A DNA stretch of 64,000 nucleotides from Molossus alvarezi (Eukaryota > Chordata > Mammalia > Chiroptera > Molossidae). Below, in pieces: positions 1 to 64,000 of this stretch (position 1 is its first letter; each line of letters starts with the position of its first letter). The DNA lies in assembly GCA_037176705.1 (NCBI GenBank), contig CM073907.1, positions 14,229,001-14,293,000 of the forward strand, read 5' to 3'. The notes beneath the pieces were generated by a model, which saw only the letters and a list, made by a program, of their open reading frames with translations, made no database searches and was not told the origin of the DNA. The position numbers and the translations under genes are program-made.

Positions 1-2252
1 GTGACCTACCCAATAGTCCACTCAAGGTTGCTCAGTACAAAAATCAACTCAGTTGCTTCTGCATTGTCTCAAACGTGATCAGCAGTAGAAGCAATAATTC
101 CACAGAGAGAGCACTTGAAAGGACAGAAGCAGTCCAAGGAGATGAGTGGAAATTTATTGGAGGAAATAATGGGAGACAAACTAAGTGTGTTAGAGTTTTA
201 GGAGAGAAACATGGAAGAATATGCTACTATGAGCCATATAAGGGCATGTTACATGGCCAGGAAGGTAAAAAGGAACTTATATCTTAAAACAACCCAAAAG
301 TGGTATAATCCTCAAGAACTGAACTACAGGTAAAGTACAGAGATACCCAATCAAAGACCCCATCACATTCATGTATTTTCATAGTCAATGTTTTCACATT
401 CAATTTTATCCTTCATCAGACCGTCAGCACTCACTATCCTCATCATTCATTCTTTATATCCTCCTCCGTGCATCTGAATTCTCCATGCTCTACCTTAGTC
501 CCCAGAAAATAAAGACTTATAATTTCTCTGTCTCCTAAAGCCATAGACTATTAGTGTCTTTCCTTTTAGATTTTATGGAAATGGAAAAACACAGTATATA
601 CTTTGTGTCTGGTTCCTTTCACTCTTCATTCTATTTGTATAATTTGTTTATGTTGCATGTAACTCTAGTATGTTCATTCTTGATACATAATGCCATTGCA
701 TGAATATTATTTCTGTACTGATTATATATTTCCGAGCATTTGGGTGGCTTTCAGTTTGGGACTACTTGAAAAGCTGATGTTCTGAACATTCAGTATCAGG
801 TATTTCTCACGTTGGACACATTTCTGCTTAGTGAATGCTTAAGAGTTAAATTGCTCAGTGTTAGTTTCCATAGTCCATCCTAATGCCTACAAAACTCAAC
901 CTTTCATACTTTTATTTTCTAATACAAGCACATTACTGCACACTTAATCTTACACACTCTTCTCTGCACTCTGCCATTTTTGTCAAAGTCCAGGTATTTG
1001 TTTTCTTATACACCTTGATTTTCACATCCTCATGATCTTTGATGTATCCCTAACACACACATTCCACTAGTGTCAAAAGTAACATTCTCAGTAAAGCATT
1101 CCATATCTAAACTATATAGTATATAAAACATACACACAAATCTATAATTTTAGGAAATGCAATTTACATACATACATATGTGTTGACTAATACAGAGACA
1201 CAAAGCACACAGCCCATTCTCAGTCACACAAAACTCCTTCCTTATGCAGACTTCCAAAAACCAAATCAGTCACACACTAAACATTACCCAGTTTGAACCA
1301 ACATGTTGTGGACTTGTGTAAACACCATGCAAATTAGAGTCACCACCCCATACTGCTACAAATGTGAATAACACATATCCAGACACATTTATGAAAGATG
1401 ATGAAAATCTTAACTAGTTAAATAATGAGTAATGAGCTTGGTTATGATTGAAACAGAGACAGTGACCTAATACTAATGCACACGTTAATTTCTTCTAAAA
1501 TAAAAACTTATTTTATACATCCTTATATATTTCTCAATTAATATACATATCAGTATAAATAAATATACATGCAGAAGACATCATAAAACTTGAACCACAT
1601 ATACCCTAATTGTACACTTGTTTAAAGAGGACATTTGGTAGATATCTAACATTTAGTTTCTGCATACTATCTTTCAGGCATGGTTCTAATTTTTTGATAA
1701 TCATATAGATCTTCAGTAATGTACATACAAGATGCCCAAACCCACTGACATCCACCAAACATGCAACTGTAATGTGTTTACTTAAATTTGAAGGAAATGG
1801 AATTTTCTATGGAAAACCACTGGAAGTTTTCTGATTGGTTGATTTGTGGAATATAATGAACATAACAGTCTGAGGAAGGGGGTAGTCCCAGAGACATGGA
1901 AGTGGGATACAGACTGACAATCCCCTAAATAGGGGGGTGGTGGGGAAGAGATAAACCACAGAATTTATATGCATCTATGCATGAACATTGGACATGGACA
2001 ACAAACTGGGGAAAGGGCAGGGAGGGAGGGGAAGGGGAAAATCAGTGGGGGGAAAAGGAGAAACATCTGTAACAAAAATTAATTAATAAAAAATGAATAA
2101 AAAAAAAGAAAAACCACTGGAATGTCTATTAAAGCACGTGTCATGTGTGATGATGATATCTGATGTGTAATGTCAACTCAATGTGGAGTATTAAATAACA
2201 CAAACCCTAGAATATGCCTCATTTCTGTTCTTTTCAAAATTCCAATTCCCAG
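1..2252 (+). repeat. Array unit R0, right part
   Basis: The first bases match the array unit about 2.03 kb after its exon (compare 35757 onward). The segment runs up to the acceptor of E1. It has no SINE at the site used in the later units, near 900. Its length is raised by an L1 tail at 1826-2109. Apart from that insertion and an old L1-like stretch around 600-870 it is intron-like, with no supported gene. Confidence 0.85.
1826..2109 (+). mobile_element. 5'-truncated L1, 3' tail only
   Basis: The segment matches, in opposite orientation, the 3' end of the long L1 that starts at 4708. It ends in an A-rich tail. A 13-bp direct repeat, AAAACCACTGGAA, lies on both sides (1813-1825 and 2110-2122), which fits target-primed insertion into the R0 intron. 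No other unit has an insertion here, so it arose after this unit had separated from the rest. Confidence 0.88.
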
Positions 2253-2396
2253 GACTTAACACCGAAGAAGATGGGTCTCAGCCTGAGTCACATGAGGAGG
2301 GCACACAACTTACTCTGACACCTGAAGAAAAACCTTCTTCTTCCACCAATTTCACCTGTGTCTTCTCCACATCCAGGACTCCACTCGGCGATGAGG
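2253..2396 (+). CDS. E1: 48-residue repeat exon, phase 1-1
   Basis: Candidate internal coding exon of an unidentified gene. The acceptor CAG ends at 2252 after a T-rich tract, and the donor GTGAGA begins at 2397. The exon starts with the last two bases of a codon and ends with the first base of the next, so the reading frame survives joining to any other copy. Residues 14-33 read HEEGTQLTLTPEEKPSSSTN. They lack the VIDLT core of the later copies and are followed by an N-F-T sequon and a cysteine. If the donor were ignored, the frame would stay open to a TGA at 2510-2512. This is the most diverged copy, and the spacer separates it from the main array. Function unknown. Confidence 0.55.
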
Positions 2397-3298
2397 GTGA
2401 GAAATGTGCTGAGGTGGGATCTGAGACTGAAGAAGAGATGCAGCCGAGTTGCTTAGCCCAGTCTCTACTTAGTCTACTTTCTCCTTCGACACAGGAAGGG
2501 CTTCAGGGCTGAGACTGGTACTAAAGTGTCTGCAGAGGGACACACAGGGAGTGTGACTTCAAGGACAAGGCAAGGTCCCTCAGCACAAAGTTTCTACATA
2601 GCATCACTGGGACAGTTGTGGCTGAGGTAGTGGACAGTGCCCATATGTTGATGGGGGTTCAGTCAGAACCTTCCCCTCAGATGAGCACAAACTCATATCC
2701 TCACATACGCACATCTGTCCCCCTTCATACCCATTTCCCCTGCTTTTTCCTTGCTTGCTCTAGACACAGGCCTTCCCTCCACCTCTATCATTTCCACTCT
2801 CTAGTAGCACTACTCAGGTACAACCTTACCTCCATCCTTCACACAATCATTTTCAGACCTACCCATTTACACACTAGTTCCTCACAGAATTCACACTCCT
2901 CACACACATCATCTGGATTACATTTCTCAATCTAGGTCAACCTTTACAAACTCCTATGCCCTGAAGGAAATGAACTTTCTTTCAGCTGTTGTCTTTCTAA
3001 TCCACATGACTCCTCAGGCACCAGGCCTTCAGTCCTTCATAGAGATGTATGTTCTGGGAGCTCACAGACAGCTCTCTTACATTCTCCATCTCACAGAAAG
3101 AACAGGTACCACTCCCGTTCAGAGGTGCTGTCACATCACATAACACACATGCAGACACCTCCATACTACGTCCCCTTTACTGACATCAGAAACACTCACC
3201 AGATATGTCGCTGTCATACATCCAACTCCACAGAACATTCATACAAAGTAGCATCCTCATTCCCACGTAGTTATACATGTAAACCCCTGAATAAAATG

Positions 3299-3480
3299 TT
3301 TGACAAGAGATGCAGCTGAGCTGCTCAGCCCAGTTTCTACGTAGATCCCTTTCCCCTCAGAAACAGGAAGGGCTTCAGGGCAGACCCACTAGTACTAAAG
3401 TTTCTGCAGGAAGACAACAGGGAGTGTGCCTTCAAGGACAGTACATGGTCCCTCAGCACTAATCTCTTACATAGCTGGAG
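3299..3480 (+). repeat. Internal duplicate of the exon's downstream flank (R1)
   Basis: This stretch resembles 2428-2610 of the same unit. Both share GAGATGCAGC, a pyrimidine tract ending in CAG, GGAAGGGCTTCAGGGC, ACTAGTACTAAAG and GGTCCCTCAGCAC. The offset is about 872 bases. The similarity starts some 35 bases after the E1 donor, so the exon proper was not copied. The duplicate has lost one base next to GAGATG and has no stop at the equivalent of the TGA. Confidence 0.75.
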
Positions 3481-4956
3481 ATTTCCCATAAACACACACT
3501 TTCACCACATGTTCACACAGGTCGTGTCCATCTTAACTCCTACAAACATTGCACACATATTCTCATTTTCTTATGTTTGAAAATTTTTTTCCTAGCATTC
3601 CATCCATTCCAGCAAAATGTTTCACCTCTTGGAACCCAGAAGCCTGTATCGCTGTGGATCAGTAAATGGAAGAGAATGGAGGGGCACCCAGGAGGTGTGT
3701 ATGGCAATGCCTGGAAGTCTCACATGTCATTTCCATTTATTTTTCACTGTAGAAACATAATTGTATGGTGAGAACTACCTGCAAAGGGAGCTGATGAATA
3801 TAATATAGTTGCATTTCCAGGGAGAAAATCGTCATTGGTGTCAGTACCATTTACAGTGAACCTCCTGTCTAAAAACACAGTCACCATGACATACATTGAC
3901 ACAATAAATATTATGGTGCATATAATATTTGCATAGGAACCATGTTATATTCTCTCTGTAGATGGAGGCCAGGTAGATTCACGGAACACTTCACATAGTT
4001 GATTTTTATTGATTGTTCAATGCACAAATAAAACACAAATAGCAAACATAGAAACACGTCTATTATTTTTATTTCCCAACAAAGCTATAAATAGAAAAAC
4101 ATGCTTTGCATATAGACACAAGGCAACGACCCTATCTCAAGGCAATAAGATTGCAATGATTATTCTTCCTCAGACAACTTATCCTACATCTTTCTTAATG
4201 ACAAGCAAACTGAGGCTGCTAAGAATGAACTATTCAATCGAATCAAAGTGAATATGTGTCTAGACAATGCCCAGCAATAAGCTGAGTGACCTGCCTAATA
4301 GTCCATACAAGGTTGCTCAGTACCAAAATATATATCTTATCATTTTATTTTTTCTGGAAAAAAAAGAATACGTTTTTTTTTGTGTGTGGTATCAGTTCTT
4401 TAATCCAAGGGATATTTTACTGTATTATATTTTGAGTAACTGGTGTGTTTGTTAACCTTTTATTATTATGTTGTATCAATTGACCTTTTTAAACTATGTC
4501 TTCCATTTGATTTTATATTTATCTCTTCCCTTTACACTTATCTGTAAGATAGTCTATGTATCAATTATTCAATTTAAAGCTTTATTTTGTTACTATCTGG
4601 TTCTAATTTGTTTATTTATTTATTTTTAACCTTGCTAGACTTCTTTTTTTCTCTCAGTTTTAAATTCTCCATTTTTATTTCAGTGCATTGACTTGCCATG
4701 TTGTCTTTTAAAATTTTCATTGATTATTAGTTTATTTTTGTTACAGATGTTTCTCCTATTCCCTTCACTGATTCCCCCCTCCCCCGCTCTCCCTGCCCTG
4801 TCCCCAGCTTTGTAGTCCATGTCCATTGTTCATGCATACATGCATATAAGTTCTGTGGTTTATCCCTCCCCCACCACTCCCTCTTCTGGGGATTGTCAGT
4901 CTGTACCCGACTTCCACATCTCTGGGACTACCCCATTCCTCAGACTGTTATGTTCA

Positions 4957-7900
4957 TTATACTCTACAAATAAGTGAGACCATATGATACTTGTCTTTCT
5001 CTGTTTGGCTTATTTCATTTAGAATAATACTTTCCAGGTCCCTCCATGTAGTCTCAAAGGATAAGTGATTTTTCTTTCCTACAGCTGCATAGTACTCCAC
5101 TGTGTATATGTACCACAGCTTTTTTATCCATTTGTCTACTGATGGACATTTGGGCTGTTTCCAGATCGTAGCCATTGTAAATAGTGCTGCTGTGAACATG
5201 GAGGTACATTTATTCTTTCTGATTGGTGTTTCAGGCTTCTTATGGTATATTCCTCGAAGTGGGATCACTGGGTTAAATCAAGTTCAATTTTTAATTCTTT
5301 GAGGTAACACCATATTGCTTTTCATAGTGGCTGCACCAGTCTGCTTTCCCACCAGCAGTGTTCTAGAGTCTCCTTTTCTTCATACCCTCGCCAACACTCG
5401 TAGTTTGATGATTTGTTGATGGCGGCCATTCTGACAGGTGTGAGTTGATACCTCATTGTTGTTTTAATTTCTTTCTCTCTGATGATTAGTGATGTTGAGC
5501 ATTTCTTCATAATGTCTCTTAGCCATTTGTATGTCCTGTTTGGAGAGGTGTCTATTTAGTTCCTCTGCCCATTTTTCAATTGAGTTCTTTGTCTTCCTTC
5601 TGTTGAGTTGTATGAGCACTCTCTATATATTAAAATTTAAACCCCTATCTGATATATCATTGGCAATTATGCTCTCCCATACAGTGGGTAGCCTTTCCAT
5701 TTTTATGATTGTATCTTTTGCTGTGCAGAAGCTTTTGAGTTTAATGTAGTCCCATGTGTTTTTTTCTCTTTTGTTTCTATTGCCTTAGGTGATGTATCAG
5801 TGAAAATTCTGCTGTGTATGATGTCTGAAATTTTGTTGACAACAGTTTCTTCTAGGATGGTTATGGATTCATGATTCACATTTAAGTCTTTTATCCATTT
5901 TGAGTTTATTCTTGTGTAGGTTGTAAGTTGATGGTCTAGATTCTATTTTTTTTGCATGCAGCTGTCCAATTTTCCCAACACCATTTATTAAGGAGGCTGT
6001 CCTTACTCCACTGTATGTTCTTGCCACCTTTGTCAAGTAGTAATTGTGCATATTGCCTTGGGTCCATTTCTGTGTTCTGTGTTCTGTTCCACTGGTCTAT
6101 ATGCCTGTTCTAGCACCAGTACCAGGCTCTTTTGATTACAGTGGCTTTGTAGTATAACCTGAAAGCTGTTAATGTGATCCCTTCAACTTTGTTCTTCTTT
6201 TTCAAGATTTCTGTGGCTATTCAAAGTCTTTTTTGGTTCCATATGAACTTTTGAAGTATTTGTTCTAATTCTGTGAAGTATGCCTTTGATATTTTGATGG
6301 GGATTGCATTGAATATATAGATTGCTTTGGGTAGTAGGGACATTTTAATGATGTTAGTTCTTCCAATCCATGAACAGGGTATGTGCTTCCACTTTTTTAT
6401 ATCTTTCTCTATTTCTTTTTTCAATGACCTGTAGTTTTCTGGGAATATGTCTTTTATTTTTTTGGTTAAGTTTATTCCTAGGTATCTTAATATTTTTGCT
6501 GCAGTGGTAAATGGAATTGTGTTCCTAGTTTCTTTTTCTGTGAGTTCATCCGTGGTGTATAAGAATGCCATTGATTTCTTGACATTAATTTTGTATCCTG
6601 CTACTTTGCCAAATGTATTCATTAAGTGTAGTAAATTTTGGATGGAGTCTTTGGGGTTTTCTACATATAGTATCATGTCATCTGCGAATAATGACAGTTT
6701 CGCTTCCTCCTTTCCAATTTGGATCTTTTTTATTTTTTCTTCATGTCTGATTGTTGTGGATAAGACTTTCCCTACTATGTTAATAAGAGTGGCGAAAGTG
6801 GGCATCCTTGCCTTGTTCCTGTTCTTAAGGGAAATGCTTTTAATTTTTGCCCATTGAGTATGATGTTGGCTGTAGGTCTTTTATATATGGCCTTTATTAT
6901 GTCAAGATATGATCCCTTTATTCTCACATTGCTGAGTGTTTTTATAAGAAATGGATGCTGGATTTTGTCGAAGGGTTTTTTGGCATGTATTGATATGATC
7001 AAGTGGTTTTTATTCTTCATTTTATTTATGTGCTGTATCACATTTATTGATTTGCAAATATGTACCAGCCTTGCATTCCTGGGATGAATTCCACTTGGTC
7101 ATGGTGAGTAATTGTTTTGGTGTACTGCTGGATCAGATTTGCTAGTATTTTGTTCAGGATTTTGGCATCTATGTTCATCAGGGAATTGGGCTGTAGTTTT
7201 CTTTCTATGTAGTGTCTTTTTCTGGTTTTGGAATTAGAATTATGCTAGCTTCATAAAACGAGTTTGGAAGTCTTCCTTCTTGTTGAATTTGTTGAAATAG
7301 TTTGAGGAGAATGGGTGTTAGTTCTTCTGTGAATTATCAGTAAAACTTCCCTGTGAAGCCATCTGGGCCTGGGCTTTTGTTTGCTGGGAGAGTCTTGATT
7401 ACATCTTCAAATCCTTCAGTTGTTATTGGTCTGGTCAATTTTTCTATTCTTTCCTGGTCTAATTTTGGAACACTATGTGTTTCTAGAAATTTTTTTATTT
7501 TGCCTTGATTGTCTAATTTGTTGCCATATAATTGTTTATAGTATTTGTTAATGATTTTTTTGTATTTCTGTGGTGTGAGTTGTTACTTCTCCTCTTTCAT
7601 TTCTGATTTTGTGTATTTGGGTTCTCTTTCTTTGTTTTGTGGTGTGTCTTTTCGAAAAACCATCTCTTTGTTTCATTGATCCTTTGAATTGTTTTTTGGA
7701 CTCTAGGTCGTTTATTTTTTCTTTGATTTTTACTATTTCCTTCCTTCTACTTGCTTGGTGTTTTCTTTTTGTTTGCTCTCTAGTTTTTTACTTTGTTTGG
7801 TTAAATAGTCTATTAGAGATTTTTCTTGTTTTTTCTTGAGGTAGACCTGTAGTGCTATGAACTTCCCTCTCAGAACTGCTTTCGCTGCATCATGTAGATT

Positions 7901-8755
7901 TTGTGTTGTTGTGTGTTAAATTTCACTGGTTTCCAGAAAGTTTTTAATTTCTTCCTTGATCTCCTCAGTAACCCATTCATTGTTTAATAACATGCTGTTT
8001 AGCTTCCATGTGTTCAAATGTCTTTGCATGTTCCTGTTGCCATGATTTCTAGTTTCATGCCATTGTGATCCGAAAAGATGCTTGATATATATGATTTCAC
8101 TCTTCTTGAACTTGTAGAGACTTAGTTTTTGTCCTAACATGTGGTCTATCTTTGAGAATGTCCCATGTGCACTTGAGAAGAATGTGAATTGTGTAGTTTT
8201 GAAGTATAATTCTCTGTAGATATCTATTATATTCATTTGGTCCAGTGCTTCATGTACAGTCTCTGTTTCCTTGCTAAATTTTGTTTAGATGATCTATCCA
8301 GTGATGTCAGCGGGGTGTTGAAGTTCCCTGCTATGATTATATTTCTCTCAATTTCTTTTTTGAAGCCCTCCAGAAAATTTTAAATATATTTTGTTGCTTT
8401 TATATTGGGTGCATGTATGTTTATCAATGTTATATCTTCCTATTGGATAGATCTTTTCAATATTATGTAGTGGCTTTCTTTTTCTCTTGTTATGGCCTTC
8501 ATTTTGAAATCTATTTTATCAGATATGAGTATTGCTACCCCAGCTTTTTGTTTTTTTCCATTTGCTTGGAAGATTTTTTTTCCATTCCTTCACTTTCAAC
8601 CTATGTGAGTCTTTTGTTGTGTGGTGGGTCTCTTGTAAAGAACATATAGATGAGTCATGCTTTCTTATTCTGTCAGCTACACTGTGTCTTTTTATGGGAG
8701 CATTCAGTCCATTTACATTTAAGGTGATTATTAATATGTACTTATTTATTGCCAT
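4957..8755 (-). pseudogene. L1 ORF2 remnant (endonuclease and reverse transcriptase)
   Basis: Four open pieces can be recognised. At 8519-8755 is the start of the endonuclease domain, with LNVNGLNAPIKR and the catalytic-type LQETH. At 6775-7041 is a reverse transcriptase segment with [12 protein letters not shown]. At 6221-6805 is the catalytic FADDM motif. At 4957-5268 is the C-terminal region, with YYAAVGKKN. These are hallmarks of LINE-1 ORF2. The pieces lie in different frames and are separated by stops, so no working enzyme can be made. The ORF2 start was taken as the methionine encoded at 8755, shortly after the end of ORF1. Confidence 0.88.
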
Positions 8756-8864
8756 TTTTGTTTAGTGTGGTTATATTTTTCTTTCCATTTCTCATGCTAA
8801 TTACAGCTGTCCTTTTAACATTTCCTGCAGTGATGTTTTGGTGCTAATGTATTCCCTTAGCCTT

Positions 8865-9702
8865 TTTATTTTTTTTGGTCTGGGAAGCTCTTAATTTGAC
8901 CTATTTTGAATGACAGTTTTGCTGGGTAGAGTAGTCTTGGATTCAGATCCTTGATTTTCATGACGTTGATTGCCTCATGCCATTCCCTTCTGGCCTGTAG
9001 TGTTTCTGTTGAGAAGTCAGCTGAGAGCCTTATGAGGTTTTTTTTTGTAGGTAACCTGTTGCTTCTCTCTTGCTGCTTTTAGGACTCTCTCTTTGTCTTG
9101 AATTTTTGTCACTTTGATTACTATGCGTCTTGGTGTGGGCCTGTTTGGGTTCTTCTTATTTGAGGCTCTCTGTGCTTCTTGAACTTAAATGCCTTCTTCC
9201 TTCACCAAATTAGGGAAGTTTTCTGTCACTATTTCTTCAAATATATTCTTTAATTCTTGCTCATTTTCTTCTTCTTTGGGGACTCCTATGATGCGAGTGT
9301 TATTACATTTCCAGTTGTCCCACAGTTCTCTTAAGCTGTCTTCCTTTTGTTTATTCCTTTTGGTTTTCTGATTGGTTGATTTTTTTCTACCCTATTGTCT
9401 TATTCACTGATCCGGTCCTCAGTTTCCTCTACTCTGCTATTTAGACCTTCCAATGTGTTCTTTATTCCTGATATGTCATTCTTCATTTCTTCTTGGTGGT
9501 TTTTAATTTCCAACTGGTTGATTTTCAACATTTCTATGTCTTTACTCATGGTGCTCATGTCCTTACACATGGTGTTGAGCTTCCTCAAGATCATGGCTCT
9601 GAATTCTAGTTCTGTTAACTTGCTTAACTGCACCTCATTTATCTCATCTTCGGTAGAGGTCTCTTGTTCTTTCATTTGGCTTTTGTTTCTGTGTTTCATC
9701 AT
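8865..9702 (-). pseudogene. L1 ORF1 remnant (RNA-binding coiled-coil protein)
   Basis: The first 100 codons (9400-9702) are open and rich in Glu, Lys, Leu and Met with heptad-like spacing, as in the coiled-coil trimerisation region of L1 ORF1 proteins. Toward 8900-9010 the minus strand still encodes a stretch like the family's C-terminal region (LQARREW followed by PAKLSFK), but not in one continuous frame. ORF1 proteins bind L1 RNA as trimers; this copy is broken. Confidence 0.8.
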
Positions 9703-10738
9703 TTTGGCTATCCCAGTGGGCTGTGGAGCCTGTTACATTTTTCCTGTGGGTGTTGGTGTTCTGCTGTTTGTGGCTCCCTCTCTTGGGTTTGAATGAGGCA
9801 GGGAGGACCCACATTAAACACCACTGTCAAGTCTTACTTTCCTGATTAGAGTTGCTAGCCCAGGGAATGGTAGTTATTCTCTAGCTTTTTTGCCTGGAGG
9901 CTATTAGTAGAGGTCACCTGAAGAACCTTGGTTTCTGAGTTGAATGAAAAACTCCCTCAGGTGCTCAGTGTAAGAGGATTTCCTGAGGGTGAGGCAGATG
10001 CTGGTTGTTAATGGGCTTTAATTCACATTTCAATGGCCACTGGGTGGGGTTGAATCTTTGAGGGAGGGGCCACCTCCTCTCCCCAAGGCCCAGGAAAGGA
10101 ATAAGATGACCACAGTATTTTGTGGTTGCAACTCAGCAAAAGCTGTGAGCGCCCTCCAAATCTCAAGTGTTTCCACACAGTTCCAGTCCAGTCTGCCCTC
10201 TCTCTTCTGAAGCCCAAGGTGAGTGGCTGCTGCTAATTTAGCCTCTGTCTAAGCTCTGCTCTGTGGAGCCGCTTGGGACTTTAACACGAGGGTGCCTCTC
10301 CCAGCTAAGGGTGCCACTCCCAGCTAAGGCCTTGGCTTTCAGGGAGGCTGTGGCAGCTCTCAGCTGAGGGCGTAGCACCTAGCCGAGGGCAGGTCCCAGC
10401 CCAGGGCACAGGTCCCCGCTGAGGGCACAGGTCCCAGCCCAGGGCACAGGTCCCAGGCAAGGGTGCAGGTCCCAACTGGGGCTGCAGTTTCCAGCCGAGG
10501 GCATAGCTACCCGCTAAGATTGTTGCAGCACCCAGCCCAGGCCACTGTGGACTGTGGGCTCCCGGCACCCTCTCGCATCTTTGCAAGCCTACATGGATTG
10601 AGACAGTGTCCCTGGTTATGTGGTCCTCCAAGCTTTTTCCTGATAATTTGTCTTTATTTTTGTTTTAATTTTAGTTTGGTCCTGGGATATGGTCCATGTA
10701 GCTTCCATCGACTCTGTCGCCATTTTCCCCCTCTCGCT
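9703..10738 (-). promoter_or_regulatory. L1 5' untranslated region with promoter remnant
   Basis: A GC-rich stretch of about 1 kb upstream of ORF1, at the element's 5' end. Within the first 30 bases of the element (minus strand, about 10715-10727) is AAAATGGCGAC. This fits the YY1 site found at the start of many mammalian L1 promoters, which guides transcription initiation. Around 10380-10510 short variants of a GGGACCTGTGCCC-like phrase recur several times in a row. Present activity is unknown. Confidence 0.6.
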
Positions 10739-10869
10739 ATGTTGTCTTAAAGCTCCTGTTTTATTAACTCTGGTCACATAAACCTATAGCATGAAAAATT
10801 CTCATGTAATTATCGTTCTGTTCCTGGGTCAAATTTTGTTTAAAACTGAGATATTTGTTGCTTAATTTG

Positions 10870-10916
10870 TTCCATTAAGGTATGAATATTATCCTTGTAA
10901 AGATACCTTAATGGAA
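10870..10916. repeat. Perfect 14-bp inverted repeat
   Basis: TTCCATTAAGGTAT at 10870-10883 is the exact reverse complement of 10903-10916, with a 19-base loop. It lies about 120 bases beyond the 5' end of the L1, outside its target-site duplication. It could form a hairpin or be the remains of an inverted DNA element. No function is claimed. Confidence 0.8.
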
Positions 10917-12332
10917 TGAGATTATAAGGTCATAGTTCATAGGCTTACTTAGTTTTATAAAATGTTGGTTATCTGTTCAACAGTTGTTCCGTTGCATGGG
11001 TCAATATTTCATTTAGATCATAAAGATTCCTTTATTCACTTATATTCTGACAATCATTTGCATAATTTGATCTAATTTCTACCAGTTTGTTATCTGTAAA
11101 ATAGTGTCTAATTTTGGTTTTTATTTTTTCTGATAGCTAACAAGTTTCAAATTTCTTGATAAATATGCCTACCATTTAGTGATGTAAGAGGTGGAGCCCA
11201 GGTTCAAGTGGGGTAACACACAGAGGCAGGGTCTATTAGGGGTAAAGAAGACTGAAGAAGGCTAAGTTATGGCATGGTTGTAATGTAACTGCTGAAGTTT
11301 GGAAATAAATACATATTGCTCCTAATGAAGGAGGCATATTCTGTGGTGGGTGGCATGTAGCTAACTCTGTAGAGTCCAAATCCTGCATGGAGTCCAGCTG
11401 TTCCAGGAGATATAGACTGGGGCCTGGAACAGAGACCTGGAAAATGAGAACTTTGGCGTTTATTACAAGGACCAGGGGCTTCCTCCTTTCTTCAGTTTCG
11501 GGGGAAATGTTAAGAGTAGCCAAAAAGACGATGGCTTGTTGTAAAAATATATGAATCTATTCCTCATAGTGGAGAATATTAGACAAATATTAGAGTTGTG
11601 TGGAATTATGTTTTCAAATCCACACATATGCATCAAATCCACACAATATACACTTCATATATAACTTATGTCTGTACATAAGTTAAACAGTACTGCCTCT
11701 AAGATATAAAACACATCATGATTTTCTATAAGACAGACATGGTTCTAAGCCCCATTTTCTCAGATACTGCTTAGCCTCACTATAGGGGAGATTTAGTAAT
11801 GTGGTTACCCAAGACACACAAAATAATTTCTTTATTTAATTCATCACCAGAATCACTGTGGTCAGTGGGGGTGGCATTCCTATAGGCCAGTGAAAAGTAG
11901 CTGGAGCCCTGGAATGCAGTGATGTCACGCACAGGTCACAGAATTCTACTGAAGCCGTAGCGACGAACTGTCTCACAACAGTCCTGGCTGTGTACTCAGC
12001 ACTGGTCAGGACAGTGATTTAGTGAGGAGATATTCTCTCAAGTGACTTGCTGTCATTGACTATAATTTGTTTATATTGATTGTTCTTGTAATTTTATTAT
12101 TTGTTATCATCAAGTGACACTCTAATAGTAGAGTTTGGGGGAGATAGGTACCTGATTTGAGTGCCTTTTTAAAGAGTTGACCAGAAAGCATAAATAAAAA
12201 AATGAAACGTCTGGGAAGCAGATATTTCAGCAAAATTCTGAAGACGACAAGAGGTATGTGTTTAACACATTCTCTGGCCATAGGGTAACCCACTACTGTT
12301 TTCTAGAGAAAGATAAGTTCTAGTTGTGATGT

Positions 12333-12455
12333 AGGAGAGAGGGAGAGAGGGAAAGATCAATGCAGGGGAGAGAGAAGAGAATAGAGGGGGTTAGGAAGGG
12401 AGTGGGAGAGAGAGAGGAGCAGAGGGAGAGAGGGAGAAAGAGAGAGACACTGAGA
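12333..12455. repeat. Purine-rich GA/GGA tract
   Basis: A run dominated by GAGAGGGAGA-type sequence with few pyrimidines. It may be the degraded microsatellite part of an old SINE on the minus strand, because the Ves elements here carry a GA tract in that orientation. The following 100 bases do not clearly show a Ves head. Confidence 0.6.
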
Positions 12456-12797
12456 GGGATGTGTGTCCTGGCCTTTGTGAGAGCCCAGACAGATTGAGAG
12501 GGAATTCAGATGGCCGGGCCCCTGTCTCTCTGGCTAGGATTTGTGCTTCCCACACCATGTGACTCTGGGTTACTCTGCTTATAGACATAGTGGTTGATTA
12601 GTATAATATTTCTTAGGAAATGTATTTCCCTTCATTTTATTTCTGCCTAAGGGCATTGGATCAATAAATGATGTTGTTACCAGTTTTCCAATAGTACTTC
12701 TGTTAGCCAAAAAGAGAGTATGGTATATGGAGCAGAGGAAAACACTGGAAAAAAAGAAAAAGGAACAAAAAATGTTGAATACTTAAAACTGGTTGTG

Positions 12798-13051
12798 GCC
12801 CTGGCAGGTTTGCCTCAGCAGTGAGAGCGTCAGCCATTGGGTCTGAGAGACCCTGATTCAGTTCCTGCTACGGACATGTAGCTCAGTTGCAGTTTGTCCC
12901 CGGCCCTGGTTGTGTTGTGCGGGTGGCAACCACTCGATGTGTTCCTTTCGTGTCGATGTTTCTATCTCACACTCTCCCTCCCATACTATCTGAAGAAAAT
13001 ATACAAAAAAATGTGCTCAGGTGAGGATAAAAATATAAATTTAAAAAATAT
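12798..13051 (+). mobile_element. Ves-type SINE, joined to an L1 tail
   Basis: Starts with GCCCTGGC and has the tRNA-like head with an A-box-like region (GCCTCAGCAGTGAGAGCG) and a B-box-like region (GATTCAGTTCC). The usual CAGTTTGTCCCCGGCCCTGG body, a short pyrimidine tract and an A-rich tail follow. It is more mutated than the other copies, so it is older. The tail runs straight into an L1 3' end in the same orientation. Confidence 0.85.
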
Positions 13052-13255
13052 TAAAAGTGGAGGTGGGGTACAGACTGACAATCCTCAGAAGAGGGGATGG
13101 TGGGGGAGAGATAAACCATAGAACTCATATGCATGTATGCATGAATGGTGGAAATGGTCAACAAACTGGGGACAGGGCGGGGATGAATGGGGAGGGGGGA
13201 ATCAGTGGGGGGAAAAGGAGAAACTTTTATAACAAAAAATTAATTAATAAAAAAG
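13052..13255 (+). mobile_element. L1 3' tail following the SINE
   Basis: Matches the 3' end seen at 1890-2109: the phrase ACAGACTGACAATCC, a G-rich stretch, GAAAAGGAGAAAC and an A-rich tail. The sequence after it, AAAAGTGGTTATG (about 13256-13268), resembles AAAACTGGTTGTG before the SINE (12785-12797) at 11 of 13 positions. It may belong to one composite insertion, or it may have inserted separately into the SINE tail using AAAAGTGG. Confidence 0.8.
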
Positions 13256-14040
13256 TAAAAGTGGTTATGCAGGAATGAGAGTATAATGTCAGAAAGACTT
13301 TAGTTACCCTGTGGTAAAAGGGATTGTCCTTAGACTATGCAGAAATCAATGTGGGGCTCCTTTGTGACCTGTAAGGAAACACGGTGATACACACAAACAC
13401 CCTTTAACAATGATGGTTAAATTAAGAAGAAAGTTTGCATCTTTATGGAAAACGGAAAACTGAAATAGTTTGGTTACTATGAAGATTAAAAGTAAACACG
13501 TAACCACTATGAGGAAGAACTGTTGCCCAGTGGTGGCACGGACACAGATTGGAGCCAACCCCAAAGTTCCAAGCGGTGGGTCACAGTCCTAAAGAGAACC
13601 AATATTTAACTGTTAGAAATTTCTGCATCTTCCAGTAGACCTTTGGGGAAGGCTGTCTTCATTTCACTTTCAAAAACATATAGTGTATATTTAGAGAAGT
13701 ATTGAGTCAGACTGTAAGACAGGTAAACACACGTTCTTACCTACTCATATATACACACACATAGAACATACCCAGGGAAAATAGATATTTACATCTAATA
13801 TAATTGTCCATCAATTATGTCTAGATCTAATTACTTTCCTCTCAAAAACACGTTATACCTCTACTTCATTAGTTAGACTACATTAGGCTTTAGTGACTGC
13901 TATACAAATGAATCCATTTCTTGTTTATAGAACAAATTAGCATATATGTGCAGGCCACTAGGACAAGTCTGTTTTATGAGATAATTAATGGGGATGAGCT
14001 CATAAAAACTGTGTTATCATTAACATGCAGCCTTTATATT

Positions 14041-16865
14041 GACCCCAGGGTATCAACATCCGAGTCAGCTAGGAAAGGGAGGAGGATGAAGGGCACACAG
14101 GTGTGTATGGCAATGCCCGGAAGTAGCACATGTCATTTTCATTCATTTTCCATTGTAGAAGCCAAATCACATCATTGTTAAGTCCAGGTAAATTGAAAAA
14201 AGCAGCCTCAGTTCCATTTACAAAGAACCTATATGTTCACACCCAGTCACCCATGATATATATTGACAATAAATATTACTGTGTATTAAATATTCTCATG
14301 GGAACAGTGTGACATTGTCCATAAAGATGGAGGCTACGTGTGTTTACTGACTATGTCACATAGTAGACTCTGATTATTTAGTTGAGAGATAAAAACACAA
14401 ACACACACAAAAAAACATGGGACACATCTTTATTATTTTTAACTTTTTAGCAAAGTTAAATCATTTGACAATGCTTTGCAACATAAACAAAAGGCAGCAG
14501 CCCTACCTCAAGGCTATAAGATAGGAAAAATTCTTCCTCACAAAACTTATCCTACATCTCTCCTAATGACAAGCTAACTGAGGATGCTATGAATGGACTA
14601 CTCAATTGGATCAAAGGGATGTATGGTCTAGACAAACCCGAGCAATAAGTTCAGTGACCTGCCCAATAGTTCATACAAGGTTGCACACTACAAAAATATG
14701 CTCAGATGTTTCGGCATTGTCTCAAACGTGATCAGCAGTAGAAGCAATAATTCCACAGAAAGAGCACTTGAAAGGACTGGAGCAGTCCAAGGAGTTTAGT
14801 GGAAATTTATTGGAAGAAATAATGGAAGAGGAACTAAGTGGCTTAGTTTTATGAGAGAAACATGGAAGAATATGAGCCATATAAGGGCATGTTACATTGC
14901 CAGGATGGTAAAAAGGCACTCATAACTTAAAACAGCCCCAAAGTGGTAGGATCCTCAAGAACTGAACTAGAGGTAAAGTACAGAGATACCTAATCAAAGA
15001 CCCCATCACATTCATGTAGTTACTTAGCCAATGTTTTCACATTCAATTTTATCCCTCATCACACCTTTTGCACTCACTATCCTCATTAATTTTTATAACC
15101 TACATTCATCTGAATTCCCCATCTCTACCATTGTCTCCACCAATTAAAGACTTATAATTTCTCTGACTCTTAAAGACATAGATTATTAGTATTACTCCTT
15201 TTAAATTTTATGGAAGTAAAATAACACAGTATATACTTTGTGTCTGGTTCCTTTCACTCCTCATTATATTTGTATAAATTGTTTATGTTGCATGTAACTC
15301 TAATTTGTCCATTCTTGATATATAATGCCATTGCATGAATATTATTTCCTTACTGATTATACACTTCTGAGCATTTGGGTTGCTTTGAGTCTGGGACAAC
15401 TTGAAAAGCTGATGATCTGAATATTCTATATCAGGAATTTGTCACTTTGGACACATTTATGCTTGTTGAATGATTAAGAGTTAAATTGCTAAGTGTTAAT
15501 TTTTATATCTTAATGGCTTCAAAACTCAATCTTTCATTCCTTTACATTCTAATAGCAGCACGTTACTGCACACTTAATCTTACACACTCTTCTCTGCACA
15601 TTGCATTTTTGTCAAAGTCCAGGTATTTGTCTTCTTATACACGTTGATTTTCACATCCTCATGATCTTTGATGTATCCCTATTTTTTTTTACAAACACAG
15701 AAATTCCACTAGTCTCAAAAACAATATTCTCCATAAATCATTCTATATCTAAACCATATAATATATAAAACACACACATAGCCCTGGCCGGTTTGGCTCA
15801 GCGGTTAGAGCGTCCGCCTGTGGTCCGGAGAGACCCGGGTTTGGTTCCCGCTAAGGGCATGTACCTCGGTTGCAGTTTGTCCCCGGCCCTGGTTGGTCGT
15901 GCGGGTGGCAGCCACTCGATGTGTCCCTTCCACATCGATGTTTCCCTCTCTCTCTCTTCCTCTCTCTCCCTCCCACTCTATCTGTACAAAAAAATGGAAA
16001 AATGTCCTTGAGTGAGGATTAAAAACAAAACAAAAAACACACACATAAATCCATAATTTTAGGAAATGCAATCTACACACATACATATGTGTTGACTAAT
16101 ACTGAGCCACGAAGCATACAGCCCATTCTGTCACACAATACTCGTCCCTTATACTGATATGCAAACACCAAATCAATCACACAATGAACATTAACCCAGT
16201 ATGAACCAACATGTTGTGGGCTTGTGTAAACACCACGCATATTAGAGTTACCACCAAATACTGCTACAAATATCAATAACACATAACCAGACACATTCAT
16301 GAAAGATGAAGAAAATCTTAACTAGTTAAATTATGAGAAATGAACTTGGTTAACATTGAAACAGAGACAGTGACATAATACTAATGCACACTTTAATTTC
16401 TTCTAAAATAAAAACTTATTTTATACATCCCGATATATTTCTCAATCAACATATACATCAGTATAAATAAATATACATGCAGAAGACATTATAAAAGATG
16501 AACCACATATACCCTAATTATACACTTTTCTTAATGAAGAAATTTAGTAGATATCTAATTTTTTTCCTGTATACTGTTTTTCAAGGCAAGGTTCTAAGTT
16601 TTGATAATTGTATAGATTTCCAGTAATGTCACCTACAAGATACCCAAACCCAGTGACATCCACCAAACATGCAACTGTAATGTGTTTACTTAAAGTTTGG
16701 AGGAAATGGAATTTTTCATGGGAAAACCACCTGATTTTCTATGAAAGCAAGTGTCATGTGTGGTGATGATGCCTGATGGGTAATGTCCACTCAATGTGGA
16801 GTTTTGAATACCACAAGCCCCAGAAAATGCCTCATTTCTGTTCTTTTGAAAATTCCATTTCTCAG
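14041..16865 (+). repeat. Array unit resuming after the spacer
   Basis: Unit similarity restarts near 14041, at the stretch matching about 35140-35200, and runs to the acceptor of E2. This segment is the right-hand part of a unit without its own exon. It contains the SINE at 15781-16033. Confidence 0.8.
15781..16033 (+). mobile_element. Ves SINE
   Basis: Well-preserved copy: GCCCTGGCCGG start, A box TGGCTCAGCGG, B box GGTTTGGTTCC, a CT-rich tract and an A-rich tail. It is flanked by the 14-bp repeat AAAACACACACATA (15767-15780 and 16034-16047). The insertion is specific to this unit. Confidence 0.93.
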
Positions 16866-17009
16866 GACTTAACAACGAAGAGGATGGGTCTCAGCCTGAG
16901 TCATTTGTGAAGATCACAGATCTTAATCTGACTGCTGAAGATAACCCTGCGTCTTCTGCCAATTTTACCTGTGTCTCCTCCACATCCAGGGCTCCACTTG
17001 GCGATGAGG
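16866..17009 (+). CDS. E2: 48-residue repeat exon, phase 1-1
   Basis: Acceptor CAG ends at 16865, donor GTGAGG begins at 17010, and the frame is open. Residues 14-33 are FVKITDLNLTAEDNPASSAN, with two N-glycosylation-type sequons (NLT and NFT) and Cys36. The core ITDLN is a weak version of the VIDLT seen later. Nearly all of this exon is base-for-base identical to E4 two units away, while the neighbouring E3 differs strongly, which points to gene conversion. Readthrough past the donor would stop at 17123-17125. Confidence 0.58.
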
Positions 17010-20000
17010 GTGAGGAATATGCTGAGGTGGCATCTGAGACTGTACAAGAAAAGCAGCTGAGCTGCTTAGCCCAGTCTCTACTTAGTCAACTTTCCCCTTC
17101 AACACAGGAAGGGCTTCAGGGCTGACAGACTAGTACTAAAGTTTCTGCAGAGGGACATACAGGGAGTGCGACTTCAAGGACAAGGCAAGGTCCCTCAGCA
17201 CAAATTTCCTACATAGCAGCACTGGGACAGCTGTGGCTGAGGTAGTGGACAGTGCCCATATGGGGGTGGGGGTTCAGACAGAACCTTCCCCTCAGATGAG
17301 CACAAACACATATCCTCACATACGCACATCTGTCCTCCTTCATACCAGGTGTGGCCCCATTTCCCCTGCATATTTCTTGTTTCCTCAATAGACAGGCCTT
17401 CCCTCCACATCTATCATTTCCACTCTCTAGTAAAACTACCCAAGTACAACCTTACCTCCATCCTTTACACAATCATTTTCAGACCAACCCATTTACACAC
17501 TAGTTCCTCAAAGAATTCACACCCCTCACACACATCACCTCGATTACATTTCTCAATCTAGATCTATATTTAGTGAACTCATATGCCCTGAATGAAATGA
17601 ACTTTCTTTCAGCTGCTGTCTTTCTAATCCACATGCCTCTTCAGCACCAGGCCTTCAGACCTTCATATAGCTGAATTATCTGGGAGCTCACACACAGCTC
17701 TCTTACGTTCTCCATCTCACAGGAAGAACAGGTACCACTCCTGTTCCCAGGTGCTATCACACCACCTAACACACATGCATGCATCTCTTCACCATCACCT
17801 TTAGGGAAATCAGAAACACTCACCAGATATGTCGCTGCGCAAACAAACAACTCCACAGAACATTCATACAAAGGAGCATCCTCATTCCCATGTACTTATA
17901 GATGTAAACCCCTGAAACAAATCTTTGACAATAGATGACGCTGAGCTGCTCAGCCTAGTTTCTACTTAGATCTCTTTTCCCTGAGAAACAAGAAGGGCTT
18001 CAGGACAGACCCACTAGTACTAAAATTTCTGCAGAAGGACAAGAGGGAGTGTGCCTTCAAGGACAGTACATGGTCCCTCAGCACTAATCTCCTACATAGC
18101 TGGAGATTACACATAAACACACACTTTTAACACATGCTCACACAGGGTGTGTCTATTTTAACTCCGACAAACTTTGCACACTTATCCTCATTTATGTTTG
18201 AAAATTTTTCTTAGCATTTCATCCACTCCAGCAAAATGTTTCACTTCTTGGAACCCAGAAGCCTCTATTTCCATGGAGCAGTAAACGGAGGAGAATGGAG
18301 GAGCACCCAGGAGGTTTGTATGGCAATGCCTGGAATTCACACATGTCATTTCCATTCATTTTTTATTGTAGAAACATAATTGTATGGTGAGAACTACCAG
18401 CAAAGGAAGCTGATGAATATAATACAGTTGCATTTCCAGGCAGAAAAGTGTCATTAGTCTCACTTCCACTTACACTGAACCTCCTGTGTAAAGTACAGTC
18501 ACAATGACATACATTGACAGTATAAATATTATGGTGCATACAATATTTGCATAGGAACCATATTATATTCTCTCTGTAGATGGAGGCCAGGTGTATTCAT
18601 GGAACACTTCACATAGTTGATTCTCATTGATTGTTCAATGCACAAATAAAAACACAAATATCAAACATAGACAACATGTCTATAATTGTTATTTTCCAAC
18701 AAAGCTCAAAATACAAAAAGAGGCTTTGCAGTAGAGACATAAGGCAGCGGCCCTACCTCAAGATATAAGATTGGAAAGATTCTTCATCCTCACACAACTT
18801 ATCCTACAACTCTCCTAATGACAAACTAACTGAGACTGCTAGGAATGGACTAGTCAATTGAATAAAAAGTATGTTAGGTCTAGACAAAGCCCACAAATTA
18901 GCAGAGTGACCTGCCCAATAGTCTACTCAAGGTTGCACAGTACAAAAGTAAACTTAAATGCTTTTGCATTGGTTTAAACATGACCAGCAGTAGAAGCAAT
19001 AATTCCACAGGAAGAACACTTGAAAGGACGGGAGAAGTCCAATTAGATGAGTGGAAATTTATTGGAGGAAATAATGAAAAACCAACTAAGTGGCTTAGAG
19101 TTTTAGGAGAGGAACATGGAAGAATATGCTACTATGAGCCATATAAGGGCATGTTACATTGCCAGGAAGGTAAAATGGCACTCATAACTTAAAACAGCCC
19201 AAAAGTGGTAGGATCCTCAAGAACTGAACTAGATGTAGAATATAGAGATACCCAATCGAAGACCCTATCACATTCATGTATTTTCATAGCCAATGTTTTC
19301 TCATTCAATTTCATCCCTCATCATACCCTCGGCACTCACTATCGTCATCATTAATTCCTTATAACCTCCTTCGTGCATCTAAATTCTCCATACTCTACCT
19401 TAGTCCCCAGAAAAAATGACTTATAATTACTCCATTTCCAAAGCCATAGACTATTAGTGTCTCACCTATTAGATTTTATGGCCATGGAAAAACACAGTGT
19501 ATACTTTGTGTCTGGTTCCTTTCACTCCTCATTCTATTTGCATAATTGATTTATGTTGCATGTAACTCTAGTATGTTTATTCTTAATATATTATGCTGTT
19601 GCATGAATATTATTTCCTCACTAATTATACATTTCTGAGCATTTGGGTTGCTTTGACTCTGGGACTACTTGAAATGCTGATGTTCTCAACATTCTATATC
19701 AGGTATTTTTCACGTTGGACACATTTCTGCTTGGTGAATGCTTAAGAGTTAAATTGCTCAGTGTTAGTTTCTATAGTCTATCCTAATGCCTACAAAACTC
19801 AACCTTTCATACTTTCATTTTCTAATACCAGCACGTTACTTCACACTTGATCTTACACACTCTTCTCTGCACTCAGCCATTTTGGTCAAAGTCCAGGTGT
19901 TTGTTTTCTTATACATGTTGATTTTCACATCCTCATGATTTGTGATGTATCCCTAACACACAAATTCCACTAGTCTCAAAGAGAATATTCTCAGTAAAGC

Positions 20001-20862
20001 ATTCCATATCTAAACCATATAGTATATAAAACACACACACCACTCCATAATTTTAGGAAATGCAATCTACATACATACATATGTGTTGCATAATACAGAG
20101 CCGCAAAGCACACAGCCCATTCTCAGTCACCCAAAACTCGTCGCATATGCCGATTTGCAAACACCAAATCAATGACACACTAAACATTAACCCAGTTTGA
20201 ACCAACATGTTGTGGATTTGTGTAAACAGCATGCAAATTAGAGTCACCACCCCATACTGCTTCAAATGTGAATAACACATAACCAGACACATTCATGAAA
20301 GATGTTGAAAATCTTAACTACGTAAAAAATAAGTAATGAGCATGGTTATCATTGAAACAGAAATAGTGACATAATACTAATGCACACTTTAATTTCATCT
20401 AAAATAAAAACTTATTTTATACATCCCTATATATTTCTCAATAAACATATATATCAGTATAAGGAAATATACATGCAGAAGACATCATAAAAGTTGAACC
20501 ACTTGTACCCTAATTGTACACTTTTTTCATAAGGAAATTTAGTAGATATCTAATGTTTAGTTTTTGCATACTGTCTTTCATGCGATGTTCTCAGTTTTTG
20601 AAAATCATATAGTTCTCCAGTAATGTCACATACAAAATACCCAAACCCACTGACATCCACCAAACATGCAACTATAATGTACTTACTTAACATTTGGTGG
20701 AAATGGAATTTTCCATGGAAAAACCACCTGATTTTCTATGAAAACAAGTGTCATGTGTGGTGATGATGCCTGATGTGTAATGTCCACTCAATGTGAAGTT
20801 TTGAATAACACTAACCCCAGAAAATGCCTCATTTCTGTTCTTTTGAAAATTCCATTTCTCAG
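16866..20862 (+). repeat. Array unit R2
   Basis: 3997 bases, the basic unit length without insertions. Carries E2, the internal flank duplicate near 17935-18110, and an old L1-like stretch around 19490-19770. No other gene is supported. Confidence 0.9.
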
Positions 20863-21006
20863 GACTTAACATCGAAGATGATGGGTCTCAACCTGAGTCA
20901 CGTGAAGAGGTCACAGATCTTACTCTGACAAGTGAAGAAAACCCCAGTTCCTCCACCAGTTTTACCTGTGTCTCCTCCACATCCAGGACTCCACTTGGCG
21001 ATGAGG
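20863..21006 (+). CDS. E3: 48-residue repeat exon, phase 1-1
   Basis: Acceptor CAG ends at 20862 and donor GTGAGG begins at 21007. Residues 14-33 are REEVTDLTLTSEENPSSSTS. VTDLT followed by SEE is a plausible SUMO-interacting-type motif (hydrophobic core, then acidic residues). It differs from E2 at about 23 of 144 bases by hand count, and most of these change the amino acid. The 135 bases of intron before the exon differ at only about six places. Readthrough would end at 21120-21122. Confidence 0.58.
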
Positions 21007-23419
21007 GTGAGGAATATGCTGAGGTGGCATCTCAGACTGAACAGGAGATGCAGCCGAGATGCTTAGCCCAGTCTCTACTTAGTCAACTTTCCCCTTCAAC
21101 ACAGGAAGTGCTTCAGGGCTGACAGACTAGTACCAAAGATTTTGCAGAGGGTCACACAGGGAGTGTGACTTCAAGGACAAGACAATGTCCCTCAGCACAA
21201 ATTTCCTACATAGCAGCACTGGGACAGCTGTGGCTGAGGTAGTGGATGTGGCCATATGTGGGTGGGGTTCAGTCAGAACCTTCGCCTCAGATGAGCACAA
21301 ACTCATATCCTCACATACGCACATCTGTTCTCCTTCATACCAGGTGTGGCCCCTATTCTTCTGCTTTTTTCTTGTTTGCTCAATAGACCCGCCTTCCCTC
21401 CACTTCTAACATTTCCACTCTTTAGTAGCACTACCCAGGTACAACCTTACCACTTTTCTTCACACAATCATTTTCAGACCTACCCATTTACACACTAGTT
21501 CCACAAAGAATTTACACCCCTCACACACATCATCTGGTTTACGTTTCTAAATCTAGATGAACTTATAGCAAACTCATATGCCCTGAGGATAATGAACTTT
21601 CTTTCAGCTGTTGTCTTTCTAATCTGCATGGCTCCTCAGCACCCGGCCTTCAGTCCTTCATAGAGCTGAATTATCTGGGAGCTTACACACCTCTCTTACA
21701 TTCTCCATCTCATAGGAAAAACAAGTACCACTCCTGTTCACAGGTGCTCTCACACCACATAACACACAAGCACACACCTGTTCACCATCCCTTTTAGGGA
21801 CATCAAAAACACTGACCAGAAATGTCACTGCACATACATACAACTCCACAGAACATTCATACAAAGGAGCATCCTCATTCCCATGTATTTATACATGTAA
21901 ATCTCTGAAACATATCTTTGACAATAGATGAAGCTGAGCTGCTCAGCCTAGTTTCTTCTTAGATCCCTTTACCCTGAGAAACAAGAAGGGCTTCAGGGCA
22001 GATCCACTAGTACTAAAATTTTTGCAAAGGGACAAGATGGTGTGCGCCTTCAAGGACAGTATATGGTCCTTCAGCACTAATCTCCTACATAGCTGGAGAT
22101 TACACATAAACACAAACTTTTACCACATGCTCACACAGGGTGTGTCCATTTTAACTCCGACAAACTTTGCACACTTATCCTCATTATTTATGTTTGAAAA
22201 TTTTTTTCTAGCATTTCATCCATTCCAGCAAAATGTTGTGCTTCTTGGAAACCAGAAGCCTCTATTTCCATGGAGCAGTAAACGGAGGAGAATGGAGGAG
22301 CACCCAGGAGGTTTGTATGGCAATGCCTGGAAGTCTCACATGTCATTTCCATTCACTTTTTATTGTAGAAACATAATCGTATGGTGAGAACTACCAGCAA
22401 AGGACGCTGATGAATATAATATAGTTGCATTTCCAGGGAGAAAAGTGTCATTACTCTCACTTCCACTTCCACTGAACCTCCTGTCTAAAAACACAGTCTC
22501 CATGATATACATTGACACAATAAATGTTATGGTGCATGTAATATTTGCATAGGAACCATATTATAATCTCTCTGTAGATGGAGGCCAGGTGTATTCATGG
22601 AACACTTCACATAGTTGATTCTCATTGATTGTTCAATGTACAAATAAAAACACAAATAGCAAACAAAGACAAATGTCTATAATTTTTATATTCCAACAAA
22701 GCAAAAAATACAAAAAGATGCTTTGCACTATAGACACAAGGCAGCGGCCCTACATCAAATTATAAGATTGGAAAAATTCTTCATCCTCACACAACTTATC
22801 CTACATATCTCCTAATGACAAGCTAACTGAGGCTGCAGGGAAAGAACTATTTAATTGGATCAAAAAGTTGTTGGGTCTAGACAAAGCCCACCAATGAGCT
22901 GAGTGACCTACCCAATAGTTTACTTAAGGTTCAGTACAAAAGTAAACTGAAATGCTTCTGCATTGTTTCAAACATGATCAGCAGTCGAACCAATAATTCC
23001 ACAGGAAGAGCACTTGAAAGGATGGGAGCAGTCAAAGTAGATGAGTGGAAATTTATTGGAGGAAAAAATGGGAGAGCAACTAAGTGGCTTAGAGTTTTAG
23101 GAAAGATATATAGAAGAATATGCTTCTAGGAGCCATATAAGAGCATGTTACATTGCCAGAAAGGTAAAACAGCACTCATAACTTAAAACAGCTCAAAAGT
23201 GGTAGGATCCTCACGAACTGTACTAGAGGTAGAGTACAGAGATTCCCAGTCGAAGAAACCATCTCACTCATGTATTTTCATAGCCAATGTATTCTCATTA
23301 AATTTCATCCCTCATCAGACCCTCGGCACTCACTATCCTCATCATTCATTCCTTATAACCACCCCTGTGCATCTGAATTCTTCATTCTCTACCTTAGTCC
23401 CCAGCAAATAAAGACTTAT

Positions 23420-23576
23420 GCCCTGGCCAGTTTGGCTCAGCGGTTAAAGCGTCGGCCTGCGGTCCAGAGAGACCCGGGTTCGGTTCCCGCTAAGGGCACG
23501 TACTTCAGTTGCAGTTTGTCCCCGGCCCTGGTTGGTCGTGCGGGTGGCAGCCACTCGATGTGTCCCTTCATGTCGA

Positions 23577-23612
<36 letters not shown>

Positions 23613-23684
23613 TCTCTCTCCCTCCCACTCTATCTGTACAAAAAATGGAAAAGTGTCCTCAGGTGAGGATAAAAAAAAAAAAAA
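23420..23684 (+). mobile_element. Ves SINE private to R3
   Basis: Complete copy with A box TGGCTCAGCGG, B box GGTTCGGTTCC, a clean (CT)n tract at about 23580-23609 and a long A tail. Flanked by AAAGACTTAT (23410-23419 and 23685-23694). The same target sequence is uninterrupted in the other units. Confidence 0.94.
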
Positions 23685-25130
23685 AAAGACTTATAATATC
23701 TCTGTCTCCTAAAGCCATAGACTATTAGTGTCTCTCCTTTTAGATTTTATGGCAATGGAAAAACACAGTATATTCTTTGTGTCTGGTTCCTTTCACTCCT
23801 CCTTCTATTTGTATAATTTGTTTATGTTGCATGCAACTCTACTATGTTCATTCTTGATAAATAATGCCAATGCATTGATATTATTTCCTTACTGATTATA
23901 CATTTCTGAGCATTTGGGTTGCTTTGAGTCTGGGACTACTTGAAAAGCTGATGTTCTGAACATTCTATATCAGGTATTTTTCACGTTGGACATATTTCTG
24001 CTTGGTGAATGGTTCAGAGTTTAATTGCTCAGTGTTAGTTTTCATAGTCTATACTAAAGCCTACAAGACTCAACCTTTTGTACTTTTATTTTCTAATACC
24101 AGCAAGTTATTGCACACTTAATCTTACATACTCTTCTCTCCACTCTGCCATTTTTGTCAAAGTCCAGGTGTTTGTTTTCTTATACACATTGATTTTCACA
24201 TCTTCATGATCTGTGATGTATCCCTAACACACAAATTCCACTAGTCTCAAAGAAAATATTCTCAGTAAAGCATTCCTTATTTAAACCATATAGCATATAA
24301 AACACACACACCACTCCATAATTTTAGGAAATGCAATCTACATACATACATATGTGTTCTATAATACAGAGCTGAAAAGCACACAGCCCATTCTCAGTCA
24401 CACAAAACTCGTCCCATATGCAGATTTCCAAACACCAAATCAATCACACACTAAACATTAACCCAGTTTGATCCAACATGTTGTGGACTTGTGTAAACAA
24501 CACGCAAATTAGAGTCACCACCCAATACTGCTACAAATGTGAGTAACACATAATAAGACACATTCATGAAAGATGCTAAAAATCTTAACTAGTTAAAAAA
24601 GAAGTAATGAGCTTGGTTATAATTGAAACAGAGACAGTGACCTAATACTAATGCACACTTTAACTTCTTCTAAAATGAAAACTTACTTTATTCATCCCTA
24701 TATATTACTCAATCAACATATATTATCAGTAGAAGTAAATATACATGCAGAAGACATCATAAAAGTAGAACCCCATATTCCCTAATTGTACACTCTTTTC
24801 ATGAGGAAATTTAGTAGATATCTAACGTTTAGATCCTTCATACTGTGAGGCATAGTTCTAAGTTTTTGATAATCGTATAGATCTCCAGTAATGTCACATA
24901 AAAGATACCCAAACCCACTGAAATCCACTAAACATGCAACTGAAATGTGTTTAATTAAAGTTTGGAGGAAATAAAATTTTCCGTGGGAAAACCACCTTAA
25001 TTTCTATGAAAGTAAGTGTCATGTATGGTGATGATGCCTGATGTGTAATGTCCACTCAATGTGGAGTTTTGAATACCACAAGCCCCAGAAAATGCCTCAT
25101 TTCTGTTCTTTTGAAAATTCCATTTCTCAG

Positions 25131-25274
25131 GACTTAACAACGAAGAGGATGGGTCTCAGCCTGAGTCATTTGTGAAGATCACAGATCTTAATCTGACTGC
25201 TGAAGATAACCCTGCGTCTTCTGCCAATTTTACCTGTGTCTCCTCCACATCCAGGACACCACTCGGCGATGAGG
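25131..25274 (+). CDS. E4: 48-residue repeat exon, phase 1-1
   Basis: Acceptor ends at 25130, donor GTGAGG begins at 25275. The protein is the same as E2 except Thr for Ala at residue 43. The identity with E2 extends upstream to about 25065 (shared AATACCACAAGCCCCAG, not found in E3). Farther out the two units differ at several sites per hundred bases. Readthrough would end at 25388-25390. Confidence 0.58.
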
Positions 25275-28200
25275 GTGAGGAATATGCTGAGGTTGGATCT
25301 GAGACTGAACAGGAGATGCAGCTGAGCTGCTTAGCCCAGTCTCTACTTAGTCAACTTTCCCCTTCAACACAGGAAGGGCTTCAGGGCTGACAGACTAGTA
25401 CTAAAGTTTCTGCAGAGGGATGCATAGGGAGTGTGACTTCAAGGACAAGGCAAGGTCCCTCAGCACAAATTTCCTACATAGCAGCATAGGGACAGCTGTG
25501 ACTGAATAGTGAACGAGCCCATATGTGGGTGGGGGTTCAGTCAGAACCTTTCCCTCAGATGAGCACAAATTCATATAATCACATATGCACATCTGTCTTC
25601 CTTCATACAAGGTGTGGTCCCATTTCCCTTGCTTTTTTCTTGTTTCCTCAATAGACCCACCTTCCCTCCACATCTATCATTTCCACTCTCTAGTAAAACT
25701 ACCCAAGTACAACCTTACCTCCATCCTTTACACAATCATTTTCAGACCAACCCATTTACACACTAGTTCCACAAAGAATTCACACCCCTCACATAAATCA
25801 TCTGGAGTCCATTTCTCAATCTAGGTCAACATTTAGCAAACTCATATGCCCTGAGGAAAATGAACATTCTTTCAGCCGTTGTTTTTCTAATCCACTTGAC
25901 TCGTCAGCACCAGGCTTTCAGACCTTCATAGAGCTGAATGTTCTGGGAGCTCACACACAGCTCTCTTACATTCTCCATTTCACAGGAAGAACAGGTACCA
26001 CTCCTGTTCACAGGTGCTGTCACACCACATAACACACATGCACACACCCCCATTCGCTATCTTTGTTACCGACATCAGAAACACTCACCAGATATGTCGC
26101 TGTGCATACATACAACTCTGCAGTACATTCATGCAAAGGAGCATCCTCATTTCCACCAAGTTATACATGTAAACCCCCCAAACAAATCTTTGACAAGAGA
26201 TGCAGCCGAGCTGCTCAACCCAGTTTCTACTTAGATCCCTTTCCCTTCAGAATCAGGAAGGGCTTCAGGGCAGACCGACTAGTACTAAAATTTCCGCAGA
26301 AAGACAAGAGGGTGTGTGCCTTCAAAGACAGGGCAAGGTCCCTCAGCCCTAATCTCCTACATAGCTGGGGTTTCACATAAACACACTTTTACCACATGTT
26401 CACACAGGGCATGTGCATTTTAACTCCTACAAACTTTGCACACATATTCTCATTTACTTATATTTGAAATTTTTTTCCTAACATTTCACCAAATCCAGCA
26501 AAATGTTTCAATTTTTGGAACCCAGAAACCTGTATCCCTGTGTAGGAGTAAATGGAAGAGAATGGAGGGGCACCCAAGAGGTTCATATGGCAATGCCTGG
26601 AAGTCTCGCATGTCATTTCCATTTATTTTCCATTGTAGAAACATAATTGTATGGTCAGAACTACCTGCAAAGGGAGCTGATGAATATAATACAGTTGCAT
26701 TTCCAGGGAGAAAAGCATCATTAGTCTCATTGCCCCTTACACTGAACCTCCTGTCTAAGAACACAGTCACCATACATGCATTGACACAATAAATGTTATG
26801 GTGCATATACTATTTGCATAGGAGACTTATTATATTCTCTCTGTAGATGTAGGCCAGGTGGATTCATGGAACACTTCACATAGTTGATTCTTATTGACTG
26901 TTCAATGCACAAAGAAAAACACATATAACAAACATAAACATCATGTCTATTATTTTTATTTCCCAAGAAAGCTAAAAATACAAAGAGAGGCTTTGCAGTA
27001 TAGACACAAGGCAGTGGCCCTACCTCAAGGCTACAGAATTGGAAAGATTCTTCATCCTCACACAACTTATCCTACATCTCACCTAATGACAAGCTAACTG
27101 AGGCTGCTAGGAATGGACTCTTTAATCGGATCAAAAGGATGTTGGGTGTAGAGAAAACCTAGCAATGAGCTGAGTGACATGCCCAATACTCCACTCAAGG
27201 TTACTCAGTACAAAAATCAACTCAGTTGCTTCTGCATTGTCTCAAATGTGATCAGCAGTAAAGCAATAATTCCAAAGGAAGAGCACTTGAAAGGACGGGA
27301 GTCGTCCAAGGAGAGGAGTGAAAATTTATTGGAGGAAATGATGGGAGAGCAACTAAGTGGCTTAGAGTTTTAGGAGAGAAACATGGAAGAATATGCTACT
27401 ATGAGCCATATAAGGGCATGTTACATGGCCAGGATGGTAAAAAGGCACTCATAACTTATAACAACCCCAAAATGGTAGGATCCTCAAGAACTGAACTAGA
27501 GGTAGAGTATAGAGATACCCAATCGAAGACCCCATCACATTCATGTATTTTCATAGCCTGTATTTTCTCATTCAATTTCATCCCTCGACAGACCCTCGGC
27601 ACTCACTATCCTCATCATTCATTCCTTATAACCTCCTCCGTGCATCTGAATTCTCCATGCTCTACCTCAGTCCCCAGCAAATAAAGACTTATAATATCTC
27701 TGTCTCCTAAAGCCATAGACTATTAGTGTCTCTCCTTTTAGATTATATGGAAATGGAAAATCACAGTATATACTTTGTGTCTGGTTCCTTTCAATACTCA
27801 TTCTATTTGCATAATTTGTTTATGTTGCATGTAACACTAGTATGTTCATTCTTGATATATAATGCCATTGCATGAATATTTTCTTACTGATTATACATTT
27901 CTGAGCATTTGGGTTGCGTTGAGTCTGGGACAACTTGAAAAGCTGATGTTCTGAACATTCTATATCAGGTATTTTTCACGTTGGACATATTTCTACCTGG
28001 TGAATGCTTAAGAGATTATTTGCTCAGTGTTAGTTTTCATAGTCTATCCTAATGCCTAAAAAACTCAACCTTTTGTACTTTTATATTTTAATACCAGCAC
28101 GTTATTGGACACTTAATCTTACACTCTCTTCTCTGCACTCTGTAATTTGTCAAATTCCAGGTGTTTGACTTCTTATACACGTTGATTTTCACATCGTCAT

Positions 28201-29125
28201 GATCTATGATGTATCCCTCACACACAAATCCTCTAGTCTCAAAGAGAATATTCTCAGTAAAGCATTCCTTATCTAAACCATATAGCATATAAAACACACA
28301 CAGCACTCCATAATTTTAGGAAATGTAATCTACATACATACATATGTGTTGAATAACACAGAGCCGCAAAGCACACAGCCCATTCTCAGTCACACAAAAC
28401 TAGTCCCATATACAGATTTGCAAACACCAAATCAATCACACACTAAACACTAACCCAGTTTGATCCAACATGTTGTGGGCTTGTGTAAACACCATGCAAA
28501 TTAGAGTCACCTCCCCGTACTGCTACAAATTTGAATAACACATAATAAAACACATTCATGAAAGATGTTGAAAATCTTAACTAGTTAAAAATGAGGTATG
28601 AGGTTGGTTAACATTGAAACAGAGACAGTGATGTAATACTAATGCACTCTTTAATTACTTCTAAAATGAAAACTTATTTTATACATTTCTATATATATAC
28701 TCAATCAACATATATATCAGTAAAAGTAAATATTCATGCAGAAGACATTATAAAATTTGAACCACATATACCCTAATTGTACACTTTTTTTTATGAGGAG
28801 ATTTAGTACAATTATAACATTTAGTTCCTGCATACTGTTTTTCAGGCATGGTTCTAGGTTCTTGATAATCGTATAGATCTCCAGTAATGTCATATACAAT
28901 ATACCCAAACCCACTGACATCCACCAAACACGCAACTGTAATGTGCTTACCTAAAGTTTGGAAAAACATAATTTTCTATGGGAAAACCACCTTAATTTCT
29001 ATGCCAGCAAGTGTCATGTGTGGTGATGATGCCTGATGTGTAATCTCCACTCAATGTGAAGTTTTGCATAACACGAACCCCGGAAAATGCCTGATTTCTG
29101 TTCTTTTGAAAATTCCATTTCTCAG
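25131..29125 (+). repeat. Array unit R4
   Basis: 3995 bases with no SINE, almost the same length as R2. The SINE site used in later units, near 28066, is empty here (ACTCAACCTTTTGTACTTTT is uninterrupted). Confidence 0.9.
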
Positions 29126-29269
29126 GACTTAACACCAAAGATGATGGATCTCTGCCTGAGTCATTCACGGAGATCATAGATCATACTCAGGCAGCTGAAG
29201 ATAATTCTTCAACCACTACCAAATTTACCTGTGTCTCCTGCCCATCCAGGGCTCCTCTCGGCGATGAGG
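29126..29269 (+). CDS. E5: 48-residue repeat exon, phase 1-1
   Basis: Acceptor ends at 29125, donor GTGAGG begins at 29270. Residues 14-33 are FTEIIDHTQAAEDNSSTTTK. The core IIDHT is intermediate between the older copies and VIDLT, and an N-S-S sequon follows. It keeps Cys36 and has an extra Cys39. Readthrough would end at 29383-29385. By sequence it is the closest relative of the amplified E6-E13 type. Confidence 0.58.
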
Positions 29270-30990
29270 GTGAGGAATATCCTGAGGTAGCATGTGAGAC
29301 TGAACAAGGGATGCAGCCAAGCTGCTTAGCCCGGTCTCTACTGAGTCTACTTTCTCCTCCAACACAGGGAGGGCTTCAGGGCTGACAGACTAGTACTAAT
29401 GTTTTTGCAGAGGGACATAGAGGGAGTGTGACTTCAAGAACAAGGCAAGGTCCCTCAGCAGAATTTTCTTACATAGCATCACTGGGACAGCTGTGGCTGA
29501 GGTAGTGGACAGTGCCCATATGTGGGTGTGGGTTCAGACAGAACCTTCCTCTCAGATGAGCACAAACTCATATCCTCACATACGCACATCTGTCCTCCTT
29601 CATACCAGGTGTGGCCCCATTTCCCCTGCTTTTTGCATGTTTGCTCAAGACACAGGCCTTCTCTCCACATCTATCATCTCCACTCTCTAGTAACACTACC
29701 CAGGTACAACCTTACCTCCATCCTTCACACAATCATTTTCAGACCTACCCATTTACACACTAGTTCCTCAAAGAATAAACACCCCTCACACACATCATCT
29801 GGATTACATTTCTCAATCTAGGTCAACCTTTAGCAAACTCATATGCCCTGAGGATAATGAACGTTCTTTTAACTGTTGTTTTTCTAATCCACTTGACTCG
29901 TCATCACCAGGCTTTCAGACCTTCATAGAGCTGAATGTTCTGGGATCTCACACACAGCTCTCTTACATTCTCCATCTCACAGGACGAACAGGTACCACTC
30001 CTATTCACAGGTGTTGTCAGACCACATAACACACATGCACACACCCCCATTTGCCAGCCTTGTTACCGACATCAGAAACACTCACCAGATATGTCACTGC
30101 GCATACATACAATTCTGCAGTACATTCGTACAGAGGAGCATCCCCATTTCCACCAAGTTATACATGTAAACCCCCCAAACAAATCTTTGACAAGAGATGC
30201 AGCCGAGCTGCTCAACCCAGTTTCTACTTAGATCCCTTTCCCCTCAGAATCAGGAAGGGCTTCAGGGCAGACCGACTAGTATTAAAATTTTCTCAGAGAG
30301 ACAAGAGGGTATGTGCCTTCAAAGACAGGGCAAGGTCCCTTATCACTAATCTCCTACATAGCTGGGGTTTCACATAAACACACTTTTACCACATGTTCAC
30401 ACAGGGCATGTGCATTTAAACTCCTACAAACTTTGCACACATATTCTCATTGTCTTATATTTGACAAATTTTTCCTAGCATTATACCAAATACAACAAAA
30501 TGTTTCAATTTTGGGAACCCAGAAGCATTTATCCCTGTGTAGGAGTAAATGGAAGAGAATGGAGAGGCACCCAGGAGGTTTATATGGCAAAGCCTAGAAG
30601 TCTCACATGTCATTTCCATTTATTTTCCATTGTAGAAACATAATCATTTGGTCAGAACTACCTGCAAAGGGAGCTGATGAATATAATACAGTTGCATTTC
30701 CAGGGAGAAAAGCGTCTATAGTCTCATTTCCACTTACACTGAACCTCCTGTCTCGAAACAAAGTCACCATGACATACATAGACACATTAAATATTTTTGT
30801 GTATATAATATCTGCATAGAAACCAAATTATATTCTCTCTGTAGATGGAGGCCAGGTGGATTCACGGAACACTTCACATAGTTGATTCTAATTGACTGTT
30901 CAATGCACAAATAAAAACACATATAACAAACATAAACATCATGTCTATTTTTTTTATTTTCCAAAAAGCTAAAATACAAAGAGAGGCTTT

Positions 30991-31306
30991 GAAGCAGCAA
31001 AAGACAAATACCACATGATCTCACTTATATATGGAATATAATGAACATAACTGTCTGAGGAATACAGTAGATCCAGAAACCTGGAAGTAGTGCACAGACT
31101 GACTTCCCACAGAAGAAAGGATGGGGGTGGGGGAGTGGGAAGTGATAAACCACAGAACTTATATTCATGTATGCATGACCAATAAATATGGACAACTAAG
31201 CCTGGGACAGGGTGAGGGTGGGGTGGGGAGGGGGTGCAAATATGGTAAAAAAGGTAAAATATCTGTAACAAATATATAAATAAAAAATTAAAAAATAAAA
31301 ATAAAA
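30991..31306 (+). mobile_element. 5'-truncated L1, 3' tail in R5
   Basis: Begins GAAGCAGCAAAAGACAAATA, continues through the L1 phrase ATGGAATATAATGAACATAA and ends in an A-rich tail. The 15-bp repeat ACAAAGAGAGGCTTT flanks it (30976-30990 and 31307-31321). It is absent from all other units. Confidence 0.92.
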
Positions 31307-32412
31307 ACAAAGAGAGGCTTTTTGGTATAGATACAAGGCAGCGATCCTACCTCAAGGCTATCAGATTGGAAAGATTCTTCATCCTTACACAACTTATCCT
31401 ATATCTCAACTAATGACAAGCTAACTGAGGCTGCTAGGAATGGACTATTTAACCGGATCAAATGGATGTTGGGTGTAGACAAAACCCTGCAATGAGCTGA
31501 GTGACCTACACAATAGTCCATTCTGGGTGGCTCAGTAAAAAATAAACACAGTTGCTTCTGCATTGTCTCAAATGTGATCAGCAGTAGAAGCAATAATTCC
31601 ATAGGAAGAGCAATTAAAACGAGGGGAACAGTCCAAGGAGATGAGTGGAAATTTATTGAAGGAAATACTGGGAGAGCAAGTAAGTGGCTTAGAGTTGTAG
31701 AAGAGAAACATGAAAGAATATGTAACTATGAGCCATATAAGGGCATGTTACATGGCCAGGAAGGTAAAAAGTCACTCAGAACTTAAAATAGACCAAAAGT
31801 GGTAGTATTCTCAAGACCTGAACTAGAGGTAGAGTACAGAGATACCCAATCGAAGATCGCATTACATTCATGTATTTTCATAGCCAATGTTTTCTCATTA
31901 AATTTTATTCCTCGTCAGACCCTCGGCACTCACTATCCTCATCATTCATTCTTTATAACATCCTCAGTGCATCTGAATTCTCCATGCTTTGTCTTAGTCC
32001 CCAGCAAATAACGACTTACAATTTTTCTGTCTCCTAAATCCATAGAGTCCTCGTGTCTCTCCTTTTAGATTATATGGAAATGGAAAAACACAGTATATAC
32101 TTTGTGTCTGGTCCCTTTTACTCCTCATCCCATGTGCATAATTTGTTTACGTTGCATGTAACACTAGTATGTTCATTCTTGATATATAATGCCATTGCAT
32201 GAATATTATTATCTTACTGATTATACATTTCTGAGCATTTGTGTTGCTTTGAGTCTGGGACAGCTTGAAAAGCTGAATTTCTGAACATTCTATATCAGGT
32301 ATTTTTCACGTTGGACATATTTCTGCTGGGTGAATGCTTAAGAGTTTAATTGTTCAGTGTTAGTTTTCATAGTCTATCCTAATGCCTACAAAACTCAACC
32401 TTTCGTACTTTT

Positions 32413-32468
32413 TTTTTTTTTATCCTCACCCGAGGGCATTTTTTCCATTTTTTGTTCAGATAGAGTGG

Positions 32469-32499
<31 letters not shown>

Positions 32500-32660
32500 C
32501 GAAACATCGATGTGAAGGGACACATCGAGTGGCTGCCACTCGCATGACAAACCAGGGCCAGGGACAAACTGCAACTGGGGTACATGCCCTTAGCAGGAAC
32601 CGAACCAGGGTCTCTGTACCGCAGGCAGACGCTCCAACGGCTGAGCCAAACTGGCCAGGG
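32413..32660 (-). mobile_element. Ves SINE at the shared site (R5)
   Basis: Read on the minus strand it begins GCCCTGGCCAG and ends in an A tail (T run at the left end). The target repeat CAACCTTTCGTACTTTT (32396-32412) matches CAACCTTTCAAACTTTT on the right (32661-32677). The same junctions occur in R6 to R12, so it inserted once before the amplification. Confidence 0.93.
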
Positions 32661-33722
32661 CAACCTTTCAAACTTTTATTTTCTAATACCAGCACATTAT
32701 TGCACACTTAATCTTACACACTCTCAACCGCACTCTGCCATTTTTGTCAAAGTCCAGGTGTTTGTTTTCTTATACACGTTGATTTTCACATCCTCATGAT
32801 CTGTGATGTATGCCTAACACACAAATTCAACTAGTCTCAAAGAGAATATTGTCAGTAAAGCATTCCTTATGTAAACCACATAGCATATAACACGCACACA
32901 CCACTCCATAATTTTAGGAAATGCAATCTACATACATACATATGTGTTGCATAATACAGAGCCGCAAAGCACACAGCCCATTCTCAGTCACACAAAACTC
33001 GTCCCATATGCCGACTTGCAAACACAAAATCAATCACACACTAAACATTAACCCAGTTTGATCCAACATGTTGTGGGCTTGTGTAAACACGACGGAAATT
33101 AGAGTTACCTCCTCATACTGCTACAAATGTGAATAACACATAAAAAGACACATTCATGAAAGATGCTGAAAATCTTAACTAGTTAAAAATGAGTAATGAG
33201 GTTGGTTAACATTGAAACAGAGACAGTGACGTAATACTAATGCACACTTTAATTACTTCTAAAATAAAAACGTATTTTATACATCCCTATATATATACTC
33301 AGTCAACATATATATCAGTAAAAGTAAATATACATGCAGAAGACATTATAAATATTGAACCACATATACCCTAATTGTACACTTTTTCATCAGGACATTT
33401 AGTGCATATCTAACATTTAGTTCCTGCATACTGTTTTTGAGGCATAGTTCTAAGTTTTTGATAATCGTATAGATCTCCAGTAATGTCACATACAAGATAC
33501 CCAAACCCACTGACATGCATCAAATATGCAACTGAAACGTGTTTACCTAAAGTTTGGAGGAAATAAAATTTTCCGTGGGAAAACCACCTTAATTTCTATG
33601 AAAGCAAGTGTCATGTGTGGTGATGATGCCTGATGTGTAATGCCCACTCAATGTGAAGTTTTGAATAACACAAACCCTTGAAAATACCTCATTTCTGTTC
33701 TCTTGAAAATTCCATTCCTCAG

Positions 33723-33866
33723 GACTTAACACCGAAGATTATGGTTCTCAGCCTGAGTCGTTCATGAAGGTGATAGACCTTACTCAAACAGATGAAGATA
33801 AGACTTCGACTTCTACCGATATTACCCGTGTCTACGGCCCATCCAGGGCTCCACTCGGCGATGAGG
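33723..33866 (+). CDS. E6: 48-residue repeat exon with VIDLT core
   Basis: Acceptor CAG ends at 33722, donor GTGAGG begins at 33867, and both introns are phase 1. The split first codon becomes Gly when joined to an upstream copy. Residues 17-21 are VIDLT and residues 24-26 are DED, the arrangement of a SUMO-interacting motif such as those in PIAS and RNF4 proteins. Around it the exon is rich in Ser, Thr, Asp and Glu, with no predicted fold, membrane segment or catalytic motif. Cys36 of the older copies is Arg here. Residue 8 is Gly (base 33744 is G); E7-E13 all have Val. Readthrough would give 38 more codons and stop at 33980-33982. A secreted Ser/Thr-rich repeat is an alternative. Confidence 0.62.
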
Positions 33867-34782
33867 GTGAGGAATATGCTGAGGTGGCATCTGAGATTGA
33901 ACAAGAGATGCAGCCGAGCTGCTTAGCCCGGTCTCTACTAAGTCTACTTTCTCCTCCAACACAGGGAGGGCTTGAGGGCTGACAGACTAGTACTAACTTT
34001 TCTGGAGAGGGACATACAGGGTGTGTGACTTCAAGGACAAGGCAAGGTCCCTCAGCAGAATTTTCCTACATAGCATGACTGGGACAGCTGTGACTGAGGT
34101 AGTGGACAGTGCCCATATGTGGGTGTGGGTTCAGACAGAACCTTCCCCTCAGATGAGCACAAACACATATCCTCACTTACGCACATCTGTCCTCCTTCAT
34201 ACCAGGTGTGGCCCCATTTCCCCTGCTTTTTCCTTGTTTGCTCTAGACACAGGCCTTCCCTCCACATCTATCATCTCCACTCTCTAGTAGCACTAGTCAG
34301 GTACAACCTTACCTCCATCCTTCACACAATCATTTTCAGACCTACCCATTTACACACTAGTTCCTCAAAGAATAAACACCCCTCACACACATCATCTGGA
34401 TTACATTTCTCAATCTAGGTCAACCTTTAGCAAACTCATATGCCCTGAAGATAATGAACGTTCTTTCAGCTGTTGTTTTTCTAATCCACTTGACTCGTTA
34501 GCACCAGGCTTTCGGACCTTCATAGAGCTGAATGTTCTGGGATCTCACACACAGCTCTCTTACATTCTCCATCTCACAGGAAGAACAGGTACCACTGCTG
34601 TTCACAGGTGCTGTCACACCACATAACACACTTGCACACATCCCCATTCACCATCCCTGTTACCTACATCAGAAACACTCACCAGATTGTCGCTGCACAT
34701 ACATACAACTCTGCAGTGCATTCATACAAAGGAGCATCCTCATTTCCACCACATTATATATGTAAACGCCCCAAACAAATCT

Positions 34783-34964
34783 TTGACAAGAGATGCAGCC
34801 GAGCTGCTCAACCCAGTTTCTACTTAGATCCCTTTCCCCTCAGAATCAGGAAGGGCTTCAGGGCAGACTGACTAGTACTAAAATTAACACAGAAAGACAA
34901 GAGGGTGTGTGCCTTCAAAGACAGGGCAAGGTCCCTCAGCCCTAATCTCCTACATAGCTGGGGT
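34783..34964 (+). repeat. Internal duplicate of the exon's downstream flank (R6)
   Basis: Resembles 33898-34076 at an offset of about 885 bases, and the same pair occurs in every complete unit. Both members keep a good pyrimidine tract ending in CAG: CTACTTTCTCCTCCAACACAG in the first and GATCCCTTTCCCCTCAG in the second. The duplication therefore predates the array. Confidence 0.75.
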
Positions 34965-36339
34965 TTCACATAAACACACTTTTACCACATGTTTACACAG
35001 GGCATGTGCATTTTAACTCCTACAAACTATGCACACATATTCTCATTTACTTATATTTTAAGATATTTTCCTAGCATTTTACCAAATCCAGCAAAATGTT
35101 TCAATTTTGAGAACCCAGAAGCCTTTATCCCTGTTTAGGAGTAAATGGAAGAGAATGGAGGGCACCCAGGAGGTTTATATTGCAATGCCTGGAAGTCTCA
35201 CATGTCATTTCCATTGTAGAACCATAATCGTATGGTCAGAACTATCTGCAAAGGGAGCTGATGAATATAATACAGTTGCATTTCCAGGGAGAAAAGCATC
35301 ATTAGTCTCATTTCCACTTACACTGAACCTCCTGTCTAAGAACACAGTCACCATGACATACATTGACATAATCAATGTTATGGTGCATATACTATTTGCA
35401 TAGGAACCTTATTATATTCTCTGTGTAGATGGAGGCCCGGTGGATTCACGGAACACTTCACATAGTTGATTCTTATTGACTGTTCAATGCACAAAGAAAA
35501 ACACATATAACAAACAAAAACATCATGTCTATTATTTTTATTTCCCAAGAAAGCTAAAAATACAAAGAGAGGCTTTGCAGTATAGACACAAGGCAGCGGC
35601 CCTACCTCAAGGCTACAGAATTGGAAAGATTCTTCATCCTCACACAACTTATCCTACATCTCACCTAATGACAAGCTAACTGAGGCTGCTAGGAATGGAC
35701 TATTTAATCGGATCAAAGGGATGTTGGGTGTAGAGAAAACCTAGCAATGAGCTGAGTGACATACCCAATAGTCCACTCAAGGTTGCTCAGTACAAAAATC
35801 AACTCAGTTGCTTCTGCATTGTCTCAAATGTGATCAGCAGTAAAGCAATAATTCCACAGGAAGAGCACTTGAAAGGACGGGAGCCGTCCAGGGAGATGAA
35901 TGAAAATTTATTGGAGGAAATGATGGGTGAGCAACCAAGTGGCTTAGAGTTTCAGGAGGGAAACATGGAAGAATATGGTACTATGAGCCATATAAGGGCA
36001 TGTTACCTGGCCAGGATGGTAAAAAGGCTCTCATAACTTTTAACAGCCCCAAAGTGGTAGGATCCTCAAGAACTGAACTAGAGGTAGAGTACAGAGATAC
36101 CCAATCGAGACCCCATCATATTCATGTATTTTCATAGCCAATGTTTTCTCATTCAATTTCATTCCTCGTCAGACCCTCGGCACTCAGTATCCTCATCATT
36201 CATTCCTTTTCACCTTCTCCGTGCATCTGAATTCTCCATGCTTTGCCTTAGTCCCCAGCAAATAAAGACTTATAATATCTCTGTCTCCTAAAGCCATAGA
36301 CGATTAGTGTCTCTCCTTTTAGATTATATGGAAATGGAA

Positions 36340-36605
36340 AAACACAGTATATACTTTGTGATGGTCACTTTCACTCCTCATCCTATGTGCATAATTTGTT
36401 TACGTTGCATGTAACACTAGTATGTTCATTCTTGATATATAATGCCATTGCATGAATAATATTTTCTTACTGATTACACATTTCTGAACATTTGGGTTGC
36501 TTTGAGTCTGGGACAACATGAAAAGCTGATGTTCTGAACATTCTATATCAGGTATTTTTCACGTTGGACATATTTCTGCTGGGTGAATGCTTAAGAGTTT
36601 AATTG
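36340..36605 (-). repeat. Ancient L1-like fragment present in every unit
   Basis: Phrases such as GCATTTGGGTTGCTTTGAGT, GATGTTCTGAACATTC and TTTAATTGCTCAGTG line up, with many changes, with the antisense of the 3' part of L1 ORF2 seen at about 5090-5290. Equivalent stretches occur at about 600-870, 15230-15500 and 19490-19770 and in every later unit. It was probably present in the ancestral unit. Assignment is by eye. Confidence 0.45.
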
Positions 36606-36664
36606 CTCAGTGTTAGTTTTCATAGTCTATCCTAATGCCTACAAAACTCAACCTTTCGTACTTT

Positions 36665-36727
36665 ATTTTATTTTTTGTACTCACCCGAGGGCATTTTTTC
36701 CATTTTTTGTTCAGATAGAGCGGGAGG

Positions 36728-36761
<34 letters not shown>

Positions 36762-36931
36762 GAGAGAGGGAAACATCGATGTGAAGGGACACATCGAGTG
36801 GCTGGCACCCGCACGACCAACCTGGGCAGGGGACGAACTGCAACCGAGGTACATGCCCTTAGCGGGAACCGAACCCGGGTCTCTCTGTACTGCAGGACAA
36901 CGCTCCAACCGCTGAGCCAAACTGGCCTGGG
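36665..36931 (-). mobile_element. Ves SINE, shared site (R6)
   Basis: Same junctions as in R5, but a different variant: the T run is replaced by TATTTTATTTTTTGTACTC, the GA tract is interrupted by GACAG, and the end reads GGCCTGGGC instead of GGCCAGGGC. Confidence 0.93.
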
Positions 36932-37993
36932 CAACCTTTCGAACTTTTATTTTCTAATACCAGCACATTATTGCACACTTAATCTTACGCGCTCTCAACC
37001 GCACTCTGCCATTTTTGTCAAAGTCCAGGTGTTTGTTTTCTTATACACGTTGATTTTCACGTCCTCATGATCTGTGATGTATGCCTAACACACAAATTCC
37101 ACTAGTCTCAAAGAGAATATTGTCAGTAAAGCATTCCTTATGTAAATCATACAGCATATAACACGCACACACCACTCCATAATTTTAGGAAATGCAATCT
37201 ACATACATACATATGTGTTGCATAATACAGAGCCGCAAAGCACACAGCCCATTCTCAGTCACACAAAACTCGTCCCATATGCCGACTTGCAAACACAAAA
37301 TCAATCACACACTAAACATTAACCCAGTTTGATCCAACATGTTGTGGGCTTGTGTAAACACCACGAAAATTAGTGTCACCTCCTCATACTGCTACAAATG
37401 TGAATAACACATAAAAAGACACATTCATGAAAGATGCTGAAAATCTTAACTAGTTAAAAATGAGTAATGAGGTTGATTTACATTGAAACAGAGACAGTGA
37501 CGTAATACTAATGCACGCTTTAATTACTTCTAAAATAAAAACGTATTTTATACATCCCTATATATATACTCAGTCAACATATATATCAGTAAAAGTAAAT
37601 ATACATGCAGAAGACATTATAAATATTGAACCACATATACCCTAATTGCACACTTTTTCATCAGGAGATTTAGTGCATATCTAACATTTCGTTCCTGCAT
37701 ACTGTTTTTGAGGCATAGTTCTAAGTTTTTGATAATCGTATAGATCTCCAGTAATGTCACATACAAGATACCCAAACCCACTGACATGCACCAAATATGC
37801 AACTGAAACGTGTTTACCTAAAGTTTGGAGGAAATAAAATTTTCCGTGGGAAAGCCACCTTAATTTCTATGAAAGCAAGTGTCATGTGTGGTGATGATGC
37901 CTGATGTGTAATGCCCACTCAATGTGAAGTTTTGAATAACACAAACCCTTGAAAATGCCTCATTTCTGTTCTCTTGAAAATTCCATTTCTCAG

Positions 37994-38137
37994 GACTTAA
38001 CACCGAAGATTATGTTTCTCAGCCTGAGTCGTTCATGAAGGTGATAGACCTTACTCAAACAGATGAAGATAAGACTTCGACTTCTACCGATATTACCCGT
38101 GTCTACGGCCCATCCAGGGCTCCACTCGGCGATGAGG
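37994..38137 (+). CDS. E7: 48-residue repeat exon with VIDLT core
   Basis: Acceptor ends at 37993, donor GTGAGG begins at 38138. The protein is identical to E6 except Val for Gly at residue 8, and identical to E8-E13. Readthrough would stop at 38251-38253. The identity across copies fits very recent duplication or continuing conversion. Confidence 0.62.
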
Positions 38138-40934
38138 GTGAGGAATATGCTGAGGTGGCATCTGAGATTGAACAAGAGATGCAGCCGAGCTGCTTAGCCC
38201 GGTCTCTACTAAGTCTACTTTCTCCTCCAACACAGGGAGGGCTTGAGGGCTGACAGACTAGTACTAACTTTTCTGCAGAGGGACATACAGGGAGTGTGAC
38301 TTCAAGGACAAGGCAAGGTCCCTCAGCAGAATTTTCCTACATAGCATGACTGGGACAGCTGTGACTGAGGTAGTGGACAGTGCTCATATGTGGGTGTGGG
38401 TTCAGACAGAACCTTCCCCTCAGATGAGCACAAACACATATCCTCACATACGCACAACTGTCCTCCTTCATACCAGGTGTGGCCCCATTGCCCTGCTTTT
38501 TCCGTGTTTGCTCTAGACACAGGCCTTCCCTCCACATCTATCATCTCCACTCTCTAGTAGCACTAGTCAGGTACAACCTTACCTCCATCCTTCACACAAT
38601 CATTTTCAGACCTACCCATTTACACACTAGTTCCTCAAAGAATAAACACCCCTCACACACATCATCTGGATTACATTTCTCAATCTAGGTCAACCTTTAG
38701 CAAACTCATATGCCCTGAAAATAATGAACGTTCTTTCAGCTGTTGTTTTTCTAATCCACTTGACTCGTTAGCACCAGGCTTTCGGACCTTCATAGAGCTG
38801 AATGTTCTGGGATCTCACACACAGCTCTCTTACATTCTCCATCTCACAGGAAGAACAGGTACCACTGCTGTTCACAGGTGCTGTCACACCACATAACACA
38901 CGTGCACACATCCCCATTCACCATCCCTGTTACCTACATCAGAAACACTCACCAGATTGTCGCTGCACATACATACAACTCTGCAGTGCATTCATACAAA
39001 GGAGCATCCTCATTTCCACCACATTATATATGTAAACACCCCAAACAAATCTTTGACAAGAGATGCAGCCGAGCTGCTCAACCCAGTTTCTACTTAGATC
39101 CCTTTCCCCTCAGAATCAGGAAGGGCTTCAGGGCAGACTGACTAGTACTAAAATTAACACAGAAAGACAAGAGGGTGTGTGCCTTCAAAGACAGGGCAAG
39201 GTCCCTCAGCCCTAATCTCCTACATAGCTGGGGTTTCACATAAACACACTTTTACCACATGTTTACACAGGGCATGTGCATTTTAACTCCTACAAACTAT
39301 GCACACATATTCTCATTTACTTATATTTTAAGATATTTTCCTAGCATTTTACCAAATCCAGCAAAATGTTTCAATTTTGAGAACCCAGAAGCCTTTATCC
39401 CTGTTTAGGAGTAAATGGAAGAGAATGGAGGGCACCCAGGAGGTTTATATTGCAATGCCTGGAAGTCTCACATGTCATTTCCATTGTAGAACCATAATCG
39501 TATGGTCAGAACTATCTGCAAAGGGAGCTGATGAATATAATACAGTTGCATTTCCAGGGAGAAAAGCATCATTAGTCTCATTTCCACTTACACTGAACCT
39601 CCTGTCTAAGAACACAGTCACCATGACATACATTGACATAATCAATGTTATGGTGCATATACTATTTGCATAGGAACCTTATTATATTCTCTGTGTAGAT
39701 GGAGGCCCGGTGGATTCACGGAACACTTCACATAGTTGATTCTTATTGACTGTTCAATGCACAAAGAAAAACACATATAACAAACAAAAACATCATGTCT
39801 ATTATTTTTATTTCCCAAGAAAGCTAAAAATACAAAGAGAGGCTTTGCAGTATAGACACAAGGCAGCGGCCCTACCTCAAGGCTACAGAATTGGAAAGAT
39901 TCTTCATCCTCACACAACTTATCCTACATCTCACCTAATGACAAGCTAACTGAGGCTGCTAGGAATGGACTATTTAATCGGATCAAAGGGATGTTGGGTG
40001 TAGAGAAAACCTAGTAATGAGCTGAGTGACATACCCAATAGTCCACTCAAGGTTGCTCAGTACAAAAATCAACTCAGTTGCTTCTGCATTGTCTCAAATG
40101 TGATCAGCAGTAAAGCAATAATTCCACAGGAAGAGCACTTGAAAGGACGGGAACCGTCCAGGGAGATGAATGAAAATTTATTGGAGGAAATGATGGGTGA
40201 GCAACCAAGTGGCTTAGAGTTTCAGGAGGGAAACATGGAAGAATATGGTACTATGAGCCATATAAGGGCATGTTACCTGGCCAGGATGGTAAAAAGGCAC
40301 TCATAACTTTTAACAGCCCCAAAGTGGTAGGATCCTCAAGAACTGAACTAGAGGTAGAGTACAGAGATACCCAATCGAGACCCCATCACATTCATGTATT
40401 TTCATAGCCAATGTTTTCTCATTCAATTTCATTCCTCGTCAGACCCTCGGCACTCAGTATCCTCATCATTCATTCCTTTTCACCTTCTCCGTGCATCTGA
40501 ATTCTCCATGCTTTGCCTTAGTGCCCAGCAAATAAAGACTTATAATATCTCTGTCTCCTAAAGCCATAGACGATTAGTGTCTCTCCTTTTAGATTATATG
40601 GAAATGGAAAAACACAGTATATACTTTGTGATGGTCACTTTCACTCCTCATCCTATGTGCATAATTTGTTTACGTTGCATGTAACACTAGTATGTTCATT
40701 CTTGATATATAATGCCATTGCATGAATAATATTTTCTTACTGATTACACATTTCTGAACATTTGGGTTGCTTTGAGTCTGGGACAACTTGAAAAGCTGAT
40801 GTTCTGAACATTCTATATCAGGTATTTTTCACGTTGGACATATTTCTGCTGGGTGAATGCTTAAGAGTTTAATTGCTCAGTGTTAGTTTTCATAGTCTAT
40901 CCTAATGCCTACAAAACTCAACCTTTCGTACTTT

Positions 40935-40997
40935 ATTTTATTTTTTGTACTCACCCGAGGGCATTTTTTCCATTTTTTGTTCAGATAGAGCGGGAGG

Positions 40998-41031
<34 letters not shown>

Positions 41032-41201
41032 GAGAGAGGGAAACATCGATGTGAAGGGACACATCGAGTGGCTGGCACCCGCACGACCAACCTGGGCAGG
41101 GGACGAACTGCAACCGAGGTACATGCCCTTAGCGGGAACCGAACCCGGGTCTCTCTGTACTGCAGGACAACGCTCCAACCGCTGAGCCAAACTGGCCTGG
41201 G
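40935..41201 (-). mobile_element. Ves SINE, shared site (R7)
   Basis: Same variant as the R6 copy, with identical junctions and an interrupted GA tract. Confidence 0.93.
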
Positions 41202-42263
41202 CAACCTTTCGAACTTTTATTTTCTAATACCAGCACGTTATTGCACACTTAATCTTACGCGCTCTCAACCGCACTCTGCCATTTTTGTCAAAGTCCAGGT
41301 GTTTGTTTTCTTATACACGTTGATTTTCACATCCTCATGATCTGTGATGTATGCCTAACACACAAATTCCACTAGTCTCAAAGAGAATATTGTCAGTAAA
41401 GCATTCCTTATGTAAATCATACAGCATATAACACGCACACACCACTCCATAATTTTAGGAAATGCAATCTACATACATACATATGTGTTGCATAATACAG
41501 AGCCGCAAAGCACACAGACCATTCTCAGTCACACAAAACTCGTCCCATATGCCGACTTGCAAACACAAAATCAATCACACACTAAACATTAACCCAGTTT
41601 GATCCAACATGTTGTGGGCTTGTGTAAACACCACGAAAATTAGTGTCACCTCCTCATACTGCTACAAATGTGAATAACACATAAAAAGACACATTCATGA
41701 AAGATGCTGAAAATCTTAACTAGTTAAAAATGAGTAATGAGGTTGATTTACATTGAAACAGAGACAGTGACGTAATACTAATGCACACTTTAATTACTTC
41801 TAAAATAAAAACGTATTTTATACATCCCTATATATATACTCAGTCAACATATATATCAGTAAAAGTAAATATACATGCAGAAGACATTATAAATATTGAA
41901 CCACATATACCCTAATTGCACACTTTTTCATCAGGAGATTTAGTGCATATCTAACATTTAGTTCCTGCATACTGTTTTTGAGGCATAGTTCTAAGTTTTT
42001 GATAATCGTATAGATTTCCAGTAATGTCACATACAAGATACCCAAACCCACTGACATGCACCAAATATGCAACTGAAACGTGTTTACCTAAAGTTTGGAG
42101 GAAATAAAATTTTCCGTGGGAAAACCACCTTAATTTCTATGAAAGCAAGTGTCATGTGTGGTGATGATGCCTGATGTGTAATGCCCACTCAATGTGAAGT
42201 TTTGAATAACACAAACCCTTGAAAATGCCTCATTTCTGTTCTCTTGAAAATTCCATTTCTCAG

Positions 42264-42407
42264 GACTTAACACCGAAGATTATGTTTCTCAGCCTGAGTC
42301 GTTCATGAAGGTGATAGACCTTACTCAAACAGATGAAGATAAGACTTCGACTTCTACCGATATTACCCGTGTCTACGGCCCATCCAGGGCTCCACTCGGC
42401 GATGAGG
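42264..42407 (+). CDS. E8: 48-residue repeat exon with VIDLT core
   Basis: Acceptor ends at 42263, donor GTGAGG begins at 42408. Protein identical to E7. Readthrough stop at 42521-42523. Confidence 0.62.
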
Positions 42408-45206
42408 GTGAGGAATATGCTGAGGTGGCATCTGAGATTGAACAAGAGATGCAGCCGAGCTGCTTAGCCCGGTCTCTACTAAGTCTACTTTCTCCTCCAA
42501 CACAGGGAGGGCTTGAGGGCTGACAGACTAGTACTAACTTTTCTGCAGAGGGACATACAGGGAGTGTGACTTCAAGGACAAGGCAAGGTCCCTCAGCAGA
42601 ATTTTCCTACATAGCATGACTGGGACAGCTGTGACTGAGGTAGTGGACAGTGCCCATATGTGGGTGTGGGTTCAGACAGAACCTTCCCCTCAGATGAGCA
42701 CAAACACATATCCTCACATACGCACATCTGTCCTCCTTCATACCAGGTGTGGCCCCATTTCCCCTGCTTTTTCCTTGTTTGCTCTAGACACAGGCCTTCC
42801 CTCCACATCTATCATCTCCACTCTCTAGTAGCACTAGTCAGGTACAACCTTACCTCCATCCTTCACACAATCATTTTCAGACCTACCCATTTACACACTA
42901 GTTCCTCAAAGAATAAACACCCCTCACACAAATCATCTGGATTACATTCTTCAATCTAGGTCAACCTTTAGCAAACTCATATGCCCTGAAGATAATGAAC
43001 GTTCTTTCAGCTGTTTTTTTTCTAATCCACTTGACTCGTTAGCACCAGGCTTTCGGACCTTCATAGAGCTGAATGTTCTGGGATCTCACACACAGCTCTC
43101 TTACATTCTCCATCTCACAGGAAGAACAGGTACCACTGCTGTTCACAGGTGCTGTCACACCACATAACACACTTGCACACATCCCCATTCACCATCCCTG
43201 TTACCTACATCAGAAACACTCACCAGATTGTCGCTGCACATACATACAACTCTGCAGTGCATTCATACAAAGGAGCATCCTCATTTCCACCACATTATAT
43301 ATGTAAACGCCCCAAACAAATCTTTGACAAGAGATGCAACCGAGCTGCTCAACCCAGTTTCTACTTAGATCCCTTTCCCCTCAGAATCAGGAAGGGCTTC
43401 AGGGCAGACTGACTAGTACTAAAATTAACACAGAAAGACAAGAGGGTGTGTGCCTTCAAAGACAGGGCAAGGTCCCTCAGCCCTAATCTCCTACATAGCT
43501 GGGGTTTCACATAAACACACTTTTACCACATGTTTACACAGGGCATGTGCATTTTAACTCCTACAAACTATGCACACATATTCTCATTTACTTATATTTT
43601 AAGATATTTTCCTAGCATTTTACCAAATCCAGCAAAATGTTTCAATTTTGAGAACCCAGAAGCCTTTATCCCTGTTTAGGAGTAAATGGAAGAGAATGGA
43701 GGGGCACCCAGGAGGTTTATATTGCAATGCCTGGAAGTCTCACATGTCATTTCCATTGTAGAACCATAATCGTATGGTCAGAACTATCTGCAAAGGGAGC
43801 TGATGAATATAATACAGTTGCATTTCCAGGGAGAAAAGCATCATTAGTCTCATTTCCACTTACACTGAACCTCCTGTCTAAGAACACAGTCACCATGACA
43901 TACATTGACATAATCAATGTTATGGTGCATATACTATTTGCATAGGAACCTTATTATATTCTCTGTGTAGATGGAGGCCCGGTGGATTCACGGAACACTT
44001 CACATAGTTGATTCTTATTGACTGTTCAATGCACAAAGAAAAACACATATAACAAACAAAAACATCATGTCTATTATTTTTATTTCCCAAGAAAGCTAAA
44101 AATACAAAGAGAGGCTTTGCAGTATAGACACAAGGCAGCGGCCCTACCTCAAGGCTACAGAATTGGAAAGATTCTTCATCCTCACACAACTTATCCTACA
44201 TCTCACCTAATGACAAGCTAACTGAGGCTGCTAGGAATGGACTATTTAATCGGATCAAAGGGATGTTGGGTGTAGAGAAAACCTAGCAATGAGCTGAGTG
44301 ACATACCCAATAGTCCACTCAAGGTTGCTCAGTACAAAAATCAACTCAGTTGCTTCTGCATTGTCTCAAATGTGATCAGCAGTAAAGCAATAATTCCACA
44401 GGAAGAGCACTTGAAAGGACGGGAGCCGTCCAGGGAGATGAATGAAAATTTATTGGAGGAAATGATGGGTGAGCAACCAAGTGGCTTAGAGTTTCAGGAG
44501 GGAAACATGGAAGAATATGGTACTATGAGCCATATAAGGGCATGTTACCTGGCCAGGATGGTAAAAAGGCTCTCATAACTTTTAACAGCCCCAAAGTGGT
44601 AGGATCCTCAAGAACTGAACTAGAGGTAGAGTACAGAGATACCCAATCGAGACCCCATCACATTCATGTATTTTCATAGCCAATGTTTTCTCATTCAATT
44701 TCATTCCTCGTCAGACCCTCGGCACTCAGTATCCTCATCATTCATTCCTTTTCACCTTCTCCGTGCATCTGAATTCTCCATGCTTTGCCTTAGTCCCCAG
44801 CAAATAAAGACTTATAATATCTCTGTCTCCTAAAGCCATAGACGATTAGTGTCTCTCCTTTTAGATTATATGGAAATGGAAAAACACAGTATATACTTTG
44901 TGATGGTCACTTTCACTCCTCATCCTATGTGCATAATTTGTTTACGTTGCATGTAACACTAGTATGTTCATTCTTGATATATAATGCCATTGCATGAATA
45001 ATATTTTCTTACTGATTACACATTTCTGAACATTTGGGTTGCTTTGAGTCTGGGACAACATGAAAAGCTGATGTTCTGAACATTCTATATCAGGTATTTT
45101 TCACGTTGGACATATTTCTGCTGGGTGAATGCTTAAGAGTTTAATTGCTCAGTGTTAGTTTTCATAGTCTATCCTAATGCCTACAAAACTCAACCTTTCG
45201 TACTTT

Positions 45207-45265
45207 ATTTTATTTTTTGTACTCACCCGAGGGCATTTTTTCCATTTTTTGTTCAGATAGAGCGG

Positions 45266-45305
<40 letters not shown>

Positions 45306-45475
45306 GAGAGAGGGAAACATCGATGTGAAGGGACACATCGAGTGGCTGGCACCCGCACGACCAACCTGGGCAGGGGACGAACTGCAACCGAGGTACATGC
45401 CCTTAGCGGGAACCGAACCCGGGTCTCTCTGTACTGCAGGACAACGCTCCAACCGCTGAGCCAAACTGGCCTGGG
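45207..45475 (-). mobile_element. Ves SINE, shared site (R8)
   Basis: R6-type variant with two extra GA steps before the GACAG interruption, consistent with microsatellite slippage. Confidence 0.93.
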
Positions 45476-46537
45476 CAACCTTTCGAACTTTTATTTTCTA
45501 ATACCAGCACATTATTGCACACTTAATCTTACGCGCTCTCAACCGCACTCTGCCATTTTTGTCAAAGTCCAGGTGTTTGTTTTCTTATACACGTTGATTT
45601 TCACGTCCTCATGATCTGTGATGTATGCCTAACACACAAATTCCACTAGTCTCAAAGAGAATATTGTCAGTAAAGCATTCCTTATGTAAATCATACAGCA
45701 TATAACACGCACACACCACTCCATAATTTTAGGAAATGCAATCTACATACATACATATGTGTTGCATAATACAGAGCCGCAAAGCACACAGCCCATTCTC
45801 AGTCACACAAAACTCGTCCCATATGCCGACTTGCAAACACAAAATCAATCACACACTAAACATTAACCCAGTTTGATCCAACATGTTGTGGGCTTGTGTA
45901 AACACCACGAAAATTAGTGTCACCTCCTCATACTGCTACAAATGTGAATAACACATAAAAAGACACATTCATGAAAGATGCTGAAAATCTTAACTAGTTA
46001 AAAATGAGTAATGAGGTTGATTTACATTGAAACAGAGACAGTGACGTAATACTAATGCACACTTTAATTACTTCTAAAATAAAAACGTATTTTATACATC
46101 CCTATATATATACTCAGTCAACATATATATCAGTAAAAGTAAATATACATGCAGAAGACATTATAAATATTGAACCACATATACCCTAATTGCACACTTT
46201 TTCATCAGGAGATTTAGTGCATATCTAACATTTCGTTCCTGCATACTGTTTTTGAGGCATAGTTCTAAGTTTTTGATAATCGTATAGATCTCCAGTAATG
46301 TCACATACAAGATACCCAAACCCACTGACATGCACCAAATATGCAACTGAAACGTGTTTACCTAAAGTTTGGAGGAAATAAAATTTTCCGTGGGAAAGCC
46401 ACCTTAATTTCTATGAAAGCAAGTGTCATGTGTGGTGATGATGCCTGATGTGTAATGCCCACTCAATGTGAAGTTTTGAATAACACAAACCCTTGAAAAT
46501 GCCTCATTTCTGTTCTCTTGAAAATTCCATTTCTCAG

Positions 46538-46681
46538 GACTTAACACCGAAGATTATGTTTCTCAGCCTGAGTCGTTCATGAAGGTGATAGACCTTACTC
46601 AAACAGATGAAGATAAGACTTCGACTTCTACCGATATTACCCGTGTCTACGGCCCATCCAGGGCTCCACTCGGCGATGAGG
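46538..46681 (+). CDS. E9: 48-residue repeat exon with VIDLT core
   Basis: Acceptor ends at 46537, donor GTGAGG begins at 46682. Protein identical to E7. Readthrough stop at 46795-46797. The exon is unchanged although the rest of this unit is of a different subtype. Confidence 0.62.
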
Positions 46682-49490
46682 GTGAGGAATATGCTGAGGT
46701 GGCATCTGAGATTGAACAAGAGATGCAGCCGAGCTGCTTAGCCCGGTCTCTACTAAGTCTACTTTCTCCTCCAACACAGGGAGGGCTTGAGGGCTGACAG
46801 ACTAGTACTAACTTTTCTGCAGAGGGACATACAGGGAGTGTGACTTCAAGGACAAGGCAAGGTCCCTCAGCAGAATTTTCCTACATAGCATGACTGGGAC
46901 AGCTGTGACTGAGGTAGTGGACAGTGCTCATATGTGGGTGTGGGTTCAGACAGAACCTTCCCCTCAGATGAGCACAAACACATATCCTCACATACGCACA
47001 ACTGTCCTCCTTCATACCAGTTGTGGCCCCATTTCCCCTGCTTTTTCCTTGTTTGCTCTAGACACAGGCCTTCCCTCCACATCTATCATCTCCACTCTCT
47101 AGTAGCACTAGTCAGGTACAACCTTACCTCCATCCTTCACACAATCATTTTCAGACCTACCCATTTACACACTAGTTCCTCAAAGAATAAACACCCCTCA
47201 CACACATCATCTGGATTACATTTCTCAATCTAGGTCAACCTTTAGCAAACTCATATGCCCTGAAGATAATGAACGTTCTTTCAGCTGTTTTTTTTCTAAT
47301 CCACTTGACTCGTTAGCACCAGGCTTTCGGACCTTCATAGAGCTGAATGTTCTGGGATCTCACACACAGCTCTCTTACATTCTCCATCTCACAGGAAGAA
47401 CAGGTACCACTGCTGTTCACAGGTGCTGTCACACCACATAACACACGTGCACACATCCCCATTCACCATCCCTGTTACCTACATCAGAAACACTCACCAG
47501 ATTGTCGCTGCACATACATACAACTCTGCAGTGCATTCATACAAAGGAGCATCCTCATTTCCACCACATTATATATGTAAACGCCCCAAACAAATCTTTG
47601 ACAAGAGATGGAGCCGAGCTGCTCAACCCAGTTTCTACTTAGATCCCTTTCCCCTCAGAATCAGGAAGGGCTTCAGGGCAGACTGACTAGTACTAAAATT
47701 AACACAGAAAGACAAGAGGGTGTGTGCCTTCAAAGACAGGGCAAGGTCCCTCAGCCCTAATCTCCTACATAGCTGGGGTTTCACATAAACACACTTTTAC
47801 CACATGTTTACACAGGGCATGTGCATTTTAACTCCTACAAACTATGCACACATATTCTCATTTACTTATATTTTAAGATATTTTCCTAGCATTTTACCAA
47901 ATCCAGCAAAATGTTTCAATTTTGAGAACCCAGAAGCCTTTATCCCTGTTTAGGAGTAAATGGAAGAGAATGGAGGGCACCCAGGAGGTTTATATTGCAA
48001 TGCCTGGAAGTCTCACATGTCATTTCCATTGTAGAACCATAATCGTATGGTCAGAACTATCTGCAAAGGGAGCTGATGAATATAATACAGTTGCATTTCC
48101 AGGGAGAAAAGCATCATTAGTCTCATTTCCACTTACACTGAACCTCCTGTCTAAGAACACAGTCACCATGACATACATTGACATAATCAATGTTATGGTG
48201 CATATACTATTTGCATAGGAACCTTATTATATTCTCTGTGTAGATGGAGGCCCGGTGGATTCACGGAACACTTCACATAGTTGATTCTTATTGACTGTTC
48301 AATGCACAAAGAAAAACACATATAACAAACAAAAACATCATGTCTATTATTTTTATTTCCCAAGAAAGCTAAAAATACAAAGAGAGGCTTTGCAGTATAG
48401 ACACAAGGCAGCGGCCCTACCTCAAGGCTACAGAATTGGAAAGATTCTTCATCCTCACACAACTTATCCTACATCTCACCTAATGACAAGCTAACTGAGG
48501 CTGCTAGGAATGGACTATTTAATCGGATCAAAGGGATGTTGGGTGTAGAGAAAACCTAGCAATGAGCTGAGTGACATACCCAATTGTCCACTCAAGGTTG
48601 CTCAGTACAAAAATCAACTCAGTTGCTTCTGCATTGTCTCAAATGTGATCAGCAGTAAAGCAATAATTCCACAGGAAGAGCACTTGAAAGGACGGGAGCC
48701 GTCCAGGGAGATGAATGAAAATTTATTGGAGGAAATGATGGGTGAGCAACCAAGTGACTTAGAGTTTCAGGAGGGAAACATGGAAGAATATGGTACTATG
48801 AACCATATAAGGGCATGTTACCTGGCCAGGATGGTAAAAAGGCACTCATAACTTTTAACATCCCCAAAGTGGTAACATCCTCAAGAACTGAACTAGAGGT
48901 AGAGTACAGAGATACCCAATCGAGACCCCATCACATTCATGTATTTTCATAGCCAATGTTTTCTCATTCAATTTCATCCTTCGTCAGACCCTCGGCAGTC
49001 CCTCTGCACTCACTATCCTCATCATTCATTCCTTATAACCTCCTCCATGCATCTGAATTCTCCATGATCTCCCTTAGTCCCCAGCATTTAAAGACTTATA
49101 ATATCTCTGTCGCCTAAGCCATAGACTATTAGTTTCTCTTCGTTTAGATTATATGGAAATGGAAAAACACAGTATATGCTTTGTGTTGGTCCCTTTCACT
49201 CCTCATTCTATTTGCATCATTTGTTTACGTTGCATGTGACACTAGTATGTTCATTCTTGATATATAATGCCATTGCATGAATAATATTTTCTTACTGATT
49301 ACACATTTCTTAACATTTGTGTTGCTTTGAGTCTGGGACAACTTGAAAACCTGATGTTCTGAACATTCCATATCAGGTATTTTTCACGTTGGACATATTT
49401 CTGCTGGTTGAATGCTTAAGAGTTTAATTGTTCAGTGTTAGTTTTCATAGTCTATCCTAATGCCTACAAAACTCAACCTTTCGTACTTTT

Positions 49491-49552
49491 TTTTTTTTTT
49501 TATCCTCACCCGAGGGCATTCTTTCCATTTTTAGTTCCTATAGAGCGGGAGG

Positions 49553-49591
<39 letters not shown>

Positions 49592-49750
49592 AAACATCGA
49601 TGTGAAGGGACACATTGAGTGGCTGCCACTCGCATGACAAAAAAAGCCCGAGGACAAACTGCAACCGAGGTACATGCCCTTAGCGGGAACCGAACCAGGG
49701 TCTCTGTACCGCAGGCCGATGCTCCAACAGCTGAGCCAAACTGGCCAGGG
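49491..49750 (-). mobile_element. Ves SINE, shared site (R9 subtype)
   Basis: Second variant of the shared insertion: an uninterrupted T run, an uninterrupted GA tract of about 15 steps ending GCGCG, and CATGACAAAAAAAGCCCGAG in the body. The only other copy of this variant is at 62304-62568. The R5 copy (32413) is closer to this form than to the R6 form. Confidence 0.93.
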
Positions 49751-50810
49751 CAACCTTCCGAACTTTTATTTTCTAATACCAGCACATTATTGCACACTTA
49801 ATCTTACACACTCTCCTCTGCACTCTGCCATTTTTGTCAAAGTCCTGGTGTTTGTTTTCTTATACATGTTGATTTTCACATCCTCATGATCGGTGATGTA
49901 TGCCTAACACACAAATTCCAGTAGTCTCAAAGAGAATATTGTCAGTAAAGCATTCCTTATGTAAACAATATAGCATATAACACACACACCACTCCATAAT
50001 TTTAGGAAATGCAATCTACATACATACGTATGTGTTGCATAATACAGAGCCGCAAATCACACAGCTTATTCTCAGTCACACAAAACTCGTCCCATATGCC
50101 GACTTGCAAACACAAAGTCAATCACACACTAAACATTAACCCAGTTTGATCCAACATGTTGTGGGCTTGTGTAAACACCACGAAAATTAGTGTCACCTCC
50201 TCATACAGCTACAAATGTGAATAACACATAAAAAGACACATTCATGAAAGATGCTGAAAATCTTAACTAGTTAAAAATGAGTAATGAGGTTGATTTACAT
50301 TGAAACAGAGACAGTGACGTAATACTAATGCACACTTTAATTACTTCTAAAATAAAAACGTATTTTATACATCCCTATATATATACTCAGTCAACATATA
50401 TATCAGTAAAAGTAAATATACATGCAGAAGACATTATAAATATTGAACCACATATACCCTAATTGCACACTTTTTCATCAGGAGATTTAGTGCATATCTA
50501 ACATTTCGTTCCTGCATACTGTTTTTGAGGCATAGTTCTAAGTTTTTGATAATCGTATAGATCTCCAGTAATGTCACATACAAGATACCCAAACCCATTG
50601 ATATGCATCAAATATGCAACTGAAACGTGTTTACCTAAAGTTTGGAGGAAATAAAATTTTCCGTGGGAAAGCCACCTTAATTTCTATGAAAGCAAGTGTC
50701 ATGTGTGGTGATGATGCCTGATGTGTAATGCCCACTCAATGTGAAGTTTTGAATAACACAAACCCTTGAAAATGCCTCATTTCTGTTCTCTTGAAAATTC
50801 CATTTCTCAG

Positions 50811-50954
50811 GACTTAACACCGAAGATTATGTTTCTCAGCCTGAGTCGTTCATGAAGGTGATAGACCTTACTCAAACAGATGAAGATAAGACTTCGACTT
50901 CTACCGATATTACCCGTGTCTACGGCCCATCCAGGGCTCCACTCGGCGATGAGG
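50811..50954 (+). CDS. E10: 48-residue repeat exon with VIDLT core
   Basis: Acceptor ends at 50810, donor GTGAGG begins at 50955. Protein identical to E7. Readthrough stop at 51068-51070. Confidence 0.62.
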
Positions 50955-53753
50955 GTGAGGAATATGCTGAGGTGGCATCTGAGATTGAACAAGAGATGCA
51001 GCCGAGCTGCTTAGCCCGGTCTCTACTAAGTCTACTTTCTCCTCCAACACAGGGAGGGCTTGAGGGCTGACAGACTAGTACTAACTTTTCTGCAGAGGGA
51101 CATACAGGGAGTGTGACTTCAAGGACAAGGCAAGGTCCCTCAGCAGAATTTTCCTACATAGCATGACTGGGACAGCTGTGACTGAGGTAGTGGACAGTGC
51201 CCATATGTGGGTGTGGGTTCAGACAGAACCTTCCCCTCAGATGAGCACAAACACATATCCTCACATATGCACATCTGTCCTCCTTCATACCAGGTGTGGC
51301 CCCATTTCCCCTGCTTTTTCCTTGTTTGCTCTAGACACAGGCCTTCCCTCCACATCTATCATCTCCAGTCTCTAGTAGCACTAGTCAGGTACAACCTTAC
51401 CTCCATCCTTCACACAATCATTTTCAGACCTACCCATTTACACACTAGTTCCTCAAAGAATAAACACCCCTCACACAAATCATCTGGATTACATTCTTCA
51501 ATCTAGGTCAACCTTTAGCAAACTCATATGCCCTGAAGATAATGAACGTTCTTTCAGCTGTTTTTTTTCTAATCCACTTGACTCGTTAGCACCAGGCTTT
51601 CGGACCTTCATAGAGCTGAATGTTCTGGGATCTCACACACAGCTCTCTTACATTCTCCATCTCACAGGAAGAACAGGTACCACTGCTGTTCACAGGTGCT
51701 GTCACACCACATAACACACGTGCACACATCCCCATTCACCATCCCTGTTACCTACATCAGAAACACTCACCAGATTGTCGCTGCACATACATACAACTCT
51801 GCAGTGCATTCATACAAAGGAGCATCCTCATTTCCACCACATTATATATGTAAACACCCCAAACAAATCTTTGACAAGAGATGCAGCCGAGCTGCTCAAC
51901 CCAGTTTCTACTTAGATCCCTTTCCCCTCAGAATCAGGAAGGGCTTCAGGGCAGACTGACTAGTACTAAAATTAACACAGAAAGACAAGAGGGTGTGTGC
52001 CTTCAAAGACAGGGCAAGGTCCCTCAGCCCTAATCTCCTACATAGCTGGGGTTTCACATAAACACACTTTTACCACATGTTTACACAGGGCATGTGCATT
52101 TTAACTCCTACAAACTATGCACACATATTCTCATTTACTTATATTTTAAGATATTTTCCTAGCATTTTACCAAATCCAGCAAAATGTTTCAATTTTGAGA
52201 ACCCAGAAGCCTTTATCCCTGTTTAGGAGTAAATGGAAGAGAATGGAGGGGCACCCAGGAGGTTTATATTGCAATGCCTGGAAGTCTCACATGTCATTTC
52301 CATTGTAGAACCATAATCGTATGGTCAGAAGTACCTGCAAAGGGAGCTGATGAATATAATACAGTTGCATTTCCAGGGAGAAAAGCATCATTAGTCTCAT
52401 TTCCACTTACACTGAACCTCCTGTCTAAGAACACAGTCACCATGACATACATTGACATAATCAATGTTATGATGCATATACTATTTGCATAGGAACCTTA
52501 TTATATTCTCTGTGTAGATGGAGGCCCGGTGGATTCACGGAACACTTCACATAGTTGATTCTTATTGACTGTTCAATGCACAAAGAAAAACACATATGAC
52601 AAACAAAAACATCATGTCTATTATTTTTATTTCCCAAGAAAGCTAAAAATACAAAGAGAGGCTTTGCAGTATAGACACAAGGCAGCGGCCCTACCTCAAG
52701 GCTACAGAATTGGAAAGATTCTTCATCCTCACACAACTCATCCTACATCTCACCTAATGACAAGCTAACTGAGGCTGCTAGGAATGGACTATTTAATCGG
52801 ATCAAAGGGATGTTGGGTGTAGAGAAAACCTAGCAATGAGCTGAGTGACATACCCAATAGTCCACTCAAGGTTGCTCAGTACAAAAATCAACTCAGTTGC
52901 TTCTGCATTGTCTCAAATGTGATCAGCAGTAAAGCAATAATTCCACAGGAAGAGCACTTGAAAGGACGGGAGCCGTCCAGGGAGATGAATGAAAATTTAT
53001 TGGAGGAAATGATGGGTGAGCAACCAAGTGGCTTAGAGTTTCAGGAGGGAAACATGGAAGAATATGGTACTATGAGCCATATAAGGGCATGTTACCTGGC
53101 CAGGATGGTAAAAAGGCACTCATAACTTTTAACAGCCCCAAAGTGGTAGGATCCTCAAGAACTGAACTAGAGGTAGAGTACAGAGATACCCAATCGAGAC
53201 CCCATCACATTCATGTATTTTCATAGCCAATGTTTTCTCATTCAATTTCATTCCTCGTCAGACCCTCGGCACTCACTATCCTCATCATTCATTCCTTTTC
53301 ACCTTCTCCGTGCATCTGAATTCTCCATGCTTTGCCTTCGTGCCCAGCAAATAAAGACTTATAATATCTCTGTCTCCTAAAGCCATAGACGATTAGTGTC
53401 TCTCCTTTTAGATTATATGGAAATGGAAAAACACAGTATATACTTTGTGATGGTCACTTTCACTCCTCATCCTATGTGCATAATTTGTTTACGTTGCATG
53501 TAACACTAGTATGTTCATTCTTGATATATAATGCCATTGCATGAATAATATTTTCTTACTGATTACACATTTCTGAACATTTGGGTTGCTTTGAGTCTGG
53601 GACAACTTGAAAAGCTGATGTTCTGAACATTCTATATCAGGTATTTTTCACGTTGGACATATTTCTGCTGGGTGAATGCTTAAGAGTTTAATTGCTCAGT
53701 GTTAGTTTTCATAGTCTATCCTAATGCCTACAAAACTCAACCTTTCGTACTTT

Positions 53754-53816
53754 ATTTTATTTTTTGTACTCACCCGAGGGCATTTTTTCCATTTTTTGTT
53801 CAGATAGAGCGGGAGG

Positions 53817-53848
<32 letters not shown>

Positions 53849-54018
53849 GAGAGAGGGAAACATCGATGTGAAGGGACACATCGAGTGGCTGGCACCCGCA
53901 CGACCAACCTGGGCAGGGGACGAACTGCAACCGAGGTACATGCCCTTAGCGGGAACCGAACCCGGGTCTCTCTGTACTGCAGGACAACGCTCCAACCGCT
54001 GAGCCAAACTGGCCTGGG
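53754..54018 (-). mobile_element. Ves SINE, shared site (R10)
   Basis: R6-type variant with a shorter GA tract than R6 and R7. Confidence 0.93.
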
Positions 54019-55080
54019 CAACCTTTCGAACTTTTATTTTCTAATACCAGCACGTTATTGCACACTTAATCTTACGCGCTCTCAACCGCACTCTGCCATT
54101 TTTGTCAAAGTCCAGGTGTTTGTTTTCTTATACACGTTGATTTTCACGTCCTCATGATCTGTGATGTATGCCTAACACACAAATTCCACTAGTCTCAAAG
54201 AGAATATTGTCAGTAAAGCATTCCTTATGTAAATCATACAGCATATAACACGCACACACCACTCCATAATTTTAGGAAATGCAATCTACATACATACATA
54301 TGTGTTGCATAATACAGAGCCGCAAAGCACACAGCCCATTCTCAGTCACACAAAACTCGTCCCATATGCCGACTTGCAAACACAAAATCAATCACACACT
54401 AAACATTAACCCAGTTTGATCCAACATGTTGTGGGCTTGTGTAAACACCACGAAAATTAGTGTCACCTCCTCATACTGCTACAAATGTGAATAACACATA
54501 AAAAGACACATTCATGAAAGATGCTGAAAATCTTAACTAGTTAAAAATGAGTAATGAGGTTGATTTACATTGAAACAGAGACAGTGACGTAATACTAATG
54601 CACACTTTAATTACTTCTAAAATAAAAACGTATTTTATACATCCCTATATATATACTCAGTCAACATATATATCAGTAAAAGTAAATATACATGCAGAAG
54701 ACATTATAAATATTGAACCACATATACCCTAATTGCACACTTTTTCATCAGGAGATTTAGTGCATATCTAACATTTCGTTCCTGCATACTGTTTTTGAGG
54801 CATAGTTCTAAGTTTTTGATAATCATATAGATCTCCAGTAATGTCACATACAAGATACCCAAACCCACTGACATGCACCAAATATGCAACTGAAACGTGT
54901 TTACCTAAAGTTTGGAGGAAATAAAATTTTCCGTGGGAAAACCACCTTAATTTCTATGAAAGCAAGTGTCATGTGTGGTGATGATGCCTGATGTGTAATG
55001 CCCACTCAATGTGAAGTTTTGAATAACACAAACCCTTGAAAATGCCTCATTTCTGTTCTCTTGAAAATTCCATTTCTCAG

Positions 55081-55224
55081 GACTTAACACCGAAGATTAT
55101 GTTTCTCAGCCTGAGTCGTTCATGAAGGTGATAGACCTTACTCAAACAGATGAAGATAAGACTTCGACTTCTACCGATATTACCCGTGTCTACGGCCCAT
55201 CCAGGGCTCCACTCGGCGATGAGG
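55081..55224 (+). CDS. E11: 48-residue repeat exon with VIDLT core
   Basis: Acceptor ends at 55080, donor GTGAGG begins at 55225. Protein identical to E7. Readthrough stop at 55338-55340. Confidence 0.62.
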
Positions 55225-58023
55225 GTGAGGAATATGCTGAGGTGGCATCTGAGATTGAACAAGAGATGCAGCCGAGCTGCTTAGCCCGGTCTCTACTAAG
55301 TCTACTTTCTCCTCCAACACAGGGAGGGCTTGAGGGCTGACAGACTAGTACTAACTTTTCTGCAGAGGGACATACAGGGAGTGTGACTTCAAGGACAAGG
55401 CAAGGTCCCTCAGCAGAATTTTCCTACATAGCATGACTGGGACAGCTGTGACTGAGGTAGTGGACAGTGCCCATATGTGGGTGTGGGTTCAGACAGAACC
55501 TTCCCCTCAGATGAGCACAAACACATATCCTCACATACGCACATCTGTCCTCCTTCATACCAGGTGTGGCCCCATTTCCCCTGCTTTTTCCTTGTTTGCT
55601 CTAGACACAGGCCTTCCCTCCACATCTATCATCTCCACTCTCTAGTAGCACTAGTCAGGTACAACCTTACCTCCATCCTTCACACAATCATTTTCAGACC
55701 TACCCATTTACACACTAGTTCCTCAAAGAATAAACACCCCTCACACAAATCATCTGGATTACATTCTTCAATCTAGGTCAACCTTTAGCAAACTCATATG
55801 CCCTGAAGATAATGAACGTTCTTTCAGCTGTTTTTTTTCTAATCCACTTGACTCGTTAGCACCAGGCTTTCGGACCTTCATAGAGCTGAATGTTCTGGGA
55901 TCTCACACACAGCTCTCTTACATTCTCCATCTCACAGGAAGAACAGGTACCACTGCTGTTCACAGGTGCTGTCACACCACATAACACACGTGCACACATC
56001 CCCATTCACCATCCCTGTTACCTACATCAGAAACACTCACCAGATTGTCGCTGCACATACATACAACTCTGCAGTGCATTCATACAAAGGAGCATCCTCA
56101 TTTCCACCACATTATATATGTAAACACCCCAAACAAATCTTTGACAAGAGATGCAGCCGAGCTGCTCAACCCAGTTTCTACTTAGATCCCTTTCCCCTCA
56201 GAATCAGGAAGGGCTTCAGGGCAGACTGACTAGTACTAAAATTAACACAGAAAGACAAGAGGGTGTGTGCCTTCAAAGACAGGGCAAGGTCCCTCAGCAC
56301 TAATCTCCTACATAGCTGGGGTTTCACATAAACACACTTTTACCACATGTTTACACAGGGCATGTGCATTTTAACTCCTACAAACTATGCACACATATTC
56401 TCATTTACTTATATTTTAAGATATTTTCCTAGCATTTTACCAAATCCAGCAAAATGTTTCAATTTTGAGAACCCAGAAGCCTTTATCCCTGTTTAGGAGT
56501 AAATGGAAGAGAATGGAGGGGCACCCAGGAGGTTTATATTGCAATGCCTGGAAGTCTCACATGTCATTTCCATTGTAGAACCATAATCGTATGGTCAGAA
56601 CTATCTGCAAAGGGAGCTGATGAATATAATACAGTTGCATTTCCAGGGAGAAAAGCATCATTAGTCTCATTTCCACTTACACTGAACCTCCTGTCTAAGA
56701 ACACAGTCACCATGACATACATTGACATAATCAATGTTATGGTGCATATACTATTTGCATAGGAACCTTATTATATTCTCTGTGTAGATGGAGGCCCGGT
56801 GGATTCACGGAACACTTCACATAGTTGATTCTTATTGACTGTTCAATGCACAAAGAAAAACACATATGACAAACAAAAACATCATGTCTATTATTTTTAT
56901 TTCCCAAGAAAGCTAAAAATACAAAGAGAGGCTTTGCAGTATAGACACAAGGCAGCGGCCCTACCTCAAGGCTACAGAATTGGAAAGATTCTTCATCCTC
57001 ACACAACTCATCCTACATCTCACCTAATGACAAGCTAACTGAGGCTGCTAGGAATGGACTATTTAATCGGATCAAAGGGATGTTGGGTGTAGAGAAAACC
57101 TAGCAATGAGCTGAGTGACATACCCAATAGTCCACTCAAGGTTGCTCAGTACAAAAATCAACTCAGTTGCTTCTGCATTGTCTCAAATGTGATCAGCAGT
57201 AAAGCAATAATTCCACAGGAAGAGCACTTGAAAGGACGGGAGCCGTCCAGGGAGATGAATGAAAATTTATTGGAGGAAATGATGGGTGAGCAACCAAGTG
57301 GCTTAGAGTTTCAGGAGGGAAACATGGAAGAATATGGTACTATGAGCCATATAAGGGCATGTTACCTGGCCAGGATGGTAAAAAGGCACTCATAACTTTT
57401 AACAGCCCCAAAGTGGTAGGATCCTCAAGAACTGAACTAGAGGTAGAGTACAGAGATACCCAATCGAGACCCCATCACATTCATGTATTTTCATAGCCAA
57501 TGTTTTCTCATTCAATTTCATTCCTCGTCAGACCCTCGACACTCACTATCCTCATCATTCATTCCTTTTCACCTTCTCCGTGCATCTGAATTCTCCATGC
57601 TTTGCCTTCGTGCCCAGCAAATAAAGACTTATAATATCTCTGTCTCCTAAAGCCATAGACGATTAGTGTCTCTCCTTTTAGATTATATGGAAATGGAAAA
57701 ACACAGTATATACTTTGTGATGGTCACTTTCACTCCTCATCCTATGTGCATAATTTGTTTACGTTGCATGTAACACTAGTATGTTCATTCTTGATATATA
57801 ATGCCATTGCATGAATAATATTTTCTTACTGATTACACATTTCTGAACATTTGGGTTGCTTTGAGTCTGGGACAACTTGAAAAGCTGATGTTCTGAACAT
57901 TCTATATCAGGTATTTTTCACGTTGGACATATTTCTGCTGGGTGAATGCTTAAGAGTTTAATTGCTCAGTGTTAGTTTTCATAGTCTATCCTAATGCCTA
58001 CAAAACTCAACCTTTCGTACTTT

Positions 58024-58086
58024 ATTTTATTTTTTGTACTCACCCGAGGGCATTTTTTCCATTTTTTGTTCAGATAGAGCGGGAGG

Positions 58087-58118
<32 letters not shown>

Positions 58119-58288
58119 GAGAGAGGGAAACATCGATGTGAAGGGACACATCGAGTGGCTGGCACCCGCACGACCAACCTGGGCAGGGGACGAACTGCAA
58201 CCGAGGTACATGCCCTTAGCGGGAACCGAACCCGGGTCTCTCTGTACTGCAGGACAACGCTCCAACCGCTGAGCCAAACTGGCCTGGG
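58024..58288 (-). mobile_element. Ves SINE, shared site (R11)
   Basis: No difference from the R10 copy was seen by eye; same length and GA tract. Confidence 0.93.
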
Positions 58289-59350
58289 CAACCTTTCGAA
58301 CTTTTATTTTCTAATACCAGCACGTTATTGCACACTTAATCTTACGCGCTCTCAACCGCACTCTGCCATTTTTGTCAAAGTCCAGGTGTTTGTTTTCTTA
58401 TACACGTTGATTTTCACGTCCTCATGATCTGTGATGTATGCCTAACACACAAATTCCACTAGTCTCAAAGAGAATATTGTCAGTAAAGCATTCCTTATGT
58501 AAATCATACAGCATATAACACGCACACACCACTCCATAATTTTAGGAAATGCAATCTACATACATACATATGTGTTGCATAATACAGAGCCGCAAAGCAC
58601 ACAGCCCATTCTCAGTCACACAAAACTCGTCCCATATGCCGACTTGCAAACACAAAATCAATCACACACTAAACATTAACCCAGTTTGATCCAACATGTT
58701 GTGGGCTTGTGTAAACACCACGAAAATTAGTGTCACCTCCTCATACTGCTACAAATGTGAATAACACATAAAAAGACACATTCATGAAAGATGCTGAAAA
58801 TCTTAACTAGTTAAAAATGAGTAATGAGGTTGATTTACATTGAAACAGAGACAGTGACGTAATACTAATGCACGCTTTAATTACTTCTAAAATAAAAACG
58901 TATTTTATACATCCCTATATATATACTCAGTCAACATATATATCAGTAAAAGTAAATATACATGCAGAAGACATTATAAATATTGAACCACATATACCCT
59001 AATTGCACACTTTTTCATCAGGAGATTTAGTGCATATCTAACATTTCGTTCCTGCATACTGTTTTTGAGGCATAGTTCTAAGTTTTTGATAATCGTATAG
59101 ATCTCCAGTAATGTCACATACAAGATACCCAAACCCACTGACATGCACCAAATATGCAACTGAAACGTGTTTACCTAAAGTTTGGAGGAAATAAAATTTT
59201 CCGTGGGAAAGCCACCTTAATTTCTATGAAAGCAAGTGTCATGTGTGGTGATGATGCCTGATGTGTAATGCCCACTCAATGTGAAGTTTTGAATAACACA
59301 AACCCTTGAAAATGCCTCATTTCTGTTCTCTTGAAAATTCCATTTCTCAG

Positions 59351-59494
59351 GACTTAACACCGAAGATTATGTTTCTCAGCCTGAGTCGTTCATGAAGGTG
59401 ATAGACCTTACTCAAACAGATGAAGATAAGACTTCGACTTCTACCGATATTACCCGTGTCTACGGCCCATCCAGGGCTCCACTCGGCGATGAGG
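59351..59494 (+). CDS. E12: 48-residue repeat exon with VIDLT core
   Basis: Acceptor ends at 59350, donor GTGAGG begins at 59495. Protein identical to E7. Readthrough stop at 59608-59610. Confidence 0.62.
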
Positions 59495-62303
59495 GTGAGG
59501 AATATGCTGAGGTGGCATCTGAGATTGAACAAGAGATGCAGCCGAGCTGCTTAGCCCGGTCTCTACTAAGTCTACTTTCTCCTCCAACACAGGGAGGGCT
59601 TGAGGGCTGACAGACTAGTACTAACTTTTCTGCAGAGGGACATACAGGGAGTGTGACTTCAAGGACAAGGCAAGGTCCCTCAGCAGAATTTTCCTACATA
59701 GCATGACTGGGACAGCTGTGACTGAGGTAGTGGACAGTGCTCATATGTGGGTGTGGGTTCAGACAGAACCTTCCCCTCAGATGAGCACAAACACATATCC
59801 TCACATACGCACAACTGTCCTCCTTCATACCAGTTGTGGCCCCATTTCCCCTGCTTTTTCCTTGTTTGCTCTAGACACAGGCCTTCCCTCCACATCTATC
59901 ATCTCCACTCTCTAGTAGCACTAGTCAGGTACAACCTTACCTCCATCCTTCACACAATCATTTTCAGACCTACCCATTTACACACTAGTTCCTCAAAGAA
60001 TAAACACCCCTCACACACATCATCTGGATTACATTTCTCAATCTAGGTCAACCTTTAGCAAACTCATATGCCCTGAAAATAATGAACGTTCTTTCAGCTG
60101 TTGTTTTTCTAATCCACTTGACTCGTTAGCACCAGGCTTTCGGACCTTCATAGAGCTGAATGTTCTGGGATCTCACACACAGCTCTCTTACATTCTCCAT
60201 CTCACAGGAAGAACAGGTACCACTGCTGTTCACAGGTGCTGTCACACCACATAACACACGTGCACACATCCCCATTCACCATCCCTGTTACCTACATCAG
60301 AAACACTCACCAGATTGTCGCTGCACATACATACAACTCTGCAGTGCATTCATACAAAGGAGCATCCTCATTTCCACCACATTATATATGTAAACACCCC
60401 AAACAAATCTTTGACAAGAGATGGAGCCGAGCTGCTCAACCCAGTTTCTACTTAGATCCCTTTCCCCTCAGAATCAGGAAGGGCTTCAGGGCAGACTGAC
60501 TAGTACTAAAATTAACACAGAAAGACAAGAGGGTGTGTGCCTTCAAAGACAGGGCAAGGTCCCTCAGCCCTAATCTCCTACATAGCTGGGGTTTCACATA
60601 AACACACTTTTACCACATGTTTACACAGGGCATGTGCATTTTAACTCCTACAAACTATGCACACATATTCTCATTTACTTATATTTTAAGATATTTTCCT
60701 AGCATTTTACCAAATCCAGCAAAATGTTTCAATTTTGAGAACCCAGAAGCCTTTATCCCTGTTTAGGAGTAAATGGAAGAGAATGGAGGGCACCCAGGAG
60801 GTTTATATTGCAATGCCTGGAAGTCTCACATGTCATTTCCATTGTAGAACCATAATCGTATGGTCAGAACTATCTGCAAAGGGAGCTGATGAATATAATA
60901 CAGTTGCATTTCCAGGGAGAAAAGCATCATTAGTCTCATTTCCACTTACACTGAACCTCCTGTCTAAGAACACAGTCACCATGACATACATTGACATAAT
61001 CAATGTTATGGTGCATATACTATTTGCATAGGAACCTTATTATATTCTCTGTGTAGATGGAGGCCCGGTGGATTCACGGAACACTTCACATAGTTGATTC
61101 TTATTGACTGTTCAATGCACAAAGAAAAACACATATAACAAACAAAAACATCATGTCTATTATTTTTATTTCCCAAGAAAGCTAAAAATACAAAGAGAGG
61201 CTTTGCAGTATAGACACAAGGCAGCGGCCCTACCTCAAGGCTACAGAATTGGAAAGATTCTTCATCCTCACACAACTTATCCTACATCTCACCTAATGAC
61301 AAGCTAACTGAGGCTGCTAGGAATGGACTATTTAATCGGATCAAAGGGATGTTGGGTGTAGAGAAAACCTAGCAATGAGCTGAGTGACATACCCAATTGT
61401 CCACTCAAGGTTGCTCAGTACAAAAATCAACTCAGTTGCTTCTGCATTGTCTCAAATGTGATCAGCAGTAAAGCAATAATTCCACAGGAAGAGCACTTGA
61501 AAGGACGGGAGCCGTCCAGGGAGATGAATGAAAATTTATTGGAGGAAATGATGGGTGAGCAACCAAGTGACTTAGAGTTTCAGGAGGGAAACATGGAAGA
61601 ATATGGTACTATGAACCATATAAGGGCATGTTACCTGGCCAGGATGGTAAAAAGGCACTCATAACTTTTAACATCCCCAAAGTGGTAACATCCTCAAGAA
61701 CTGAACTAGAGGTAGAGTACAGAGATACCCAATCGAGACCCCATCACATTCATGTATTTTCATAGCCAATGTTTTCTCATTCAATTTCATCCTTCGTCAG
61801 ACCCTCGGCAGTCCCTCTGCACTCACTATCCTCATCATTCATTCCTTATAACCTCCTCCATGCATCTGAATTCTCCATGATCTCCCTTAGTCCCCAGCAT
61901 TTAAAGACTTATAATATCTCTGTCGCCTAAGCCATAGACTATTAGTTTCTCTTCGTTTAGATTATATGGAAATGGAAAAACACAGTATATGCTTTGTGTT
62001 GGTCCCTTTCACTCCTCATTCTATTTGCATCATTTGTTTACGTTGCATGTGACACTAGTATGTTCATTCTTGATATATAATGCCATTGCATGAATAATAT
62101 TTTCTTACTGATTACACATTTCTTAACATTTGTGTTGCTTTGAGTCTGGGACAACTTGAAAACCTGATGTTCTGAACATTCCATATCAGGTATTTTTCAC
62201 GTTGGACATATTTCTGCTGGTTGAATGCTTAAGAGTTTAATTGTTCAGTGTTAGTTTTCATAGTCTATCCTAATGCCTACAAAACTCAACCTTTCGTACT
62301 TTT

Positions 62304-62366
62304 TTTTTTTTTTTTATCCTCACCCGAGGGCATTCTTTCCATTTTTAGTTCCTATAGAGCGGGAGG

Positions 62367-62409
<43 letters not shown>

Positions 62410-62568
62410 AAACATCGATGTGAAGGGACACATTGAGTGGCTGCCACTCGCATGACAAAAAAAGCCCGAGGACAAACTGCAACCGAGGTACATGCCCTTA
62501 GCGGGAACCGAACCAGGGTCTCTGTACCGCAGGCCGATGCTCCAACAGCTGAGCCAAACTGGCCAGGG
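62304..62568 (-). mobile_element. Ves SINE, shared site (R12)
   Basis: Same variant as 49491-49750, with a T run and GA tract each a few bases longer. Confidence 0.93.
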
Positions 62569-63628
62569 CAACCTTCCGAACTTTTATTTTCTAATACCAG
62601 CACATTATTGCACACTTAATCTTACACACTCTCCTCTGCACTCTGCCATTTTTGTCAAAGTCCTGGTGTTTGTTTTCTTATACATGTTGATTTTCACATC
62701 CTCATGATCGGTGATGTATGCCTAACACACAAATTCCAGTAGTCTCAAAGAGAATATTGTCAGTAAAGCATTCCTTATGTAAACAATATAGCATATAACA
62801 CACACACCACTCCATAATTTTAGGAAATGCAATCTACATACATACGTATGTGTTGCATAATACAGAGCCGCAAATCACACAGCTTATTCTCAGTCACACA
62901 AAACTCGTCCCATATGCCGACTTGCAAACACAAAGTCAATCACACACTAAACATTAACCCAGTTTGATCCAACATGTTGTGGGCTTGTGTAAACACCACG
63001 AAAATTAGTGTCACCTCCTCATACAGCTACAAATGTGAATAACACATAAAAAGACACATTCATGAAAGATGCTGAAAATCTTAACTAGTTAAAAATGAGT
63101 AATGAGGTTGATTTACATTGAAACAGAGACAGTGACGTAATACTAATGCACACTTTAATTACTTCTAAAATAAAAACGTATTTTATACATCCCTATATAT
63201 ATACTCAGTCAACATATATATCAGTAAAAGTAAATATACATGCAGAAGACATTATAAATATTGAACCACATATACCCTAATTGCACACTTTTTCATCAGG
63301 AGATTTAGTGCATATCTAACATTTCGTTCCTGCATACTGTTTTTGAGGCATAGTTCTAAGTTTTTGATAATCGTATAGATCTCCAGTAATGTCACATACA
63401 AGATACCCAAACCCATTGATATGCATCAAATATGCAACTGAAACGTGTTTACCTAAAGTTTGGAGGAAATAAAATTTTCCGTGGGAAAACCACCTTAATT
63501 TCTATGAAAGCAAGTGTCATGTGTGGTGATGATGCCTGATGTGTAATGCCCACTCAATGTGAAGTTTTGAATAACACAAACCCTTGAAAATGCCTCATTT
63601 CTGTTCTCTTGAAATTTCCATTTCTCAG

Positions 63629-63772
63629 GACTTAACACCGAAGATTATGTTTCTCAGCCTGAGTCGTTCATGAAGGTGATAGACCTTACTCAAACAGATG
63701 AAGATAAGACTTCGACTTCTACCGATATTACCCGTGTCTACGGCCCATCCAGGGCTCCACTCGGCGATGAGG
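63629..63772 (+). CDS. E13: 48-residue repeat exon with VIDLT core
   Basis: Acceptor ends at 63628, donor GTGAGG begins at 63773. Protein identical to E7. The intron just before it has one private change (GAAATTTCC in place of GAAAATTCC). Readthrough stop at 63886-63888. Confidence 0.62.
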
Positions 63773-64000
63773 GTGAGGAATATGCTGAGGTGGCATCTGA
63801 GATTGAACAAGAGATGCAGCCGAGCTGCTTAGCCCGGTCTCTACTAAGTCTACTTTCTCCTCCAACACAGGGAGGGCTTGAGGGCTGACAGACTAGTACT
63901 AACTTTTCTGCAGAGGGACATACAGGGAGTGTGACTTCAAGGACAAGGCAAGGTCCCTCAGCAGAATTTTCCTACATAGCATGACTGGGACAGCTGTGAC
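63629..64000 (+). repeat. Array unit R13, cut by the window edge
   Basis: Only the exon and the first part of the unit are present. The sequence is still array-type at base 64000, so the array continues to the right. Confidence 0.9.

Follow-up and report, generated by a model that had tools for sequence, protein, structure and literature searches.

Genes carrying many similar small exons are known from arrays of the ANKRD36 type, and macrosatellites are built of large homogeneous units placed head to tail. The locus described here resembles the former in general description and shares the arrangement of its units with the latter. In the kringle IV-2 region of LPA, a unit of 5.6 kb is present in 1 to about 40 copies, and the same source indicates, for LPA, that short reads struggle to resolve coding exons repeated along with kilobases of intron and that such exons may vary strongly between alleles (PMC11462820). 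The arrangement of LPA kringle IV-2 is the nearest one known to that found in the window, i.e. the whole stretch of 64,000 nt of Molossus alvarezi DNA analysed in this study.

With the last copy as query, 13 copies of a 144-nt segment were located in the window, all on the + strand (Table 1). In each of them an AG precedes the segment, the 144 nt are open in one common frame and GGTGAG stands at the end, so that the tandem array of open segments with splice-site sequences is confirmed. The initial annotation had claimed exactly this, namely 13 segments in the same direction with a common acceptor, an indel-free open frame of 144 nt and a GTGAG donor. It was also right in assigning phase 1 to both exon ends, since the joined codon G|GA encodes glycine and the repeat is thereby closed in frame, giving by sequence a 48-residue cycle (GLN...GDE). 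The other two forward frames contain 1-3 and 5-6 stops in the 13 copies, and the reverse frames 1-5 stops, save one, which is open just in copies 6-13.

Table 1. Positions of the exon copies and other features of the array in the window.
Feature	Position	Strand	Remark
Exon copy 1	2253..2396	+	old, divergent
Exon copy 2	16866..17009	+	old; exon nearly identical to copy 4
Exon copy 3	20863..21006	+	old
Exon copy 4	25131..25274	+	old
Exon copy 5	29126..29269	+	old
Exon copy 6	33723..33866	+	opens young block; VIDLT peptide with G in place of one V
Exon copy 7	37994..38137	+	young block, identical peptide
Exon copy 8	42264..42407	+	young block
Exon copy 9	46538..46681	+	young block
Exon copy 10	50811..50954	+	young block
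Exon copy 11	55081..55224	+	young block
Exon copy 12	59351..59494	+	young block
Exon copy 13	63629..63772	+	young block
Post-donor open stretch, example copy 11	55225..55340	+	TGA at 55338-55340; equal length open in 13/13
One young-block repeat unit	54081..58350		4270 bp, head to tail
Young units 9-13	45538..64000		recent three-unit duplication
Duplicated ~174 bp stretch, example unit	55259-55432 and 56144-56316		
Remains of exon-less repeat unit	14071..15778		between copies 1 and 2; continues into the upstream portion of unit 2
Antisense L1	~4690-10740		limits by eye; reverse-transcriptase fragment at 6221-6805

The units of the young block have a period of about 4.27 kb and abut head to tail. 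Because bases 1 and 64000 of the window both lie inside units, the array extends past the window at both ends, and the earlier count of at least 13 copies stands as a lower bound. Copies 6-13 form the young block, in which the units differ by 0.1-2.5%, and copies 1-5 are older and divergent. A recent duplication of three units took place within the young block: unit 9 differs from unit 12 at 5 of 4266 sites, and unit 10 from unit 13 at 2 of the 1368 compared. Dense differences from the other young units, running from about 2400 nt after exon 9 to about 200 nt before exon 10, recur between exons 12 and 13, as if, ahead of the three-unit duplication, about 1.7 kb had been swapped in from a further copy that is not seen here. 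Each unit contains two versions, about 80% identical and about 885 bp apart, of a stretch of about 174 bp starting about 35 nt past the exon donor. In each of the eight young copies (6-13) a SINE lies about 1.08 kb upstream of the exon. These SINEs (58060-58300 and equivalents, one before each young copy) look like VES elements, a type found in bats, and three others at 15781-16034, 23419-23685 and 12795-12976 look VES-like too. Such elements are usable as time marks for the array.

A spacing of one segment per 4.0-4.6 kb, as originally described, applies to most neighbouring copies but not to copies 1 and 2, which are separated by 14.6 kb comprising an antisense L1, other DNA and the remnant of a unit that lacks the exon. 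Near the presumed 5' end of the L1, G+C-rich 19-nt tandem repeats are found at 10289-10503. Two short pieces resembling the 3' end of L1, recognised by eye and by a 12-mer that they have in common with this L1, are located at 1840-2105, some 150 bp before exon copy 1, and at 13060-13260.

Splice sites were scanned with simple frequency matrices, using copies 1-6 and 11 as representatives, copy 1 contributing just the part of the unit from -120 to about +2080. To be considered, acceptors and donors had to be conserved in 7/7 or at least 6/7 copies, at two strengths, and they were paired when 50-400 nt apart with a common open frame. At all four settings, the 144-nt segment was the only conserved combination of acceptor, open frame and donor in the unit; no second exon-like pair of 50-400 nt was found on either strand in the seven copies. 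The donor ranks within the top 0.6-1.0% of the GTs in the window and is the only one on the + strand conserved at that strength in all seven copies, with one other on the - strand. The acceptor is weak owing to a poor pyrimidine tract and, by these matrices, is placed in the top 6.7-8.7% of AGs in 12 copies and in the top 3.5% in copy 13. The longest open run common to the copies, of 91 codons, includes the exon, the runner-up having 51 codons. When one unit and positions 10720-14100 were scanned for other exons against Pfam in six frames, nothing scored above a curated cut-off.

Not a single indel was found in the exon over the 15 pairwise comparisons of copies 1-6; their flanks, which are much longer than the exon, hold 231 indel events (49 upstream and 182 downstream). 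With 75 changes in the exon and 0.04-0.05 indels per change, the probability of observing none is about 0.02-0.05. The 120 nt upstream of the exon, with 32 changes, are indel-free as well. Missing stops are weak evidence, because 400 of 1685 runs of a neutral simulation were also stop-free in all six copies.

These features suggest that the array is the interior of one + strand gene, in which an internal exon of 144 nt and phase 1-1 has been copied head to tail together with about 4 kb of intron, and the exons are spliced into 48-residue repeats, a reading to which we assign a probability of about 0.57. A coding-exon VNTR of known kind is the best reading of the locus. Splicing of successive exons would produce a run of acidic, Ser/Thr-rich repeats (GLN..DE), and unequal crossing-over between near-identical units would add or remove an exon with its intron while leaving the frame intact, so that the protein would gain or lose repeats of 48 residues. 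One block may be homogenised in this way, with older copies persisting alongside. The layout of young and old copies and the three-unit duplication fit unequal crossing-over as in LPA kringle IV-2, and by analogy with that system the number of repeats probably varies between alleles; in the one haplotype at hand the three-unit duplication is suggestive of copy-number change. Neither end of the presumed gene falls inside the window. Transcription, exon-to-exon splicing, coding function and allelic variation are what we infer from this arrangement.

The evolution of the exon was followed in copies 1-5 together with copies 6 and/or 11 (rate, selection and scan analyses) and in copies 1-6 (pairwise comparison), copies 7-10, 12 and 13 being left out of the rate and pairwise analyses as near-identical. 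The pairwise difference over 15 pairs is 18.4% in the exon, 9.8% in the next 114 nt, 11.0% upstream and 12.4% downstream. In trees of seven copies, the changes per non-CpG site amount to 0.48 in the exon, 0.27 in the 114 nt that follow, 0.30 beyond these on the downstream side and 0.22 upstream. With CpG sites excluded, the exon changes about 1.6 times as fast as its downstream flank (p = 8e-4; over all sites, p = 3e-4). CpG decay as the sole reason for the fast exon was rejected, as the excess persists without CpG columns. The excess is maximal in codons 9-32, and 24 nt at either end of the exon stay near background; since change is already slow over the final 24 nt, the excess gives no mark of the donor. 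Of all reliably aligned stretches, the exon is the one that has diverged most among the older copies. In a divergence scan of 318 segments of 144 nt (mean 0.119, s.d. 0.031), those in the exon reach 0.188; seven at -999 to -927 score higher (0.194-0.264) and were disregarded, as copy 2 carries its own SINE there. The next-highest region has 0.172 at +1953, leaving the exon with a lead that is clear, not large, and the exon had been picked beforehand from its splice sites and frame, not by divergence.

The pN/pS of the exon is 0.82 (bootstrap 0.57-1.26) against a median of 0.80 (0.55-1.31) in the neutral simulation, and in this comparison neither codon-level constraint nor positive selection was seen in the exon. 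Positive selection by dN/dS is not claimed, since 0.82 equals the neutral output of the same method. Because synonymous and nonsynonymous change rise together, an older genealogy of the exon or a local mutation effect accounts for its fast change no less well than selection. The exon is open, indel-free and bounded by conserved splice-site sequences, yet has a neutral pN/pS, and its coding status therefore rests on the splice sites, the open frame and the absent indels. Copies 2 and 4, the only one of the 15 pairs outside the range of 13-27% exon difference, are 2.1% apart within the exon, against 11-12% across the flanks. This mismatch and the disagreement of the exon tree with the flank trees indicate a probable exchange of short stretches among units. 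In copies 7-13, none of the 128 variable sites falls in the exon or the following 114 nt; we do not claim that purifying selection is acting on the young block, because the variable sites cluster through exchange between units.

The neutral pN/pS could also mean that the array is a non-coding macrosatellite, its unit spreading by unequal crossing-over and the exon-like segment being an inactive relic of a founding gene. The roughly equal changes at the three codon positions of the exon (26/20/29) and the unit without any exon between copies 1 and 2 point in the same direction. We consider this unlikely, as all 13 copies have kept AG and GTGAG and are free of indels and stops, despite the degree to which the exons of copies 1-6 have diverged from one another, and the segment has a distinct rate of its own.

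Still less probable is that each copy represents a terminal (3') exon with an unused GTGAG, running for 85 codons from the acceptor to a common TGA, so that the copies would supply alternative C-termini or the ends of separate duplicated genes. The frame does continue past the donor, with 38 further codons open to an identical stop in 13/13 copies; the 114 nt past the donor show 0 indels over 15 comparisons, copy 1 has a 2-nt indel directly after the stop, and the post-donor pN/pS of 0.66 is, as a raw figure, below that of the exon. However, the post-donor stretch changes at a rate near that of the intron, the donor is singled out by its conservation on the + strand, and part of the stretch recurs, unaccompanied by the exon, about 885 bp downstream in each unit. 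Furthermore, scans of the unit, which were not designed for first exons, recognised none. It is hardly credible that the copies are alternatively spliced or mutually exclusive cassette exons, of which one or few per transcript would give variants and not a long repeat protein: the diversity of the peptides and the concentration of change in the middle codons would suit such a choice, but the seven copies with the same peptide offer none, and a symmetric exon needs no exclusivity.

Read as the internal exon of a repeat protein, the segment would encode an acidic, Ser/Thr-rich peptide that occurs in seven distinct forms among the 13 copies, copies 7-13 being identical and copy 6 differing by one residue. 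No Pfam family above the cut-off, and no kringle, was detected in 4 of the 13 copies scanned together with the post-donor stretch; the kringle domain was absent also from the six-frame Pfam scan of one unit, so the array lacks the domain by which membership in the apolipoprotein(a)/plasminogen family was judged. The PDB gave nothing for copy 1 and one hit at E 0.66 for copy 11, and a PDB profile search returned one weak match (E 0.06), mostly in the post-donor stretch. Rfam gave 0 matches at gathering scores, and no tRNA was found. For a short and probably disordered segment, the lack of matches in Pfam, PDB and Rfam is weak evidence on the novelty of the family. A structure model of the exon with the post-donor stretch is of low confidence (mean pLDDT 61.5), below what a fold search would need. 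Pattern searches of viral and prokaryote contigs returned 96 and 184 matches, respectively, none of them a relative. The literature was searched for tandem exon duplication in bats with positive selection, for tandemly duplicated exons with symmetric phase and for accelerated exons with conserved introns in venom, each with no match, and nothing on the array was recognised among the matches listed in broader searches.

Copies 6-13 contain VIDLTQTDED, that is, a VIDLT core with an acidic tail. In PIAS1, VIDLT serves as the SUMO-interacting motif, and cores of the type (I/V)DLT favour SUMO2/3 (PMC4907222); more generally, such motifs are described as a four-residue core rich in V/I/L, aided by acidic or Ser/Thr neighbours (PMC12751080). 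The strict pattern, chosen post hoc, is present in 8 of the 13 copies; among 200000 shuffled peptides it arose in 171 and the loose core in 47074. VIDLT with its acidic tail may thus be considered as a candidate SUMO-binding core in eight repeats, a lead found after the fact. A long shot would be a nuclear protein of this bat in which every duplicated exon adds one SUMO-interacting repeat to a chain of variable copy number. The VIDLT-type core would have originated in the ancestry of copies 6-13 and then multiplied eightfold, the older copies keeping divergent cores. If this were true, the grip on poly-SUMO, e.g. at PML bodies, a gathering place of antiviral factors, would be set by exon number, and the repeats, if real, would offer a natural series of SUMO-binding valency.

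The initial annotation had proposed the interior of an LPA-like gene. What agrees with it are the symmetric phase-1 exon, the kilobase-sized unit, the young block beside old copies and the single exon-like pair per unit; the array did not come with a sign of codon-level selection or with a match in the family and structure databases. As a further mammalian case in which old divergent and young identical blocks adjoin, the locus would help to test how such arrays arise and if exons are kept apart by selection while conversion mixes introns. Compared with the motif protein PIAS1 (PMC4907222), the likeness is one of motif only: the VIDLT here is followed by an acidic and Ser/Thr stretch, and 5 of the 13 copies lack the strict form. 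In contrast to macrosatellites, the exon-like element stays open in all 13 copies that have it. Internal tandem repeats of human segmental-duplication genes, e.g. Morpheus, are similar in that tandem expansion alters the proteins of recently duplicated genes, but they average about 30 bp in or beside an exon, as that survey reports for human, whereas here an exon and 4 kb of intron are repeated (PMC2812944). The LPA kringle IV-2 array likewise combines kilobase-scale units of exon and intron with a near-identical block beside related single copies. In the source cited its unit has two exons (about 160 and 182 bp) and encodes a kringle, whereas the present unit, known from one haplotype, has one 144-nt exon without a Pfam match (PMC11462820). 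The features of the LPA kind that are found here are head-to-tail units of 4.27 kb, a near-identical block, and an exon whose length and phase are safe for the frame.
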